DNA from: Dicyema japonicum | Lineage: Eukaryota; Dicyemida; Rhombozoa; Dicyemidae | Reading direction: 5' to 3' | Length of the DNA stretch: 64,000 nt | Assembly: GCA_011109175.1 (NCBI GenBank) | Contig: RDEW01000037.1 | Span: forward strand, 518,842 to 582,841 | Shown: positions 1 through 64,000 of the stretch, one piece after another | Layout: each line of letters starts with the position of its first letter | How positions within the stretch are numbered: the first letter of the stretch is position 1 | Made by a program: the position numbers and the translations under genes | The notes under the pieces: model-generated | Databases searched by the model: none | Told to the model about the DNA's origin: nothing | The model's input: the letters and a program-made list of their open reading frames with translations, nothing else

Positions 1-150
1 AAAAAAAGAAGTGAAGATCATTCCTTGGTTCTACGATTAGTTAAAATTAACTGTTCTTTACTTAAATAAAGTGTGTGTCCTGCCTATGCGGAGCTATAAA
101 TACTATGGCTCTCGTGAAAAGGCTTTATTATTGTTATTGCTTATAGAAAA
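1..150 (+). repeat. SINE-1 3' end (5' part outside window)
   Basis: This segment is the reverse complement of about 22475-22600 and also matches 50083-50165. It runs through AATAAAGTGTGTGTCCTGCC and a small GC-rich hairpin-like stretch, then a TTATTATTGTTATTG tail. In copies elsewhere the same 3' part follows a tRNA-like head, so this is the tail half of a tRNA-derived SINE whose 5' part lies beyond the window edge. SINEs carry no protein and depend on a partner LINE for reverse transcription. Confidence 0.75.
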
Positions 151-1060
151 TTTTGTAATTTTATTAGCCTCGACCATGTGTGGGCCGAGGCAACGTACGG
201 GCCGTGACACTATATAATAAGTTTTATATTCTATTATTAATAATTTCTTCCAATGTAATGTTTTCTGAAAAAAAATTTTTTTTCGTATTTTGAACATTGA
301 CCTCGCAGCTCTCCCGTTTCTCAGATCTGGACTGTGACATTAAATTTCGACGTATCCGAACTAGAGGATTGTCGCTCGTATTTTCTAACCTAGTTTGCTT
401 GTCCATACTGCACAGAGTATTTTCAAAACTCAAACAAAAACATTTTTTAGTGGACCGTTTAATTGAGGGGAAAAAACTCAACAAGCGAAAATTGGGTCTG
501 TCATAGGCACTCTCTTCTTCAAAAAGACCATTATAATCTGGCCTTCGAAGGGAAATTATTACAAACTTGGCCCCTCGAATCGAAATGAGTATGACAACAA
601 ATCAATTTCCTCAATCAGTGAATTAAGAGGGGCTTCTTTAAAAACCAACTCTTTTACCCGTAAGCAATTTTGTCGCCCAGGGCGGATTTGCAGAAATCTG
701 GATGAGAAATGTGTTGCTTGATTAGGAAGCCAGGAAGAATGGCAAGGAAACGTCCACAACAGAAATATGCCGATGGCCACAAATCCGGAATCACAATTTC
801 TTCAATTGCGATAAGAATGTTGAATTTCTCACGATTATCCGGAGAGAGGTAGCAAGGAGAGGAAATTCCACAAAACACTAATTTCGGAAGAAAAAGAATA
901 TTTTTCAAGAGAAAAAATACGGAGTATGTGGATCAGGCTCGTGCAGTTTAAGGTGGCTCCACTCATCTCCGATAGTTTCTTGGATAAATACATGATCCTG
1001 TATCGTGATTCGGAGAATTCATCTAGCGAGAGTCCCAGATTAAAAATTTATATTTACTCA
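151..1060. other. Stretch without an assignable gene
   Basis: The sequence is AT-rich. Short open frames exist on both strands (for example minus 224-484 and minus 654-908), but none shows a motif I recognise or a clear micro-intron pattern. They may be remnants of old elements. Confidence 0.4.
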
Positions 1061-1063
1061 GAA

Positions 1064-1180
1064 AGCAAATGATCTTTTTTCGGGCAATACTGGCACTGGG
1101 TGATCACACGACGCCACTCTAGTAAGAAGAAGAAGAGTCAACCAATTAGCCACGTAGGACCACATGGCGAGAATTATCAC
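1064..1180 (-). repeat. SINE-2 partial copy
   Basis: This segment matches the 5' half of the repeat at 38469-38791: the ATGATCCTTTTT-like block, the CACTGGGTGATCACA block, GACGCCACTCTA, and the ending CCACATGGCG. The 3' hairpin half is missing, so the copy is truncated. It has the same orientation as the 38.5 kb and 45.4 kb copies. Confidence 0.65.
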
Positions 1181-1379
1181 CACAATAAAGATTAAGAGGA
1201 TCAACTCGTTGGATTCCAGTCTATGTTAGAATGAGTCTATTGTGGCGCGAGCGCTACTTGCAACTATGGGCTACCTAAAATATCGATTTTTTTGCTCACA
1301 AGTTACTCAAAAAAGACTGGCTTCTTATTAATGAACGAACCAAACTTTATTTAAGCGAATTATAGGAGTTAAAAGGCGC

Positions 1380-2700
1380 TTGTAGCGCTTTCTTCCTTTT
1401 TCGTCTGATATCTTCCATGAAGGAACCTTCTCCATCGATGACTATCCGAGGTACCGAAGTGAATTCACTTTTGGGATGCCAAGTGAATAAGGTTGTACAC
1501 GATGCCTCCGTAGGGGACTGACTCTCATATGGCTCGATTTCTCAGTAGAGAGTGTCATCCCTCTCTTGGAGCACCAATCCTGAACTTGATCAACGAATAG
1601 CCTGATTCTCTTTTCTGATAAAGTGATTTTCCAGAAATATCTATGATTAGAATGTCATCCACTTATATCAACATCCTGGTGTTCATATCTGGTGGAACTT
1701 ATATTGAACATCAGCGGGATCAAGATAGAGCCCTGTGGAACTCCCCTCTTCAATGTAGTATCTCTTGATATATATGGTCCGACACGTATTCGGGAAGTGT
1801 CGTTCCGTTAGAAAGTTCTTTATCCATATGAAGTGTTTCTTATGGATATTCTCAGGTGCTAACCTTGATAGAAGGGCTTCATGCACACGCTATCAAAAGC
1901 TTTAGACAGATTCAGACATACTAGGTTGAGTTGTCTCTTGAATTCCAGACCTCTCAATATCGTCGAGTGCATCTGGTAGATGCAGTCCGTACAGGATTTT
2001 CCAGGTCTGAAGCCCCATTGTTCTGCGAGGAAGGAAACCACTCTCTTCTATGTGCTCGTTCAGCCTCTTGAGGATAATTCGCTAGCAAACTTGGATATAT
2101 AGCAAATGAGGCTGATCGGTCTATAGTTGAGAGGGTTCCTCCCCGACTTTCCCGGTTTGAGTACAATTCTGATAATAGAACATTTCCATCGTATTGGGAC
2201 ATATCCATGAGTAATACTCGCGTTTAATAGATTCTTCAGCACAAGCAGCAGATCATCCGGCCCTTCCTTGAACAATCTCATACTTATATGATCATGTCCA
2301 GGGGCGTTGGCCTTGCATGTTCTGATCGCATTTACAACGTCCTCTGTCGTTATCTCCATTTCGGTATCATTAAGATCATCCAGAGAGTACGTTAGGAGTT
2401 CTTATATAGCTTTCAACTTTTCCCTTGGGATTACCTCCATTGGGTTGACCCCTTGGATGTGCTCCAGTTGCTTCTTAAAGATAGCTGGAGCTTCTTCCAT
2501 AGAGCATGATCCTCCTTCTGATTTGGTCAAAGAGATTTTTGTATCCTTCATGTTCTGGCCAGTTAATCTTTGTAGAACTTCCAGAACGATGGGTCTTTCG
2601 TATTTAGTTTGCTTGCCTCGTTCCTCAAATGTTGTGGGACAGTCTTGTTCCCTCTTCAATGATTTTTTTGATTATTTTTAGATGGTCGGTCATCTAGTCA
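1380..2700 (-). pseudogene. LINE-B reverse transcriptase (decayed)
   Basis: Translated on the minus strand in several broken frames, this gives a non-LTR RT in order: a linker (2402-2659), KPGKSGRNPLNYRPISL, LAEQWGFRPGKSC, LVCLNLSKAFDSV, and a GVPQGS box near 1735-1760. The YADD box is degraded. The series of boxes is typical of Jockey/CR1-type LINEs. At least four frame changes or stops make it non-functional. A closely related fragment lies at 42870-43520 on the plus strand. Confidence 0.85.
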
Positions 2701-2924
2701 ACACATCTTCTGAGTTTGTTCCTTATGCGGTTTCTTTCATTAATCATAGATAATGTATGAGGGGAGAAATTGATGCTCATCCCATGATTGGTCTTTGAAG
2801 TTCTCCTCCTACCTTGCGTAAAGTAATAAGTATCTCTCCATCATAATTGAGAGGTCTCTGTCTATGTTGTCAATATTATTTCGGGAATGAGCTCCATCCT
2901 TCCAGTTTTTGAGGTTTCTAGATA

Positions 2925-3640
2925 TGTATCTTCTATAGTGTTCTCAACTTAGTCTTGAGGTCGTAGCCAGTAAACATTGATTCCGTGGTGTCTGGAGCCA
3001 GGTTTAGTGTTATTTCTTGTCGTATGTGGTCGCTCCCGATGTCCTGCATGATCATTGGTTGCTCCACATAAGTGCATATTAGTGGTGACACCAGGAACAC
3101 CCCAAGCATCTTTCCGCCGTGGAACGAGTAGTGATTTAGCTTCTCCAAAGGTCATTACCTCGAAGCCTGCCTTGTCACTTAGTCTTCTTAACCTGATTCT
3201 ATCTTCGTTGGTTCTGAGGCATCCATATTTAGTGATCTTGGCGTTCAGATCTCCCACTAGGATAGACAAGTTGTTCTATGCAAAGATATTTTCGATTTCC
3301 GTGGAGCATTTTCTTAGGTCCTTGGAGTACATTCTCCAATATGTATCCAACGGTTACAACAGCGTATCTCAATAGTAACAAATTCACAATGTGTGTCGAG
3401 GTAACTCTTGGCTCACGTACATGTAGAACATCGTTGTAGAACAATGTGGTTCCAGTATCAGCCTCTGCGCCTTCGACCCATGGTATTTCTATGAATTATA
3501 ACCTTTTATTGTCGCTGTGTTGATTCTTTTTATTTTGGTCTCATTGACGTCAATCTTGGTGGACGACATGAGTAGTGCCAGGTCATCACGCCTCATCTTC
3601 AGGGATCGGGCGTTCACCAGCACTATCTTTAAGTTTCTTT
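2925..3640 (-). pseudogene. LINE-B apurinic endonuclease domain (decayed)
   Basis: Minus-strand frames contain an APE-type start (VNARSLKMRRDDLALL, near 3600), an NETK box, and further on GDLNAKI (near 3250). It sits between the RT region and the zinc-knuckle ORF1, which is the expected order for an APE LINE. The endonuclease would nick target DNA to prime reverse transcription. Frames are interrupted. Confidence 0.75.
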
Positions 3641-3975
3641 TTAGATTTCTTTGCATTTGGAGGTTTCATGTTCTCCCGCGCAACGGAAACATTTCTTCTT
3701 TCCGTGCACTGGTGTGCAAAGTGACCGACCTGCTGGCAGTTGTAGCAGATGGGCGGTCCTCTTCTAAGAAATTTTTGAGTTCTCATTGACCACCAGGATG
3801 TCAATCTTGGTGGACGACATGAGTAGTGCCAGGTCATCACGCCTCATCTTCAGGGATCGGGCGTTCACCAGCACTATTTCTAGGTTTCTTTTTAGATTTC
3901 TTTGCATTTGGAAATGTCATGTTCTCCCGCGCAACGGAAACATTTCTTCTTTCCCGTGCACTGGTGTGCAAAGTA
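3549..3975. repeat. Direct duplication, offset 251 bp
   Basis: The block starting GTCAATCTTGGTGGACGACA at 3549 recurs at 3800 with few differences and runs to about 3975. It duplicates the LINE-B ORF1/APE junction in tandem. Confidence 0.85.
3640..3975 (-). pseudogene. LINE-B ORF1 (gag-like, CCHC zinc knuckle)
   Basis: The minus frame contains CYNCQQVGHFAHQC, a C-X2-C-X4-H-X4-C retroviral-type zinc knuckle, followed by a lysine-rich tail. In LINEs this kind of ORF1 protein binds element RNA. It lies directly upstream of the APE domain. The block is partly repeated (see the 251-bp duplication), and related knuckles occur at 57150-57270. Confidence 0.75.
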
Positions 3976-4307
3976 ACCAAATCTTATTTGACGGAGATAA
4001 ATCCACAATTTCTCTCAAATATTCAAATTTTCATGAATTTTATTATTTTACTAAATTATACTTGACGATATTATAAATATTTCGAAAACCTCTTCACTTT
4101 CATCTGTTGTTGTTTTTCATCCCAGAAAACAATGAACGTGAAAAAGCTGTCATACAATTTTGTAAGACTGGAAATTATTCAAAAATTAACTGGCAAAGAT
4201 TTTTGTGCGTAAGGAAGACAATTGAAAAATAATATTGAGTATTAATATAACAAACAGCACAAGCGGAACCTTAATTAAATAAATTACTTTTTTGATTATT
4301 TGAAAGT

Positions 4308-4561
4308 GCTATTAATAATAATAATAGAACAAACCACACAGAAACACATCTTCCTAAATTTTACTATATTATCTGATGGGCAATTTTCTACGCAAACATG
4401 AAATTGCTGTCTTAAACACACTAAGGCCTAGACTGCTATTAATAATAATAATAGAACAAACCACACAGAAACACATCTTCCTAAATTTTACTATATTATC
4501 TGATGGGCAATTTTCTACGCAAACATGAAATTGTTGTCTTAAACACACTAAGGCCAAGACA
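4308..4561. repeat. Tandem duplication, 127-bp unit x2
   Basis: Two near-identical units start at 4308 and 4435, each beginning GCTATTAATAATAATAATAG. Open frames on the minus strand here exist only because of the duplication. No function is visible. Confidence 0.9.
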
Positions 4562-4630
4562 AACACCAAATAGAAAATATGATCTTGTGGAAAAACATTT
4601 GGTACAATTTTGTTGTACCAAGTTTTCATT

Positions 4631-4806
4631 GTCACTAAAATACAAGATATTATAGAACGTATAGTCGCATCCATCGCCTTTGTCTTTTTCACAAATACGC
4701 CTAGACGAATCTATGGTTGTCACTAAAATACGAAATATTATAGAACGTATAGTCGCATCCATCGCCTTTGTCTATTTCGCAAATACGCCTAGACGAATCT
4801 ATGGTG
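4631..4806. repeat. Tandem duplication, 88-bp unit x2
   Basis: Units start at 4631 and 4719, each beginning GTCACTAAAATAC and ending in ACGAATCTATGG. They differ at a handful of bases. Confidence 0.9.
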
Positions 4807-5880
4807 GTTAATCGGATATTTGACATCCCCATAAAGGAAGTCTAATCGTAACCCATAGTATAAACACCCACAAGACTCACTATAACTAGAAGTAAACGGA
4901 ATAATGTATATAATGTCCGTGCAACTTATGTACGACTAAATATGAGGAAGCACGTACTTTCATTTGTTCTTATAATGTAACTGGTACCATGTTTCGTTTA
5001 GGCAAATTAGAATTTTTAGAGTTTTTGGTGGTAGTCGTATCTTTTCAGTGTTTTACTGTGCGTAAATCTGCCCTCATTTTTTCTGGATAACCGTCATCTT
5101 TTTTGCATTTGTCCGCGAGTTTATTAAAGGGTTCTGCTGTTATGTGTTGGGATCACCTAGTCAACGAGTTTGATTTTACTTGTCTTTTGGGATAAATTTA
5201 TTCTACGTCTTCAATTAGTCTATGGTTTATCGGTCAACAGAAAAGCTGATGATATTGCATAAAAATCTCCACATCACATCTGTCTTTCATTTTATATGTC
5301 TTTAAGTGATAGGGGGTCAAATCTAAAATTTATCTTTGATAATTGAAACTCTCATTCATTATGATTAAATTTTGATTTCTTAGTCAAATTAAAAATCATC
5401 TCATTGCTCTATCGTAGTAATCTCTTTGTCATCATTCCATGGAGGTTCGATTTTGGTTGTTGAAAAATTCCGAGAGCGCCTTGTCCAATTGAGCCCTCTG
5501 CCTCTTACACTGCAGTGTCAGGCTATTTAGTGTCCGCTTTAATATAATGGGTCTTAGCCTGTAGGTTCGTATCTACCCCTAACTGCATTAGAAAACCTTG
5601 TGGTACTTTGTTGCAATTCTTTCCCAGGTCATTATTTTGGAATAACGAAGACCTTACAACCAAGTATCTGTTAAAATCTAATCAAGAAATATAATTATTT
5701 ACAATAATTATATCAGTGATTACACTATAACAAAATGATAAGTTGTGATCATACTTGAAGTAAGAACTACAAATAAATTACATATCGCATCTAATTTTTT
5801 TAATGAAAAATGCACGCAAATTACTTCGCCGAGGAAAATTGTTCTTACAAGCTTCATGTAGAAGATTTGTTTTTCATGTT
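4807..5880. other. AT-rich stretch, no gene; possible decayed LINE 3' tail
   Basis: No supported coding region. Around 5149-5205 the sequence GGGATCACCTAGTCAACGAG, followed by an AT-rich stretch and TTTTGGGATAAATTTATT, resembles a degraded form of the LINE 3' hairpin described elsewhere in the window. Confidence 0.35.
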
Positions 5881-5887
5881 GTTTTAT

Positions 5888-6117
5888 GACCTCATTTTTG
5901 TCCGTTTTGACCTCTCAACATTCTCGAAAGCAGAACAGACGCCAAGGTTGGAAGGGGAGAATGTATCGCAAGGTTTTCCTGCTTTAAAGTGATAGTTGGT
6001 CATCCCATCGAGTCGTTTCTCGTCACTTCTGCAAAAAAACAAGCGGTTCGAGCATAGAAGGATGTTCGGTATCGTCAAAACTCGTGTAACAACTTCGTTC
6101 AAACCCAAATGTCTAGG
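5888..6117 (-). pseudogene. PHD-RT-REL element fragment (REL domain)
   Basis: The minus frame reads RHLGLNEVVTRVL, then DEKRLDGMTNYHFKAGKP and DTFSPSN. This aligns with the endonuclease core of the long element at 7331-10367 (RH..N..RAL, RRPDGMT, WDVTC). The WDVTC box is deleted, so the catalytic core is broken. Confidence 0.65.
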
Positions 6118-6139
6118 AGATCTTTGTTCAAACCCAAAT

Positions 6140-6815
6140 CGACGCATCAGCAACAAAGTCTTTTGTAACGCTGTTACATATAAATGACAGCTCTGTGTCA
6201 AACCAAAATTCTTTATGAAGATTGAGGAAATTCCTATTGACAAAACACCGAAAATTCTGGGATTCACCTTTGATCAGGGACTCACTTTTATCAGACATGT
6301 TGAGAACGTAGTAACTTCTGCTCTGAAAAAAATGAGAATTTTAAAAGTTCTCTCAAAATCACTTAGAGACATACTGGTGTATTTGCACGATTTATTAACA
6401 ATTAATCGGACCCATGATGTCGTATGCAAGTACTTTGTGGGCAATGCAGATTTTCTCCTCATTGAAACTATCCGCAATCGAAGAGACCGCAATAAAGATA
6501 ATTGGACCAGAACACAAAATCCAGCCCATTGAAAATCTCTTATTCTAATTATAACGATAACTCTTAAAGGAGGCTAGTTTACCAAGCTCCCCTCTATTCC
6601 ATACACAATCGAAATATCTACAATCATACCAAAATTTTGAGCCGATGTCATGTCTAATAAGAAGGGATGTTCAGGATGCTCGACTCCACTGTACTCGTCC
6701 TACCCATTGTCGGTCTGGGATCAATAAGTAAATTAAAAACTTTATTTCGTTTTTTTGGATTCAGTAATCCTTGGGTAATAATTCTACCCAATGATGTTTT
6801 CGAATGTTCTACACT
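6140..6815 (+). mobile_element. LINE-C 3' fragment
   Basis: This matches 48385-49020 at roughly 80-85 percent by eye, including the stretch around TTTATGAAGA, CCTATTGACAAAACACCGAA and TTTGATCAGGGACTCAC. The minor open frame carries the RT thumb-like ILGFTFDQGLTFIRHVENV. It ends in a hairpin-type 3' end (GGGATCA .. GTAATCC) followed by GGGTAATAATTC. The 5' end is truncated, as is usual for LINE insertions. Confidence 0.8.
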
Positions 6816-6959
6816 TTCACAACTTCCTTTTTTTCTTATATTCTTACGAAATCGTCTTTTTGCATGAAAAAGTTTTCCATCCCATGGTTGTTTGTAGTTA
6901 AATGCTTGCTAGTTCACAAAGATTATTTTCATTGATCGTGGGTAGTCTTGTATTTAAAG

Positions 6960-7190
6960 AAGTTTTGTATTAAATTGAAGTTCCTGTTCCAGCACAAGAA
7001 CCAATCTTCCAACAAATATCTAATGAGTCGTATCGATCAATTTTAATTGGTCTTTTCTTCAATTTAGTTTCGTTTATAATTAGAACATCCATCTGAATCG
7101 TGCTGGCTAGAGCAACCAGCACTGAGGCCCGTTTCCAAAAAGAACGGGCATTAATCAGAGTTATCCTGACTACTTCTGGTTTTTTGTTGG
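6960..7190 (-). pseudogene. LINE APE N-terminal fragment
   Basis: The minus strand reads ITLINARSFWKRASVLVAL, then DVLIINETKLKK, the N-terminal strand and catalytic glutamate region of APE-type endonucleases. It resembles the LINE-B APE start near 3600. No downstream APE motifs are found here, so it is a short truncated piece next to the 3' side of the PHD-RT-REL element. Confidence 0.55.
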
Positions 7191-7330
7191 TTGCCCTCTC
7201 TTCTTAAGAGCGCTGACGCTTGGATAACACAGAAACCCTAAAAAATTTATATTTGAATTATGTATAATAAAATTTGGATTGCTTTAAATAGTTTTATTTT
7301 ATAAGGAAAAAGGAAAAAGAATAGTTAATT

Positions 7331-8862
7331 TTAATTCAGCTGTTGGGAGATGCACAAGCTATTCCCACGGACAACAGCCAACGAGAGCCTCTCCTTGAGC
7401 CATCTCGTCTCACGAAGATCACCAGTTTTGTCAGTTAGTAGTTTTCCCAAATGGTTCAGGAACTTCAGCGTTTTAGGGCCAAAGTTCCCCGAAGTTTCAA
7501 TCGCGACAGGTGCGAAAATGTACCTGTCGCTGATATCCGAGTATTTAGCATTTTTTACTTCCTCTGCTTGAGAAGAAGGTCTGCCCGGTGAATAATTTTT
7601 TTTGCTTGGGGCGAAAGAGCAGACACAGGTCACATCCCATACAAGGTTTCGCCCTCGCTCAAAAGGAAAGGAGGTCATGCCGTCAGGGCGTCTTCCGTTG
7701 TCAAATAGACCAGTCGGTTCGATCCGGCAACGGAATCCAGCCGATTCTAATGCCCTCTTAATGATGCCGTTCATTGCCGAATGTCGAGAAGATCTGCCAA
7801 TTCCGCTCCGGCATGAGAGGAGGTGGAGACCCAGTTCGTCCGATAGACAGCCACATTTGCACTTCGATTTGGTGCAAACAGGCAATCCGAGGTGTAGACA
7901 TACAGCTGTACGAAGTGAGTCATCATCCAACAATCCACCAACTTCTTGACATGGGTAAACCCCAAGCCAAGATCCATCAACCGCCTCCCTCGAATTTTGG
8001 AAACAATCCAGGCGATGTCCAGAGAGCCGGCTGACTAGGTTGGATGCCAGAGCATTCCATCTATGGATCATCCAAGACGATTGTTGGTCTGGGTTACGCG
8101 GCTCGCTAAGCCCTTCACTTCGCCACACGTCCATGTATTCAACCAAGTCATTGGACAGTTTCCGAGATGGAAGCTTTGAAAGAATTGAGTCCACTTGGTT
8201 TTTGCATGAAAGTTTTGAGGCAAAATACGCCGGGCCAGCAATTTGGCAGGGAGTAGTAAGACCGATTCCACCCAATGATATCGGTAATTGAGTCTGTATC
8301 CATCCAGGGGTATCAAGAGAAACGTTAAGTACGAATTCAGTACATCTTTTGAGGCAATCAGAGTATTCCATTAAAGGGGAATCACACTTATAACATGGTG
8401 CAGTCCTTAGTAAATAGTTTAATCTTGGAATGGACAAGCAGTGTCTCAATAGGAAGAGGGCAATATGGTTGTCAACATGCCGCAAACGGGTCTCAAAAGT
8501 ACCGAGCTCTATTGTCCTTTCTTTAAACACGTATAGTTTAATCTTGGAATGGACAAGCAGTGTCTCAATAGGAAGAGGGCAATATGGTTGTCAACATGCC
8601 GCAAACGGGTCTCAAAAGTACCGAGCTCTATTGTCCTTTCTTTAAACACGTCCACAATTTGGTTTTCGAATATAGGAGAACCGAGGAACAGAGACTCCCC
8701 AACTGGAATCGATGCATAATTTTCGAGAGTGTATTTAAACTGGTCATTGTAGAAAGTAGTCAGATCGGGACTCAAATTGATCTTGATTAATTCACATTTG
8801 GACTTGTTGACAGAAAGGCCAATCGCTTCGAATTCAGACATCAAACGACGCACGTCCTCCAA
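7331..8862 (-). pseudogene. PHD-RT-REL element, thumb, zinc motif and REL endonuclease
   Basis: Two overlapping frames (8509-8862 and 7331-8530) are joined by the 119-bp duplication. They contain GLSVNKSKCELI (RT palm end), a KCKCGCLSDELGLHLLSC zinc-like motif, RH.AMN.IIKRALESAG, GRRPDGMTSFPFERG and LVWDVTCV. This order matches the C-terminal restriction-like endonuclease of R2-type and related elements. The stop is at 7331. Confidence 0.8.
8414..8651. repeat. Exact 119-bp tandem duplication
   Basis: 8414-8532 and 8533-8651 read identically by eye. The unit length is not a multiple of three, so it frameshifts the element. Absence of any difference suggests a very recent event or an assembly artefact. 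Confidence 0.95.
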
Positions 8863-9476
8863 AACTGTATCTGGATGTCCACCAATGTTCCGTCATCCAA
8901 ATACCATAAATTTAAAGGTGATTTTAAGCATGCGGCTACTCCCTGGATCCCCAAAGCAAAGAGAAGAGGTCCAAGTGGGTCGCCTTGTTGAACACCAGTT
9001 CGTGATTTAATGATGGCATCGTGGAAAACCAATGATGATGGATTAGAATATGAAAGGCGAACAATCTCCCAAATATGTGGTAAATTTTTTTGGCATAACT
9101 CCAATAAATGATCTCTCCTTATGGAATTAAATGCGTTCTTAAGATCTACTTTGCAGACAACAACGTCCTCTTTGCATTCGGACGACGACGTGAAAAAACT
9201 TCTCACTGCGTGGACACAAGCCTCTGCACCGCCACGAACTCCAACGCCCATCTGTATAGGACTGAAAATAGGAAGTAATCTTTGAACCCCAGAAAAGCAA
9301 GCGACTTTAGCTGCAAGTCTCCTCAACACGTTTCCAATAGCAATCGGTCTGACACCGCCGTCAGGCTTTCGGAGAGCAACAAGATTAGCAGAAAATAACA
9401 TATTTCGACCGAAAGGAGACAAACATCCAGAAAGAATTTTGTTGATCAGTTCGCAAATAACATTCGAAAGATCCTT
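8841..9476 (-). pseudogene. PHD-RT-REL element, reverse transcriptase palm
   Basis: The frame contains LVALRKPDGGVRPIAIG, DLKNAFNSI (catalytic Asp), GVQQGDPLGPLLFA and YLDDGTL (catalytic Asp pair). All core RT residues are present. It continues from the N-terminal part after the single stop, and is lost after YLDDGTLV through a one-base deletion, after which the +1 frame continues at 8862. Confidence 0.85.
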
Positions 9477-10367
9477 TCAGACAGATCCCATCATTGGAGA
9501 TGTGAGATCACGTAGGTGACCGGGTCTCAAGCCATCAATACCACCTCCACTACTAGGACGAAATGAACGCAGGGAGGTGATTATATCTTCGTTAGAGGCG
9601 AGCAATTGTTCCTCGTGGAAAGGTTTTATAGTTCTCAAATCTTCGGGGGATCCGGGGTGTTTTTCTCGTAAAGACATGAGCGTTTCAGGGGTGTTTTTAA
9701 GTGTCCCAGGATCACAAACTAATAGCCGTACAGCACCGCGAATATCGCCTTCCATAAGTTTCATCCTGATTAGTTTCTTTATTAAGCGAAGTTCCTCCGT
9801 TTTCGGACGCTTTGAACTCCGGGGTGCAATTTGAGTTGATTTTAAAGCAGTAAGTGACATTTTATGTTCATTTAGAAACAGTCTAACTCTCTTTTTGATA
9901 TTCGTTGCGAGAGAAGTGGATGCTTCCGTTGGTCTTCTGATCCCAAGAGTGAGTGACGGGAAAAGGAAAAATTTGACCCATTCCGAAGAAACGGCGTCAG
10001 GCTTCAAAACATCCTTGATGGTGGAGATCAGAGCCTCGGCAACAGCAGTTCTCGCACCTTTGGGAATCTTCACAGGAATGGTCACGTCCGAGCGTGTTCG
10101 AGAGACCAGTTTCAGAGCTTCATCAGGATCTGCTACAAGAGTAGGGTCAAACGGTTCAATGCAAGCAGCGTGACCATTAGGAAACCCCGAACCAATTCCA
10201 AGGCACGAGCGGCAGTGCCATACCCCAAGAGCACGGATAGAGGCCTGAGAGAGCTTCAAACACCCGATGTGGAAGAACACTCCACAGGCAGAACAAGAAA
10301 TTCCAAACTTTCTCAAATTGCTCATGTTGCAGGCAGAGCAATTAGACGATGACTTTTCGAGTAACAT
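9477..10367 (-). CDS. PHD-RT-REL element, N-terminal part with PHD-like finger
   Basis: The 296-residue frame begins with a C4HC3-type finger: Cys10, Cys13, Cys25, Cys28, His33, Cys36, Cys52, Cys55. A PHD finger could bind chromatin and influence target choice (inference). The rest is a basic linker leading to the RT. The ATG at 10367 is chosen because the 34-bp monomer array starts just upstream. The frame stops at a TGA, and the next residues continue in the same frame to the RT domain, so this is a single nonsense change. Confidence 0.75.
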   Translation of the reverse strand: MLLEKSSSNCSACNMSNLRKFGISCSACGVFFHIGCLKLSQASIRALGVWHCRSCLGIGSGFPNGHAACIEPFDPTLVADPDEALKLVSRTRSDVTIPVKIPKGARTAVAEALISTIKDVLKPDAVSSEWVKFFLFPSLTLGIRRPTEASTSLATNIKKRVRLFLNEHKMSLTALKSTQIAPRSSKRPKTEELRLIKKLIRMKLMEGDIRGAVRLLVCDPGTLKNTPETLMSLREKHPGSPEDLRTIKPFHEEQLLASNEDIITSLRSFRPSSGGGIDGLRPGHLRDLTSPMMGSV

Positions 10368-10377
10368 TCCACTGAAT

Positions 10378-10560
10378 CAACAATAGGCGAAAATCAAGAA
10401 TAGGGGAATAATCTCAATAGGCGAAAATCAAGAATAGGGGAATAATCTCAATAGGCGAAAATCAAGAATAGGAGAATAGTCTCAATAGGCGAAAATAGTC
10501 AATAAGAGAAAGTCAAAAATAGGAAAATAATCACAATAGGCGAAAAACAACAACAACACA
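10378..10560. repeat. 34-bp tandem monomers upstream of PHD-RT-REL ORF
   Basis: Units begin CAATAGGCGAAAATCAAGAA and recur at about 10380, 10414 and 10448, then as two shorter or diverged copies. They lie directly 5' of the element start codon. Some LINEs keep promoter monomers in this position; that role here is inferred. A run of about 20 T follows at 10573. Confidence 0.85.
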
Positions 10561-10754
10561 CAACGACAACACGTTTTTTTTTTTTTTTTTTTTTAAAATT
10601 GCTTTTAACTAAAAATTTATTTATAGTAATAATATATTAATATCAAAAATAAAAAAAAGAATTTATGGATAAAAATTAAAAGTGAATTTAATTAGAGTTC
10701 GAACATTGTATTCTGTCAATAAAATAAACTTTATGAATGTATAGAAACAACCGA

Positions 10755-10822
10755 TGCTCTAATTACCCTAAATCGTTCTCTAATACATCCTAATCCATTC
10801 TAATTCACCCTAACCCGTTCAA
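10755..10822. repeat. Imperfect 20-22-bp tandem repeat
   Basis: Three imperfect units of the form CTAATNCACCCTAANCCNTT lie in a row. Flanking DNA is AT-rich with no gene. Confidence 0.6.
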
Positions 10823-11035
10823 GAATTTGACTTTAACCAATCCAAATTTATAAGGTCTCCCATTTTTGTTATATATTACGTCGAACATGTTTTTGTACAA
10901 GATTAGAAATTTTGTTTTTCCTTTAAAAATCAGGGACCGATGTCATGGTCTTCAAATTTAAGGTCATTATACGGAAAATCGATTGTTATAATTTATATAG
11001 AAGGTTGCTCAATATCGATCTTATTGACATAAGCA

Positions 11036-11235
11036 ATCTTAAAAAAAATTTTGAGGCCCTATGACTTCACTCGTCTCGGCGACAACGGTCTGCTCATAAA
11101 ATCTGGTTAGACGCTTTTGTAATTGATTATTTAAGTTCTCTAACTCCAAATATATGTATGCAGATTCCACATTGCGAATCAGACTTTTCAAGAGAGAATA
11201 AAATACTATGATCCTGTCTGGGCGCATTCCATAAT
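11036..11235 (-). CDS. Hypothetical exon
   Basis: A 62-codon frame with a balanced, helix-forming composition (DRIIVFYSLLKSLIRNVES, then LENLNNQLQKRLTRFYEQ) stands out from the AT-rich surroundings. It probably forms a short coiled coil. It lies 3' of the LAMP-like gene on the same strand. I do not recognise a family. A terminal exon of a separate gene is the simplest reading. Confidence 0.4.
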
Positions 11236-11389
11236 CACGATGTCAGAAAAAAAGTTGAAAATGCAAAAGACCATGACTACTTAAGAGACAAAACAAGAAA
11301 AGAGATACTTGAAAGAAAATAATTACGAAATTATTATAAACGTGCTTGGAGATTTTAAAATAAAAAAACAACGAGAAAATTAATTGCTT

Positions 11390-12552
11390 TTAAAAAATAG
11401 GAAAATATTCCATTGGTCTTATTATATTTCGGCATTTTATGACAAATGTGATGACTCCAATTATTGTAAGTGTTAGAACAGATAGCATAATTCCTATAAT
11501 TATAAAATTTTTTGAATGATTAGAATTTGTATTTTTTCCTTCTTCAAAACACTCCGACTCTAAAATTCAGGAAAAATCAAACCTTTTCCAGTATAATGGG
11601 ATTTAAATTCACTCCGAATAATTTGTACCTTAAATGATAAAAACTCAGCATATATGTCATCAGAAAATTTAGTGAGAGACAATTCGAAGTTACAGGAATA
11701 TCCAACATCAATCAATTTGCTCTTATTAGGACTCCAAGACCCATTATAGATTTCATTGATGACTATCTGAATATTGGAGATATAATATTTGTTTTGAGAC
11801 AAAATAAATGTAAAAAGTATTTCTAAATTTCCCCTTTTAAAAGATAACTCAGCACCATTGTTATCAAAATTAATCATCGAATCCATATTCTCAAAAAAAA
11901 CTAAGAAAGCATCAATCTAATATTAAAATATGCAATTTACCATTTTAACACTGTGATTATAAAAAAATGTGATTTTAAAATACCCACTTAATATTCCTTT
12001 CAGTCGATTTTCCGCAAAAAAATACCAATATCGAACATTTGGGTCGTTAGATGGATCACAGTCATGTGCTGAATTAAATTATATCAAACCTTTTCCAATT
12101 AAATGTGGATTTGATTGTTTAATGTAATGTTTTAACACCAAAGAATATAATGTGAGAGTATTACCATTCTCAAAATTTACGGACATAAATCCGCATCTGT
12201 AATAATCTCCATGTTTAATATTTGTAAGATTTGTTGTATTTGTGTAGGTTTTATTATCTTTGAGTGTTAACTATTAAATACTAGAATTTAATTCTATTTT
12301 TATTGAGATGTTGTAAAATTTGTCTGTGAATTCAATAAAAAAATGGTAGATCAAGTTTTTTATTTTGACTGTAATTGGCATTTCATCATAAGACTGGAAA
12401 GAAATAATTTCAGTTGAATAATTGTTTTTCTACCATTATTATTTATAAAATACATTTGTAAGTGTACTTTTCAATAAACTTTTTACATATACTGACATTC
12501 GATGATTAAAGTCTAAATTCGTGATTGAGGACAAAAATATTAACAACAACAT
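11390..12552 (-). CDS. LAMP-like lysosomal membrane glycoprotein, six exons
   Basis: Joining exons 12454-12552, 12282-12393, 12090-12257, 11994-12068, 11583-11900 and 11390-11559 gives 942 nt, a clean 313-codon frame. Introns are 60, 24, 21, 93 and 23 nt, mostly with clear GT..AG ends. The protein has a signal peptide (MLLLIFLSSITNLDF), a luminal region with several N-glycosylation sites, paired cysteines and a GYSCNFELSLT-like strand, a membrane span at about 276-298, and a short tail ending MEYFPIF. YFPI fits the tyrosine-based lysosomal sorting signal of LAMPs. Family assignment rests on architecture and spaced motifs, not on strong identity. No frame break is visible. Confidence 0.7.
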
Positions 12553-12894
12553 AATTATGTAAAATGAACACGTCGATGTGTATAATTTAGGTCACTTGTT
12601 ATATTAATGAATTTTTTTTTAATAATTTCAAACAAATGATATTTATTTTAATTTTATAATTATATTTATTTTCATGAATTCATTAATCAAGAAACTTTTA
12701 TTTATTCTGCAATGTTAACCGTTTTTAAGAATTTCATGGTATTTTATCGTAATCCACCATAAGTCATTCTGTTTTGTAGGAATCTTTAATGATCGAAAGA
12801 AAATTTAATCAGCGATATTCGTAAAATATCAAAATAACTATTTTATTACACAATCGAATAAATATTTGTTGTCAATTGACTTAATTATATTATT

Positions 12895-13530
12895 ATAAAG
12901 CACAACGTCTTGTCATTGGAAATGACAAAACCAGTGCAGTACCAAACATTAATTTTTTAGTTAATTTTCTCCACTTTCCAAATCCTGAGCCAAATCCCTC
13001 AAGTAATCCATATCACCAGCTATAAATAGGAGTGCGGAGTCGGCCAATTCTAAATATAAATCAGATAAATCTGAGTAGAAGTCATCAAATAGAACCGGAT
13101 TTTTGTTAATCCAACCACTGTGAGGTGCGTATACATTGATATTGGAGACAATGTCAGTGCTTGCTTTGGCATTCATAAACTTCATTTGTAGAACTCCGAT
13201 GCGGTCATTAACTGCCCATACTCTGTAGTTATGGGGGAGAAATTCCATTTTGATGGCAAAACCCAGTCCATAGTGCCTGTTGACAGTCGGGAGAAAGATC
13301 AATTTGAATTTACCACATGTTTCTTCGTGGTTATCTTGGATTTTGGTTTCCTGTAGGCAACCGATTGCGACATCGTAATTATGTAGGTCTTGACAGAGGG
13401 AGGTCTTTTTCCAAGAAGAGGTTAGGCCTCGGACGTTGAATGAGAGCAGCGAGAATTTCTCCAAAAGATAAGGTTTGTACTTTTCAGACATGTTAATACT
13501 TTATTAGTGCCACGTCACCATCTCAACTAA
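12895..13530 (-). mobile_element. LINE-A internal-deletion derivative
   Basis: The minus strand starts with the LINE-A 5' signature (GTTGAGATGGTGACGTGG), then an APE N-terminal half: LLSFNVRGLTSSWKK, QETK, GLGFAIK, NVYAPHSG, LLFIAGD. The frame then jumps straight to DYLRDLAQDLES, which corresponds to the extreme C-terminus of the RT protein in the full copy. The 3' end resembles that of the copy at 51460-53555. So both ends are kept and the middle, about 2.5 kb, is missing. The ORF of 176 codons is open (12961-13491). Confidence 0.75.
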
Positions 13531-13784
13531 AAAATTGACTTAATGTGTCTTTTAATTGAAAACGTATTTCTTTTAAATCGTCAGGAAAAATGGGATCTCA
13601 ATTTTGAGACTGTCTACTACTTTTTAACTGTTTGTTTTTTGTATTAAAACGATTTCATTAAAAAAATATTAATTCTAGGAGAATATTCATCATCTAAAAT
13701 TGAATGTTTTCATAAACTTATTTTATTGAAATTATACAATTTTATTAATTTAACAGCCCTTTCGGAAGAAGTATGTATTGTTTC

Positions 13785-13966
13785 CATAAATTAAACCTCA
13801 CCTTAGGCAAAAGGCACACTTTATTTTAGAGTAATACCAGTAATGTTAATTAATTAAAAGCATATCTAAGACATTGAAAAATTAATTGATTTTTTTCTTG
13901 TTTGTGAGAACCAGAAAAGAATTCAGTTCCGCAGTGATGATATGTTTGCTAATAACGGCGTTNCGC
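13785..13966 (-). repeat. SINE-1 degraded copy
   Basis: GGCACACTTTATTTTAGAG, the AT-rich middle, then TTCCGCAGTGATGATATG and ATAACGGCG follow the same order as the SINE at 21950-22258. It stops before the tRNA-like head. The one ambiguous base (N, 13963) lies at its edge. Confidence 0.5.
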
Positions 13967-14165
13967 TCTGTTCTGCGTTATAAAATTAAAGCTCGACTCG
14001 GAGATTTTTGTTTATGTCTTCAACTCCACAATACTTCCTGGAATGTTATATGGTTTAGAAGGATAATCTTATTAGAGGTTTCGTAAACCGCATTAAAGTA
14101 TCTGTTACTAATCTTCAGAGGCGACCCTGTGTTTAGAGAGTTTTTTGGAACTTCCCCCATCACTT
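13967..14165. repeat. Duplicated block, copy 1
   Basis: TCTGTTCTGCGTTATAAAAT through to ACTTCCCCCATCACTTAATT recurs at 15716-16070. The second copy holds about 145 extra bases (15817-15960). The plus-strand reading RYKIKARLGDFCLCLQLH is open in both copies, but I do not recognise it. Confidence 0.75.
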
Positions 14166-14194
14166 AATTTCCAGTGTTTAAATTAATTAAAATA

Positions 14195-14515
14195 AAATTG
14201 GTTGAGGTGGTGACGACGCCTTTATTGCACTATATTTTATTCATATTCCTTACCGATTTCTCCGTTCACTCTGGGATCTTTTAATTTCAAGGAACTTAAA
14301 CAACCTTGCAAGAAACACCAACTGGTATGCGATCTAACAAAATACGACGTCTCTGTCTGCTGTCTACAAGAGACAGGATCTTTTAATTTCAAGGAACTTA
14401 AACAACCTTGCAAGAAACACCAACTGGTATGCGATCTAACAAAATACGACGTCTCTGTCTGCTGTCTACAAGAGACAAAAACGACCGGTCTACAAGAGAC
14501 GAAACTTAACTAATT
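14195..14515 (+). mobile_element. LINE-A 5' fragment with in-frame 102-bp duplication
   Basis: It begins with the LINE-A 5' signature TTGGTTGAGGTGGTGACG, then the APE start KKHQLVCDLTKYDVSVCCLQ. The unit 14274-14375 (34 codons) is repeated at 14376-14477, so the QET box occurs twice. It is opposite in orientation to the LINE-A piece that follows. Confidence 0.75.
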
Positions 14516-14519
14516 TTAT

Positions 14520-15570
14520 GTTTTCTCGGGAGTGATTTTAGTGCAACTATCCTTCTTCCCTGTCCGGTAATGAAGTTTGCAATCCAAATTTTTAATTTGT
14601 CTGAACTGTCTGCTTGCCCAGAGTAGACATGAGGTTATTCCATACTCTCTTGCTTCTTGGTGTAGTTTCTGATCTCCTTCTCCAAAGCACGAATGCCCAT
14701 TCTCACTATTAAACTAGTGTGGTATCAAGGGTCTTGAAGTTAGCCGTGTTGAAACCATATAAATAATATTCGACCAACTCAACAAACTTTCACCATTCGA
14801 CTTTTATGTAGTCAGTGAATAATATGGGCTTTCTTTCAGAAGAAACTCTTCATATATTCGACCAACTCAACAAACTTTCACCATTCGACTTTTATGTAGT
14901 CAGTGAATAATATGGGCTTTCTTTCAGAGGAAACTCTTCATTTAAGCGGGATAAGTATTGTGTTGTGGTCACTTCTGAAATTGTAATGCATCATCCAATT
15001 GGTTAGTAGGGCAATGTTCTGGAAGCAATTGTAAGGTTCGGAAAGGACGTCCTGTCGTTAAGGAGTTTTTTATTCAATAGTTGGTTGTTTAAAAACATTA
15101 GGTTATCCAAATTCGATGATATTTGGTCACCCCTGGTATCTTTTAACTGATCCTTGAATCAATCTGATTGTAAATCCTCGCATGGCCCCTGATTCATTTC
15201 TTCTGCAGCTCGTCCAGGTAGTCTTATGTTTTGCAGCATGCGCAAACGCAGTGTTACACAGGAATAGACCAAATGCCCGGCAGAAATTTATCAGCAGAGG
15301 CCGCGGCAGGTTCCTGATCTCTCTTCCGTATCTTCCGATAGTCGACTTATGTTCCCGACATACTTCTGCTTTAGCATTCTAGTCTCCGGCAATGAACACT
15401 AGAAAAGACGATTCCAGTTCGGCATATGTTCTCGACACCTGCATGTAGAAAGCTTCAAGTTCGTCCGAATCTTTGGCGACCCGTCCACTGTTGGGTGCCT
15501 AAACATTTATAATTGAGATAAGTGCCCTCGATGTGCGTTTGACCCCAACCCGTATTCTGTTCAGATATAT
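14520..15570 (-). pseudogene. LINE-A endonuclease fragment (decayed)
   Basis: The minus strand reads FIAGD*NAKAEV, RYGREIRNLPRPLLINFC, LCNTAF, KTTWTSCRRN and SDHNTILIPL, in the order of the APE second half in the full-length LINE-A. The catalytic SDH is kept. An 88-bp direct repeat (units offset 88 bp, about 14765 and 14853) lies in the following linker. Stops and frame changes are present. Confidence 0.7.
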
Positions 15571-15715
15571 GTAAAAAGTTATAAGTGACGTAAAATAGGT
15601 TGTTGAATTTAACTTTTTTTTAGTTGCACATGAGAAGTCTGATCTGGTGAGGATAACTGGATGCAGGAGGCTGGCTAACCTAAAAAACTCGTTGCAATAC
15701 AAACGCTACGAACGA

Positions 15716-16108
15716 TCTGTTCTGCGTTATAAAATTAAAGCTCGAGTCGGAGACCTTTGTTTATGTCTTCAACTCCACAAAACTTACTGGAATGTTATAT
15801 AGTTTAGAAGGATAATACGACTCGAAAAGGAAAGACATAATTTTAAAGAAATTTTAGAAAACGCGTAATTTTTCTCTATAGCTTGCTTTCGGAATAAGTC
15901 TCGTATGCAATTCCCCTATGGTTGGAAGGAAAAATGTTGAAGGTTGGCGGAAATATCGAAAATCTTATTCGAGGTTTCGTAAATCGCATTAAAGTATCTG
16001 TTACTAATCTTCAGAGACGACCCTGTGTTTAGAGAGTTCTTGAGAACTTCCCCCATCACTTAATTTCCAGAGTTCTTGAGAACTTCCCCCATCACTTAAT
16101 TTTCAGGT
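15716..16108. repeat. Duplicated block, copy 2, with a short tandem repeat
   Basis: Second copy of 13967-14165 with an internal extra segment. Near its end AGAGTTCTTGAGAACTTCCC is repeated about 36-38 bp apart. Confidence 0.75.
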
Positions 16109-16114
16109 TTCTTC

Positions 16115-16535
16115 TGTTGAGCAGACGGATTGCAGTGAACATTTTTGATGAGGCTTTTAACTGTTCAACTTCTGCAGCTCTTAGATCAAGTAGGTTAGTG
16201 GCGTGCTTCTTATTCAAAATCTTTATGGTTTTCTGGGTGGATCTTTTTCTAGACTTCAAGATTTGTTTCCTGTCCGGATCATACGTATTTTCCAGTTGTA
16301 ATCTTAGTTCCTTTGTTCTTTAATGAGGGCGGGAACATCTGGATGTATACATTTTTTAAACAGTGCTGGGGACAGGTTCCGATACTCCCATTTGCTGCCG
16401 AGAGGATGCCTTTCATTGTCTCCTCCCAGGCGCCTCTTGGAGGAAATCCGGGATCCAGGTTTCTGAAAAATTTCGTAGTTGATATTTGGTAGTTGTCTCT
16501 GATCGATGTAGAGTAACACAGTTGTTCCATTTTAT
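16115..16535 (-). pseudogene. LINE-A APE-RT linker fragment
   Basis: The frame has AWEETMKGILSAANGSIG followed by a basic stretch. It aligns with LWDEIVVAIQNTAFSVLG, the spacer after the endonuclease of the full-length LINE-A copy. It is truncated on both sides. Confidence 0.5.
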
Positions 16536-16744
16536 AGCTTCTTCTTACATCTACGTTTGGCTCTCTTCTTATTAGAATATAATTATTATTTTATTTAAAC
16601 ATGTGATTTTTGTGTTGCTATTGATATGGTCAAATTGAGTTAGTTTATATTGTTTAAAAATTATATCTAAATAAAAAGAAAATGTTCATCTTTTAAAGTA
16701 GCAAAAATTATTAAGAAAAGAGTTTTTAATTATATTTGATAATA

Positions 16745-16983
16745 ACTACGTAGGCTCGTCAGCATAAAAAAGTAACAAGGGATTGCAAGAAAAAACAAAT
16801 TAAAAAGTCACATCACCAAAGGATCCAGGAGTTCCTGCACGATTTCCCGCCAAAATTAAATTTTGGAGGAAGCACGTGTAGAAAAACAAAGACTCGCTCT
16901 TGTGAAAGATCAGCAAAATGAGGAAAAGAAAAAGAAAAAGAAAATGAAAACAATCGATTTTTCCAAAGATTCTTTCTGTGATT
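16745..16983 (+). CDS. Nucleostemin/GNL3-like basic N-terminal block
   Basis: The plus strand gives a lysine-rich run (RQHKKVTRDCKKKQIKK), then SPKDPGVPARFPAK, then EEARVEKQRLALVKDQQNEE and a second lysine run before a stop. Order and the KDPGVP motif match the basic and coiled-coil N-terminus of nucleolar GTPase GNL3. Two one-base losses, both in A-rich runs, are needed to keep one frame. No GTPase domain follows in the next kilobases, so this is either a gene fragment or a short exon of an incomplete model. Confidence 0.45.
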
Positions 16984-17634
16984 AAATTTAGTTTTTTTAA
17001 ATAAATTCTTTAAATTGTAATTATTTGTTAAAAAATATTATTATTAAAAAATTATTTTTTCATTCTAAATAAATAATTTATTATCAATAATATTTTTTCG
17101 TGCGTTTTTTGAAATTTCTTATTTGATAGATGACATCCGTTGAGTTATCATGGTTTCGAAAAATGCTTTATATTTTGAGCTAGCTTTATTGCAAATATTG
17201 TTATTAGTTTCATTGATAGAATAGGTAGATACTTTATTATTAAAAGAAATAGATCGCAATGGATACAGAATTCAGAGGATTAATATCAAGGTTGATTGGT
17301 GTCAAATTTCAAGGTCAAAATGTAACACGATAGAATGTGTAACACGGATGGCTCGCGACACTTTGCTTGCAAATGATTGCAGTTGGACTGATTGTTTTAG
17401 CTTCAGTGGGATTCCTGGCAAAGATTTTACTTTGATTTATTATTGCAAAAATCGGAAGGTCACCAGTAATTAGTAAGGATTTATTTCTTTCTTTGTTTCC
17501 TAATAATACTAGACTTAATTTTAGAAATGTATGTGATATTAATTATACTATAATCAATAATCATTCATAATAGCATCTTTATCGGTCGATAATTATAAAT
17601 ACTTAATCAATTTCTATTTTTTACAAAGAAACGA

Positions 17635-17880
17635 ATGTTTCAAATGTACGTACAGTTTTTGTTTGTAAATATTGAATTTTATTCAATTTTAATAAAACGA
17701 TCTGTTCGATCCATTGAAAAATTGATGCATCGCTTTATAAATAGTGGTGCAAGGGGTCAATATTTTCGAGGAAAAGACATCTTGTGTCCCATTATAGTCG
17801 ACCCCAACAGCCCACAAACTGACTTTACTTTCGGATCCTCTTTCTTTTTTTGGCGGCTTAATCTTTTCTCTTTAAATTAG
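17635..17880 (+). CDS. Hypothetical ORF
   Basis: An 81-codon frame with KRSVRSIEKLMHRFINSG and a hydrophobic end. No family recognised. It could be a terminal exon; low certainty. Confidence 0.25.
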   Translation: MFQMYVQFLFVNIEFYSILIKRSVRSIEKLMHRFINSGARGQYFRGKDILCPIIVDPNSPQTDFTFGSSFFFWRLNLFSLN

Positions 17881-17987
17881 TAACGAGTTTGTTTTTGGAT
17901 AATAAACTATTCTATCTATCTAGTTTTTTAATATTAATTTCCAAAACTTTATTGCATAACTTTTCATTTATATTTTTTGGCTTCTCA

Positions 17988-19440
17988 TTAAACGTGAAAA
18001 AGAAAAATATTAAACAAAATTTGTTTAAATGAAGAATTGCTCAAATCATTTACAACTTTACGTTTTTTCAATGGTTCATCTACTATGTACCACCTCCCTC
18101 TCTTTTTTACGACTTTCAATATAAAAATAAATTCTAGAGCAAACTTATTTGTGATATATTTGCCAATAATGTAATTGTCTTGCATTTTTTAGGCTTTTCT
18201 ATAATTTCTCTAGCGGGTGGCTCGAGGGACTCTTCCCTCTTGTTTAGAATCTACAGAAAATTTACAAAATAATATTTACTTCTTTAAGGGGTCTACAAAA
18301 AACTGAACAATTATCAATCCGAGCAGTTTCCTTAATATATTAAAATTAAAAAAAACTAAACCAAAGGACACGCATTCTTATCGACTTTTACTCGTTCTAA
18401 ACGATCGAGTACATTAGCTCCTCCAACGAGTCTAGAAATAAGTATATAATTAAGGTACCTTCCAAATACTGTATGTTTTCTATCCAGATATTCCAAATTT
18501 TTAAAAGTAATAAAACTAAAAAGTCAATAATCAAAAACTATAGGGTAAAATAACAGACACACGATATGTCCTATAACTTACAATTGTGACTGATTACTGT
18601 CTCGTTCAGCATTGGCCATAGATAGCAACCCTCGGCAATCATGTTTAACCAAACTCCTAAATTCATCAATAAATGGGTTTCAAAAACTCTGAACGACTTC
18701 CATCTCCATTAGGATCTCCCCCTTGGATCTGATTACACTAAAACTTTCAAAACCGAACCATAAAATTGGGAAAAGTCTATGGAACGGACAACCATCGTAA
18801 TATCCTTGTTGACACAAAAGTATGAAATTTCTACAGGCTCGAGGAAACTTTTAAAATAAAGACAAGTTAATAAAATACCAGATCACAGTATAAAAATTGA
18901 GATCACCAAAATTAGTTGAAGACGTACATACCCTTTTGCATCTTTCTTTAAAGTATTGTACAGAAACTCTTGTTCATCGATGAGGACTACAACATTCGTT
19001 ATGAAACAAATATGCCTATTTCTTGTGAGGTTTGAATATCCACAGCAGTTGATGTAAATGATGCTGCTATTCTGCTAGTCGTATAATTTGTCGAGTTAAG
19101 ACAATCTGGCTTTGGTGTGTTGATGACAGATTTGGCCTCTGTTGATTGTTCGTCATATTTCTTATAAAGTTCTGTAAGCACAGTTTGAGTAATGCTAATT
19201 AATTTGCGTAAATTCGTTTGATTATCTTTTTTTGTGAATGAAGAATCAACTATGTCGCAGTAAATTAATATTCTCTTACTTGAAGCGGCGTAGTCTGTCA
19301 GATTGTTTCGAATATGGTGAAAATTGGCAAAATTGTGTTTATCAAGATTGGAAGGGTCTTGAATATGAATCACATCTTTCCGAGTGAATGATTCATCTGT
19401 AAGAAGATCGATATGCTTGATTTGGGATGGCGCCTACCCT
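17988..19440 (-). CDS. PPIL2: PPIL2-like U-box cyclophilin (peptidyl-prolyl isomerase), multi-exon
   Basis: Minus-strand exons read, in order: DLLTDESFTRKDVIHIQDP, then SNLDKHNFANFHH, ASFTSTA, KGYVRLQ, FPRACRNFILLCQQGYYDG, FHRLFPNFM, IQGGDPNGDGS, GLLSMANAERDSNQSQFFIT, LDRKHTVFGRLVGG and ETARIDNCSVF. This is the linker plus cyclophilin domain of PPIL2, a spliceosome-associated, ubiquitin-ligase-type cyclophilin. Introns placed: 18848-18878 (31 nt), 18729-18758 (30), 18516-18581 (66), 18432-18458 (27), 18331-18361 (31), 18251-18279 (29). Three one-base differences (near 18645, 18915 and 18205) break the frame and may be consensus errors. The U-box exon was not found; it should lie above 19440. 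Confidence 0.85.
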
Positions 19441-20370
19441 GACACTTTTCCACAGTAGAGACTTTTTCGTTGAAAGCTGGAGAGGTTGCTCAGACTTTAG
19501 AGAATTTCAAGATAAGAAAATAAGAGTCTCTACACCAGATTCCATGTACAGCTTGTTGTAGTCGAGACGAGCGGAGTATTCGTTCCCAAGACGGCCTCTA
19601 TTCTAAGATTGCTTGGTTCAGTGAAACCGAAAGTGAGTATTGAGCGTCGGAAAATCGATTGGCTATTCCAGAAAATTTCTCTGGCAGTTTTCAGGGAAAC
19701 AGCTATTCCATTCTCTTAGCTGGATGATTATTTTTGTGTGTAAAGAAACAAAAAATTGAAATTTTAAAATAAAAGTAATAAATAAGCTTATTAAACACAT
19801 TTTAATTTCTAAAACCAAATTATTAAAAATGCAATTTTGGGCTTAAAACATGCACTTTTTCTGGTGACTTATCGACTATTTAAGCAAAGATAGAGCAACC
19901 TAATGGAAAAAGTTACTCTGATTTCCTAAAAGTTATATCGATTTTATCACTATGAATAATTTTCATCATGCCAAATTTTTAGGACATGAATATCACCAAA
20001 GATATGAATAGCAAACTAATGGTTTATGAAGAGTCATTAACTTAGTGATCCCAATTGTCAGAGTTACCTCCACTTGAATAGGGAAGAGGAAGCCAGGTAC
20101 TGGGAGTCATCTTCGACAGGTAATCACTTAGGAATTGATAAAGTATAGAGCAGAATGGAATTCTTTAATTAATATGGGATGAAGTCGCGAATTTATTTAA
20201 CTTAAATCGAATTAAAAAACTAATAAATAAAATAAAATTGATTTTTAGTAGGAAAATTTGAAATTAATAGGTTTTAATAAAAAATTAACCCGATAGTTAT
20301 TGTTAAGATGTCATAATGGTTCTGCTACTTCGCCCAAGAAAATGCAGTTTTCTCTGTCGTCCCTACCCAC
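19441..20370. other. Stretch without a confident gene; short repeat
   Basis: It should contain the PPIL2 5' exons but I could not place them. About 60 bp near 19660-19720 (minus) resembles 23040-23110 (plus), both with CTGCCAGAGAAAT.. and a following TGGAA..GC. Confidence 0.35.
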
Positions 20371-20589
20371 GTTCAGTCAGCCGTATAAACATCCAGCATG
20401 CGACATTTGCCGGAACCCTACAAGGGAATCTACATTGGGAACGAAGGTAAAATGACCGCACACCACCTGGCCTTCCCTGGAACAAGTAAATGATGTCACC
20501 CTAATAACACAAAGATCATGGAAAGTCAGGGTAAACCTTACTTCCGCATTTAGAGACCAAATGTCACTACCTACGAGGTCACTCAACGT

Positions 20590-21905
20590 ATAGTAACCTG
20601 TTTAGTCTGTCCCAATCTGTCAAAACGATCACACATTTGATCCACCACGGCAAGATTCCTTCCAAATACCCCCAAACGATAACCAATACAAGTCCATTAG
20701 AAATCTAAATTGAGCCCTTAAAACCAGCCTTCGTCGATAGAAGCATAATCTCTAATGAACCACCATTACCCTAACGTTATCACCACGTGTAAAGTCATGT
20801 ATATATTCTGCCGTGAAAGACTGTATAGTTGACTATGAAGTAACAAAACAGAATATTTAGTGATTTATGTCTTTCTGCAACAAAATGTAGAATCTTAACT
20901 CACTGAGAGACCTCAATACTAATATGACCCTATAAATAACCATTAGAGTTTTCTTCAATAGTGTGACGATCTCCCCTAGCTAATCCTGACCCTACAATCA
21001 TACCTTAGTAGTGTTCATTGACTCTTTGTCCTACAATAGTTAACATAGACTATACCATATAGTCCCACATGTCGACAACATTGTTGGAGACGAAGGAAGG
21101 ACATCAATAAATGGGAATTATTAACGCTAGATCTACCACATTAGAGTAAATATACTTAAATCTATGATATAAAAGTCGTTCTTGTGGGATAAATCGATAA
21201 AATGATTACAGAATACTTTAGAAGGGAGACTAATGGCTGTACTTAAACCTTCTTAGGACAAACTTACTAACAAACAAGTCAAACAAAAGTTTAGCAGTAA
21301 CGGAGGCCCACTAACACACTTACTCCAAAAGTAGTGGTTATTGTCAGGAGCAATCCTTAAGAATGACACGAGCGAGTAAGGTCATCAAATCTGTTCTGTA
21401 TAGGATTGCCAGTAATAGTCCATTTTGAGTGAGAAGATAGACAGTACAGTCTTAGTAATCACAGAGCGTCTATTTTTGATAACATATGTTCATCAATGAT
21501 AATTATTAGAGTTAATATTAAGCGTGTCAGTCCTAACGATCCCATAGATAGTCAATACTAAACGTTACCACCAACCCCACTATATATTATTACTCTAGTG
21601 ACCCTCTTTAATTACCCCTATGAGATACTATCACTCTAAGATTACTAAATCTAGCAATCTCTCGCTTCCATTGGTTAAATATTGATAACGGGCATATTAT
21701 CAAGTTTTTGCCTCCCATTAGTAGAAATAGGCAATTATAGTCACTCTTCCTCCATTTCATCCAACCCAACGTCAATAAAACTATCCTCATTACAACTTAA
21801 TCCCATTATACTTTATTGTTGCTCTAGTCCTATGATAATTCTTTTTCTACTTTATTATTTTCTTTATATATTCTCTGTAATCAATTGTTGTTTATTTATT
21901 AAATT
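20590..21905 (-). CDS. SNF2-family ATPase, HLTF/RAD5-like, multi-exon
   Basis: Helicase motifs occur in order on the minus strand: NLIICPLSIFNQWKREIARF (Ia), IIIDE.HMLSK (II, DEAH-like), LKWTITGNPIQNRFDDL (III), SLVSFLRIAPDNNHYFW, FVLRRFKY, LRLQQCCRHV, LLSTKAGFKG (V), and DQMCDRFDRLGQTKQV (VI). The HRLGQ-type motif VI and the wide spacing fit HLTF/RAD5 or related remodellers that act in DNA-damage tolerance. The Walker A exon is not clear: MGLS then a splice. Short introns separate the blocks. No RING finger was seen, so TTF2 or RAD16 type cannot be excluded. Confidence 0.72.
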
Positions 21906-21944
21906 TGTTTTACTTTGGCTAACCTATATTTTAATTAAAAAAAC

Positions 21945-22260
21945 AATGCACTTACCGAGGAGCTATATCAGCTATTGCTCCCCTCAAACAAAACACACTT
22001 TATTTTAAGCAAAGAACAGTTATCAAAGCTAATCGATGAGGAGAATTAAGGAAATCTCTTCAATTCTTTGTTTTCTTTTTTCGGGTGTATGCCCTATATA
22101 GACGATCCGGTTCCGCCGTGAAATGTCTACTGATGACGGCGTCACTCGTCAAGCCAAAGCATATTGATGCGTGAAACCTTCAACCGAATGTACAGTATCG
22201 GGATTCGAACCAGCGACCTTAAGGCCTCTTGCCCAGTAATCGTTACACTGAGCCATATTT
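21945..22260 (-). repeat. SINE-1, tRNA-derived, near full length
   Basis: On the minus strand the 5' head has an A-box-like TGGCTCAGTGTAACG and a perfect B box GGTTCGAATCC (22203-22213), the pol III promoter of tRNAs. Then comes the core GGCTTGACGAGTGACGCCGT, found again at about 22650 and 51220, and the 3' part ending in an AATAAAGTGTGTT-like stretch and poly-A-like tail. It lies just upstream of the SNF2 gene. Confidence 0.85.
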
Positions 22261-22469
22261 TAATAATATTCTCGACGAATTAATATATTATTGTTTATTT
22301 GTGAGGATTTGTCGTCATTCCAAAGTAATCCAAGTGACCATTTAATACTTAAAATACAAATCTTAGTTTATTAAACTACTTTTCTAACTCACATCCATAT
22401 TTGTCCATTTAGCACCAGTATCACTTAGTCTTTGATTATTGAAAGTTTGTTTTCATTTCTGCATATTAA

Positions 22470-22790
22470 TAATAATGATAACAGCCTTTTTCACGGAGCC
22501 GTGGTATTAGCTCCGCATAGGCAGGACACACACTTTATTTAAGTAAAGAACAGTTAATTTTAACTAATCGTAGAACCAAGGAATGATCTTCACTTCTTTT
22601 TATTGTCTGAGTGTCCTTTCTAGACAATCCAGTTCCGCAGTGAGAGTCCACTGATGACGGCGTCACTCGTCAAGCCTTTTTAGCATCGTAGATGCGTGGA
22701 ACCTTCCACCAGGTGAACAGCAGCGAGATTTGAACACGTAACCTAAGTCACTTTAGCCCGACACCTAACCAACATGCCACCCTATAAAAA
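22470..22790 (-). repeat. SINE-1, tRNA-derived, full length
   Basis: The head reads TGGCATGTTGGTTAGG (A-box-like) and GTTCAAATCTC (B-box-like). The same core, GACGAGTGACGCCGTCATCA, follows, and the 3' end matches 1-150 and 50083-50165. The tail is TTATTATTA-rich. This is the best-preserved 3' end in the window. Confidence 0.85.
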
Positions 22791-23039
22791 AAATCAGTAA
22801 ATTTATTATTAAGAACAGTCTTAGCTTATAATTGATTATTTGTCTTATAGTAGTATGATTTCCAATTGTCCATTAACTGTCATTAATAATATAGGATACA
22901 TTGTTTGTCCGTCATTTGTAATGCATCAAAGCATTCTATCATATCATCCATTGGCCCATTATTATTTAATTTAATAATTAATTTTTTATAAAAACAATTT
23001 ATTACGTAACAAGACAATCAAAATAATCCAGTTGATAGA

Positions 23040-23404
23040 TGGAATGGCTGTTTCTCCTGACAGCTGCCAGAGAAATCCTTTGGAACCGCTTTGCTTTTCG
23101 ATTTACACACCGCTATCTACTTGGTCTAGAATTTTTTTCCTGTTCTTTTCCTTTTTTTATTCCTAATCTGTAGTCTCCCTTGATATGTCTGAGAACAAAG
23201 TTAGGTTTGATTCTCTGCTTGTCGAACTGGATATTACGCTGTCAATTAGACTGCTTATTCGAGCGGAAAAACAAGAACATAAGTTAATGAGATATAAGGA
23301 TCGAAGCAATATGGATATTCGAGATGTTTCTAGACCCAAAGCCTCCTCGAGGATTTCCTTACCTCAACGAGATTGCGTTTTCAATATTTCTGAGAACACC
23401 TAGG
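23040..23404 (+). other. Possible coding block
   Basis: The frame 23185-23403 (72 codons) has no recognised motif. The start of the block matches a short repeat near 19660-19720. Confidence 0.25.
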
Positions 23405-23669
23405 CTGAGAGGCCCGGTACATTATTATTATTACCCCCAGGATCACTGGGTCAAAGAGAAAGAAATAAAAATTATCATCTAACTAAGTGATCCCAGAGCG
23501 ACAAAGAAAAGGACAAGTCCGACGAGGTATAGAATCCACATTCGAAGTTTTTAATGCAATTGGGTAATTGAGACTGATATTCTTCAGTTTATTAGGCAAA
23601 CATTACAGGAGATGTAAATTCTCATGTGGCTAGTTACGACCTGTGCTGATTTTAATTACGACAGATCGG

Positions 23670-24986
23670 TTATTTTTTATTATTTAAAAGCACTACCGAG
23701 CAGTCATAAAATTTATCAAGCCTCCCTTGTGCCGTATTTCTAGCCATCCTCTCTATCAGCCTTTTCCAGGACCCTCTACTTCGTGCCAGTTCCCTTAAGG
23801 TATCTAGGTCGTCTGCGGAAGTGAGCTTCAGTCCCACAGCCGACAGGTCTCCATTCAAAATAGTTGGGAGTGTGACTCTTGGTCTTCCACGGAAACCGGC
23901 TCCCGTATGCATTAGGTAGTTTTCCATGGCGATATTCGCGGGTACTTGAGCATTTAGACGTAAGATATGTCCAAAGAGACTCCATCTTGATCTGAAGATC
24001 TCCTCGGATAGTATACCAGATTTGCACTTCGAGTAGAGGTCATTGTTTGAGATCTTCTTAGGCCACTTGATCTTGATTACTGATTTCAATTGTGTCCTGT
24101 GGAAAGCGTCAAGACGGTCCATCTCTTGTTTAGAGATTCCCCAAGTGCCTGAATTGTAGGTCAGGACGGGGATGACAAAAGCCTTATATATTCTGAGTTT
24201 GGTGTTTAATCCCATCCTCTTCTTATGACCCCACATATTCGATACTTTCTTTAGTGCACACATTGCGAGGATTTTCCTCCGAGAAACATCTTCTGAGTCC
24301 CCGAGAAGCGAACCCACCTTCTTTTGCTTTCTCCAAGACTCGTCCGATCTTCGATCATTGCGTGTAAGTGTTGTGAACTCTGTTTTATCGGTGTTAACGG
24401 TTAAGAACCATTTCGAGAATACGTGTGGAAGAACGTTAAGCATGTGTTGAAGTACTTGAATATCCTCAGAAACAAAGTCCAGGTCGTCCGCGTAGATTAT
24501 CTCGTTATAATTGTTGCCAACCAGGGGTCTGAACTCTCTTAGTGCGGCCTCAAGGTAGACAATAAAGAGGACCGGGGATAGTGAGTCCCCCTGTGGAACT
24601 CCACGTGAGGTCGAAAAAAAGTTAGAGGTAGAGTCACCAATTTTGACGGCAAGTTGAGTGTTCCGCATGAGTAAGTGTATTATTTTGACATCGTCAGGCA
24701 GTAGAAAACTCTCCAACACTTCCATAAGTTTTCCACGGTCCACCGAGTCGAACGCACGGGACATGTCGATACCAAGTATCTCAATAGATTTTTTGTATTT
24801 TTGGCACAGGGCACAATACCACCTGTGCCCCCATACCACGTCAGCCGTGGACCTGCCCGTCCGGAATCCACTTTGGCCGTCCGAAAGAAATATGTTCACC
24901 CTCTCCTTTATTCGGTTTAAAGCAATGAGGGATAATGTTTTTCGTATGGAGGTTAGGAGTATAATAGGTCTGAAGTTGTGAGGGGG
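23670..24986 (-). CDS. LINE-A reverse transcriptase and C-terminus
   Basis: Continues from the endonuclease frame after one missing base. It has SGFRTGRSTADVVWG, IDMSRAFDSVD (catalytic Asp), RGVPQGDSLSPVLF and IIYADDLDFV (catalytic Asp pair), then a thumb and a C-terminal region with WSLFGHILRLN, RGRPRVTLPTIL and LDTLRELARSRGSWK. The open part from the first Met is 409 codons. The clade is uncertain. Confidence 0.9.
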   Translation of the reverse strand, partial: PPHNFRPIILLTSIRKTLSLIALNRIKERVNIFLSDGQSGFRTGRSTADVVWGHRWYCALCQKYKKSIEILGIDMSRAFDSVDRGKLMEVLESFLLPDDVKIIHLLMRNTQLAVKIGDSTSNFFSTSRGVPQGDSLSPVLFIVYLEAALREFRPLVGNNYNEIIYADDLDFVSEDIQVLQHMLNVLPHVFSKWFLTVNTDKTEFTTLTRNDRRSDESWRKQKKVGSLLGDSEDVSRRKILAMCALKKVSNMWGHKKRMGLNTKLRIYKAFVIPVLTYNSGTWGISKQEMDRLDAFHRTQLKSVIKIKWPKKISNNDLYSKCKSGILSEEIFRSRWSLFGHILRLNAQVPANIAMENYLMHTGAGFRGRPRVTLPTILNGDLSAVGLKLTSADDLDTLRELARSRGSWKRLIERMARNTAQGRLDKFYDCSVVLLNNKK

Positions 24987-26653
24987 CCTTTACTTTTTCC
25001 CGGTTTTTGTAGTGGAATTAGCCACCCTTTTCCCAGTTCCAGTTCATCTGCACCCTCGAGAGACCGGTTGAAAATGTTAGTAATCATTTCAATTAGCTCC
25101 TCCGGGCCGTATTGTAAAAGTTCTGCAGTAATGAAGTCTGGTCCGGCAGATCTTCCGGTATTTAATTTTTTAATAGCTTGTTGAGTTTCGGATATGGTAA
25201 TAGGGCTAGTTAGAGTGTACTTGTAAGACTTCCGAGATTTCATTGCTTGGTCAGCCGCGTCCTGTTTGTTGAACATAAGGTCAAAATGGGATGCCAGAAC
25301 GTTTGCTTTGTTAATGGTCCCGATAACGTCGTGACCAAGGTTGTCATGGACAGTTAACGAAATTGGACAGTTTTCTCTGCTAAGAAGCCGGATTGCTTTG
25401 AACATTCTTGGTCCGTTCTTGTACTTTAATATGTCTGAGATTTTCTCCTCAGCTTCATTTTTGGCAAGGAATCTTTGTATTTGTTTGATCTTCGTTAAGA
25501 CTCTCCCTCTCTGGGTGCGCAGTACTTTGATATCTTCCGGAGCGTTTGTGTTTTCCATCCGGAGTCTGAGCTCTTTCTGTGTTACAGAGAGTTGTCCGAT
25601 ATCCGGATTACATTGTTTGTGACGAGATTTGGTGATGTGACCAAGCACACTAAAGGCTGTGTTTTGGATAGCAACCACTATTTCATCCCATAAGCTGTTT
25701 GTCGGCTGATTTTGGTTAATACTGTTGATGCTATCTCTCAGAACTGCACTATAACGACATTTGGTGGATTCTTCGTAGCGTAACCTCTCAGTGTCGAAAC
25801 GTACTGAGGTAAGGCCTTTGTGTTTCCCGTGTATTCCATGGATTCTTTTAAGTACTAGCCGGGCGACCACAAGTTTATGATCGCTACTTGTTTCAAGTCC
25901 ACCGTAAGATCTCGAGTCCTGTAGGAGGGCCTTCTGATGTTGCTTGCAGATAATATAGTCGATCTGATTGTATATATTGACTGTGTTTCCAGATTTGCCT
26001 TTTCTGGTACCAACCCACGTGGTCCTGTGTCTTGCCGGGTGCTTGAAACAAGTGTTGCATATGAGTAGGTTGAATGCCGTGCAAAATTGTATTAATGCCT
26101 CTCCGGGGATGTTACGGCGGTTTCTACCGTGGGATCCAATACACGTTTCACCAGGTCTTGCTTTTCCGGCCCTGGCGTTCCAGTCCCCGGCGATAAAAAG
26201 AAAGTAAGAGGATGAAAGTGAGTTGTACACACTTGTGAGAGTAGAGTAAAACGTATCCAGTTCTTCGATATTCGTTGATACACGTGCTCCGGTTGGGGCA
26301 TATACGTTTATGATGGAGATCACTGAGTTGAGTTTGTTTCCGCATTTGATTTGTAACACCGCGACACGGTCAGATACTGCCCATACTCTTGAGACACAGT
26401 GAAATAAGTGCCGATGAACAGCAAATCCGAGCCCATAGTGCCTGCAGTCTGGTGTGAGGGTCAAAAGGTAAAAATTCTGAAACAGTTCTGCAGATTGTTC
26501 GGTTATTTTCGTCTCTTGCAAACAACAGACAGAGATGTTGTATTTACTCAGATCACGCGCCAATTGTTGTTTCTTGCAGCACTGATTGAGGCCTCGGCAG
26601 TTGAGGGATCCAAGAGTGAGGGGAGAAACTGGTAAGCAATACGAAGAAGACAT
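24953..26653 (-). CDS. LINE-A APE endonuclease and RT N-terminus
   Basis: The 566-codon frame begins with the APE domain: LGSLNCRGLN (Asn18), QETK (46-49), NVYAPT (117-121), GDWNARAG (156-163), IDYI (231-234), SDHKLV (257-262). All catalytic positions are present. It ends in an RT lead-in, AGPDFITAELL and LIPLQKPGKSKG. The frame is lost just after this at the C homopolymer. It nicks target DNA and starts reverse transcription. Confidence 0.9.
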   Translation of the reverse strand: MSSSYCLPVSPLTLGSLNCRGLNQCCKKQQLARDLSKYNISVCCLQETKITEQSAELFQNFYLLTLTPDCRHYGLGFAVHRHLFHCVSRVWAVSDRVAVLQIKCGNKLNSVISIINVYAPTGARVSTNIEELDTFYSTLTSVYNSLSSSYFLFIAGDWNARAGKARPGETCIGSHGRNRRNIPGEALIQFCTAFNLLICNTCFKHPARHRTTWVGTRKGKSGNTVNIYNQIDYIICKQHQKALLQDSRSYGGLETSSDHKLVVARLVLKRIHGIHGKHKGLTSVRFDTERLRYEESTKCRYSAVLRDSINSINQNQPTNSLWDEIVVAIQNTAFSVLGHITKSRHKQCNPDIGQLSVTQKELRLRMENTNAPEDIKVLRTQRGRVLTKIKQIQRFLAKNEAEEKISDILKYKNGPRMFKAIRLLSRENCPISLTVHDNLGHDVIGTINKANVLASHFDLMFNKQDAADQAMKSRKSYKYTLTSPITISETQQAIKKLNTGRSAGPDFITAELLQYGPEELIEMITNIFNRSLEGADELELGKGWLIPLQKPGKSKGPLTTSDLLYS

Positions 26654-26699
26654 AGTGCAAGTAGAGGGACGTCACCACCTCAACCAAAAAAATTGCTGA

Positions 26700-27845
26700 A
26701 TACATTTTCTATTGGATTAAAAATGGTGAGTAAGGAGGTATATATGGAACATGAAAGTTTGCTATTTCATTCAATTCATTAATGTCCGTATAATGATGAA
26801 TACAGGCATTATCAAAATAAAGATCGGGTCTTCGATTCCCTCTTCTAACAAAAAATTTTTATCGGACATCATATGAGTTTTGATGTTATTTTATCCAAAA
26901 ATATATTTACCGGCAACCCAATGTTAATGACTAAAAAGTAACGATAATGATCAGGAAACCCTATAATAATTAAATTATTACTTATATAATTAACTAATAA
27001 CTTTATGACAAAATATCTTGAATAAGTGACATAAAATTTGCAATTTAAAATTTTACGTCTCTGTTTCCGGCGAGTAATTGTTCAAAGTAGATGGATTTCG
27101 TTTTTTAGAATCATAAAGTCAAAAATCCGGTAAATTATCAACATGCGGATTAATAAGAATTTTAAATTAGTAAAAAAAACAAACGACTAATTCAAGTGAT
27201 TTAACTGGCAGCTCTAATGATTGAACACCCATTTTCCCTTACTATTCGCAAGGAAATACGTTCATTGAATTAGTTATTTTTCTCTTATCTCCTTTTCTTT
27301 TTCGCAATAAGAGATGGATCGCAAGAAAGTCAGGGAACATATCCGATCAGCCCCCCGATGTTTCGACCGGCGAAGGGTTTGAAAACGAAAAGTCGTCTGA
27401 GACTTTCAAACTTCTTTCTTTTAAAGTTTTTGGCCTCTCTTAGGCGGATCCGGGGTGAGTTTCCGTCAGCGCTAGTTGGAAGTGGAGAAACCGTCCACTT
27501 AACTAGCATCCCGATCAAGATATTTCCCTCTTTCCAACTGAAAGTCTAATACTAAAGGCGGCTTTTTCCAGTAACTCCATTGATGCTTTCATGTCTTGAA
27601 CTCCTTCCCACGTTTCTGATTTCTCTAAAAGTCAAAAGGGGAAATAACTAAACGGTCTTTTTTCCTTCTAACTCTAATTTTTTGTTCGAATTAAAATTTT
27701 AAATTTAAAGAACAATTAATATTTAAATTAATTATTTTTTAAAATTTAAAATTCATCTTTTATAATTATTGTACAATTATGCTATCAGTTTAAAACGTTA
27801 ATTAAAAACCATCCCCAGTAAATCATATTTAAAACTGCTATCCAT
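26700..27845. other. AT-rich stretch with one possible coding block
   Basis: Most of it is AT-rich and empty. At 27560-27660 the minus strand reads EKSETWEGVQDMKASMELL, protein-like in composition, and 27330-27518 keeps another minus frame open. I could not link them or name a family. Confidence 0.3.
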
Positions 27846-27861
27846 CCAAAGTGGACCTCGC

Positions 27862-29130
27862 CTACATTATCGACGTTGCGTTGCCTCTCACGACTGCAAC
27901 AGAAATCAACTGGAGTAGCCACCGGGTCTCACGTGCGTCGTGGCTTTTTAGTGTAGCTAAGCGTCCAAGTTTCTTTAGGAAGCGAAGCGATTTTCCACTT
28001 ATTCCTCCAGTTGTCTCGACAACTATCGGATAAAACGCGAATCGGTCGCGTAGCGCTTCGTATTTCTTCTCCTTTGCCATCATCGTTTTTTTCCGCGGAA
28101 TATAGTGTTTCTACCGCGCTCCCGACAATGTTGGACGGGCAAAGCGTGTTGACACAAGTAGCGTCCCAGACCAAAGGTTTCCCCTCTTCGAATGAGAAAA
28201 TTGTGATCCCGTCGGGACGTTTTCCGTCTCCTCTGTCCAGACCAACAGGTTCTAGTATGGCTGGGTATCTCGCAGACTCCAGGGCTCGCTTGACAATTCC
28301 GTTGATCGCCTTGTGTCTTGGGAATCGTTCTGCACTCCTTCGACAAGAGAGGGCATGGAGTCCATAACAATCGACGGTTGCGCCACATCGGCATTTATGA
28401 GTCCGGCTAATCTCCAGTCCAAGTCTGGTGGAGATGCCGATGCGGACAGTATCGTCGTCAAGGTGGGTCCCGACACTACCAACGTGGAGTACATTGATCC
28501 ATGCGCCACTCGATTCGCATCTTCCAGTGACTAGACAGACACGTCTGTGTTGGTTTGATTGGTTCATAAGCTTCTCATATTTATCCTCGCAGATGGTCCT
28601 GTAACTGTCTTTCTGCTGAGACATCATCCCCTTCAAATGCTCCACATCTGTGATTTCAGATGATTCTGTTTGGAGTAGGAGAATCATCCTGATCAGCAGT
28701 CGGCTGGAGCCCAAAGAAGATAGATACGCAGGAAAAGCCAGATCTTACGGTTAAGGAATTCTCAGTCAGTCCAGGCTAACGGGTAGGGTCGCTTGGTCCC
28801 ACCCTTGGTCGTCAAATTTCACATTTGTGATACGTTCAATAGTGGTCCGGAAGAGGGAATCGATAGCATTTTCAAGTAGCAGGGTGCCCCCCGAAGAACG
28901 TAGTTCAGTTTCTGTGCTGATAGGCGTTTCTCAGGAGAAATAGGGAGGTGTGTGCGTCCAGCATCTCCAGACGTCTGAATGTTGTTTTTAGTTTATGTTC
29001 TTTTGTTCTTAGAGTGTTACTGATTCCAGCATCAGTAAGAAGGCATCCAAGTATTTCCAGTTGTTCTGATTTGGTTTCTGTGGCTTTCGGAATGATCTCT
29101 CTGAACATACCAAGGATCAGATCCCATTCA
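27862..29130 (-). pseudogene. PHD-RT-REL element, 5'-truncated copy
   Basis: Frames in order: LEILGCLLTDAGISNTLRT and HTSLFLLRN (RT thumb, 28905-29108), then HKCRCGATVDCYGLHALSC (zinc-like), RHKAINGIVKRALESA, GKRPDGITIFSFEEGKPLVW, DATCVNTLCPS (REL core, 27929-28714), and FYPIVVETTGGISGKSLRFL with VVRGNA (27862-28083). Clearly the same family as 7331-10367, with one frame change near 28083. Confidence 0.85.
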
Positions 29131-29451
29131 AACTGTGGAAATCCAAAATTCTTCGTTCGCTATTTGTCGACATCCAGCGAAATAGTGAAGACTACTAACT
29201 TTATTACGTTATTTTTTTAATGTATTTTTAAGTTTAATTAAAATATACGCTATTTTAAATTACCAATACTGCATTAGTAGATTATTATCGACAGAACATA
29301 AAAAATATAGTTATATTTTTACAAAAGCGGTGTCCGAAACGATTTTATCAACCAAATCAGCATTTTTGTTTGTCTAAATTTTATTTACTTTTTATTTCAT
29401 CTAATAGCTTCTAAAAACTTTATTATATAGTAGCCAATTGGTTGAAAATTC

Positions 29452-29625
29452 CCCTTCCTTTCCTCTGATGGCGTCATGGGATCAACCTTACTCAGGATAC
29501 ACCCATTGACTGGGTGGCATTCAAAAGGATCCAACTATTCTTTCCATTTAGAGGTAATTTCGTCCCCTGGCGGTTACTGATCGAATTGATATAAGCTTCC
29601 GGACAATATCTTCTGGATTACTGTT
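29452..29625 (+). pseudogene. LINE-B ORF1 fragment
   Basis: The reading IDWVAFKRIQLFFPFRGNFV is shared in form with a minus copy at 42140-42310 (FKRIHLFIPSEDNFVPWR) and upstream of the zinc knuckles near 57395. This appears to be the region before the CCHC motifs of a gag-like ORF1. Confidence 0.5.
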
Positions 29626-30019
29626 CTTGGATGAAGGTGCTGCTGGACGACTCAGAATCAAGGAATTAGTTAGTTTGGTTTACCCTTGTTTTTTGGAATT
29701 TTTCTTAATTTACTTATTTTTTAATTCAAGTTTATCTTTCTTTTTGAAATTCATTCTAAGTTTTTTTAGTAATGCTTTTTATTGAAATTTAATTTGAATA
29801 CTATTTTTTCGCTCTCTCAGAGAAAATATGTTTCACTACTTCATATATGCCGGGATTGGTTACAGTTTCCAACACTTGAATATGGTGGAGACTTTAATAT
29901 TTCAGTATTTCCAAAATCCTTGTAATTTGAATATATTCATTCACTTTGCTAGGATTTGCCATAAAGTGAATCTGTCCAAGTCTAAATAACATCCCCGTTA
30001 AATTCAGAAACAATCCCAA

Positions 30020-30298
30020 CTATTTCAGAAAGATTCGAAGAGTACTATTTTGCCGTGGTGACCAACTACCCCGTCTTGTCACAACCACGTGAAATTTTAT
30101 CTTTAAAACACTATAAATGCATTTTAAATGATATAGATTAGCATAAAACAATTTAAATGAATTTCCGACTAAAAAATATATTGGGCAATCTGTAATCAAG
30201 AAGACAAATTTGTTGCGCTTGATCTCCAACTTCTCTATTTCATCCATTTCAACACATATTAAAGATGCTAGGGGCAGAATCAATACAATAAAATTCAC
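30020..30298 (-). CDS. Hypothetical secreted or membrane protein, first exon
   Basis: The 92-codon frame starts with a hydrophobic leader (MNFIVLILPLASLICVEMD) that looks like a signal peptide, followed by a mixed region without a recognised domain. Later exons would lie at lower coordinates, where I could not place them. Confidence 0.4.
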   Translation of the reverse strand: MNFIVLILPLASLICVEMDEIEKLEIKRNKFVFLITDCPIYFLVGNSFKLFYANLYHLKCIYSVLKIKFHVVVTRRGSWSPRQNSTLRIFLK

Positions 30299-30679
30299 AA
30301 ATAGGTCGTTTTTGTAAAGGCAATATTACCAGTAATCAAAAAATATATTGTCCGTCTACAATTATTCAGAAACCAATTCCAAGCTGCTGTTTAAATGGTA
30401 ATTGAAAATTTCCTCTTCAAATAGGCGTAGCAAGGAAGAGAAAAATAAATATGAAATATTTCTTTACGGTTTTAAGATGTGTATCAGCAATTTTTTTTAC
30501 AATCCAACAATTTGAATAAAAGTTGTCTACCAACTCTAATACTTCTTATAAAAATGAGCTTTCTGCGTTTGTGAACTTATGCAGATCAACCACAGAGAAT
30601 AATAAACACGTGTTGTCCTCGAATCCAGGCACAGCTTAAGCTGCCAAAGGATCGAATTTCAGAAACAAATGCGCAGTGT

Positions 30680-30792
30680 AACAAGTGTCGGGCAAAAGGC
30701 CTGATGGCCCCTAGTTCAAATCTCGTGCTCTACTTCCGGTGACCGGTAAATTCACCGCTGGTTAATCAAGGGATCTCTTGGACAGGTTCTTA
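30680..30792 (+). repeat. SINE-1-like tRNA head
   Basis: CAGTGTAACAAGTGTCGGGC, then AAAAGGCC and a B-box-like AGTTCAAATCT, align with the head of the SINE at 22203-22259. The core domain is not recognisable, so the copy is partial or belongs to a related family. Confidence 0.55.
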
Positions 30793-30844
30793 GATAAAAG
30801 AAATCGATTTTTTGATTTTTCATATAGTTAACATCAATTTTGGA

Positions 30845-31011
30845 GATTAATTCGACAATGGGAGTCATGCGTCCGTAATGGTAAGACGTGTGATGAAAAT
30901 GAAAAAGGGGGACATACTTCTCCACCTCTTATCAGAAGTGGAAGCCTGAATGAATTATTTGAGGATGATTTTGGTCGTCTCAAAGATGCGTTGCTAGCAA
31001 AAAACAAATAA
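30845..31011 (+). CDS. Terminal exon of an unidentified gene
   Basis: The plus frame RQWESCVRNGKTCDENEKGG .. SLNELFEDDFGRLKDALL ends in a TAA. Its acidic, soluble composition contrasts with the AT-rich flanks. A TTAAC branch-like sequence lies about 18 nt before a plausible AG acceptor (TTTTGGAG). Upstream exons may be separated by the SINE head at 30680. Family not recognised. Confidence 0.45.
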
Positions 31012-31734
31012 CAAAATTTGACTTTTATTGAATCAATAAAATAATCATTAATTTTTTAATCACTTGAACAAATAGACCAACCCACGTGGTCCAAATCGTT
31101 GATTAGAATCTAACACTTTTTTGAGAATTGAACTTTTTGATTTTCTTATATTTCGGGGATCTGCCCACGTGACTCATGTCGTACAATTAATCTCCAAAAT
31201 CACATTAATGATAATATCAAAAATCAAAATTTCGACATCTATCAAGAACCCGCACACGTGGTCCCTTGACTTTACCTGCGATGAAATTACCTAGAAAAAA
31301 GTATTACAAAAAACAAAAAACAAATCAGTTGTTATGATCACGCATTAAGAGAGATCAAAGACCTCATTGCTTTGTTTCGACCCCATTCTGTTTCGATGAT
31401 ACGGCCACTATCGTGATAATTTTTTTTGCAAATACAATAAAATTTTAAAATTGTGATCAAAAAAATAGTATTAAAATATCACAATTTTGACTAAAAATGG
31501 ATTTTTATAAATAAGCTAAAAATTTGGAACCCAAATGGCAAAAAGTCCAAAATTTAAATAAATTTGAATGGTTGTCTGCTCTAAGAATAGTCATTGAGAT
31601 GGGTTCTTGAAGCTATTTCGTCTCGCGATGATTTTTGGTAACCTTTGGATCATTGATCCGGTTAGATGAACTACGTCTAATAAATTCAATTAACTTGAAT
31701 AAAACGTTTTTAAATATTTAAAAAAATCAATGAG

Positions 31735-32064
31735 TTAATTAGTTGTCCCGACATCATTAACATGTGGGAGACCGGTTCCCATCAAACGTCTATTTGATAG
31801 TGTTGGGCGCTCCCACATTCCCTTAATGAGAGTAGTGGTCCAGATCGGGGAACGGATTTGATTTATAATATCACAAAGCAAGTGACGGGAGTCAAATCTC
31901 AGATCCATTACAGAGAAAAGATTCTTAATTGACAAATAAATTTCAAACCTGTAACTCCATGTCAAGAGGATTCTACACTCTCTACCTGAATTCTCTATTG
32001 ACATGGACGCCGGCCATGCTCGTGAGGCCTGGAGCCGCTTTTCTGTTAAATTTAATTTTTTCAA
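31735..32064 (-). CDS. Hypothetical ORF
   Basis: A 109-codon frame without a recognised domain. The composition is moderately protein-like (FSVMDLRFDSRHLLCDII). It could be part of an old element. Confidence 0.3.
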   Translation of the reverse strand: MKKLNLTEKRLQASRAWPASMSIENSGRECRILLTWSYRFEIYLSIKNLFSVMDLRFDSRHLLCDIINQIRSPIWTTTLIKGMWERPTLSNRRLMGTGLPHVNDVGTTN

Positions 32065-32394
32065 TAAAAATTTCAGAAATGTTCATTTTTTGAGAAAACT
32101 GCCTTGAACGGAATAGAAGGAATTCCATGGAATTGCCTCTTCCTAAACAAACTCTTTTGCCCCACGTCAGCTGTTATTACATGCGAAAATAAATAAACAA
32201 TTAAAAATAAAAACATTTATACTTTAATACATTTTTAGAATTGATTTAAAAATTTTAGTGATTCAGTTTGATTACTGAACATCATAAACAAAAAAAGTTA
32301 TATTTTCATATATTGGAACAAAAAGGGTACACTCCCAGAAATAATCCTGCATTTACTAACAAGCAAACTATTTGGTTGTGCCTGTTTTCTACAA

Positions 32395-32945
32395 GTGTCG
32401 GGAGTTTTCTCAACTAGTAGGTGACCGACATGAAAATTAAATGATAAGATCACCTAATTAGTTAATAGCTCTTTCGAGTATCCCTAAATGGGTTCTGTTT
32501 GAGCCACGCTTTACAATCATCCTCTTTGCCATCCTCGCCCACGACATCTTGTTTCTGGCCCTCATTCGAACATCATCCAGGTCGTCTACTGTCACCAATT
32601 TACGACTGATTGTATCGTAATCATCTTATAAGCAAATTGGAAGTGTATTTCTTGGTCTGCCTCGAAATCCGTGACTTTCGGAGCAGTAGAAGTATTCTTC
32701 CATTATTCTGTTACACGTCGTAGTCAGGTCAAGTTTAAGAATATGTCCAAATAGTTGCCATCTCGATAGAATAACGTCCATGCTAATGGTATAGATTTAC
32801 ATAGAGCATATAGTTTTTCGTTAGAGATTTTTCTAGGGAACAGAAAATTCCAGTCAGTATGCGCAGTTGGCTTCTGTGGAAAGTGTCTAGCCTCTCTAAA
32901 TCGTTTTTCGAGGTTCTCCATGTTCCGGAATTGTACATCAGTATT
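32395..32945 (-). mobile_element. LINE-A 3' fragment
   Basis: The minus strand shows the C-terminal region: FLFPRKISNEKLYALCKS, GFRGRPRNTLPICL and LDDVRMRARNKMSWARMAK, matching the last 120 or so residues of the full LINE-A protein. After it comes TAATTAGGTGATC and a matching GGTCACCT, a hairpin 3' end. It abuts a plus-strand tail at 32944. Confidence 0.8.
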
Positions 32946-33005
32946 GGGTCACCTAATTAGCTTTGATTTTTCTTAGATATCAATAAAATAAATAATAAAA
33001 TAAAG
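32944..33005 (+). repeat. LINE-type 3' tail, opposite strand to its neighbour
   Basis: GGGTCACCTAATTAGC.., TTTTTCTTAGATATC and then AATAAAATAAATAATAAAAT resemble the shared 3' end in the plus orientation. The matching 5' body is absent. Confidence 0.5.
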
Positions 33006-33049
33006 TTAAGAAGTCATATAATCCACAAGGCAAATGCACAGTGCTGACA

Positions 33050-36000
33050 AATTTATGACAAAATCTTGGTTCTTTGCAATATCACCTTCGGAATAAGCCA
33101 AGACAAATACTCTGAAATATAAAAGTATTACAACACGTTGGAGTCCAAGGAGTTATCGATGATAAGTACCATCGCCATTTAAATAAGATTGTCTGGATTC
33201 AAGATAATCTAAAAATATAAAATTCATCAAACTTGTAATTCTGAAAAATACTTAAAGACGTCGAAAGACAGTTACTTCTTGCAAATTTTCGAATAAGGAA
33301 CTTGAAAAGTCTCTCCACGTGCACGACCCTAAAACTCATCTTTGGTAAATGCGCAATCACTCATTTACATAGAGTGGAAGTGAATACAACAAATGTTTCA
33401 CATTCCGGCGTAGTGGTCATCTACACTACCCCGCAAACCTACACTATCACAGAGTTTGTTCACGTAGGGTTATAGAAAACCATCTCCCACGTGGTTTTCT
33501 GATACCAGAGAAGCGCAAATTGCTGAATCGTCTTACAATATGAACTCCTACATTAGCACAAAATCAATACACGACGTATCAATTCCTTCGGTGGAACAAA
33601 GTCATCGAAGGATCGGGCTTTGGTAAAAGAGTCCATATTGATATCATCGAAAGTATAATCATAGGAAAGGCATAACTAAGGTTGATTTGGGAATAGGCAC
33701 GTGTATATATTGATCTATGATTTATACTTGAACTGCGACTGCTCACTAGTCTCAAGTCTTAAAATACAGAAAACAGAAGCACTCGATGTATCCGATAACG
33801 ACGAAGGGACCATGGACAAAGAGATCGTATAGATTTTGGGGACTTCATAAGAATCTCTAATGTTATTGCAACACCTGCCACAGTGAACTCGTCTAGCATT
33901 AAAATCATCAACTCACTGCAGTGAAACCCCATCTTTTCTGGTCACCTCTTCCAAAAAGTTGCTTAGCTCACATATCAGGAAATACGGATTAATAGAAGAC
34001 AATTCACAAAAGATCCAAGGCTTTCGGCAAATCGGTGTTTTTGACAAATCGACTGTTTTACAATCCTATGAGATAATTCCACTATATCTATTTGTCCATC
34101 AGCTCACAGCATTGATCTAATATTTATTAAGTGGGGGTACCATAGTAATCGACAAAGAACATGGAATCGTAAGAAACTATAAATAAACAAACGAGTCTGT
34201 TGTTATTGATGGTATATTCGAACATGATAAGGCAAGACACTCCAAATTGCATACAAAAAGATGGAATTCGTTTCATCACATACAGTTCGACTGCTTTCCG
34301 GTGACTCCTTACTAAGGAATGAGCATAAGATATAGCCTTACTCAAAAATATGGATCTTTTTCAGTCCAAACTGAAAAGATACTTCGAAATGTCCAGTTTG
34401 AGTCGACTGATAAAATATTTTAGTCCGGAAGGGTGGAAGTTAGAGTTGTGCTCTGAACTCACAATCTTGGAGTCGCTTTTTCTGGTAACCCAAATGATTT
34501 ACTGTTTATCTACGTGAGGACATGCAAACAACAATTTTCGAGGTTGACTGAGAATCCAGGGACGTGCGAGAACTGCTAGGGTTATCGAAACACATTTATG
34601 GGGATGAAGACATGATAATTTTAAGAGTTCTTGTTAATTCTGCAAACATCGTTATCGTCTTGTTTGCACCTGCAACGGTGCACTTTATCAGCACAACAAG
34701 AGATTTAAAGACTTCAATGATATGTACGGTACTTTCGTTGTATAGTTTGTGGCTTTAGCGGTGTTGACTGTAAATGCTATCAAAAATGTCAAATGCTCCG
34801 AAATGTAGCGGAATGTGTCGACACAAAGACAAAGACATCCTTGGCATATCTGGGAGTTATTCCTTGCGCTAAACTTATTTCTAACGAAAATTTTAGCCAA
34901 TCAACCACATCGTGAACTCTTCTGGGCAGGATGTAATCAATGTTGTGTTTACTACGGTCAGAGTCCAAATAAGTCTAATCCATCATTACATTATACATTG
35001 ATTTCTCACTATTGTTGGTAAGGACATTATAAGGGTCACAACCAGAAATCTCTCTCGAAAATGCAGAGGAGCGGAATTAATATTCTGAGAACTCCCGTCT
35101 ACAATGAGGTTAAGGATAACTAAATGAAGGAGCTTCACAAAAGAGAAAAAATTCGAAGATTGTGTCTAAAATACTGAGGATGATTACCTCTATCATTGCA
35201 GTCCACAAAGACGTCGTAAAACTTCTATTCAGTCATTTGCTTAAGATTTTTATATCATGAAATCCTCAGAGTATTTACTCGGGGATCTGCAGGTATCCTG
35301 ATCCAGCTTACATTGAAAATGGAGATCCTTAGTTTGCCCAAAATAGAAATACCTCTGAAATGCATGATTTTCCAAATAGGTGTAAAAGTAGTCGAGGTCG
35401 TTAGGGGGTGGAATTATAATTTGACCGATTCTGCGAGATCCACGGAAATCTTATAAATACCATGTTGAAAGCCTTTTTGAAGTATATTTGAAGAAATATT
35501 AGAGGATATATGAATAAAAATTTGACAGGATGTGGAGGATGCCAATATTGAAGCTTATTTTGGGGAGATTCAGACTTCGAATAAACTGGGATGAAGAATG
35601 CATAATTACAAATAAGTGATCTTTAAAGATTGAAGAATATAAATTGGTCAAATTCCATGTTGAGAAATTTAAAAAATTGAATATAAATTCTTTCCTGCCT
35701 AAATTCAAAATCAACGTGAATCCCTGTAATTTCATTTTGTAGAAGTTTACTATTAAATATTTCTCAATGATTTCCACATTCTGTTCGTAGTGAGTGTTCT
35801 TTACGGTGAAGAAATCAGGTTTCATTTCGTGAAAACACAAAGAAAATCTAAATGTCATGGAGAATAACTGTTTCACTGATAAGGAGCAATGTTCTTGAGT
35901 TCCTCGTATCCTGGCTTTAACTCACTCTGAGGGATACCTTTGTGTCCTTTGATGGAATCGAATACAAGAGCTCATTACAAAACCGTATTCTAGCCAGTAA

Positions 36001-38455
36001 GCAATGTTGCTAGGTAAACGCACATAACTTGAATCGTCTCACAAGTTCAATCATCTTTGTTCATATCTTTAGCTGACAGGTTACTGATTGGAGTTCACTG
36101 GGAGTAAGCATTTATGTACTTAAAATATAAATATACGATAATATTCGCCCATATAACAAAAATAAGATGTACGACCTTACATTATCGTATAAGCAGTCTG
36201 AGAAATGATGGGAAACTAGAAACCTGCAAGAGATTGACGACTCTTCCATTTTTTGGCTTAATTTGACTTTCTGGAATAATCCAAACAGACTCTTATGTCT
36301 AAACAGGTACATATTAAATGACCTGAGAGACAGTAATAATGTAATTCATTGCTGCTTAGAGATCCACAAAAAAGGCTAATAAGTATAAAAACAACTGTTC
36401 CCCTCTGGTAAACATTTCAACTTGAGTACATCTGAAGGTCTGGTTTATCCTTACTTGTTTCAGTTTTTTGAGGTTAATAGAAGAGGAAAACCTTCTGTAA
36501 CAGCTCCATTCCATAGTCATGCTCACAGACGATGTTTAAAGAAATAGTCTTGAACTGACAGTTCGTCTTTCTGCTTGTAAGCCATATAGCTCAGAACTGG
36601 CCGGTTTATTACCTGAAAGTGGCATTAGATCGTCTCGTCTCTCAGCGGCTAGTTGACTACTTTTACTTTTAAGACAACCTATTTTTCAAGGTACATCGGT
36701 TTGTTACAAATATCCATCGGAAAACCCTTAAAAATGGGAAAACTTAGTTTAACTAAAATCAACTAATTTTGAACTCCTCACTTTTTTAAATTAGAAGACT
36801 AATGTCGAATTCTTCCACCAAGAAATATTCCTCGCTGGAAAAAGGAGCTCACAAAGGGATCTTAATTAATCAAGACGACATCAGAAGGTAAAGAACCTGT
36901 CGAATTGTCTCAATTATGTCTACTGCGAGACAATACAAAAGTATTTTAGTTGCATGAACAGTGAAAATGTACTCGGTTCCTTCGACTCGATCAACTGGCT
37001 ATTAGTATGATTTCTTACATCTGATTCAAAAGAATTGACCTTTTTGAAATATTTTTTAATCAGCGCGTCAAGGCTGGATTCTCTTAACATGGGAACTAAA
37101 CTCTGAACTTTGAATGCGGAAATCGTTATTAGCCTTCAGTGATCTGAAATAACCGACATTCTCAACCTTTTATTGAATTTGAAGACCTCCTCATCGACTA
37201 AAAATTTGAAAAATACATGCAGCATTAGATAACTGTACGAAAAAAACTTTCTCAGAACCTTCTGAGACATGGTTAGCAAAAACTACTTCAAATCCATTCC
37301 AAACATACAGTGGTAGCACTCCTGCATGGCAAAAGTAATATCGGAGTTGCTAACCACACTGTTCTCAGAGAGGGTTAAATACTGTTCTTCACATGTTATC
37401 TAGAAAATACCTTAAATATACACTTTGATGTATTCGTCAACTATTTTTTGGATATAACCAAATCCCTGAATGAAATTCTGATATAAAAAGATCCAATTGG
37501 AGTAAAACAAAAATCGGGACCATATAGGATTTAAAAACAAATAATTTCAAATCATCAAAGGATGCCGGCAAAATACAAAAGCACCACGTTGTCTCCTTTA
37601 GCGTATACGGAAAGCACTACCAAATCGCAAGAACAGAATCGTCAATCGGTAAAACTACAATTCAAACATTAGTATTTAGAGAAGATTGCTTTTTTAGAAT
37701 ATTTGTGACTTCCAGTGACTTTCTTTCGAAATTTCAATTTCTGCTAGGAATTACGTCTTCATATATTCTATCAAAGCTTCAAGGAAAGCTGCGTTATTTT
37801 TGTTGTCGGCTACAAAAATGGATAATTACGACCTGAAAACCAACTCGACACAGTCATTTTCCAGAATCAGGTGAATTATAAGCACGTGGGAAATATTATG
37901 TATGGAGTCGCCAATATTGTTGTGTGCTTGAACTCCCAAAACATAGGAAGACTCTTTTCTGCAAAATCAATACAAATATGCAAATGTTCGTGGCACTGAC
38001 AAAAATTAAGGAGGTAGACTGTGAGCAAACAAATAAAGTACTCAGAATCACATTTATAAATCCACAACTGAGCCATAGTAATACATCCTTCTCAACGTCA
38101 TACTGTCCATGATCTCCTCAAATCGACTGTCCTCGATATATTTAGGTTCGATCCACAAATCTGTAATGATGTTGTGGTCTGTGAAGTCGCCACAAAGAGT
38201 ATACATTGTAACTAAATTTTCGCTCATTTTGAACAGGTCAATGTCCTCGTTTATCTACACTTGGCATTGTGGAGCCAACTAGTAGAAAACGTGTATCCCG
38301 TTATCCTTGAAAGAGTTTACAGTAAATCAGTCTTAGTTCTTTCCTTTTTTGCAAATAATAGGCACGTGTACCTAACATCTTCCCAAAGATGGTAGGACTG
38401 AAGGGAGTTATTATACTCATGCCAAAATTCCACTTCTATTTACATAAGAATCACA
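33050..38455 (-). CDS. Large intron-dense gene, unidentified (3' part)
   Basis: Protein-like blocks follow one another on the minus strand, split by very short introns. Placed examples: exon 38066-38254 (63 codons: EDIDLFKMSENLVTMYTL.., FEEIMDSMTLRRMYYYGS), then introns 38041-38065 (25 nt), 36995-37018 (24 nt, with GTAAGA, TACTAAT and CAG), 36590-36612 (23 nt), 35166-35187 and 35099-35120 (22 nt each) around exon 35121-35165. Other blocks: SLDALIKKYFKKVNSFES, ELKPGYEELKNIAPYQ, FHEMKPDFFTVKNTHYE, PPPNDLDYFYTYLENHAFQR, FYDVFVDCNDR, HNIDYILPRRVHDVVDWLKF. Some frame breaks remain unresolved. I cannot name the family. Confidence 0.6.
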
Positions 38456-38468
38456 TTACCTCATGATT

Positions 38469-38791
38469 TATTATTTATTAACCCCGGATACACCGAGAAA
38501 GAAGTTAAAGTAAACAACTAATTAAGTGTATCCAGTTTCCACTTCTACAGAGTCCATCCGGAATCAGCATATAGAGTAAGACGTCCATTACATGCAGTTG
38601 TGGAAACCCCTCCAGTGGAGTGGGGGAGAGCAAATGATCCTTTTTCATGCCGGCCTGGCACTGGGCGTCACCTAGACAGGTGGATCACATGACGCCACTC
38701 TATTAGGAAGAGAGAGAGAGGAATAGACAAGCAAGCAGAAAAATTAAACCAATTAACCACGCAACACCACATGGCGCCACGCGGCAAAAGT
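38469..38791 (-). repeat. SINE-2 with 10-bp target-site duplication
   Basis: CCTCATGATT occurs at 38459-38468 and 38792-38801 flanking the element, direct evidence of insertion. On the minus strand it begins near GCGTGGCGCCATGTGGTG and ends in the hairpin GGATACAC/GTGTATCC (plus 38486-38493 and 38526-38533) plus GGGGTTAATAAATAATAA. A near-identical copy lies at 45357. No clear tRNA B box is seen. The shared hairpin end suggests mobilisation by the resident LINE machinery. Confidence 0.85.
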
Positions 38792-38805
38792 CCTCATGAT
38801 TGAGT

Positions 38806-40335
38806 TCGATATAGGATATTCGTCTAAAAAGACATTTGTTCGTTCAATCTTAAAATATTTCAGGAATTGCTAACACAACAAGCACACAATCCAATGATCT
38901 GAAGGTGAAAATCCCGGCATCTATCTCTGTGAGGAAGTTTCTCAGGATAAGAACTGTCTCATCAATGGTCTGGAATAATAAAGTCCCAGACTTGATAAAA
39001 TATTTACAGTTTCACGTTGATTGTAAAATACAGGTTGAGCAGAATCGATAATTCCAATCACCTGACGTACTCCTTGGTTCTGGAAATAATTACAATTTCT
39101 GTGTACAATTCGCAAATAAGTTCTTTAATAAAGAAATCTTCGGCAGATTTAATTCAATTAGCAAGGGAATTGAACAATTTGGGCAGCTTTGTGTAAATAA
39201 TTTCTTAATTTTCAGCCAGAAAACAGAACTTAAAGTTATTCGTGCAGTACATGCTACAGTAAGGCTGTAAATTACCTGAGGTTCTCCAAATTATCGACAA
39301 TGTAGTCCCAGACAGGCTAAAATTATGATAAGTGGACTACTGTTGTACGACATCGTGTCGTGGAGGGTAGTTTCCCTGATTAGTTTTTAGATAATGAGAA
39401 CATGAAGTTGATTTGTTGATCTTAGAAATGATTGTGGTTACTAAAAGTCAAGTCGGAGTTGATCTTTGATGGAAAAACTCAGTTTCGTGAAGAAAAGAAT
39501 TCATTGAAATGAGTCAGTCAAAAACTGGTCGATGATGTATATTCAAAGTCATAACCATATCTGAGTTTATAGATACTACCAGGTGGTCATACTGTGCACG
39601 TGGATTATTAGCACTATTTAAATGATCTCATGGTACATGAACTTTATAAGAATGCATAGTTCGTATGTGTCTTCCATATGTGAGCCAATCAAACTCGTAT
39701 TTTGCCAATCCTGTTCAATCTGGATCCTCTCTGCTTCTAGTGAGAATAGATTCGAATAAAGTAATTTCAAATGCGTTCATCTTACAGCTTTGACTCACAC
39801 TAGTAAATAAATGTGGGACCAACTTGTCATATTTGGAGAGAAGCACTCGCCTAGGCTAGTGTGTGAATCATTTGAGGGATCTCTGGAGGTTGACGAGGGA
39901 CCACTTGTCATGAATCTATCGTAATAAACCATATAAACAACATCAAGGTCATAAAGTACAAATCAGCCTGTCTTTTCGGCGACGTAACAAAGAAATGAGT
40001 CACTTTGAATATCGAGCTGTTTTAGGTTATGAAAGATTAAAAGATCTTGGACTCTGTCAGAACATAGAACGTTTCATCCAGCTGAGCACACTCTCTGGGA
40101 CGATTTTACCGTCATTATGGAAATAAACATTATCGCGTCGAAAAATGGTTATAGTCTTCGACGTATTTTGATTTAGTTTTATTGAGAAAGGGCCTCGTTG
40201 ATGTAGTCTTCAAAGTAGAGATAATTCTTGTGTAGGGACTTTTTTCTAAAGTCATTGATCAGTCTCAAGGATCGCTCACAAAAGTTGTTCAGCTATTCTC
40301 GGTTAATATAAATCTCTGAATCTGCCAAACTGTAA
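38806..40335 (-). CDS. Large intron-dense gene, unidentified (5' part or separate gene)
   Basis: Blocks on the minus strand: LNNFCERSLRLINDFRKKSL and YLYFEDYINEAL (about 40175-40290), RRDNVYFHNDGKIVPESVLS (about 40060-40140), DRVQDLLIFHNLKQLDIQSD (about 39975-40055), and VWDYIVDNLENLR (about 39275-39316) after a 24-nt intron (39317-39340). Composition is clearly coding, but the frame changes between blocks, so exon borders are uncertain or there are indels. A SINE separates it from the 3' part. It may be the same gene. Confidence 0.5.
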
Positions 40336-40339
40336 AAAA

Positions 40340-40985
40340 AATACGACTAAATTGCATATTGTCCTGTTGGCGTCGTGAATAATCGGAAGAGCAGGATAAT
40401 TGGAATGTTCGTCAATCTTAATAAGCCAACAACAAACTAACATTTATTGCCGCTCATTAACTGATAATTTTCTGGTTCGACTTTTTTCATAAAATAATTT
40501 TTAAAATATCAAAATAAATAATTATTCTTTTTTCATTAAACGTAAAATTCTTCCTAACCGCAGGTCAGTAATAGTATGGACAGAATCCCCCTCTTCCATT
40601 TCGTCGCAAGTCCTACCGCGGACATCACTTCATTCTTCAGCGGAATAGTTTTTTCATAATGTAATCTCATCAGAGGATTTGTCAGGTAGAGGTAGGAAGA
40701 TCCCTTTCAACTACTGTGTCGTGCCAGAAGGAGTCGTCGCCTCACGGTGGGATATGTTTGACAAGAATTGACCTTCGTTGAAAACGCCAGTTTTCTTAAC
40801 CACCAACTTAAAAAATAGTTCATTAAAATTTATTTTAAAAAGTTATATTATTTTATAACATAAATTTATTTACATTCCTTTGATGTTTGAGGTTGATGAT
40901 GAGAATCAACCAAAAATTCTTTAGAACAAAGACTTTAGATGAGCAAAACAAACAAAATAGATCCCTATGATCAGTAATGCAGAAT
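40340..40985. other. Stretch without an assignable gene
   Basis: AT-rich; nothing supported. The large gene's 5' exons may begin here. Confidence 0.3.
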
Positions 40986-41010
40986 TGATCTTTGAATTCA
41001 GATATTGTTC

Positions 41011-41247
41011 TTAAGCTTTTTTAATATTGAGCTCTTCGGTTTTGGCATAACAAGAGAGAATTTCAACTAGCCTGGTAAATTTAAATTTATTGAACCAGAA
41101 AACACCGTCATAGTCAGAATGAAAAAAAATCAGGTGACACCACCCTCTCAGCTTTCTTTTCTTGCTCTGACTTGAAAGAAGTACTTGAATATAATTTAGG
41201 ATTATATATGGAACCACCAGAGATGGTGAACCAATTGACGCACTCAA
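41011..41247 (-). CDS. Unknown repeated coding block, copy 1
   Basis: The minus frame contains VVPYIILNYIQV, and later DYDGVFWFNKFKF. A second copy at 63600-63830 has APDIILNYIQ and GYDNVFWFNKFNL with a different middle. Two copies with conserved ends suggest a repetitive element or a small gene family. Not recognised. Confidence 0.5.
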   Translation of the reverse strand: MSASIGSPSLVVPYIILNYIQVLLSSQSKKRKLRGWCHLIFFHSDYDGVFWFNKFKFTRLVEILSCYAKTEELNIKKA

Positions 41248-41330
41248 ACAAAATTTAAATTTAATTTTTTAACAATTAAACAAATGTCCGTTGACTCACT
41301 CAAAAAAAATTTAAATTTAATTTTTTAACT
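41241..41330. repeat. Direct repeat of about 30 bp
   Basis: ACTCAAACAAAATTTAAATT and ACTCAAAAAAAATTTAAATT, each followed by TAATTTTTTAAC, lie about 57 bp apart just before a REL fragment. Confidence 0.8.
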
Positions 41331-41435
41331 CCTGTTGCGACCGAATCATCGGGAGCCGTCGGTCCAATGACGGCTGAGTTCTTGCGAGAACTCGGAGGAT
41401 TGCTTGCCAGAAAGAATCATTATAAAAAAACTTGC
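41330..41435 (+). pseudogene. PHD-RT-REL C-terminal fragment
   Basis: The plus strand reads TPVATESSGAVGPMTAEFL and RELGGLLARK, equivalent to APVAIETSGNFGPKTLKFL of the long element. Very short and truncated on both sides. Confidence 0.65.
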
Positions 41436-41626
41436 AAGACGAGTCCTATCTTAAAGCACAAAGTATGATCTAAATGGAGACCACAACTCGCTTGTGTATG
41501 TCCGGATCATCAACATTAATTACTCACTGGTTCAGTCGTGAAGATCCAGTCTATTTTAATTTATCTAAACACAAAAAAATGTGAATTAATGAACACGACG
41601 AGTTCGAATTATATAAATACTTAGAT

Positions 41627-41836
41627 ATGGAACACTTGAACAGCAAAACTGAAGTATTTGATAGTCTTTTCTACCTACTCGACGATAATTATATTACAAG
41701 TCAATTTTTTGATTCCATCTATCAAAATTGTTTCCAACTGAGTCTTGAGGAGGGTTTGATCGAACTGAGACCACCACATATATTCAAATTTTATGCAAGG
41801 AAAAAACATCAATTATCTGGGGTTTGTGATTTCTGA
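41627..41836 (+). CDS. Hypothetical ORF
   Basis: A 69-codon frame, EHLNSKTEVFDSLFYLLDDN and so on, acidic and soluble. No family recognised; it may be an exon. Confidence 0.3.
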   Translation: MEHLNSKTEVFDSLFYLLDDNYITSQFFDSIYQNCFQLSLEEGLIELRPPHIFKFYARKKHQLSGVCDF

Positions 41837-42134
41837 TGAAAAACAAAAATCGTTTTTCGTTTGTTGAGTCCATTCGATTTTGTTGATAAGTCCATATGCA
41901 TCAGATTTAAAAAAAATGAAGTAATGGAGGTTGAAGTAGGTATTCAATTTCCACCGCCTAAGGTATATGGGTATTTTAGTTCTCTTAGGAACATATTTTT
42001 ACACTAATATGATCAATCTTATAATGTTTATATTCGTTGAAAAATTTTGTCTACGCTTTGTAATTAATTAAATTATTCCAAAGAAAAGAGTAGTACGAAA
42101 TTAACTGACTCTTTAATCCTGACGTGTTCCACCA

Positions 42135-42315
42135 GTAACCTCAGCACGGAAACTGAGGGCGAGTCTAGAACTCGTCGCCAGGGAACGAAATTGTCTTCCG
42201 ATGGGATGAATAGATGGATCCTTTTGAATTCTGGCAAGACATTGGGAGTCTCTTTAGTGTGATGGATCCAATGAAATCACCTGAGGCAAGGAAGTGAAAT
42301 CTTCAATTAGTAGTC
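42135..42315 (-). pseudogene. LINE-B ORF1 fragment
   Basis: FKRIHLFIPSEDNFVPWRRV on the minus strand is related to the plus fragment at 29452-29625. The short flank GGATCCATC..ACTAAAGAGAC also matches 57395-57430. Confidence 0.5.
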
Positions 42316-42349
42316 ACATGGCACCACACTTTATAAGAATCGCTTTATT

Positions 42350-42422
42350 ATTATTAAGCCCGGATATACCGAGAAAGAAGATAATAGTTTACAACTGTTA
42401 AGTTTGTCAGGAAATCGGAAGA
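42350..42422 (-). repeat. LINE/SINE-2-type 3' tail
   Basis: TTATTATTAAGCCCGGATAT, ACCGAGAAAGAAG and an AT-rich stretch read like the 3' end of SINE-2 in the minus orientation, without the body. Confidence 0.55.
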
Positions 42423-42481
42423 ATCGCTTAATGTTTTTAAATCTATTTTGTTACATAATTTTAGTTATTTTATCTTAAAAA

Positions 42482-42740
42482 GCCGGGAAACCTCTTGTCT
42501 GTGACGTCACCTGCACCGACACGTTTGCCCCTTGCAACCTATTCCAGAGTGCCTCTGGAACCTGTGTTGCCGCTGAGAAAGCCGAGGGGTTAAAACGGGA
42601 AAAGTACGCGGTCCTACACAAGAATTATTTGTTTGTTCCACTAGTCGGTGAGACGTTTGGTGGTCCTTGGGCTTGCGACGCTGGATTTCTTGAGTCCTTT
42701 AGGGAATCGAATTTCTACAAGAGCAAAAAACCCCCGTGAG
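42482..42740 (+). pseudogene. PHD-RT-REL C-terminal fragment
   Basis: The plus frame AGKPLVCDVTCTDTFAPC, then AAEKAEGLKREKYAVL and FVPLVGETFGG, matches the end of the REL domain (GKPLVWDVTC.., KY..L...Y.F.P...ET.G). The Trp before Asp is Cys here. The frame is otherwise open for about 80 codons; the upstream part is missing. Confidence 0.8.
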
Positions 42741-42869
42741 CGCTGCTGGTTATTTGAGACAATCTCGCTCGTCATCCTAAGAGCCACGCAGTCATGGTGG
42801 CCGCTACATATATGACAATTTGCTCACATTTCACTTAATAGATCAAATTTCACTTAATAAACCAAAAGG

Positions 42870-43520
42870 AAATCAAAGTATGCAAGGCTAATGTTCCGGG
42901 ATTTGAATTCATCAGCATGAAGATGTTCAAGGAAGTTCAGGAGGCTTTGCTGTTTGCTCTACAGAATTTCTTTAACGCAACGATAAAGTATGGACATATT
43001 CCACAATGGTGAAAGAATTCGACTGTAAAAATAATACCAAAGCCAGGAAAGTAGGGGAAGGACCCTCTCAACTATAGACTGATCAGCCTTATATGATCGA
43101 TATTTACGACTATTGCGCGGATTATCTTTAAGACTCTGTGTCGGCAAATAAAAGAGAGCGGTCTCCTCGCAGAACAATGGGGGCTCTGTCCAGGAAAATC
43201 CTGTATCGATTGTGTGTTACCTTATGTACATGGATGTGTTGAGACAGGTGAACCTAGTGTGCCTGGATATTTCCAAGGCCTTGGATAGTGTGTGGCATGA
43301 ATCCCTCCTATCAAGCCTGGTGTCAGCGGATATTCCAAAATACCTGTTTGTATGGCTGAGGAATTTCCCAACCGGGAAAATATCTCAAGAGTGTATTGGA
43401 GGATTCGTATCCGAAGATATTTCATTTGTGAGAGGTGTCCCGCAGGGCTCTGTCTTAAGCCTTCTACTGTTAAACATTTTCCTATCAGAGTTCCGGATTG
43501 TTTAAATAACTTGTATAACC
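42870..43520 (+). pseudogene. LINE-B reverse transcriptase fragment
   Basis: Reads IIPKPGK, DPLNYRLISLI, LLAEQWGLCPGKSCID, QVNLVCLDISKALDSVWHE, LFVWLRNFPTGK and FVRGVPQGSVLSLLLLNIFL in changing frames. It is collinear with the minus copy at 1380-2700. The catalytic AFDS is changed to ALDS. No YADD box follows. Confidence 0.8.
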
Positions 43521-43684
43521 AATAGATTTGCCAAAATCTATATTCTCTATTAAAACAGCATCACTATCGCTTGTTCAGTGGTAGGGACAGTGATCTACCT
43601 CATCTTTGAATTACTTTACAAAAAATATAAGAAAACTCAAATCTCTCAACGACCGTATACTGATTTATAACAATTAGGGATCAC

Positions 43685-44060
43685 TTTTCAAGATTTGCTA
43701 AACATGTTGAAGTGGAAAAACTCCACAAGTTCTGGCAGGAGAACTAGCGCAAATTCACAAGGCCAAGGTGACAATATTTCCGATTGTTATGATATGGGAT
43801 GGAGTAGTAACAAAGTACTACAAGTCATATATGGAAAGACTCAACGTAGATGTCTCTACAAGGGCGTACATCCAATCAATGACGATTAAAAAAACTTTAG
43901 AGAGCATGATAATCGAGCATAGACATAGGCTAAAAGTTGATAACTATGATGATGAGGTTACAAGAGTAACTAATCATCTTATCTCAAGAGGCTCTGAACT
44001 CGGAGGTGACGTCGAAGAGGAACCAAGAAAAACAGCTGTCTTGTCTAGTGATTTCTGAAG
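43685..44060 (+). pseudogene. Putative C-terminal region of another non-LTR element
   Basis: KHVEVEKLHKFWQE, then (after a frame change) IHKAKVTIFPIVMIWDGVVT and STRAYIQSMTIKKTLESMII. A HK..V.I.P.V..WDG.VTK..  pattern of this type occurs at the C-terminus of some retrotransposon polyproteins; that recollection is not firm. It follows the LINE-B fragment directly. Confidence 0.4.
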
Positions 44061-44411
44061 TGGTATACGAGAGGAACAGTGAGGGTGATACAAAGGGCCA
44101 ATGCCCAAAAAGGAGGAGAATTCAGCCTGCATAGTGTTAATTAATTTCAATTGATTTTCTTATTCGTATCGGAAGGTTTTTCGGAAGAGACTGAGAGTCA
44201 GTTCAACTTAAACTAGATCTCGAGTTTTGCAAAAGTTCCAGTTTTTTCGTTGCTAGTGAAGGTGTTGATGACTGTAACATATTAACGTGAATACAGAAGA
44301 CCCATCATGTAGTTTGTTCACCTTGTGACCAAATGGATGGACTATTGAATGGTTTCGCCAACGGACTCTAAGAAGGGAGTATAGAAGTAATCTTCACGGA
44401 CAGTACCTCAC

Positions 44412-44702
44412 ATGATCAGACATGCCGACCACGTGTACGCTTGTCACTTATGTAGAGCACTGTTCAGTACTCTAATTCTCGGGTTCGAAACGTACTTTTA
44501 TATTAGCACGATTCTGTTGAATTGTTCACCAGGTGAACTTGTTAAAGCACAGTGTATGAACGTTAAACTGACACACGTGTGCTTTTACGGTTATTTAGAC
44601 TATTATGGGAATTATCATGTAAAGTATAGTTCAAACTTTCTATGCCACTATCAGAGATTGGTTCAGGACAGACAAGTATCCGGCATTTTCACTGTCAAAT
44701 AG
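44412..44702 (+). CDS. Hypothetical ORF
   Basis: A 96-codon frame rich in Cys, His and Tyr with no recognised domain. It overlaps no element I could place. Confidence 0.3.
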   Translation: MIRHADHVYACHLCRALFSTLILGFETYFYISTILLNCSPGELVKAQCMNVKLTHVCFYGYLDYYGNYHVKYSSNFLCHYQRLVQDRQVSGIFTVK

Positions 44703-44713
44703 GATTTTGAAGA

Positions 44714-44960
44714 TTAATTTATTTTTCCTTGCATAAAAAAGTGATACTCTGTCCCGTCTTGAAGTGAGTGATCAGTCAAAAGAACAGTCTGATTATTCAG
44801 ATTGATGACACTGAGAAGATCAATCAGCTTCTTTTTCAAAGTTTCATAGCACTTTTTAAAATCTAAATGCTCAATTATTCCTCCAAAGCTCACCATTTCT
44901 ACAAATCGTGACAAAACTCCTATTGGAGTAGTGAGACTGCTCATTACGAGTCCAAAGAGA
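44714..44960 (-). CDS. Hypothetical exon, faint dynein AAA4-like pattern
   Basis: The 76-codon frame reads VLSRFVEMVSFGGIIEHLDF, then YETLKKKLIDLLSVINLNNQ and TVLLTDHSLQDGTEY. The spacing of LSRFV, a charged segment and a hydrophobic strand before D resembles dynein heavy chain AAA4 (after Walker A, then Walker B). The Walker A lysine is not present upstream. I treat this as a weak lead only. Confidence 0.3.
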
Positions 44961-45356
44961 AAATATCCTAATGATCAAAGCTTATAAGTACCCGTCATAA
45001 ACAAAGACTCCAAAATCTGGTTCACATTCTAACATTTTAAAGCCAACTAACGAGCATCATATATCAGACTTATATATCCTTGGTAAAACCAAACACAAAC
45101 AGTCATAACAAATTAATCCAAGGAGAACGTTTGCTTGTACCGACCAAATCCATGCTCAAATAGTTCATATAGGCATCCCGCTTCTGAAGAGAGGTGGAGA
45201 AGTAGGTCCGCCCTCTGCCATTTTCATAGCACCTCCTACCGCCACGGATATCACTTCATTTTTGGGTGGAAGAGTTTTGATAATGGTAGTATGTCGCGAG
45301 CCGAAGGTGCTACCGCGTAGTGTCAAGGTAGAGATGAGACGGATGAGCTTAGTATT

Positions 45357-45692
45357 TTATTTATTTATTAACCCCGGATACACCGAGAAAGAAGTTAAAG
45401 TAAACAACTAATTAAGTGTATCCAGTTTCCACTTCTACAGAAACAGAGTCCATCCGGAATCAGCATAAAGGGTAAGACGTCCATTACATGCAGTTGTGGG
45501 AACCTTTCCAGTGGAGTGGGGGAGAGCAAATGATCCTTTTTCATGCTGGCCTGGCACTGGGCGTCACCTAGACAGGTGGATCACATGACGCCACTCTAAT
45601 AGGAAGAGAGAAGAGGAAGAGACAAGCCAACAGAAAACTTCAACCAATTAACCACGCAGCACTACATGGTGCCACGCGGTTTTCACTACGCG
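45357..45692 (-). repeat. SINE-2, second copy
   Basis: Almost identical to 38469-38791, with the same hairpin (GGATACAC 45376-45383, GTGTATCC 45416-45423) and tail. It has small indels (for example a 4-bp insertion, ACAGAAACAGAG). No clear target-site duplication was found. Confidence 0.85.
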
Positions 45693-45819
45693 GATCAATT
45701 TATTAAATTTACAATAAAGTTAATTTTAGAATTCTAATCTATTAGAATTAATTTTGTGAAAATATAGGTTTTATAAGATTTTGCAAATTTTATTTGGATC
45801 ATTTAGGTTTTCCGCAGTG

Positions 45820-47660
45820 AACGTAAGAAATTAAGCTTATCATTGGGACTTTCTCCGTTAATCTCGGAACTTATCGAAAATGCCTGTTTGGTAGTGAATT
45901 GTCCAATTTTCTGGTTGATCAACCAAGTATTTCTAGCGCAGTTGAGAGAACATTAAAAATGTCACTGGACTGACAAAATTCCCAAGGCCCTCTTTAAGAA
46001 AGCTCCCGTTACTATCCTGGAGTATTTGGAAAGATTTTATAACCGTAGCTTAAGTTGGGTTACATTCGCTTTTATAAAACGTGGCTTGACTGGCCTTTAT
46101 AAGAAAACCTTAGAAGCCTCCCAATTACCCTGGTAGTCCTATAGCTCGTTACCTACTGTAGCTAAATTTATTAGAAAGATTGAAAAACCAAAAGATAACC
46201 AGAGAATGAATTGTTACTTACGGAAAGTGGGTTCAAAGTCAACCAAACTCCAGGTTTTTTAAGTATGATTAAAGTTCTGATTTTCCATATCGATGGATCT
46301 GTTTCTACTTTCCTTTGATGGATGTCCAGCTAGACTAATAATGTCTGGAGATGCCCCCAGGTTCGTTGAGCCTTGAGAGATAAATTGTGCAAAATTGGTA
46401 AAGTGTTTTTTTGTTGATCATATAAGTCAAAACATTTCGTCGTCATAAGTCAAGGGACTACGATCTTTCCATACAAGTGGGGTACTGCTATACAAAACTA
46501 CCTTCATTCTAGCTGAGGTGGGTGATTCAATTGCTTGAAACCGTACATGTGACCCCAACGGGATATCATCTATCCACCTTAAGCATTGGATCGCGAACTA
46601 AGGCTGCATTAACAGACTTTTACGATTATTATATCAACACCCAAAACTCTGTAAGGATTTCTTAATCACAGCAATTTTGAAAGCGAGAAAATCTTAACGT
46701 TTTCACTTACATCACAATGTTCAAAGTGTTGGAAAACTTGTTCTAGTGATAATTTCCCCGATCTTAAGTCACTTTTCATACAGCATGGCTTCAGACTTCG
46801 ACATATGTATTTGTAACACAGCTTTACTCTCTGTGGGCATAAACAATAAATTCGACTCTCTCTCGAGGTCTCTGCTGACAAATAAGATTTTAGTGACCTT
46901 TATTTATCAGAATAGGTCGACGTGGAGAGTACGCTGTCAATATCGATTCAACATCTCGTCTCTTCCAGAACGGGGCTACCCGCGGCTGCCGCTATCCAAT
47001 CATGACTGATTCGGTATTAATTCTCTTACAGTGTCTGCGGCAAAATACACATTCACAATATTTACGGGAAGCTAAAGTGTGAGACTAAAGTGTATATTGG
47101 GGTCACCCCTATTCCGATATCAAGTAAACTTAAGATTCTTGGGGTTACTTATGACTCACCGATGAACTTCTCTCAACGCTAAAAATGTCTTGACCAAGAG
47201 ACTCCGGAAGTTGAATGTGCTGGCCTCCTGTCGGCTGAATATCCAGACTGTATAACTAAGGCCATCGTTCCAACAATACGCCTGTCCCACGTGGAGGTTT
47301 GTAGTATCCCCATCCAAATTCGACAAAAATTCAATCAGAGGGAGACTAAGCGTTTGTTTTCCATACTATTACAACTCTCTCCCCCTTTCCTTTCAAAAAA
47401 TCCACGAGAATCATGACCGGTTTCCAGTGTTTTAAAAGAACTAGGAAACCCATTAGGGATGCGATTGCTAAGAAACGTCAATCGATCTTAAGAAAGACTC
47501 CCCAGTCGACTTCTAGGCATTCAGGAGGCTCTATCGTCTGCATTTGGGACACTGGAAGACCACGCAAGAAGAGTCCAGGAATTAATGGAAGCTACGATTA
47601 CTTAATTAGGTGTTTTAGCATCTTTTTTGTGATCTTGGGGTTCTCAATAAAAATATAACA
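45820..47660 (+). mobile_element. LINE-C-like element, decayed
   Basis: Broken plus frames include TILEYLERFYNRSLSWV, then GLTGLYKK, GINNKFDSLSRSLL (a degraded AFDS box) and LKILGVTYDSPMNFS (RT thumb). It ends with TTAATTAGG, TTTTTTGTGATCTTGGGGTT and CTCAATAAAAATAT at 47600-47660, a form of the shared 3' end. Confidence 0.65.
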
Positions 47661-47764
47661 ACCTCACCTACATGAAACTGGATTCCACGATCTTGTGGTA
47701 TGTTTTGGTGATTAAATCCTTAGAATTACCACTGTACAGGATACAAAGAAGGTTTATCGACATT

Positions 47765-49030
47765 ATTTCTTGAAGCCAAAAAGGTAATTCAACTCGATCT
47801 GACATGGTTGAGCCTGTTCCATTCCATGAAAGATTTCAAGGATCCTTGAAAGGCTTGTTTTGGAAAAAATACAAGACTCAATCTCAATACCTCCGACCCA
47901 GCACGGATTTCGGGATAACCATTCGACAACAACATACCTTACATCCCTCACACAATTCATTGCGGAAGGATTTAACTTCCCCAAACCCCATCAGAGGACA
48001 GTACTTATATCCGTGGACATCACAAAAGCGTTCGACTCAGTCCCTAGGAAACTCCTAACAAAGAAAATATACGAAACCAACATCCATCCGAACCTGAAAC
48101 TTTGGCTTGGAAACTTCCTAAATGGAAGACGAGCACAAGTACTCTGACAACATCAAATCAAGATCTCGCTATTTCCAATTGGAGTCCCTCAAGGCTCCCC
48201 ACTATCACCCCAACTCTTCAATCTCTACATAAACGACATGCCACAAACCTGTAATGAAAACTGTCTAATCCTCTCTATGCCGACGATATCATTCTTGCCT
48301 CCAAGAACAGAAGCATTTAATCAGCGACTCAGTCCGCTCAACAAATGCTCGACAACCTGGAACTATGGCTCTCGAAGCGGAGACTCGACACATCAGCAGC
48401 AAAGTCCTTTGTCACTCTGTTTACCACTTACAAAGACAGCTCTGTATCGAACCAAAAGTCTTTATGAAGAACGAAGCTATTCCTATTAACAAAACACCGA
48501 AGATTCTGGGAGTCCTTTGATCAGGGACTCACCTTTATCGATATGTTGAGAACAAAGTAAACTGAGAATTTTAAAAGTGCTCTCAAAAACACTTAGAGAC
48601 TTGCCACGATTTATGAACAATTTATCTGACCAACGATGACGTATGCAAGTCCTTCATGGGCAATGCAGATTTCACGATCCTCCTCATTGAAACTATCTGC
48701 ATTCTAGGGGACTGAATAAAGTTAATTGGACCAGAACACAAAATCCAGCCCATTGAATATTTCTTAATCGAATTACAACGGAAACTCTTAAAGGAGGCTA
48801 TTTCACCGAGCTGCCCTCTATTCCATACACTATCGAAATATCTATAATCATCAGAAGTTTTGAGCCGATGCTATGTCCAATAAGAATAGCTGTTAAGGAT
48901 TCTCGATCCAACCGGACTCGTCCTCTCCTTTGTCGGTCTGGGATCACTTAGTTAGATGAGAACTTTTATTTCTTTTCTTTGACCCAGTGATCCTGGGGGT
49001 AATAATAATAATAATAATTCATAGGTATTA
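47765..49030 (+). mobile_element. LINE-C, 3' half with RT and hairpin end
   Basis: Plus frames give TQHGFRDNHSTTTYLTSL, ISVDITKAFDSVPRKLL, GVPQGSPLSPQLFNLYINDM and a YADDI box (YADDIILA) across frame changes. The thumb region matches the copy at 6140. The 3' end is the clear stem GGATCACT (48941-48948) / AGTGATCC (48986-48993), then GGGGGTAATAATAATAATAA. It follows the previous LINE-C copy in the same orientation. Confidence 0.85.
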
Positions 49031-50080
49031 AAAACGGTATAATCAAGTTAGAGAGAGACTCATGATTATGGAGAGAGACTCATGAACCTATACCAGTCTT
49101 TAATACTTATGTCATTCTTCTAGGACCCATTTATCTGTTATAACAGTTTAGAGAAGATCTCATTTAAGGCGAAAATAGCTTACAGAGTTACGGAAAAGTC
49201 GATTTCCTAAATGAAATACCCAGCACCGTCTTTTTCGGAGTCAGTATACGTAAAACGACAGTTCTGTCTAGTACGTTTTTGTGTAGATTAGAGACGATCA
49301 TAGAGCCAAGTAGTTTTTAACGTGTTGGGTTCAAATAGTTCTGCCATGCTTAGTGGTATACATGACGTTATCAAAAAATAATTGCTACTTTAATAAAGAG
49401 ACATTTTTAAATCGTATTGAGTGTTATAGGGGATTACATTTTATTAAAAATCCTGCCGTGAGGCTCGGATACTTTCTCAGTTTTACCACCCTAGCTTCAA
49501 ATTTTTGTCTGATTGTCCTATCTTACACTCTAGTAGTTAGAAGAACTCCTTATCAGTTTAATTAAGACAGTCCTTACTTAGTTGTTTCAGCATTTCCTTC
49601 TATTTTCCTAGTGTTTCTTTATTTCATTTACGACGGTCCAGCTTGAACGTTATCCTCCTCGCCTTATCCAGAAAGTTGATTATTGTTCCCTCTGTCGAAA
49701 AAATATCATCCTTCACATCCTAGATGAGAGAGAACAGAATAATTCTTTCAAAAATAAAGATAAAAGTCTCTTTTAAATCAAGTCTAGGTAGACATAAGAT
49801 GCTCGCATTTTGACATAATCCTTTCTGTATCCAAAACGGACACCAAATTAAGGCAGATAATTAACATTGCTGATACCACTCAGTTTGATAAATTGAAATA
49901 AAAAGTATAAGACCCCCCATAGGTAGCATGGTTTGAGCGAGGTGGACTGTAAAGCCAGTTTATATTATAAATTAGTAAATTATTGTCTGTGCTAATGAGA
50001 ATCATAATGCTTGGTGACCTTTTTCATAATTGAGCAGCCAAGGATTCCATACGTTCAACATGGAAAGGACAACAAATGGT
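49031..50080. other. AT-rich stretch, little content
   Basis: A short tandem GAGAGAGACTCATGA repeat lies at 49051-49085. A 70-codon plus frame (49353-49565) has no recognised motif. The rest is empty to my reading. Confidence 0.35.
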
Positions 50081-50082
50081 TT

Positions 50083-50260
50083 TTTTAACAGCCTTTTCAC
50101 GAGAGCCATAATATCTATAGCTACACATAGGCAGGACACACACTTTATTTAAGTAAAGAACAATTGATTGCAAAGAGAACTGGCGAAAGCGAGTCCCCTT
50201 GCGGAGTACCAATCTAGGCTCCGTTGATTTTTTGTTCCCCGAAACTTTTGGAAAAACGTC
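50083..50260 (-). mobile_element. LINE-A RT fragment joined to SINE-1 3' end
   Basis: On the minus strand, IGTPQGDSLSPVLF (LINE-A RT box, about 50175-50230) runs directly into the SINE-1 3' end from CTTTACTTAAATAAAGTGTG to GGCTGTTAAAAAA. Both parts are in sense orientation, so the join looks like a template switch rather than a nested insertion. Confidence 0.7.
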
Positions 50261-51170
50261 AGCGGCTCGTTGGAATAATTTGGACCTATATTTTAATAAA
50301 ATATAAGAACCCTTCGTAAATGCTGACCTAGATAATTTTTTTATTTAGTGTCTTTTGCTCCATTGTTAAACAATACCTATACACCGCAAATCACGCTAGT
50401 GTCAATTTGAAAATACAGGTTCACAATACTGAAATTCTATTATATAAATTTTTTACCGCAAAATCAACCTCGTTCGGGTCCTCGAAGATTCTACAGAATT
50501 TATAAAAACGGGGACGGTCTCATTCTCCATAGATTCCCCGCATTACAAGATAGTCAGATATAGAGTGAAAGCGGACAGCCGTTTTTCATAGCCTACTGTA
50601 GAAATGACTTCACTCTTTAGATGTTCTTTAAGATTCATTACGTTATTCACAGTTTTCTTATTAATTATTTTAAGGCAGCAAGTTGTGCGGCTTCTAATTT
50701 TTGAGACTTTTGAGACGACGATTCAGATATCAGCTTCAGAAAGGACATGCGTAATCGATTGCTGGCAGTATGTATTGTCTGTAAATTTTCGGTAGTAAGA
50801 AGGTGTTGTGCCCAATTGGTGATCGGGACAAAATTTTCAATATGCTGGTCTTTTCCTGAAGTTGGTTATAATGTCATTGACGTGTGATTCGAATGTCAAG
50901 AGAGTATTCAACTTTAATCCTAGTGAAATATTTGGAGTCGAATAAAGGGGGCGGAAGCGATTGGTTAACAAAATCATCAAAGTGCTAATAGTAAGTGAAA
51001 ATAAGATATTTTATTAAAAGTAAGTTAAATTAAAGTTGTTATGAGGTCTCTATTATGACCTGGAAATATTGAACACGCGATGGGAGATACCTTTCATAAT
51101 TTCGATTCCTAATGTTCTGGAAAAGCCATCGCGTCATTCTAGGTTCACCCTTCCTCTTCTTTACAGCTGC
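50261..51170. other. Stretch without an assignable gene
   Basis: Short open frames only (for example 50604-50795, plus). No motif recognised. Confidence 0.3.
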
Positions 51171-51174
51171 CCGA

Positions 51175-51335
51175 TTAACCTGATAAACTCATTAACCTGA
51201 TCCGATTTCGCAGTGAGATGTTCACTGATGACGGCGTCATTCGTCAAGCCAAAGCATTTTATATGCGTGGAACTTTTATCCGGAATGTACAGCTGCGAGA
51301 TTCGAACTATGACTCCTCAGGCCATTTAAAGCTCT
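51175..51335 (-). repeat. SINE-1, 5' part
   Basis: Contains the core CTGATGACGGCGTCATTCGT and, 3' on the plus strand, GAGATTCGAACTATGACTCC (B-box-like in reverse). The tail half is not recognisable to the left. Confidence 0.7.
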
Positions 51336-51454
51336 CATAACAACGCCAAATCGGAATGTAATATTATAGTTTATTGAAGATAATGTTAATTTATTGTATT
51401 TTATGATTTTTTAATAAAATGTAATATAAAGTAATTTATTTATTTTAAGAATAT

Positions 51455-53560
51455 GAAGGTTATTTTGGTTGAGGTGGTGACGTCCCTCTTGAAAAGTATG
51501 TCTGAAAAACACGAAAATTGCAACCTAAATGACTTCTCTCTTTTAACGTTCAACGTCAGAGGACTCTCTAGTGCATGGAAAAGAAAAGAACTTTGTGAAG
51601 ACCTTTCAAAATACAAGATATCAGTCGGATGTCTCCAAGAGACAAAATTATCGAAGGAGTTTGAAGAAGAACACGGAAAGTTTCAATTAATCTTTCTCTC
51701 TGGGGGATCAAAACATTACGAAATTTGATTTCTTGTAAGAAAGGACTTACTCCTGCGCATATACCGTCACTTGACTATCAACGAAAAGATTGGGATTTTA
51801 CAAATAACATTGGACGATCATAACTCTCCGAAGAGTTATCTTACTATTATTAACGCATATGCTCCACATAGTGGATGGATCAATAAGAAACCCGAGGAAA
51901 TTGACGACTTTTATGCGAATCTGTCTGATGTTTATTCCAATTATGCAAATTTCACATTAATATTGATTGCCTATGATCTTAATGCAAAAGTTGGAAATCG
52001 AATCACTATAGAAGAATCATTCATTGTAAGACATGGAAGGGGAAAAAGGAACATTGCAGGAACCTTGCTAGCCAGCTTTTGTCAAGCAAATTATCTATTT
52101 TTTGTAACACGGACTTTATCCACTCTGCAAGACACAGGACAACTTGGTCAGGCAATAGAACTAAGTCTGACGGAAGCATTGCGAAATAGACTACATTATT
52201 TGCAGACAAAAAGACCGCAGTATTGTCACTGATGCCCGTGCTTATGAAGGGTCTATAATTGACAGCGATCACAAGATGGTTATTGCCAATATGTCCATAA
52301 AGAAACTTATGGGTTTGCAAGGGATGAAAAGAGAGTGCAATGGACACACGGACTGCGGGGGAAGGGATACGTTTTAGACCGTACCTGTCTGCTTATCAAA
52401 GTGGCTTCCGCAAAGGGAGATCAACGTCAGATGTTATATGGAGCCACAAATGGAGAAGTGCGACTGTTATATAATTTAAAATAACGACAACCATTCTGGG
52501 GATTGATATGTTAAAGGCTTTTGATTCCGTCAACAGGATCAAGCTGCTGCACATACTGGAGCACTTTTTGGAAAGCTCAACGATTAGGATGGTCAGGACT
52601 GGGAAAGCTTTATCGAGGAAATTTGAAACGACAATTGGTACCCCTCAAGGAAATCCATTATCCCCGATTTTGTTTATTATTTATCTGGAGGCAGCTCTAC
52701 GAGACTTGAAGCCTCATATCAGAGAAGGAACTAGCATAATAGCATATGCGGACGACGTGGACTTTATTTCGAATAACAAAGAAGAGTTAATTGCACTTTT
52801 GGAAAAATGCCTGGTAAAATGGCTGAGTGGTCATTAAAAGTAAACACAAACAAAACCGAAATCACGGAGCTAAAAAGAAGTGAGGAAAGGACCGATGAGC
52901 ACTGGCGTAGATCAAAAAAACTAGGATCCCTTTCGGTGACACAGAAGATATAACACGAAGGAAGTCACTAACTAACGTCGCTTTCAACAAAATGAAGAAG
53001 ACCTGGCTTCTGCACAAGGGCTTGACCCTAAAACTCGAATGAGACTATTCAATGCCCTAGTGAGTCCAATCCTATTATATAATGCCGGTACAGGGCATGT
53101 ACAGGAGGAACTCGAAAAGTTGAATTCTTTTCACAGAAATCATATCCGAGCACTCCTTTCTTCCCGAAGCTTTTTCAAAATGCTGTCCGAAATCTTATAC
53201 AAGAGAACAGGAACTGAGCCAACATCATGTGATAGTAATGATTTAAGATGAAGGCTCTTTGGACACATACTACACCACGATATGGGGACCCCTGCCAACA
53301 TATCAATGGAGGAGTATTTTGTCTTAGAAGCTTATCGCTTCCGCGGCCGGACGAAAACAACACTGACGGTTTTTCTAGATGAAGATCTCAGGAGGATTGG
53401 AAAGTGCCTTAAAGATGGGGACGATCTAGATATGCTACGGAACATGGCAACGGATCGAAAAAGATGGGCGACGTTAATTAGATTGATAACTTTTTATGTT
53501 GCACATGTTTTGTCATGATCTTGGCATCGCGTACGTGCCTATAATAATAATATGAAGGTT
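51455..53560 (+). mobile_element. LINE-A-type element, internally deleted
   Basis: It starts with GGTTGAGGTGGTGACGTCCC. The APE follows in two frames (LTFNVRGLSSAWKR, QETK, NAYAPHSG, IAYDLNAKVG, SDHKMVIANM), then jumps at about 52375 straight to QSGFRKGRSTSDVIWSHKW of the RT. The RT shows LKAFDSVNRI, GTPQGNPLSPILFIIYLE and AYADDVDFIS. The C-terminus and a tail TATAATAATAATATG follow. APE Asp in GDWN is Tyr-Asp-Leu-Asn here. The linker is missing and there are several frame changes. It shares its 3' end with 12895-13530. Confidence 0.85.
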
Positions 53561-53639
53561 ATGACTAGACTAACGTATCCTTCTTCTGTTGCAAGATCTT
53601 AACCAGCCATCCACATGACTACTTCATCGGACTCCGGGT

Positions 53640-54700
53640 TTGTCTTCATCTTGCCACCCGATATTCTATTCTCTTAAAACAAAATGCTTATGTCCTCCTA
53701 GAGTAGGATTACGTCAAAGATGAGAGGCCTCTGTTAACTCCGTTAGTTTATTCAAAAACCACAGCTTGGAAGATTCCCAAGGATATATTCTTCTCGAACT
53801 AGATATCAGTGATGCTTTCGACACTCTAAGAATAATAATAATATTCCAGTGGTTTTATAGAAAGATGATGCCCTTATATCTTCAAATTACCCAATTGTGA
53901 ATTTTCCGACTTTGAGTTTTCAGAATCTATATCATCTTTTATGATTTAACTCCCATAAGTATATCTGCTGATAAACCCGAATATTCCATGATCCCCCATC
54001 ACTAAGAGAGCAATGGTGTATGCATTATGTGACAAGCAATGCTTATTTTAAATTATTTATGTTCGTTATATTCGATTGTTTCTTCACTAACGATCATTTT
54101 CAACTCAATCAAAGATATATGAAAACAATCTATTATTTATCTGATCCTAAAGCCTAGGAAACCAAAGGAAGACTCAAGCTCCTAGAGACCGATGTCGCTT
54201 TTGTGTGTAGACAAGAATTTCAGAAAGACTGGTTATGGCACTCATCCGCCCTTTCCTCCCTGAAGCATGGTTTCAGCATGGCTTCAAAGAGTGAACGTCG
54301 ACTGTCTTTGACACCTAAATGCATTAAAGGAATTCATAACAGATTGCCTAAACAACGACGATTATTTGCTTAGTTGACAAATTTGACTCTGTCGTAAGAT
54401 CACCACAACAAAATTATTCGTCGATCAATGACGCAAATCTAAGTAATGGTTGGGGAATTTCTTGAGCTGTCCCCGAGGGCGAGTACGCCAGGGTAATCGA
54501 TGTTCCACATCCAGACTATTATTACCAAACGAGGTTCCTTATGGTTCCCCATTATTTCTAGTCTTATGCAATCTAATTACGAATGACTTAACAATTCAAC
54601 AAGATGACGACACATTACGGTCCTACGCGGATGATATTGTTGTTTCACAACCGTCAATAAAGCTAATGAATTCTTGAAGTATTTTTTTACGAAAGCTCCC
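53640..54700 (+). pseudogene. LINE RT fragment (decayed)
   Basis: Broken plus frames show LELDISDAFDTLR (AFDS-type box), VPYGSPLFLVLCNLITNDL and SYADDIVVSQ. The order is that of the RT palm of LINE-C-type elements. Many stops. Confidence 0.65.
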
Positions 54701-55007
54701 TTTTCTCAATTTCGAGTGCAGGGAATCCACCATAAAAATGTTAAAATTCAGACTAAAGGCGATTCTTTGTGAAAGTCCTTTATTTCAAAACAATCTTTTC
54801 AGAGATATAGAATACATACTTCAATAGCGATTTTCTCCTTATTAGAAAGCTTGGGACAGAAATTCGGTGTCAATCCTGAGATATATCTGAATCTGTTAGC
54901 AACTTTTCGAAGATTATGTCCACGATTTTCAACACGACGACGTTTGATCCAGAACACGCAAACCATACTTTAACTGACACAATTTCATTTTTCATAGAAT
55001 TAACATC

Positions 55008-55535
55008 TCCACAGCAGAATACACACTTTATTTTAAGCAAAAACAGTTATCATAACTAATCTTAGAGGAGAACCAAGAAATGCTCTTCACTTTTTGTTTT
55101 CTTTTTCTAGGTGTGTGTCCTTTTAGACAATCCAATGGTGCGTAAACGTTGACAATTGTGATTAGTCTCCTCGAATTTCTGCTTGATCTTGTACGTATTT
55201 GTAAGACACTGATTCTGTCATTGCCAGTAACCATATACTCTGGGAATATAGTCCTTTTGTATGGCAAAGCCTTGTCCATAATGCCTCGATTTCAAAGAAG
55301 CAATAGTAACCTGTAATTTTCATGAGATTCATCAAGTCCATTTTTTATTTTAGTCTCCTGCAGGCAGCATACAGAATCCCGGTATTTCTCAACATCGGAA
55401 AATAGAAGCTGCCTCTTAGCCACGTTATTCACGCCTGACATTGAAGGTTAAGATAGTCAGGTCATTAAATTGTTCTGAATCCTTTGCAGACATATGTGCA
55501 AAAGAGGCATGTCACCATCTCAAGCAAAAAGAACT
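55008..55535 (-). mobile_element. LINE-A 5' end joined to SINE-1 3' half
   Basis: The minus strand starts with LINE-A's GCTTGAGATGGTGACATG (about 55510), then APE pieces (FAIQKDYIPRVYMVTGNDRI, TIVNVYAP, ending near 55140). It continues without a gap into the SINE-1 3' half (TCTAAAAGGACACACACCTA through TAAAATAAAGTGTG). Both are in sense orientation, as at 50083-50260. Confidence 0.7.
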
Positions 55536-55864
55536 CCCGAAAATCCTTTTCGCAAAGTTGACAACCATTGAGATCCACTTGATCCTGACACCTGATCGAC
55601 TCTCAGTGATTAATGCTTTGAAGGACAGCCGATGAGCAGGAACATTTCTCACAGTAGATCTTATGCTAGTTCCATTGGCATCATGTATTCCTGAAGATAT
55701 ATTTCTCACTTCTAATTTGTTTCTATCTTCAATATTCTTTGTAAGAAGGCCCTAAGGATTTGTTTGCAAACTAGTGAAAACAGACATGCACACCACCACT
55801 AGAACGAAAAATACATTATTGTATAAAATAAATAATAATGTAATCACATTATTATTAATTAAAG
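55536..55864. other. Short stretch with no assignable feature
   Basis: Between the LINE-A/SINE-1 chimera and the next LINE 3' end. No recognised motif. Confidence 0.35.
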
Positions 55865-56340
55865 ATGAAATATGAAATTTTAAGTGACGCAAGTTTTAAA
55901 CAGCCGTTGAATATGCCTTTTACATGGAGATTCGCGCTATCGGAGTCTATGGTCCAAAGAGTCAACTCAATACACCAGAATACACTCAGTGTGTTTTGCC
56001 CACGTAATAGATCAACAGTCGACCCACTACTCATGGAAGCTAAGATCCGTAGTCGTGGCTCCGGATTTCTTCGCGTCTGTGAGGAAGATAGAAACCCGCT
56101 TCGCCTGATCCTTTCCATGGCAAGAGAAAACTGATTGGATAAGAAATTCCCTCCCCGATCGGATTCCTCTGCAAGACCGAGAGAAGGCTCTTCCGGAAAG
56201 TAGTGGGGACAATGGAAGATTACAGACGTCGAATGGCACAATTGATAGCGAGGACTGGGATCACTAACTGTTTGACTCTTTTGTCTTTCTTTCTCGGTGT
56301 TCCCGGGGTTATTAAAATAAAATAAAAATAAATTATAGTC
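55865..56340 (+). mobile_element. LINE 3' end with hairpin tail
   Basis: The plus frame contains FALSESMVQRVNSIHQNTL, then GSGFLRVCEEDRNPLRLIL. A 3' end with GGGATCAC and GGTGTTCCC paired across an AT-rich loop, then CGGGGTTATTAAAATAAAAT, follows. The 5' side is truncated. Confidence 0.6.
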
Positions 56341-56589
56341 TTTTGTTGTCTTTTCATTAATCGAAATTTTATGACAACTTTAATATATGTGGACATAAGT
56401 TCTTCGGATTTATCCCCATAGATCTCATGGAAGAAGGTAAATTCGATTTCTTATCCTAATAGTGGTTCAAATAACGATAGAAGAACTCGATAACCAGAAA
56501 AATAACTTATTTCCCTTAGAAAAGAGGTACTTAATCAAAGTAACGGAATAAGACCATTTCCGAGAAGGACTGGACAAACTTTATCGAGA

Positions 56590-57445
56590 ATGCCTACAAC
56601 AAATCTATTGAGTCTAGGAACGACTTCATTTTTCTATCATTTGTACAATTCTGTCTCACCTAAGAACTCAATTACGAATTCTGAGGCAGTCGCGGTAGAA
56701 TATAGACGTTCCCCTATAGTAACTGCTCAAGCCTTCCTTAAAACGTCCACGAAATTGTATTCTGTCAATTTATACACTCCGATTTCTTTACTTCATCTCA
56801 TTGACCACCAAGATGTCTATCTGGGGGCCCTAGAAAGTAATGCTAGTTCATTATGCCTTTTCCTTAAGGATCAAGCATTCACTAGCACTATTTTTAATCC
56901 TTGTTTCAACAATTTGGTTACCTTGCTTCTTCTGCTTCTTCAAAACCACCCTTACTATCTACATTAAATCCATCTGTGTATTCGCGGACAGATAGTTAAG
57001 CTGTTACATAATCTTTGATATTTCAGAATATATTTTCTCTTATAAATTGGGTGAGACTTCATTCGACTTTCGACTAATTTTTGGTGCCGTCTTTCACGTA
57101 ACATCCATCATATCTGGCACAATGTGAGGACGAGCAACAATTTATGCAATTAATTGTGTTTCCAGGAATCTTTCACACGCAGAGAGGCCGTGTTCTCCTC
57201 AAGTGAGACATCTTGTATTCTTACAGAAGCAGGATATGTGCCCATAGCGTTGGCAGTTGAAACATTTATGTGGGCTTCTTCTGTACTATTAGCATGTAAT
57301 GGTACGTGAGAAATGTTGAAACAATGTCCGAAGCGAAGTAGCCTCCGCCTTTGATCTATTTTTAAGAATAGTTGTGTACTTTTGATTCCGGCCAGGTATT
57401 TGGCGTCTCCTTAGTAAGGTGGATCCAATTAAGCCATTTAGTTAT
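56590..57445 (-). pseudogene. LINE-B ORF1 with CCHC knuckles, and APE start
   Basis: The minus strand reads KSTQLFLKIDQRRRLLRFGH, HKCFNCQRYGHISCFC (C-X2-C-X4-H-X4-C), RCLT*GEHGLSAC (second knuckle, one Cys replaced by TGA) and a third Cys-rich patch. Further on is SLRKRHNELALL, the APE start seen near 3600. Order and motifs match the LINE-B copy at 2925-3975. Confidence 0.75.
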
Positions 57446-57447
57446 TT

Positions 57448-57985
57448 TTATTTATTTAACTCCAAGACCACCAAGAAAGATAGGTCAAAATTAACTAATT
57501 AGGTGATCCAAGCCACCAACAACATCTGAACTCTCTTCGTCTAGTCTTCTGATGACCAGCCGCATTCCGGAAGCGCATTCTATTCCTTCTGCATAAAAAT
57601 TTAAACGGCGTGCACTTTTTTTATAACCGAACGAAATCCTCTGCATGGGTCACCTTTTCCCTGAATTGGCTTCCCAGTTCCTTGCAAAAACGTAGGAAAC
57701 CTTGGCCATTTCTCACCGTCGCCTCCTCAATGACAGGATTCCTGTTGGTCTACCGATGGTAAATTGTATAAACGAGGGAATATGTCTCGTCAGAGATTTA
57801 ATTCTTCGTCATCCTAAATAACCCTCTCCGACAAGTATGCATAGTTTTAAGACAAACGAATCCAACACCACTCCCAGAATTCTCCATTTGCACTCCGAGC
57901 ATCTTTCTCTAGATTTCCAGTCGGTGGTGTATAACCTTACTTCAGACTACAACCTAATATTATGGTAGGTCGAAGATTCAATCGA
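57448..57985 (-). mobile_element. LINE 3' end with hairpin tail
   Basis: The minus strand has a weakly coding C-terminal region, then GGATCACC (57502-57509) and its partner GGTGGTCT (57465-57472), followed by TTGGAGTTAAATAAATAAAA. Pairing is 6 of 8. It lies just downstream of the LINE-B ORF1 piece but in a separate element. Confidence 0.55.
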
Positions 57986-58630
57986 AGTTGATTCGGAAAA
58001 AAAGACCTTCATTAATTACACACGCTAATTGTGATCAAAATTCAAACAAAAATTTAAATGATGCTTTTCAGTCTTTTCAGTCAAATATTTACGCAGGGTT
58101 GATTTCGCAATGAATATCTCATAATTAGAGCGATTTTAGTCAAGATTAACAACTTCGATCGAAGATAAAAGACCAAAGAAGAAAGCTAGAAACTCAAGGA
58201 GCTTATTCGAAACAAATGACTTTAATGATGATTCCCTAGATTTTGTTTTTTTATGAAATGTTCTGTTCAGGAACTATCAATCATTGATGTCTTTGTTTAA
58301 CATAAAAATCATAATGTTCTTATAAATTATTTTTTTTGTAAACAAAAGACCTTTTTGTGTACTAAAGTGTTTTACAGAGTTAAAAAATTATTCAAAAGCG
58401 AGTGGTTTAATTGTGTAAGTGGACGAAAGTTTATCCGGATTTGCAGTGGAAAGTTTTTCAATCGAAAAAGCAGCAAAGATATTGTCGAAGTGTAAGCTTA
58501 TAATATCTATCCTCATAAAGATCTCCATGTCAAAACATAATTAAGCATAAGGCTATGACTGGAAAATTTTCTTCTGTTCGAAGGTAGAGTTCAAATTAAT
58601 GAAACAAATTGAATATAGCGCTTACTTCAT
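57986..58630. other. AT-rich stretch, no gene
   Basis: Nothing supported. No recognised motif on either strand. Confidence 0.4.
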
Positions 58631-58634
58631 AACT

Positions 58635-58715
58635 GAGTCCCACAGGGATCCTGTATGTCTTTGATTCTATTTAATTTGCTCATACATGATATACCAACAA
58701 TTAGGACCAGAATAC
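58635..58715 (+). pseudogene. LINE RT box fragment
   Basis: VPQGSCMSLILFNLLIHDIP on the plus strand is the conserved PQG box of non-LTR RTs. It abuts a minus-strand RT fragment. Confidence 0.6.
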
Positions 58716-58745
58716 ACAGGATAGTTTTGGAGTCCTTGATTAATC

Positions 58746-59410
58746 TCAACAGCGGGAAGGTTTCTTTTCATATCTCGGGCAAACGTCCATATATAATCTG
58801 ATGTGCGGTCCGAGGGGATGGTCAAGGGACTTTGCCATCTTGAGGAAATCCCGGTGACGTTCCGTAAGATATTCCATGATTGGGAGGACGTTTAGTGTTC
58901 TCCGCAATAAAGAGGTGGACGTCTTTTTCGACGATCTCAATAGAATCCTGAGACATCGATTTTGTAAAACCTCCAGCTTGCTCTTGTACCGATATGATAA
59001 GGGGCAATCCATGCAGCACAGGCGTACTCGATAATAAAAACTGTTTGTATAGAAGCTATAACGATGGGCGGGAAGATATTGGAGAGTAAGTGAAAGCCTT
59101 GAAAATTCCAATTTTCTTTTGGATCCTCGCGGTTACTAGGTCCACTTGATGGGTAAATGTGAGTATGGGATCCAGGATGACTCTAAGGATTGAAAGGGTC
59201 TTATTAATAGGAATACAATGTTATTCGTGGTGTTGCTTGTAATTCTTTTTGTGCTGAGGTAAACGTTATACATGTGATTTCCTGGTGATATACTCAGACG
59301 GTTCTTCAGGAACCAAAGACCCATCAGGTTTAGTAGATCTTGCACGGACCGTGTCACCTCGATTCTTCGATGTTTTAACTGCAACCACTAGTCCATCCGC
59401 ATACAATAAA
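58746..59410 (-). pseudogene. LINE RT palm-to-C-terminus fragment
   Basis: The minus strand gives LLYADGLVVAV (YADD changed to YADG), then GLWFLKNRLSISPGN, a thumb, LCCMDCPLSYRYKSKLEVLQ and NRCLRILLRSSKKTSTSLL with LNVLPIMEYLTERHRDFL. This is the usual C-terminal sequence of Jockey/CR1-type RTs. The changed Asp and frame changes mean it is dead. Confidence 0.75.
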
Positions 59411-60230
59411 AGAATTGTGGTTTGGGGGTTGGGGATGGGGGATCTATAAATCAGTTGGCTTTGACACTTTCTTTTTGATGATCTTGAGGATTCTTAAATA
59501 AAATAAACAAAAGGGTGTCTCAATGCAGATTATGGAGGGGAGACTCTTTTTTTCTTCATGAAATACACTAAGTCTACTCTTAGTGGTTAGAAAGCGATCT
59601 CCAATTGAGAACTCCATCGATTAACAATCTATTAACTACTTTGTTCCTTCACTCAGATTCGCTTTGGAAATTTCAATTAGCGAACAAACTCTGACTATTG
59701 TCAAAGTCGTATTGACCTATTTATTTTCCTCATGATGCCCTCGGAATCTCGCTACTCTACGTTACGTCAGGAGGTTCCACGTATCTTATCTTTATTTTTT
59801 GTGAAACTACTAATTTAAAGTTTCTGTCAATTCCAGTATATGAGGTAGTCCTTTAACAGAGAAAAGACTCCATCGTAGATTTTATATCTTTGTAAATAGT
59901 GAAGTACCTCAAACTAACAATATTTCATGCAACGAGAGAGTGTCTTCCGCATCAGGATAGAATCCTTCCTTCTCTTTTCTTTTAGATTCATTCATTTTCT
60001 TAAGCTTTTCTTTAATTAAATAACTCGAATACTTCTCAGAGTCTGTCCAGAGACATCCCAAACGGATAATCTTCAGTTTCTTGGAACATTTTTCTTTCTC
60101 AAATTGTTATTTCAGCAGTTTTTCGTATTCCTTATTGGATCTCACAATTAGGTGAATAAATCACTTTTCCATTCTTTATTGCTTAATTTCCAATGGTTTC
60201 ATGTTTACTTACTCCTTTTCCATTTAACTG
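59411..60230. other. Mostly empty; one LINE tail remnant
   Basis: CTTTGACACTTTCTTTTTGA, TGATCTTGAGGATTCTTAAA and TAAAATAAAC at 59460-59515 look like a degraded plus-strand 3' tail. No gene elsewhere. Confidence 0.35.
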
Positions 60231-60239
60231 AGGATTTCA

Positions 60240-61205
60240 TACTAGCTTTAATGGCACTATGATGCCCGTTTCAGTTAAATGGAGATCAGGTATCATAGCA
60301 GTGCTGCCAATTGACTCTCCGGCTAATTGGCCATAAGATTCAGAGTTCCCCTTTGTCTTTTCTCCTATTTAACTTATTTCTAAACGATTTACCAACTACT
60401 AAAGATCAGGAAACTATGTTTTTATTTTACGCAGACGACCTGATTAGCACTGCAAGAGACAAATCTTCTTCCAGGGATATGGCCTCGTTTAGTCACACCT
60501 CAACCGGAATGTGACTGGCTATCCGAGAATTTGTTGTCTGTGTCTACATCCAAGCCTCATGTTCACCCAATTTACTACGGACAGGAGATTTAAAGTGAAA
60601 TTGAGATATTCCTTGGAAAATATTGCCATTCCTTATACGCAAATCCAGATCTTTGGAGTGAAATTCGAATCTCTTATGACGTTCTCCAGTCACACGGATA
60701 AAATGTCAACCAATTCGGTTCGAAAGTGGAACGTCCTAAAAGCTATAGCCCCTTCCTACCTACAGCTTGTATCATTAAACTATATCTTCAGATTATTTTG
60801 GCGACAATTGAATATGCCTGATATGCCTAAAGAGACGCTCTTCCCTTTTCAAGGGTCGATTATGAACTCTCTTAGGCGGAAGATCATGCGGCATATGAAA
60901 CCAGACACCATATCCATCCCAGTCTCCTTTTAGAGGCGGTGACGTAGAGAAATGGCTAGTGCTTCTACTTATCTGGAAGGAGCAAGGAAACCTAATCTAG
61001 AAAGGGCGGAGGAATTCAGATAGAAAATAAAAAATGCACTCCGATAGAATTCCTTTTCAGGCATAAAACAGACACTTCTGGAGTTTAGTTGGATCTCGGG
61101 TGGAGCATTCGGAGAGAATTCGAGAGATGTTGAAGCTGTGATCACCTAATTAGCGAGTTAGTACTTTCTTGGTGATTTAAAAAAATCAAAATAAATATCG
61201 TACTC
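60240..61205 (+). mobile_element. LINE-C-type RT fragment with hairpin tail
   Basis: Plus frames give LLFNLFLNDLPT, LFYADDLISTARDKS (intact YADD), then IAIPYTQIQIFGVKFESLMT (thumb) and VRKWNVLKAIAP. The 3' end is GTGATCACCTAATTAG .. CTTTCTTGGTGATTT and a poly-A-like run at 61139-61200. Truncated at the 5' side. Confidence 0.8.
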
Positions 61206-61648
61206 ATTTATTCAATCAACTGTGATTCTTGAAGTTCCTTCAGCTCCATCATTTGCTAATTTTACGAAATTCTAAAAACCAATATCCTCTTCTTGTTTTC
61301 GCATGTTTTCAGTGTACATTGAAAGTTTGGATTTTATGAAGATTGAGTAAATGTGCTTCTGATTCCTTAGAGATTCGAGAGCACATGTTAACAAACAGAG
61401 ATAGGACTGAGTATACTGATTCAAATCCGTTATTTACAGACAGTCGATAATAACAATGCTCCCAATTATTCTCTCGGATATAAGTTATACTACAATATCC
61501 TCGGTAATGTGCAAATCATGCTGGGTTTTATCTTGACCGGATTTTGCAGTCCAAATTGGAATATCTAAGGTGCTTCCACTCACTCTACCCTCGTTTACCA
61601 TACTTTGTTTTTATTCTTTGCTTTAGTCTTTGAAACCTCCGATTTGGC

Positions 61649-62300
61649 TTACAAATAAAGTTTTCGGCATATGTGGATTTGAAACGTCCGTGAAAACATC
61701 AAAAGTCCGCTCAATAACATCAAACAAGCCCGTTTGATACGATTCCTGACACAATTTTTTGCTTTTCTGCATATTTTATTAGATTCAGTTGTTCTCTCAG
61801 ATGAGATTTCCTCCTTAATGACTACATCGATTACAAAATTCTTTATTTTGTATTGATTCGTTAGTTTCTCAATAAATATGGATTTATCTGGTTGGATCAC
61901 CGAATATACAAAATTCAGGAGATTCAAAGATCAGAAAAGCGATAGAATTTTCTTTATCTTGTTTCTTTCCAAGATTAGAATATCCGATTAGGCTGGTTTT
62001 CCGAGTCTAAATTAGTATTTTACCATTCTTAAATCCTCAGTAAGTACGATTTTAGTTAGAGAAAAAATTAAACTCAGTTAGATACTTACACTTGCATTCA
62101 TCAAAAGAAGTTATATTCTTCAAAGTCTTACACCTAGCTGGAGAATTAACCTGGTCCTCCGAGACATATTTTGTCAAAATTTAGACTTTAAAAATTTATG
62201 TCAAAGTAACACGGATTCGAAATTTGGGAAGATCAGTAAACTCACCGGAAAAGACGATCCTGTTTTTCTTTAAAATCAAAGATTCGCCACTGATTGTTTT
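61649..62300 (-). CDS. Hypothetical multi-exon coding region
   Basis: Protein-like minus blocks: SGESLILKKNRIVFSGEFTD (about 62215-62290), YVSEDQVNSPARCKTLKNIT (about 62100-62170, followed by a GTAAGT-like donor), and LLNFVYSVIQPDKSIFIEKL (61870-61927 onward). They could be exons of one gene, but I could not join them cleanly and recognise no family. Confidence 0.35.
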
Positions 62301-62309
62301 ATTTGTTCT

Positions 62310-62520
62310 TTGAAACTTTCAAATGCAAAAGCAAGAACAATATTATTATGGATGGTCCCCACGAAGCGCATGGCTCGATGTAATGCTTGTATATGTTCTT
62401 TAGTACTGGGTGGATACAGACCTTCTATATTCCAGATAAGGTCTTTAGAATTTTAATTTTCCCTTCGATGGTGCCCAGGTTTAAATTTAAATGTTAGAAA
62501 CGATCTATACTTCGACAGTG
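62310..62520 (-). pseudogene. Possible LINE RT thumb fragment
   Basis: GKIKILKTLSGI, then PVLKNIYKHYIEPCASWG resembles the ...LK.L.G......VL..LY...I.P.L.YG region of Jockey-type RTs. Another frame here is also open, so this is uncertain. Confidence 0.35.
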
Positions 62521-62954
62521 GGCTGCTTTTACTTGCTCTTAGAGTCTTGTATGATGTACTTTAGTGAAACAACACTGTCTTGAATACGGTTATTTGGGAC
62601 TGACAAATTCGATCAAACAACTTATCAAAGTAAATACGCTACACTTACTATTTTCCGAGATTAGTTTCCTCTTATTCTAAGTGGTGACTTAGTGAACATC
62701 TCACTGCGTAACCAGGTCTCTCAACAGAGGAATTTTGAGATTAACTGAATTGTGAGACTAACTGAACGGATATCCTGTAGACAAAATTGTCTAGAGTTTT
62801 AGCGGACAGAAATTCCAAATCCCAAATGATCTGTCTTGAACGTGCAAATTGTTAGTACAATATTTTCTTCGATTGTTTGATTTTCAGGAGACCTCGGTTA
62901 TTTTGCTTATTCTAAGAGAATTTATTTTTAAAATTATAAATAACTAGGACGACA

Positions 62955-63400
62955 GAATGGCGAAGGCGCTACCTCTGATAATCACAATTTAAAGCCTCTG
63001 CCTCAACCAGAGCCTCTCCATGGCTCACACCTTTTTGAGGCGAGTTTGCTTCCAATACTGGAGAGAAAGGCGTCTGTCTTCGCTCCCACGGCTTCCAGTT
63101 GTCTCCACAGCAATGAGGTGAAATGGTATTGGTCTCCGAGGGATTCGTATTTACAGATCTTCATGGCCTCGGCCTGTCGGCTGCGTCTTCAAGAGAGTGC
63201 ATCGCCATCAACAATCTGGCCCCTGAAAAAGTGTCCACACACGTTGCGTCCCAGACAAGTGATTTTACGTGGGAGTATGGGAGTAACGTCATGCCATCCG
63301 GCCTCTTCCCGTCGCCTCTGTCTAAGCCCAATGGTTCCAATTAGGCCGGAATCCTGCAGCCTCAAGGGCTCGAAAACTTTGCTTAATTAACCTTTGAAGG
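62955..63400 (-). pseudogene. PHD-RT-REL C-terminal fragment
   Basis: Minus frames: FRALEAAGFRPNW, DRGDGKRPDGMTLLPYS and SLVWDATCVDTFSG (REL core), then YESLGDQYHFTSL and SKLASK in another frame, and a final IIRGSAFAIL. The order follows the end of the long element. At least two frame changes. Confidence 0.8.
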
Positions 63401-63594
63401 AACGAGTCTTTTTTAATGTACAGATATCTGTGCTCACTAGAGTATATATTGATACAATACTTTTTTAAAAACCGAAATAAATTAAAAACTAACAGTTAAC
63501 AACTACTGGCTGCTCTCAGAATCAAGAACGCATTCCCCCCGATGATTTGTAAAGAAATGCACTCAATGAACCAATTTTCTTCTTTAACCAACAT

Positions 63595-63835
63595 TTAATC
63601 ATTATTTAAATTTAAATTGAATTTATTGAACCAGAAAACATTGTCATAGCCAGAATATCACAAATTTAGGTGATCCAGGGCTCCTTCAGAAATCTTTGCA
63701 TGCTCGAAGAAAGTGCCGTCCAGAGGGAACTCCTCTGGATGTTTGATGTCTAATGGTCCTTTTTGGATATAATTTAGGATTATGTCTGGAGCCACCAGAA
63801 TAATGAACCACATGACGTATGCTAACAATTCAAGC
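63595..63835 (-). CDS. Unknown repeated coding block, copy 2
   Basis: The minus strand reads VMWFIILVAPDIILNYIQ, then FPLDGTFFEHAKISEGAL and GYDNVFWFNKFNL, with one stop before the last part. See copy 1 at 41011-41247. The two copies are alike at the ends and differ in the middle. Confidence 0.5.
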
Positions 63836-63894
63836 TCCCTAGAGATAAAAGAGAAGATGATTCACAAAAGAAACAAACAAATAATTTTCAAATC

Positions 63895-64000
63895 AGATTT
63901 ATGATTGTTTTGTCTGTTCCTCCTCTCTCCTTTCCCACTAGAGTGGCGTAATGTAATCAACCTGTATCTGGTTGCACGAAAAAAATCATTTGATCTCCAA
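63895..64000 (+). repeat. SINE-2 partial copy at window end
   Basis: CCTCTCTCCTTTCCCACTAG, AGTGGCGTAATGTAATCAAC and ATCATTTGATCTCC follow the 5' half of SINE-2 in plus orientation. The copy continues beyond the window. Confidence 0.65.

Follow-up and report, generated by a model that had tools for sequence, protein, structure and literature searches.

Evidence for spliceosomal introns of about 23 nt in the genome of Dicyema japonicum and in one LAMP-like gene of a 64-kb window

Dicyemids are tiny parasites of octopuses and their kin. A stretch of 64,000 nt from the 64.67-Mb assembly analysed here (hereafter the window, with positions counted from its first letter) raises the question of whether sequence that looks non-coding is in fact divided by extremely short introns. 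The earlier note on this DNA had proposed that removal of very short GT..AG segments turns such sequence into continuous protein in three genes. The genome-wide tests and the LAMP-like gene bear this proposal out; it does not hold for PPIL2, which is broken, or for the large gene, which gave no continuous model. Introns of 20-odd nt that appear to be spliceosomal thus have good support, both in the genome at large and in a single window gene.

To begin with the genome-wide evidence, a neutrally seeded gene model placed 131 of 146 GT..AG introns at 20–30 nt, with a mode at 23 nt (52 introns) and a mean of 23.3 nt within this class. When 16 control end pairs were run under the same model, 20–60 introns out of 84–158 fell at 20–30 nt, and two of the pairs also had a modest number at exactly 23 nt (11 and 10). 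A flat model, which contains no matrices and no length preference, gave 69 of 108 GT..AG introns at 20–26 nt against 14–21 of 62–98 for five control pairs (Fisher p 5e-17), in a comparison that favours GT..AG through its use of only those regions and strands with trained GT..AG genes and of trained codon scores; the neutrally seeded test with 16 control pairs is free of this bias. Additionally, exon spacing in chaperonin and cyclophilin genes outside the window, for which splice signals were not used at all, showed an excess of 22–26 nt in 23 of 36 neighbouring exon-hit pairs. Introns whose length is a multiple of three carried in-frame stops more often (45/58 vs 54/139), an excess not used as evidence because stop-free introns of this kind largely escape the model. 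That the protein-coding genes of this animal are truly spliced at introns of about 23 nt has, in our estimate, a probability of roughly 0.9.

Individual genes outside the window illustrate the pattern. Protein-guided alignment of CCT4 gives introns of 23, 21, and 22 nt and zero frame breaks over about 500 codons, while the trained gene model calls six introns instead of these three. Of the 120 matches listed for CCT4, nearly all that carry a name come from animals, with identity of at most 51%; no dicyemid record is among them, nor among the matches listed for ATP synthase beta. The five other chaperonin models align along almost the full length of the family profile. In an NCBIfam scan covering five of the six chaperonin models, four joined models (CCT zeta, epsilon, gamma, and GroEL) passed the curated cut-offs, and the joined CCT alpha model fell under its own (773 vs 800.2 bits). 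The ATP synthase beta gene is a 481-aa frame without introns.

Within the window, the LAMP-like gene (11390..12552, minus strand) encodes an orphan membrane protein of 348 aa in six exons, and its frame is complete once five GT..AG introns are removed: intron 1 (12430..12453, 24 nt), intron 2 (12258..12281, 24 nt), intron 3 (12069..12089, 21 nt), intron 4 (11917..11940, 24 nt), and intron 5 (11560..11582, 23 nt). The earlier note was right that the frame closes and that lengths of 21, 23, and 24 nt occur; its introns of 60 and 93 nt and its 942-nt frame give way to the set of 24, 24, 21, 24, and 23 nt and to a CDS of 1047 nt including the stop. Four paralogs (L086–L089), picked among matches with a stop-free main exon, agree, as their frames of about 350 aa stay intact after removal of the same introns. 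Across the five copies there are three frame-changing indels, all in the copy on contig C101 and all intronic (intron 1 of 23 nt, intron 3 of 35 nt, and intron 5 of 24 nt in that copy), which has a chance of about 0.001. No stop occurs among 200 variable columns; the probability of 2e-5 was not used as evidence because the copies were chosen for a stop-free main exon. Another lenient model run called exactly the five introns plus one of 75 nt, which was dropped by hand, the stretch being an open frame that aligns as exon throughout the five copies. The Pfam Lamp2-like luminal domain scored 13.5–15.7 bits against a cut-off of 27.2 in all three of the five copies that were scanned, and none of 1275 candidates for this protein reached E <= 0.001.

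The PPIL2 copy (18274..19409, minus strand) behaves differently. In spliced alignment to human PPIL2 it spans residues 143 to 442 and shows as many as five frame breaks, one of which could instead be an intron that has atypical ends; an upstream exon matches PDB 7abi_t (E 2e-17), and the U-box half is absent from the 64-kb window. Six GT..AG segments of 27–66 nt nevertheless lie at the intron positions of a second copy on contig C124, the short-intron reference, which itself has up to four frame breaks. Specifically, these intron relics are 19250..19279 (30 nt), 18848..18878 (31 nt), 18729..18758 (30 nt), 18516..18581 (66 nt), 18432..18458 (27 nt), and 18331..18361 (31 nt), and the corresponding introns on C124 measure 23, 21, 23, 23, 23, and 23 nt. 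Six introns of nearly these lengths had been proposed and are there as segments, while the continuous protein expected from them is not. Judged from its sequence, the window PPIL2 is not an intact gene.

The large gene, to which introns of 22–25 nt had been assigned, fares worse, since no continuous gene could be modelled in the window. Part of it (37120..40437, minus strand) is a decayed duplicate common to contig C110, matched in four BLASTN blocks at 77–80% identity, with a fifth block of 49 nt at 86% just beyond; five blocks of the same stretch (35897..39748, minus strand) are common to contig C87 at 72–77% DNA identity. Between window and C110, 43 of 48 gaps over 2763 aligned bases are not multiples of three, and protein-level identity is similar in several frames. 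The 24-nt string GTAAGA...TACTAAT...CAG (36995..37018, minus strand) is present as described, outside the blocks matched in the C110 and C87 stretches compared, but the models gave no continuous gene around it. The large gene thus looks decayed rather than intact.

We then consider the splice signals. A branch-like yUnAy motif places its A mostly 7–8 nt from the 3' end and about 16 nt after the donor, i.e. mostly at nt 16–17 of the intron; the trained acceptor matrix spans -7 to -3 and could reinforce an A at -7. Motif search without a prior yielded 0.54 nats per intron against 0.16–0.19 in six decoy runs, and TNAY occurs in 43 of 58 flat-model introns (shuffled 18.1 ± 3.4, maximum 29 in 500). 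The donor is weak: the strongly U1-complementary GTRAGT was found in only 2/45, G at +5 in 9/45, and the mean is 4.5 of 9 matches, which counts against a standard donor and not against the U2-type class. The U1 snRNA pairing site is ACUUACCUG in five of the six copies read and ACUUACUUG in one (six of 11 matches read), with none of the 11 matches reaching the gathering score (best 69.0 vs 69.5); the U2 snRNA pairing site is GUGUAGUAUC in all six copies read (of 25 matches). U2AF65 exons lie in order on contig C114. The exons of an ISY1 gene are found on contig C45, with the frame running from ..AM into ARNAEKARTILARW across an 18-nt intron; translation would start at that methionine, and human ISY1 presumably also begins with ARNAEKA after the methionine, as in the frame here. 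A search for CWC25 through the Cir_N domain gave no match, and its control likewise had no match anywhere. With GT..AG ends, a branch motif complementary to U2, and canonical U1 and U2 sites all found, the introns would belong to the U2 type.

Could the segments be something other than introns? Frame breaks in decayed sequence might be bridged by chance GT..AG strings, leaving few real short introns in the window. The large gene fits this account well, with its gaps of lengths not divisible by three, like identity in several frames, and want of a continuous model, as do the broken PPIL2 and the failure of the trained model at standard settings to call any of the three genes (LAMP-like, PPIL2, and large gene) in the window. 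It is at odds with a LAMP-like gene that holds across five copies and with PPIL2 relics that coincide with intron positions of another copy; as a general account it is excluded by the genome-wide tests, and we regard it as very improbable for the window too. Indel errors of the assembly, which could mimic both tiny introns and gene breakage, would account for the broken frames of the two PPIL2 copies, yet they would neither cluster so narrowly at 23 nt between GT..AG ends nor bring a branch-like motif with them, and they agree poorly with an unbroken CCT4 over about 500 codons and five other chaperonin models near full profile. This explanation is more improbable still. The least probable is that the segments are cut from DNA rather than RNA, like the internal eliminated sequences of ciliates: their shortness and uniform length, and the many circular contigs reported for a Dicyema assembly in the part of PMC6543705 used here, would suit it, but GT..AG ends, yUnAy near the 3' end, and the presence of U1, U2, and U2AF65 point to RNA splicing.

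Real spliced introns, the preferred reading, agree with what is already published for dicyemids. The cited passages of PMC2222250 and PMC6543705 give a mean of 26.2 ± 1.9 (16 introns) and a median of 27, and that of PMC6736024 puts the genome-wide mean for D. japonicum at 38.2; here the mode is 23 and the mean 23.3, a different measure confined to the 20–30 nt class. Dicyema acuticephalum, Dicyema sp., and D. japonicum, as described in these passages, share with the present data animal introns of 20-odd nt in a narrow length range, and the ATP synthase beta gene of D. acuticephalum is reported as intronless (PMC2222250), like the frame here. Other short-intron animals have longer ones in the figures at hand (orthonectid median 57, Kudoa mean 82), introns this short being found only in dicyemids among the animals compared there. 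Introns of such size are therefore not new, but the way they are laid out here makes it a more pointed question how an animal can splice them; the passages cited from PMC2222250, PMC6543705, and PMC6736024 give neither a branch-point geometry nor a donor profile, and they do not compare gene copies. According to the cited part of PMC9505925, Stentor coeruleus, with introns of 15–16 nt, likewise has conserved snRNA pairing sites, a retained U2AF, and a branch point whose position hardly varies. It differs in that the branch A lies at nt 10 of 15 rather than mostly at nt 16–17, that its branch consensus is not strong in contrast to the clear yUnAy here, and that its ISY1 N-terminus is reported as non-conserved, a state not seen in the C45 ISY1 frame with ARNAEKA after the methionine. 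The nucleomorph introns of Bigelowiella natans (18–21 nt, cited in the passage of PMC2222250) are alike in size class and narrow range, but belong to a reduced algal nucleus and not to an animal.

As to mechanism, U2-type introns whose lengths peak at 23 nt would be removed by the ordinary major spliceosome as lariats in which the loop spans about 16 nt. Human introns need about 45–47 nt from donor to branch point for assembly (PMC11291888, in the part cited) and at less than about 45 nt they fail for lack of spliceosome assembly; pairing of splice sites by exon definition is probable here for this reason. The U1 step may be brief or weak, with the donor passed early to U6/U5. Since the broken PPIL2 copy has longer introns at all six comparable positions, short intron length is probably maintained by selection. 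Tentatively, these steps may be combined into one scheme, which as a whole we consider rather doubtful: U1 and U2 would never sit together on one intron, donors would be paired across exons and handed early to U6/U5, U1 complementarity would have decayed to little beyond GT, and a length of about 23 nt would be selected because it determines how large the lariat loop is (about 16 nt) and how far the branch point lies from the 3' end (7–8 nt), with introns growing in dying copies that escape this control. An animal able to splice over about 16 nt, with canonical snRNA sites and weak donors, would place the human limit in the assembly route and not in catalysis, and would open that route to testing.

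For annotation, genes in genomes of this kind will be overlooked or split by programs whose minimum intron length is set higher, and decayed sequence with short GT..AG bridges can mimic genes. A gene model allowing introns up to 160 nt was dropped, as gene ends were over-extended by false calls of 80–160 nt. Pfam search of ten window pieces gave an SNF2-related match below the cut-off, a sub-threshold LAMP match, and one match at chance level. The lenient window run recovered 217 aa of the LAMP-like protein, an 86-aa fragment of PPIL2, and the large gene as scattered small pieces, and the run at standard settings called one retrotransposon frame instead, joined over a 38-nt gap. The GC content of the window ranges from 29.6 to 43.9% in 2-kb bins.

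We searched the assembly (64,672,829 bases in 191 contigs, with the window at 518842–582841 of contig C123) with the chaperonin profile PF00118 and the cyclophilin profile PF00160, which gave 40 and 24 exon-sized matches, respectively. For the 36 adjacent same-strand match pairs with a gap below 250 bases, excess spacing was obtained by subtracting three times the profile gap from the genomic gap, a measure that uses no splice signal. The excess was 22–26 nt in 23 pairs and 20–31 nt in 24, and was scattered from −56 to 69 in the remaining 12. The splice ends were tested with a gene model trained on 25 regions (95.6 kb) from neutral initial parameters. With GT..AG, 131 of its 146 introns were 20–30 nt long with a mode of 23 nt (52 introns), while 16 control dinucleotide pairs yielded 84–158 introns each, 20–60 of them at 20–30 nt; two of these pairs showed small counts at 23 nt (11 and 10). 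A flat model, lacking the matrices and the length preference, placed 69 of 108 GT..AG introns at 20–26 nt (Fisher p 5e-17), compared with 14–21 of 62–98 for five control pairs, with a bias towards GT..AG since it was restricted to places with genes from the trained GT..AG model. The mean of the 20–30 nt class was 23.3 nt (197 model introns). The spacing and model results together support, genome-wide, short GT..AG introns of the kind that the earlier note had proposed at 21–31 nt in three genes of the window (LAMP-like, PPIL2 and a large gene).

The intron length class found here fits that of dicyemids, the probable source, with a mode (23 nt) below the published values. In the literature, 16 introns of D. 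acuticephalum measure 26.2 +/- 1.9 nt (Aruga et al. 2007, PMC2222250), a 2019 Dicyema sp. genome paper, citing Ogino et al. 2010, gives a median of 27 nt (PMC6543705), and the D. japonicum genome (67.5 Mb, 36.7% GC, 4.1% gaps, 377 scaffolds) has a mean intron length of 38.2 (Lu et al. 2019, PMC6736024). Because these three papers report dicyemid intron lengths, the phenomenon of very short introns is already published. We found no account of branch geometry, weak donors or gene-copy comparison for dicyemid introns in the literature searched, mainly open-access papers.

Within the window, the LAMP-like gene (12552–11390, minus strand) is predicted to contain five introns of 24, 24, 21, 24 and 23 nt, leaving a 348-aa frame; this is the structure of the lenient model after manual removal of one 75-nt intron call. 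For comparison, four paralogs (on C136, C189, C1 and C101) were picked from the 41 of 63 places that are stop-free in the matched exon. Once the same introns are removed, all four give frames of about 350 aa with no internal stops, which supports, with corrected lengths, the short introns claimed for this gene. The only three frame-changing differences among the copies all occur in the C101 copy and are all intronic (intron 1, −1 base; intron 3, +14; intron 5, +1), an outcome with a chance probability of about 0.001 given that introns make up 10% of the gene. The single exon gap in the five-copy alignment is 9 nt; a stretch near the end of the C189 copy was force-aligned without gaps and keeps the frame. 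Pairwise dN/dS among the five copies is 0.75–1.13, and intron divergence (0.017–0.078, about 115 bases) is lower than dS (0.045–0.164) in 10 of 10 pairs. Intron 3 of the C101 copy grew from 21 to 35 nt through a 14-nt near-tandem repeat. The 63 family places at E <= 1e-3 are best candidates only, and some are pieces of one copy; 22 have a stop inside the match, and places are numerous on C87, C23, C115, C1 and C148. Of 1275 candidates from the database, none reached E <= 0.001 as a relative. The protein is a member of a large orphan family, which may be a fast-changing surface family.

The PPIL2 copy of the window (18274–19409, minus strand) corresponds to residues 143 to 442 of human PPIL2, the alignment showing up to five apparent frame breaks; at E <= 10, the U-box half had no convincing match in the window. 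That half is present in a copy on C124, whose later part shows up to four apparent frame breaks. With one 135-aa exon as the query, no third copy was found in the assembly. The two copies share six intron positions with matching exon edges, measuring 30, 31, 30, 66, 27 and 31 nt in the window and 23, 21, 23, 23, 23 and 23 nt on C124. The window lengths are close to those proposed in the earlier note, but the segments look like intron relics of an apparently broken copy. Possibly the frame breaks in both copies reflect loss of this spliceosomal ubiquitin ligase, or an assembly error.

In the large gene, the stretch 40437–37120 has a counterpart on C110 with 81% identity across 2763 aligned bases; of the 48 gaps in this alignment, 43 are not multiples of three. 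C87 shares five blocks (within 35897–39748) at 72–77% identity. Protein-level identity to both contigs is alike in several frames. From the alignments this looks like decay rather than a maintained gene. The intron-like string at 36995–37018 is present as described, but falls outside the blocks matched on C110 and C87.

Protein-guided spliced alignment, which is independent of the gene model, gave CCT4 introns of 23, 21 and 22 nt with zero frame breaks. Five of the six joined chaperonin models were scanned against NCBIfam, and each gave a single unbroken match to its own family that covers almost the entire profile; four exceeded the curated cut-off, with CCT alpha slightly under it. In these five models plus CCT4, 43 of 45 introns are 21–25 nt and the other two 45 and 54 nt, counts that are inexact because the CCT4 model has six introns versus three by protein-guided alignment. 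The source is a divergent animal, and no close relative appeared among the 120 matches listed for CCT4 or among those for ATP synthase beta.

Among the 197 introns of 20–30 nt, G occurs at +5 in 16%. An unsupervised motif search of the same introns returned NTNAYT, whose A falls at −7 or −8 for roughly two thirds of the weight, a signal well in excess of six decoy runs. TNAY with its A at −6 to −10 occurs in 43 of 58 flat-model introns versus 18.1 +/- 3.4 in shuffled ones. Of 43 chaperonin-set introns, 36 contain TNAY (a count without control), and the A is intron nucleotide 16 or 17 in 21 of the 36, taking the one nearest −7.5 in an intron with several candidates. In the copies inspected, the pairing sites of U1 and U2 snRNA are canonical. 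The assembly holds 25 U2 matches, 22 above the gathering score, and eleven divergent U1 matches, none above it (best 69.0 vs 69.5 bits). Exons of U2AF65 lie in order, covering residues 168–510 of the 510-position model, each under the whole-protein cut-off as expected for exon-wise scoring. The ISY1 model on C45 reads ..AM|ARNAEKARTILARW across an 18-nt GT..AG intron directly after ATG, and translation may start at the M before it. This intron is a multiple of three and contains an in-frame stop.

Human constructs require about 45–47 nt from donor to branch point (PMC11291888). A 16-nt loop is plausible for catalysis, since the branch A of Stentor is placed at intron nucleotide 10 (PMC9505925). 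The step that would have to differ is assembly, probably by way of exon definition in which the role of U1 is reduced.

Elsewhere in the window, a SNF2-type helicase fragment (21608–21796, minus strand; E 7e-5) lies under its cut-off, and around it the gene model yields nothing but small pieces. Matches were obtained for 5 of 10 ORFs scanned, comprising non-LTR retrotransposon domains and a PHD finger. The retrotransposon frames, with reverse transcriptase and endonuclease, lie on the minus strand at 23670–26671, 8841–10376 and 12961–13500, the endonuclease match in the last being under its cut-off; the PHD finger adjoins one of these frames.
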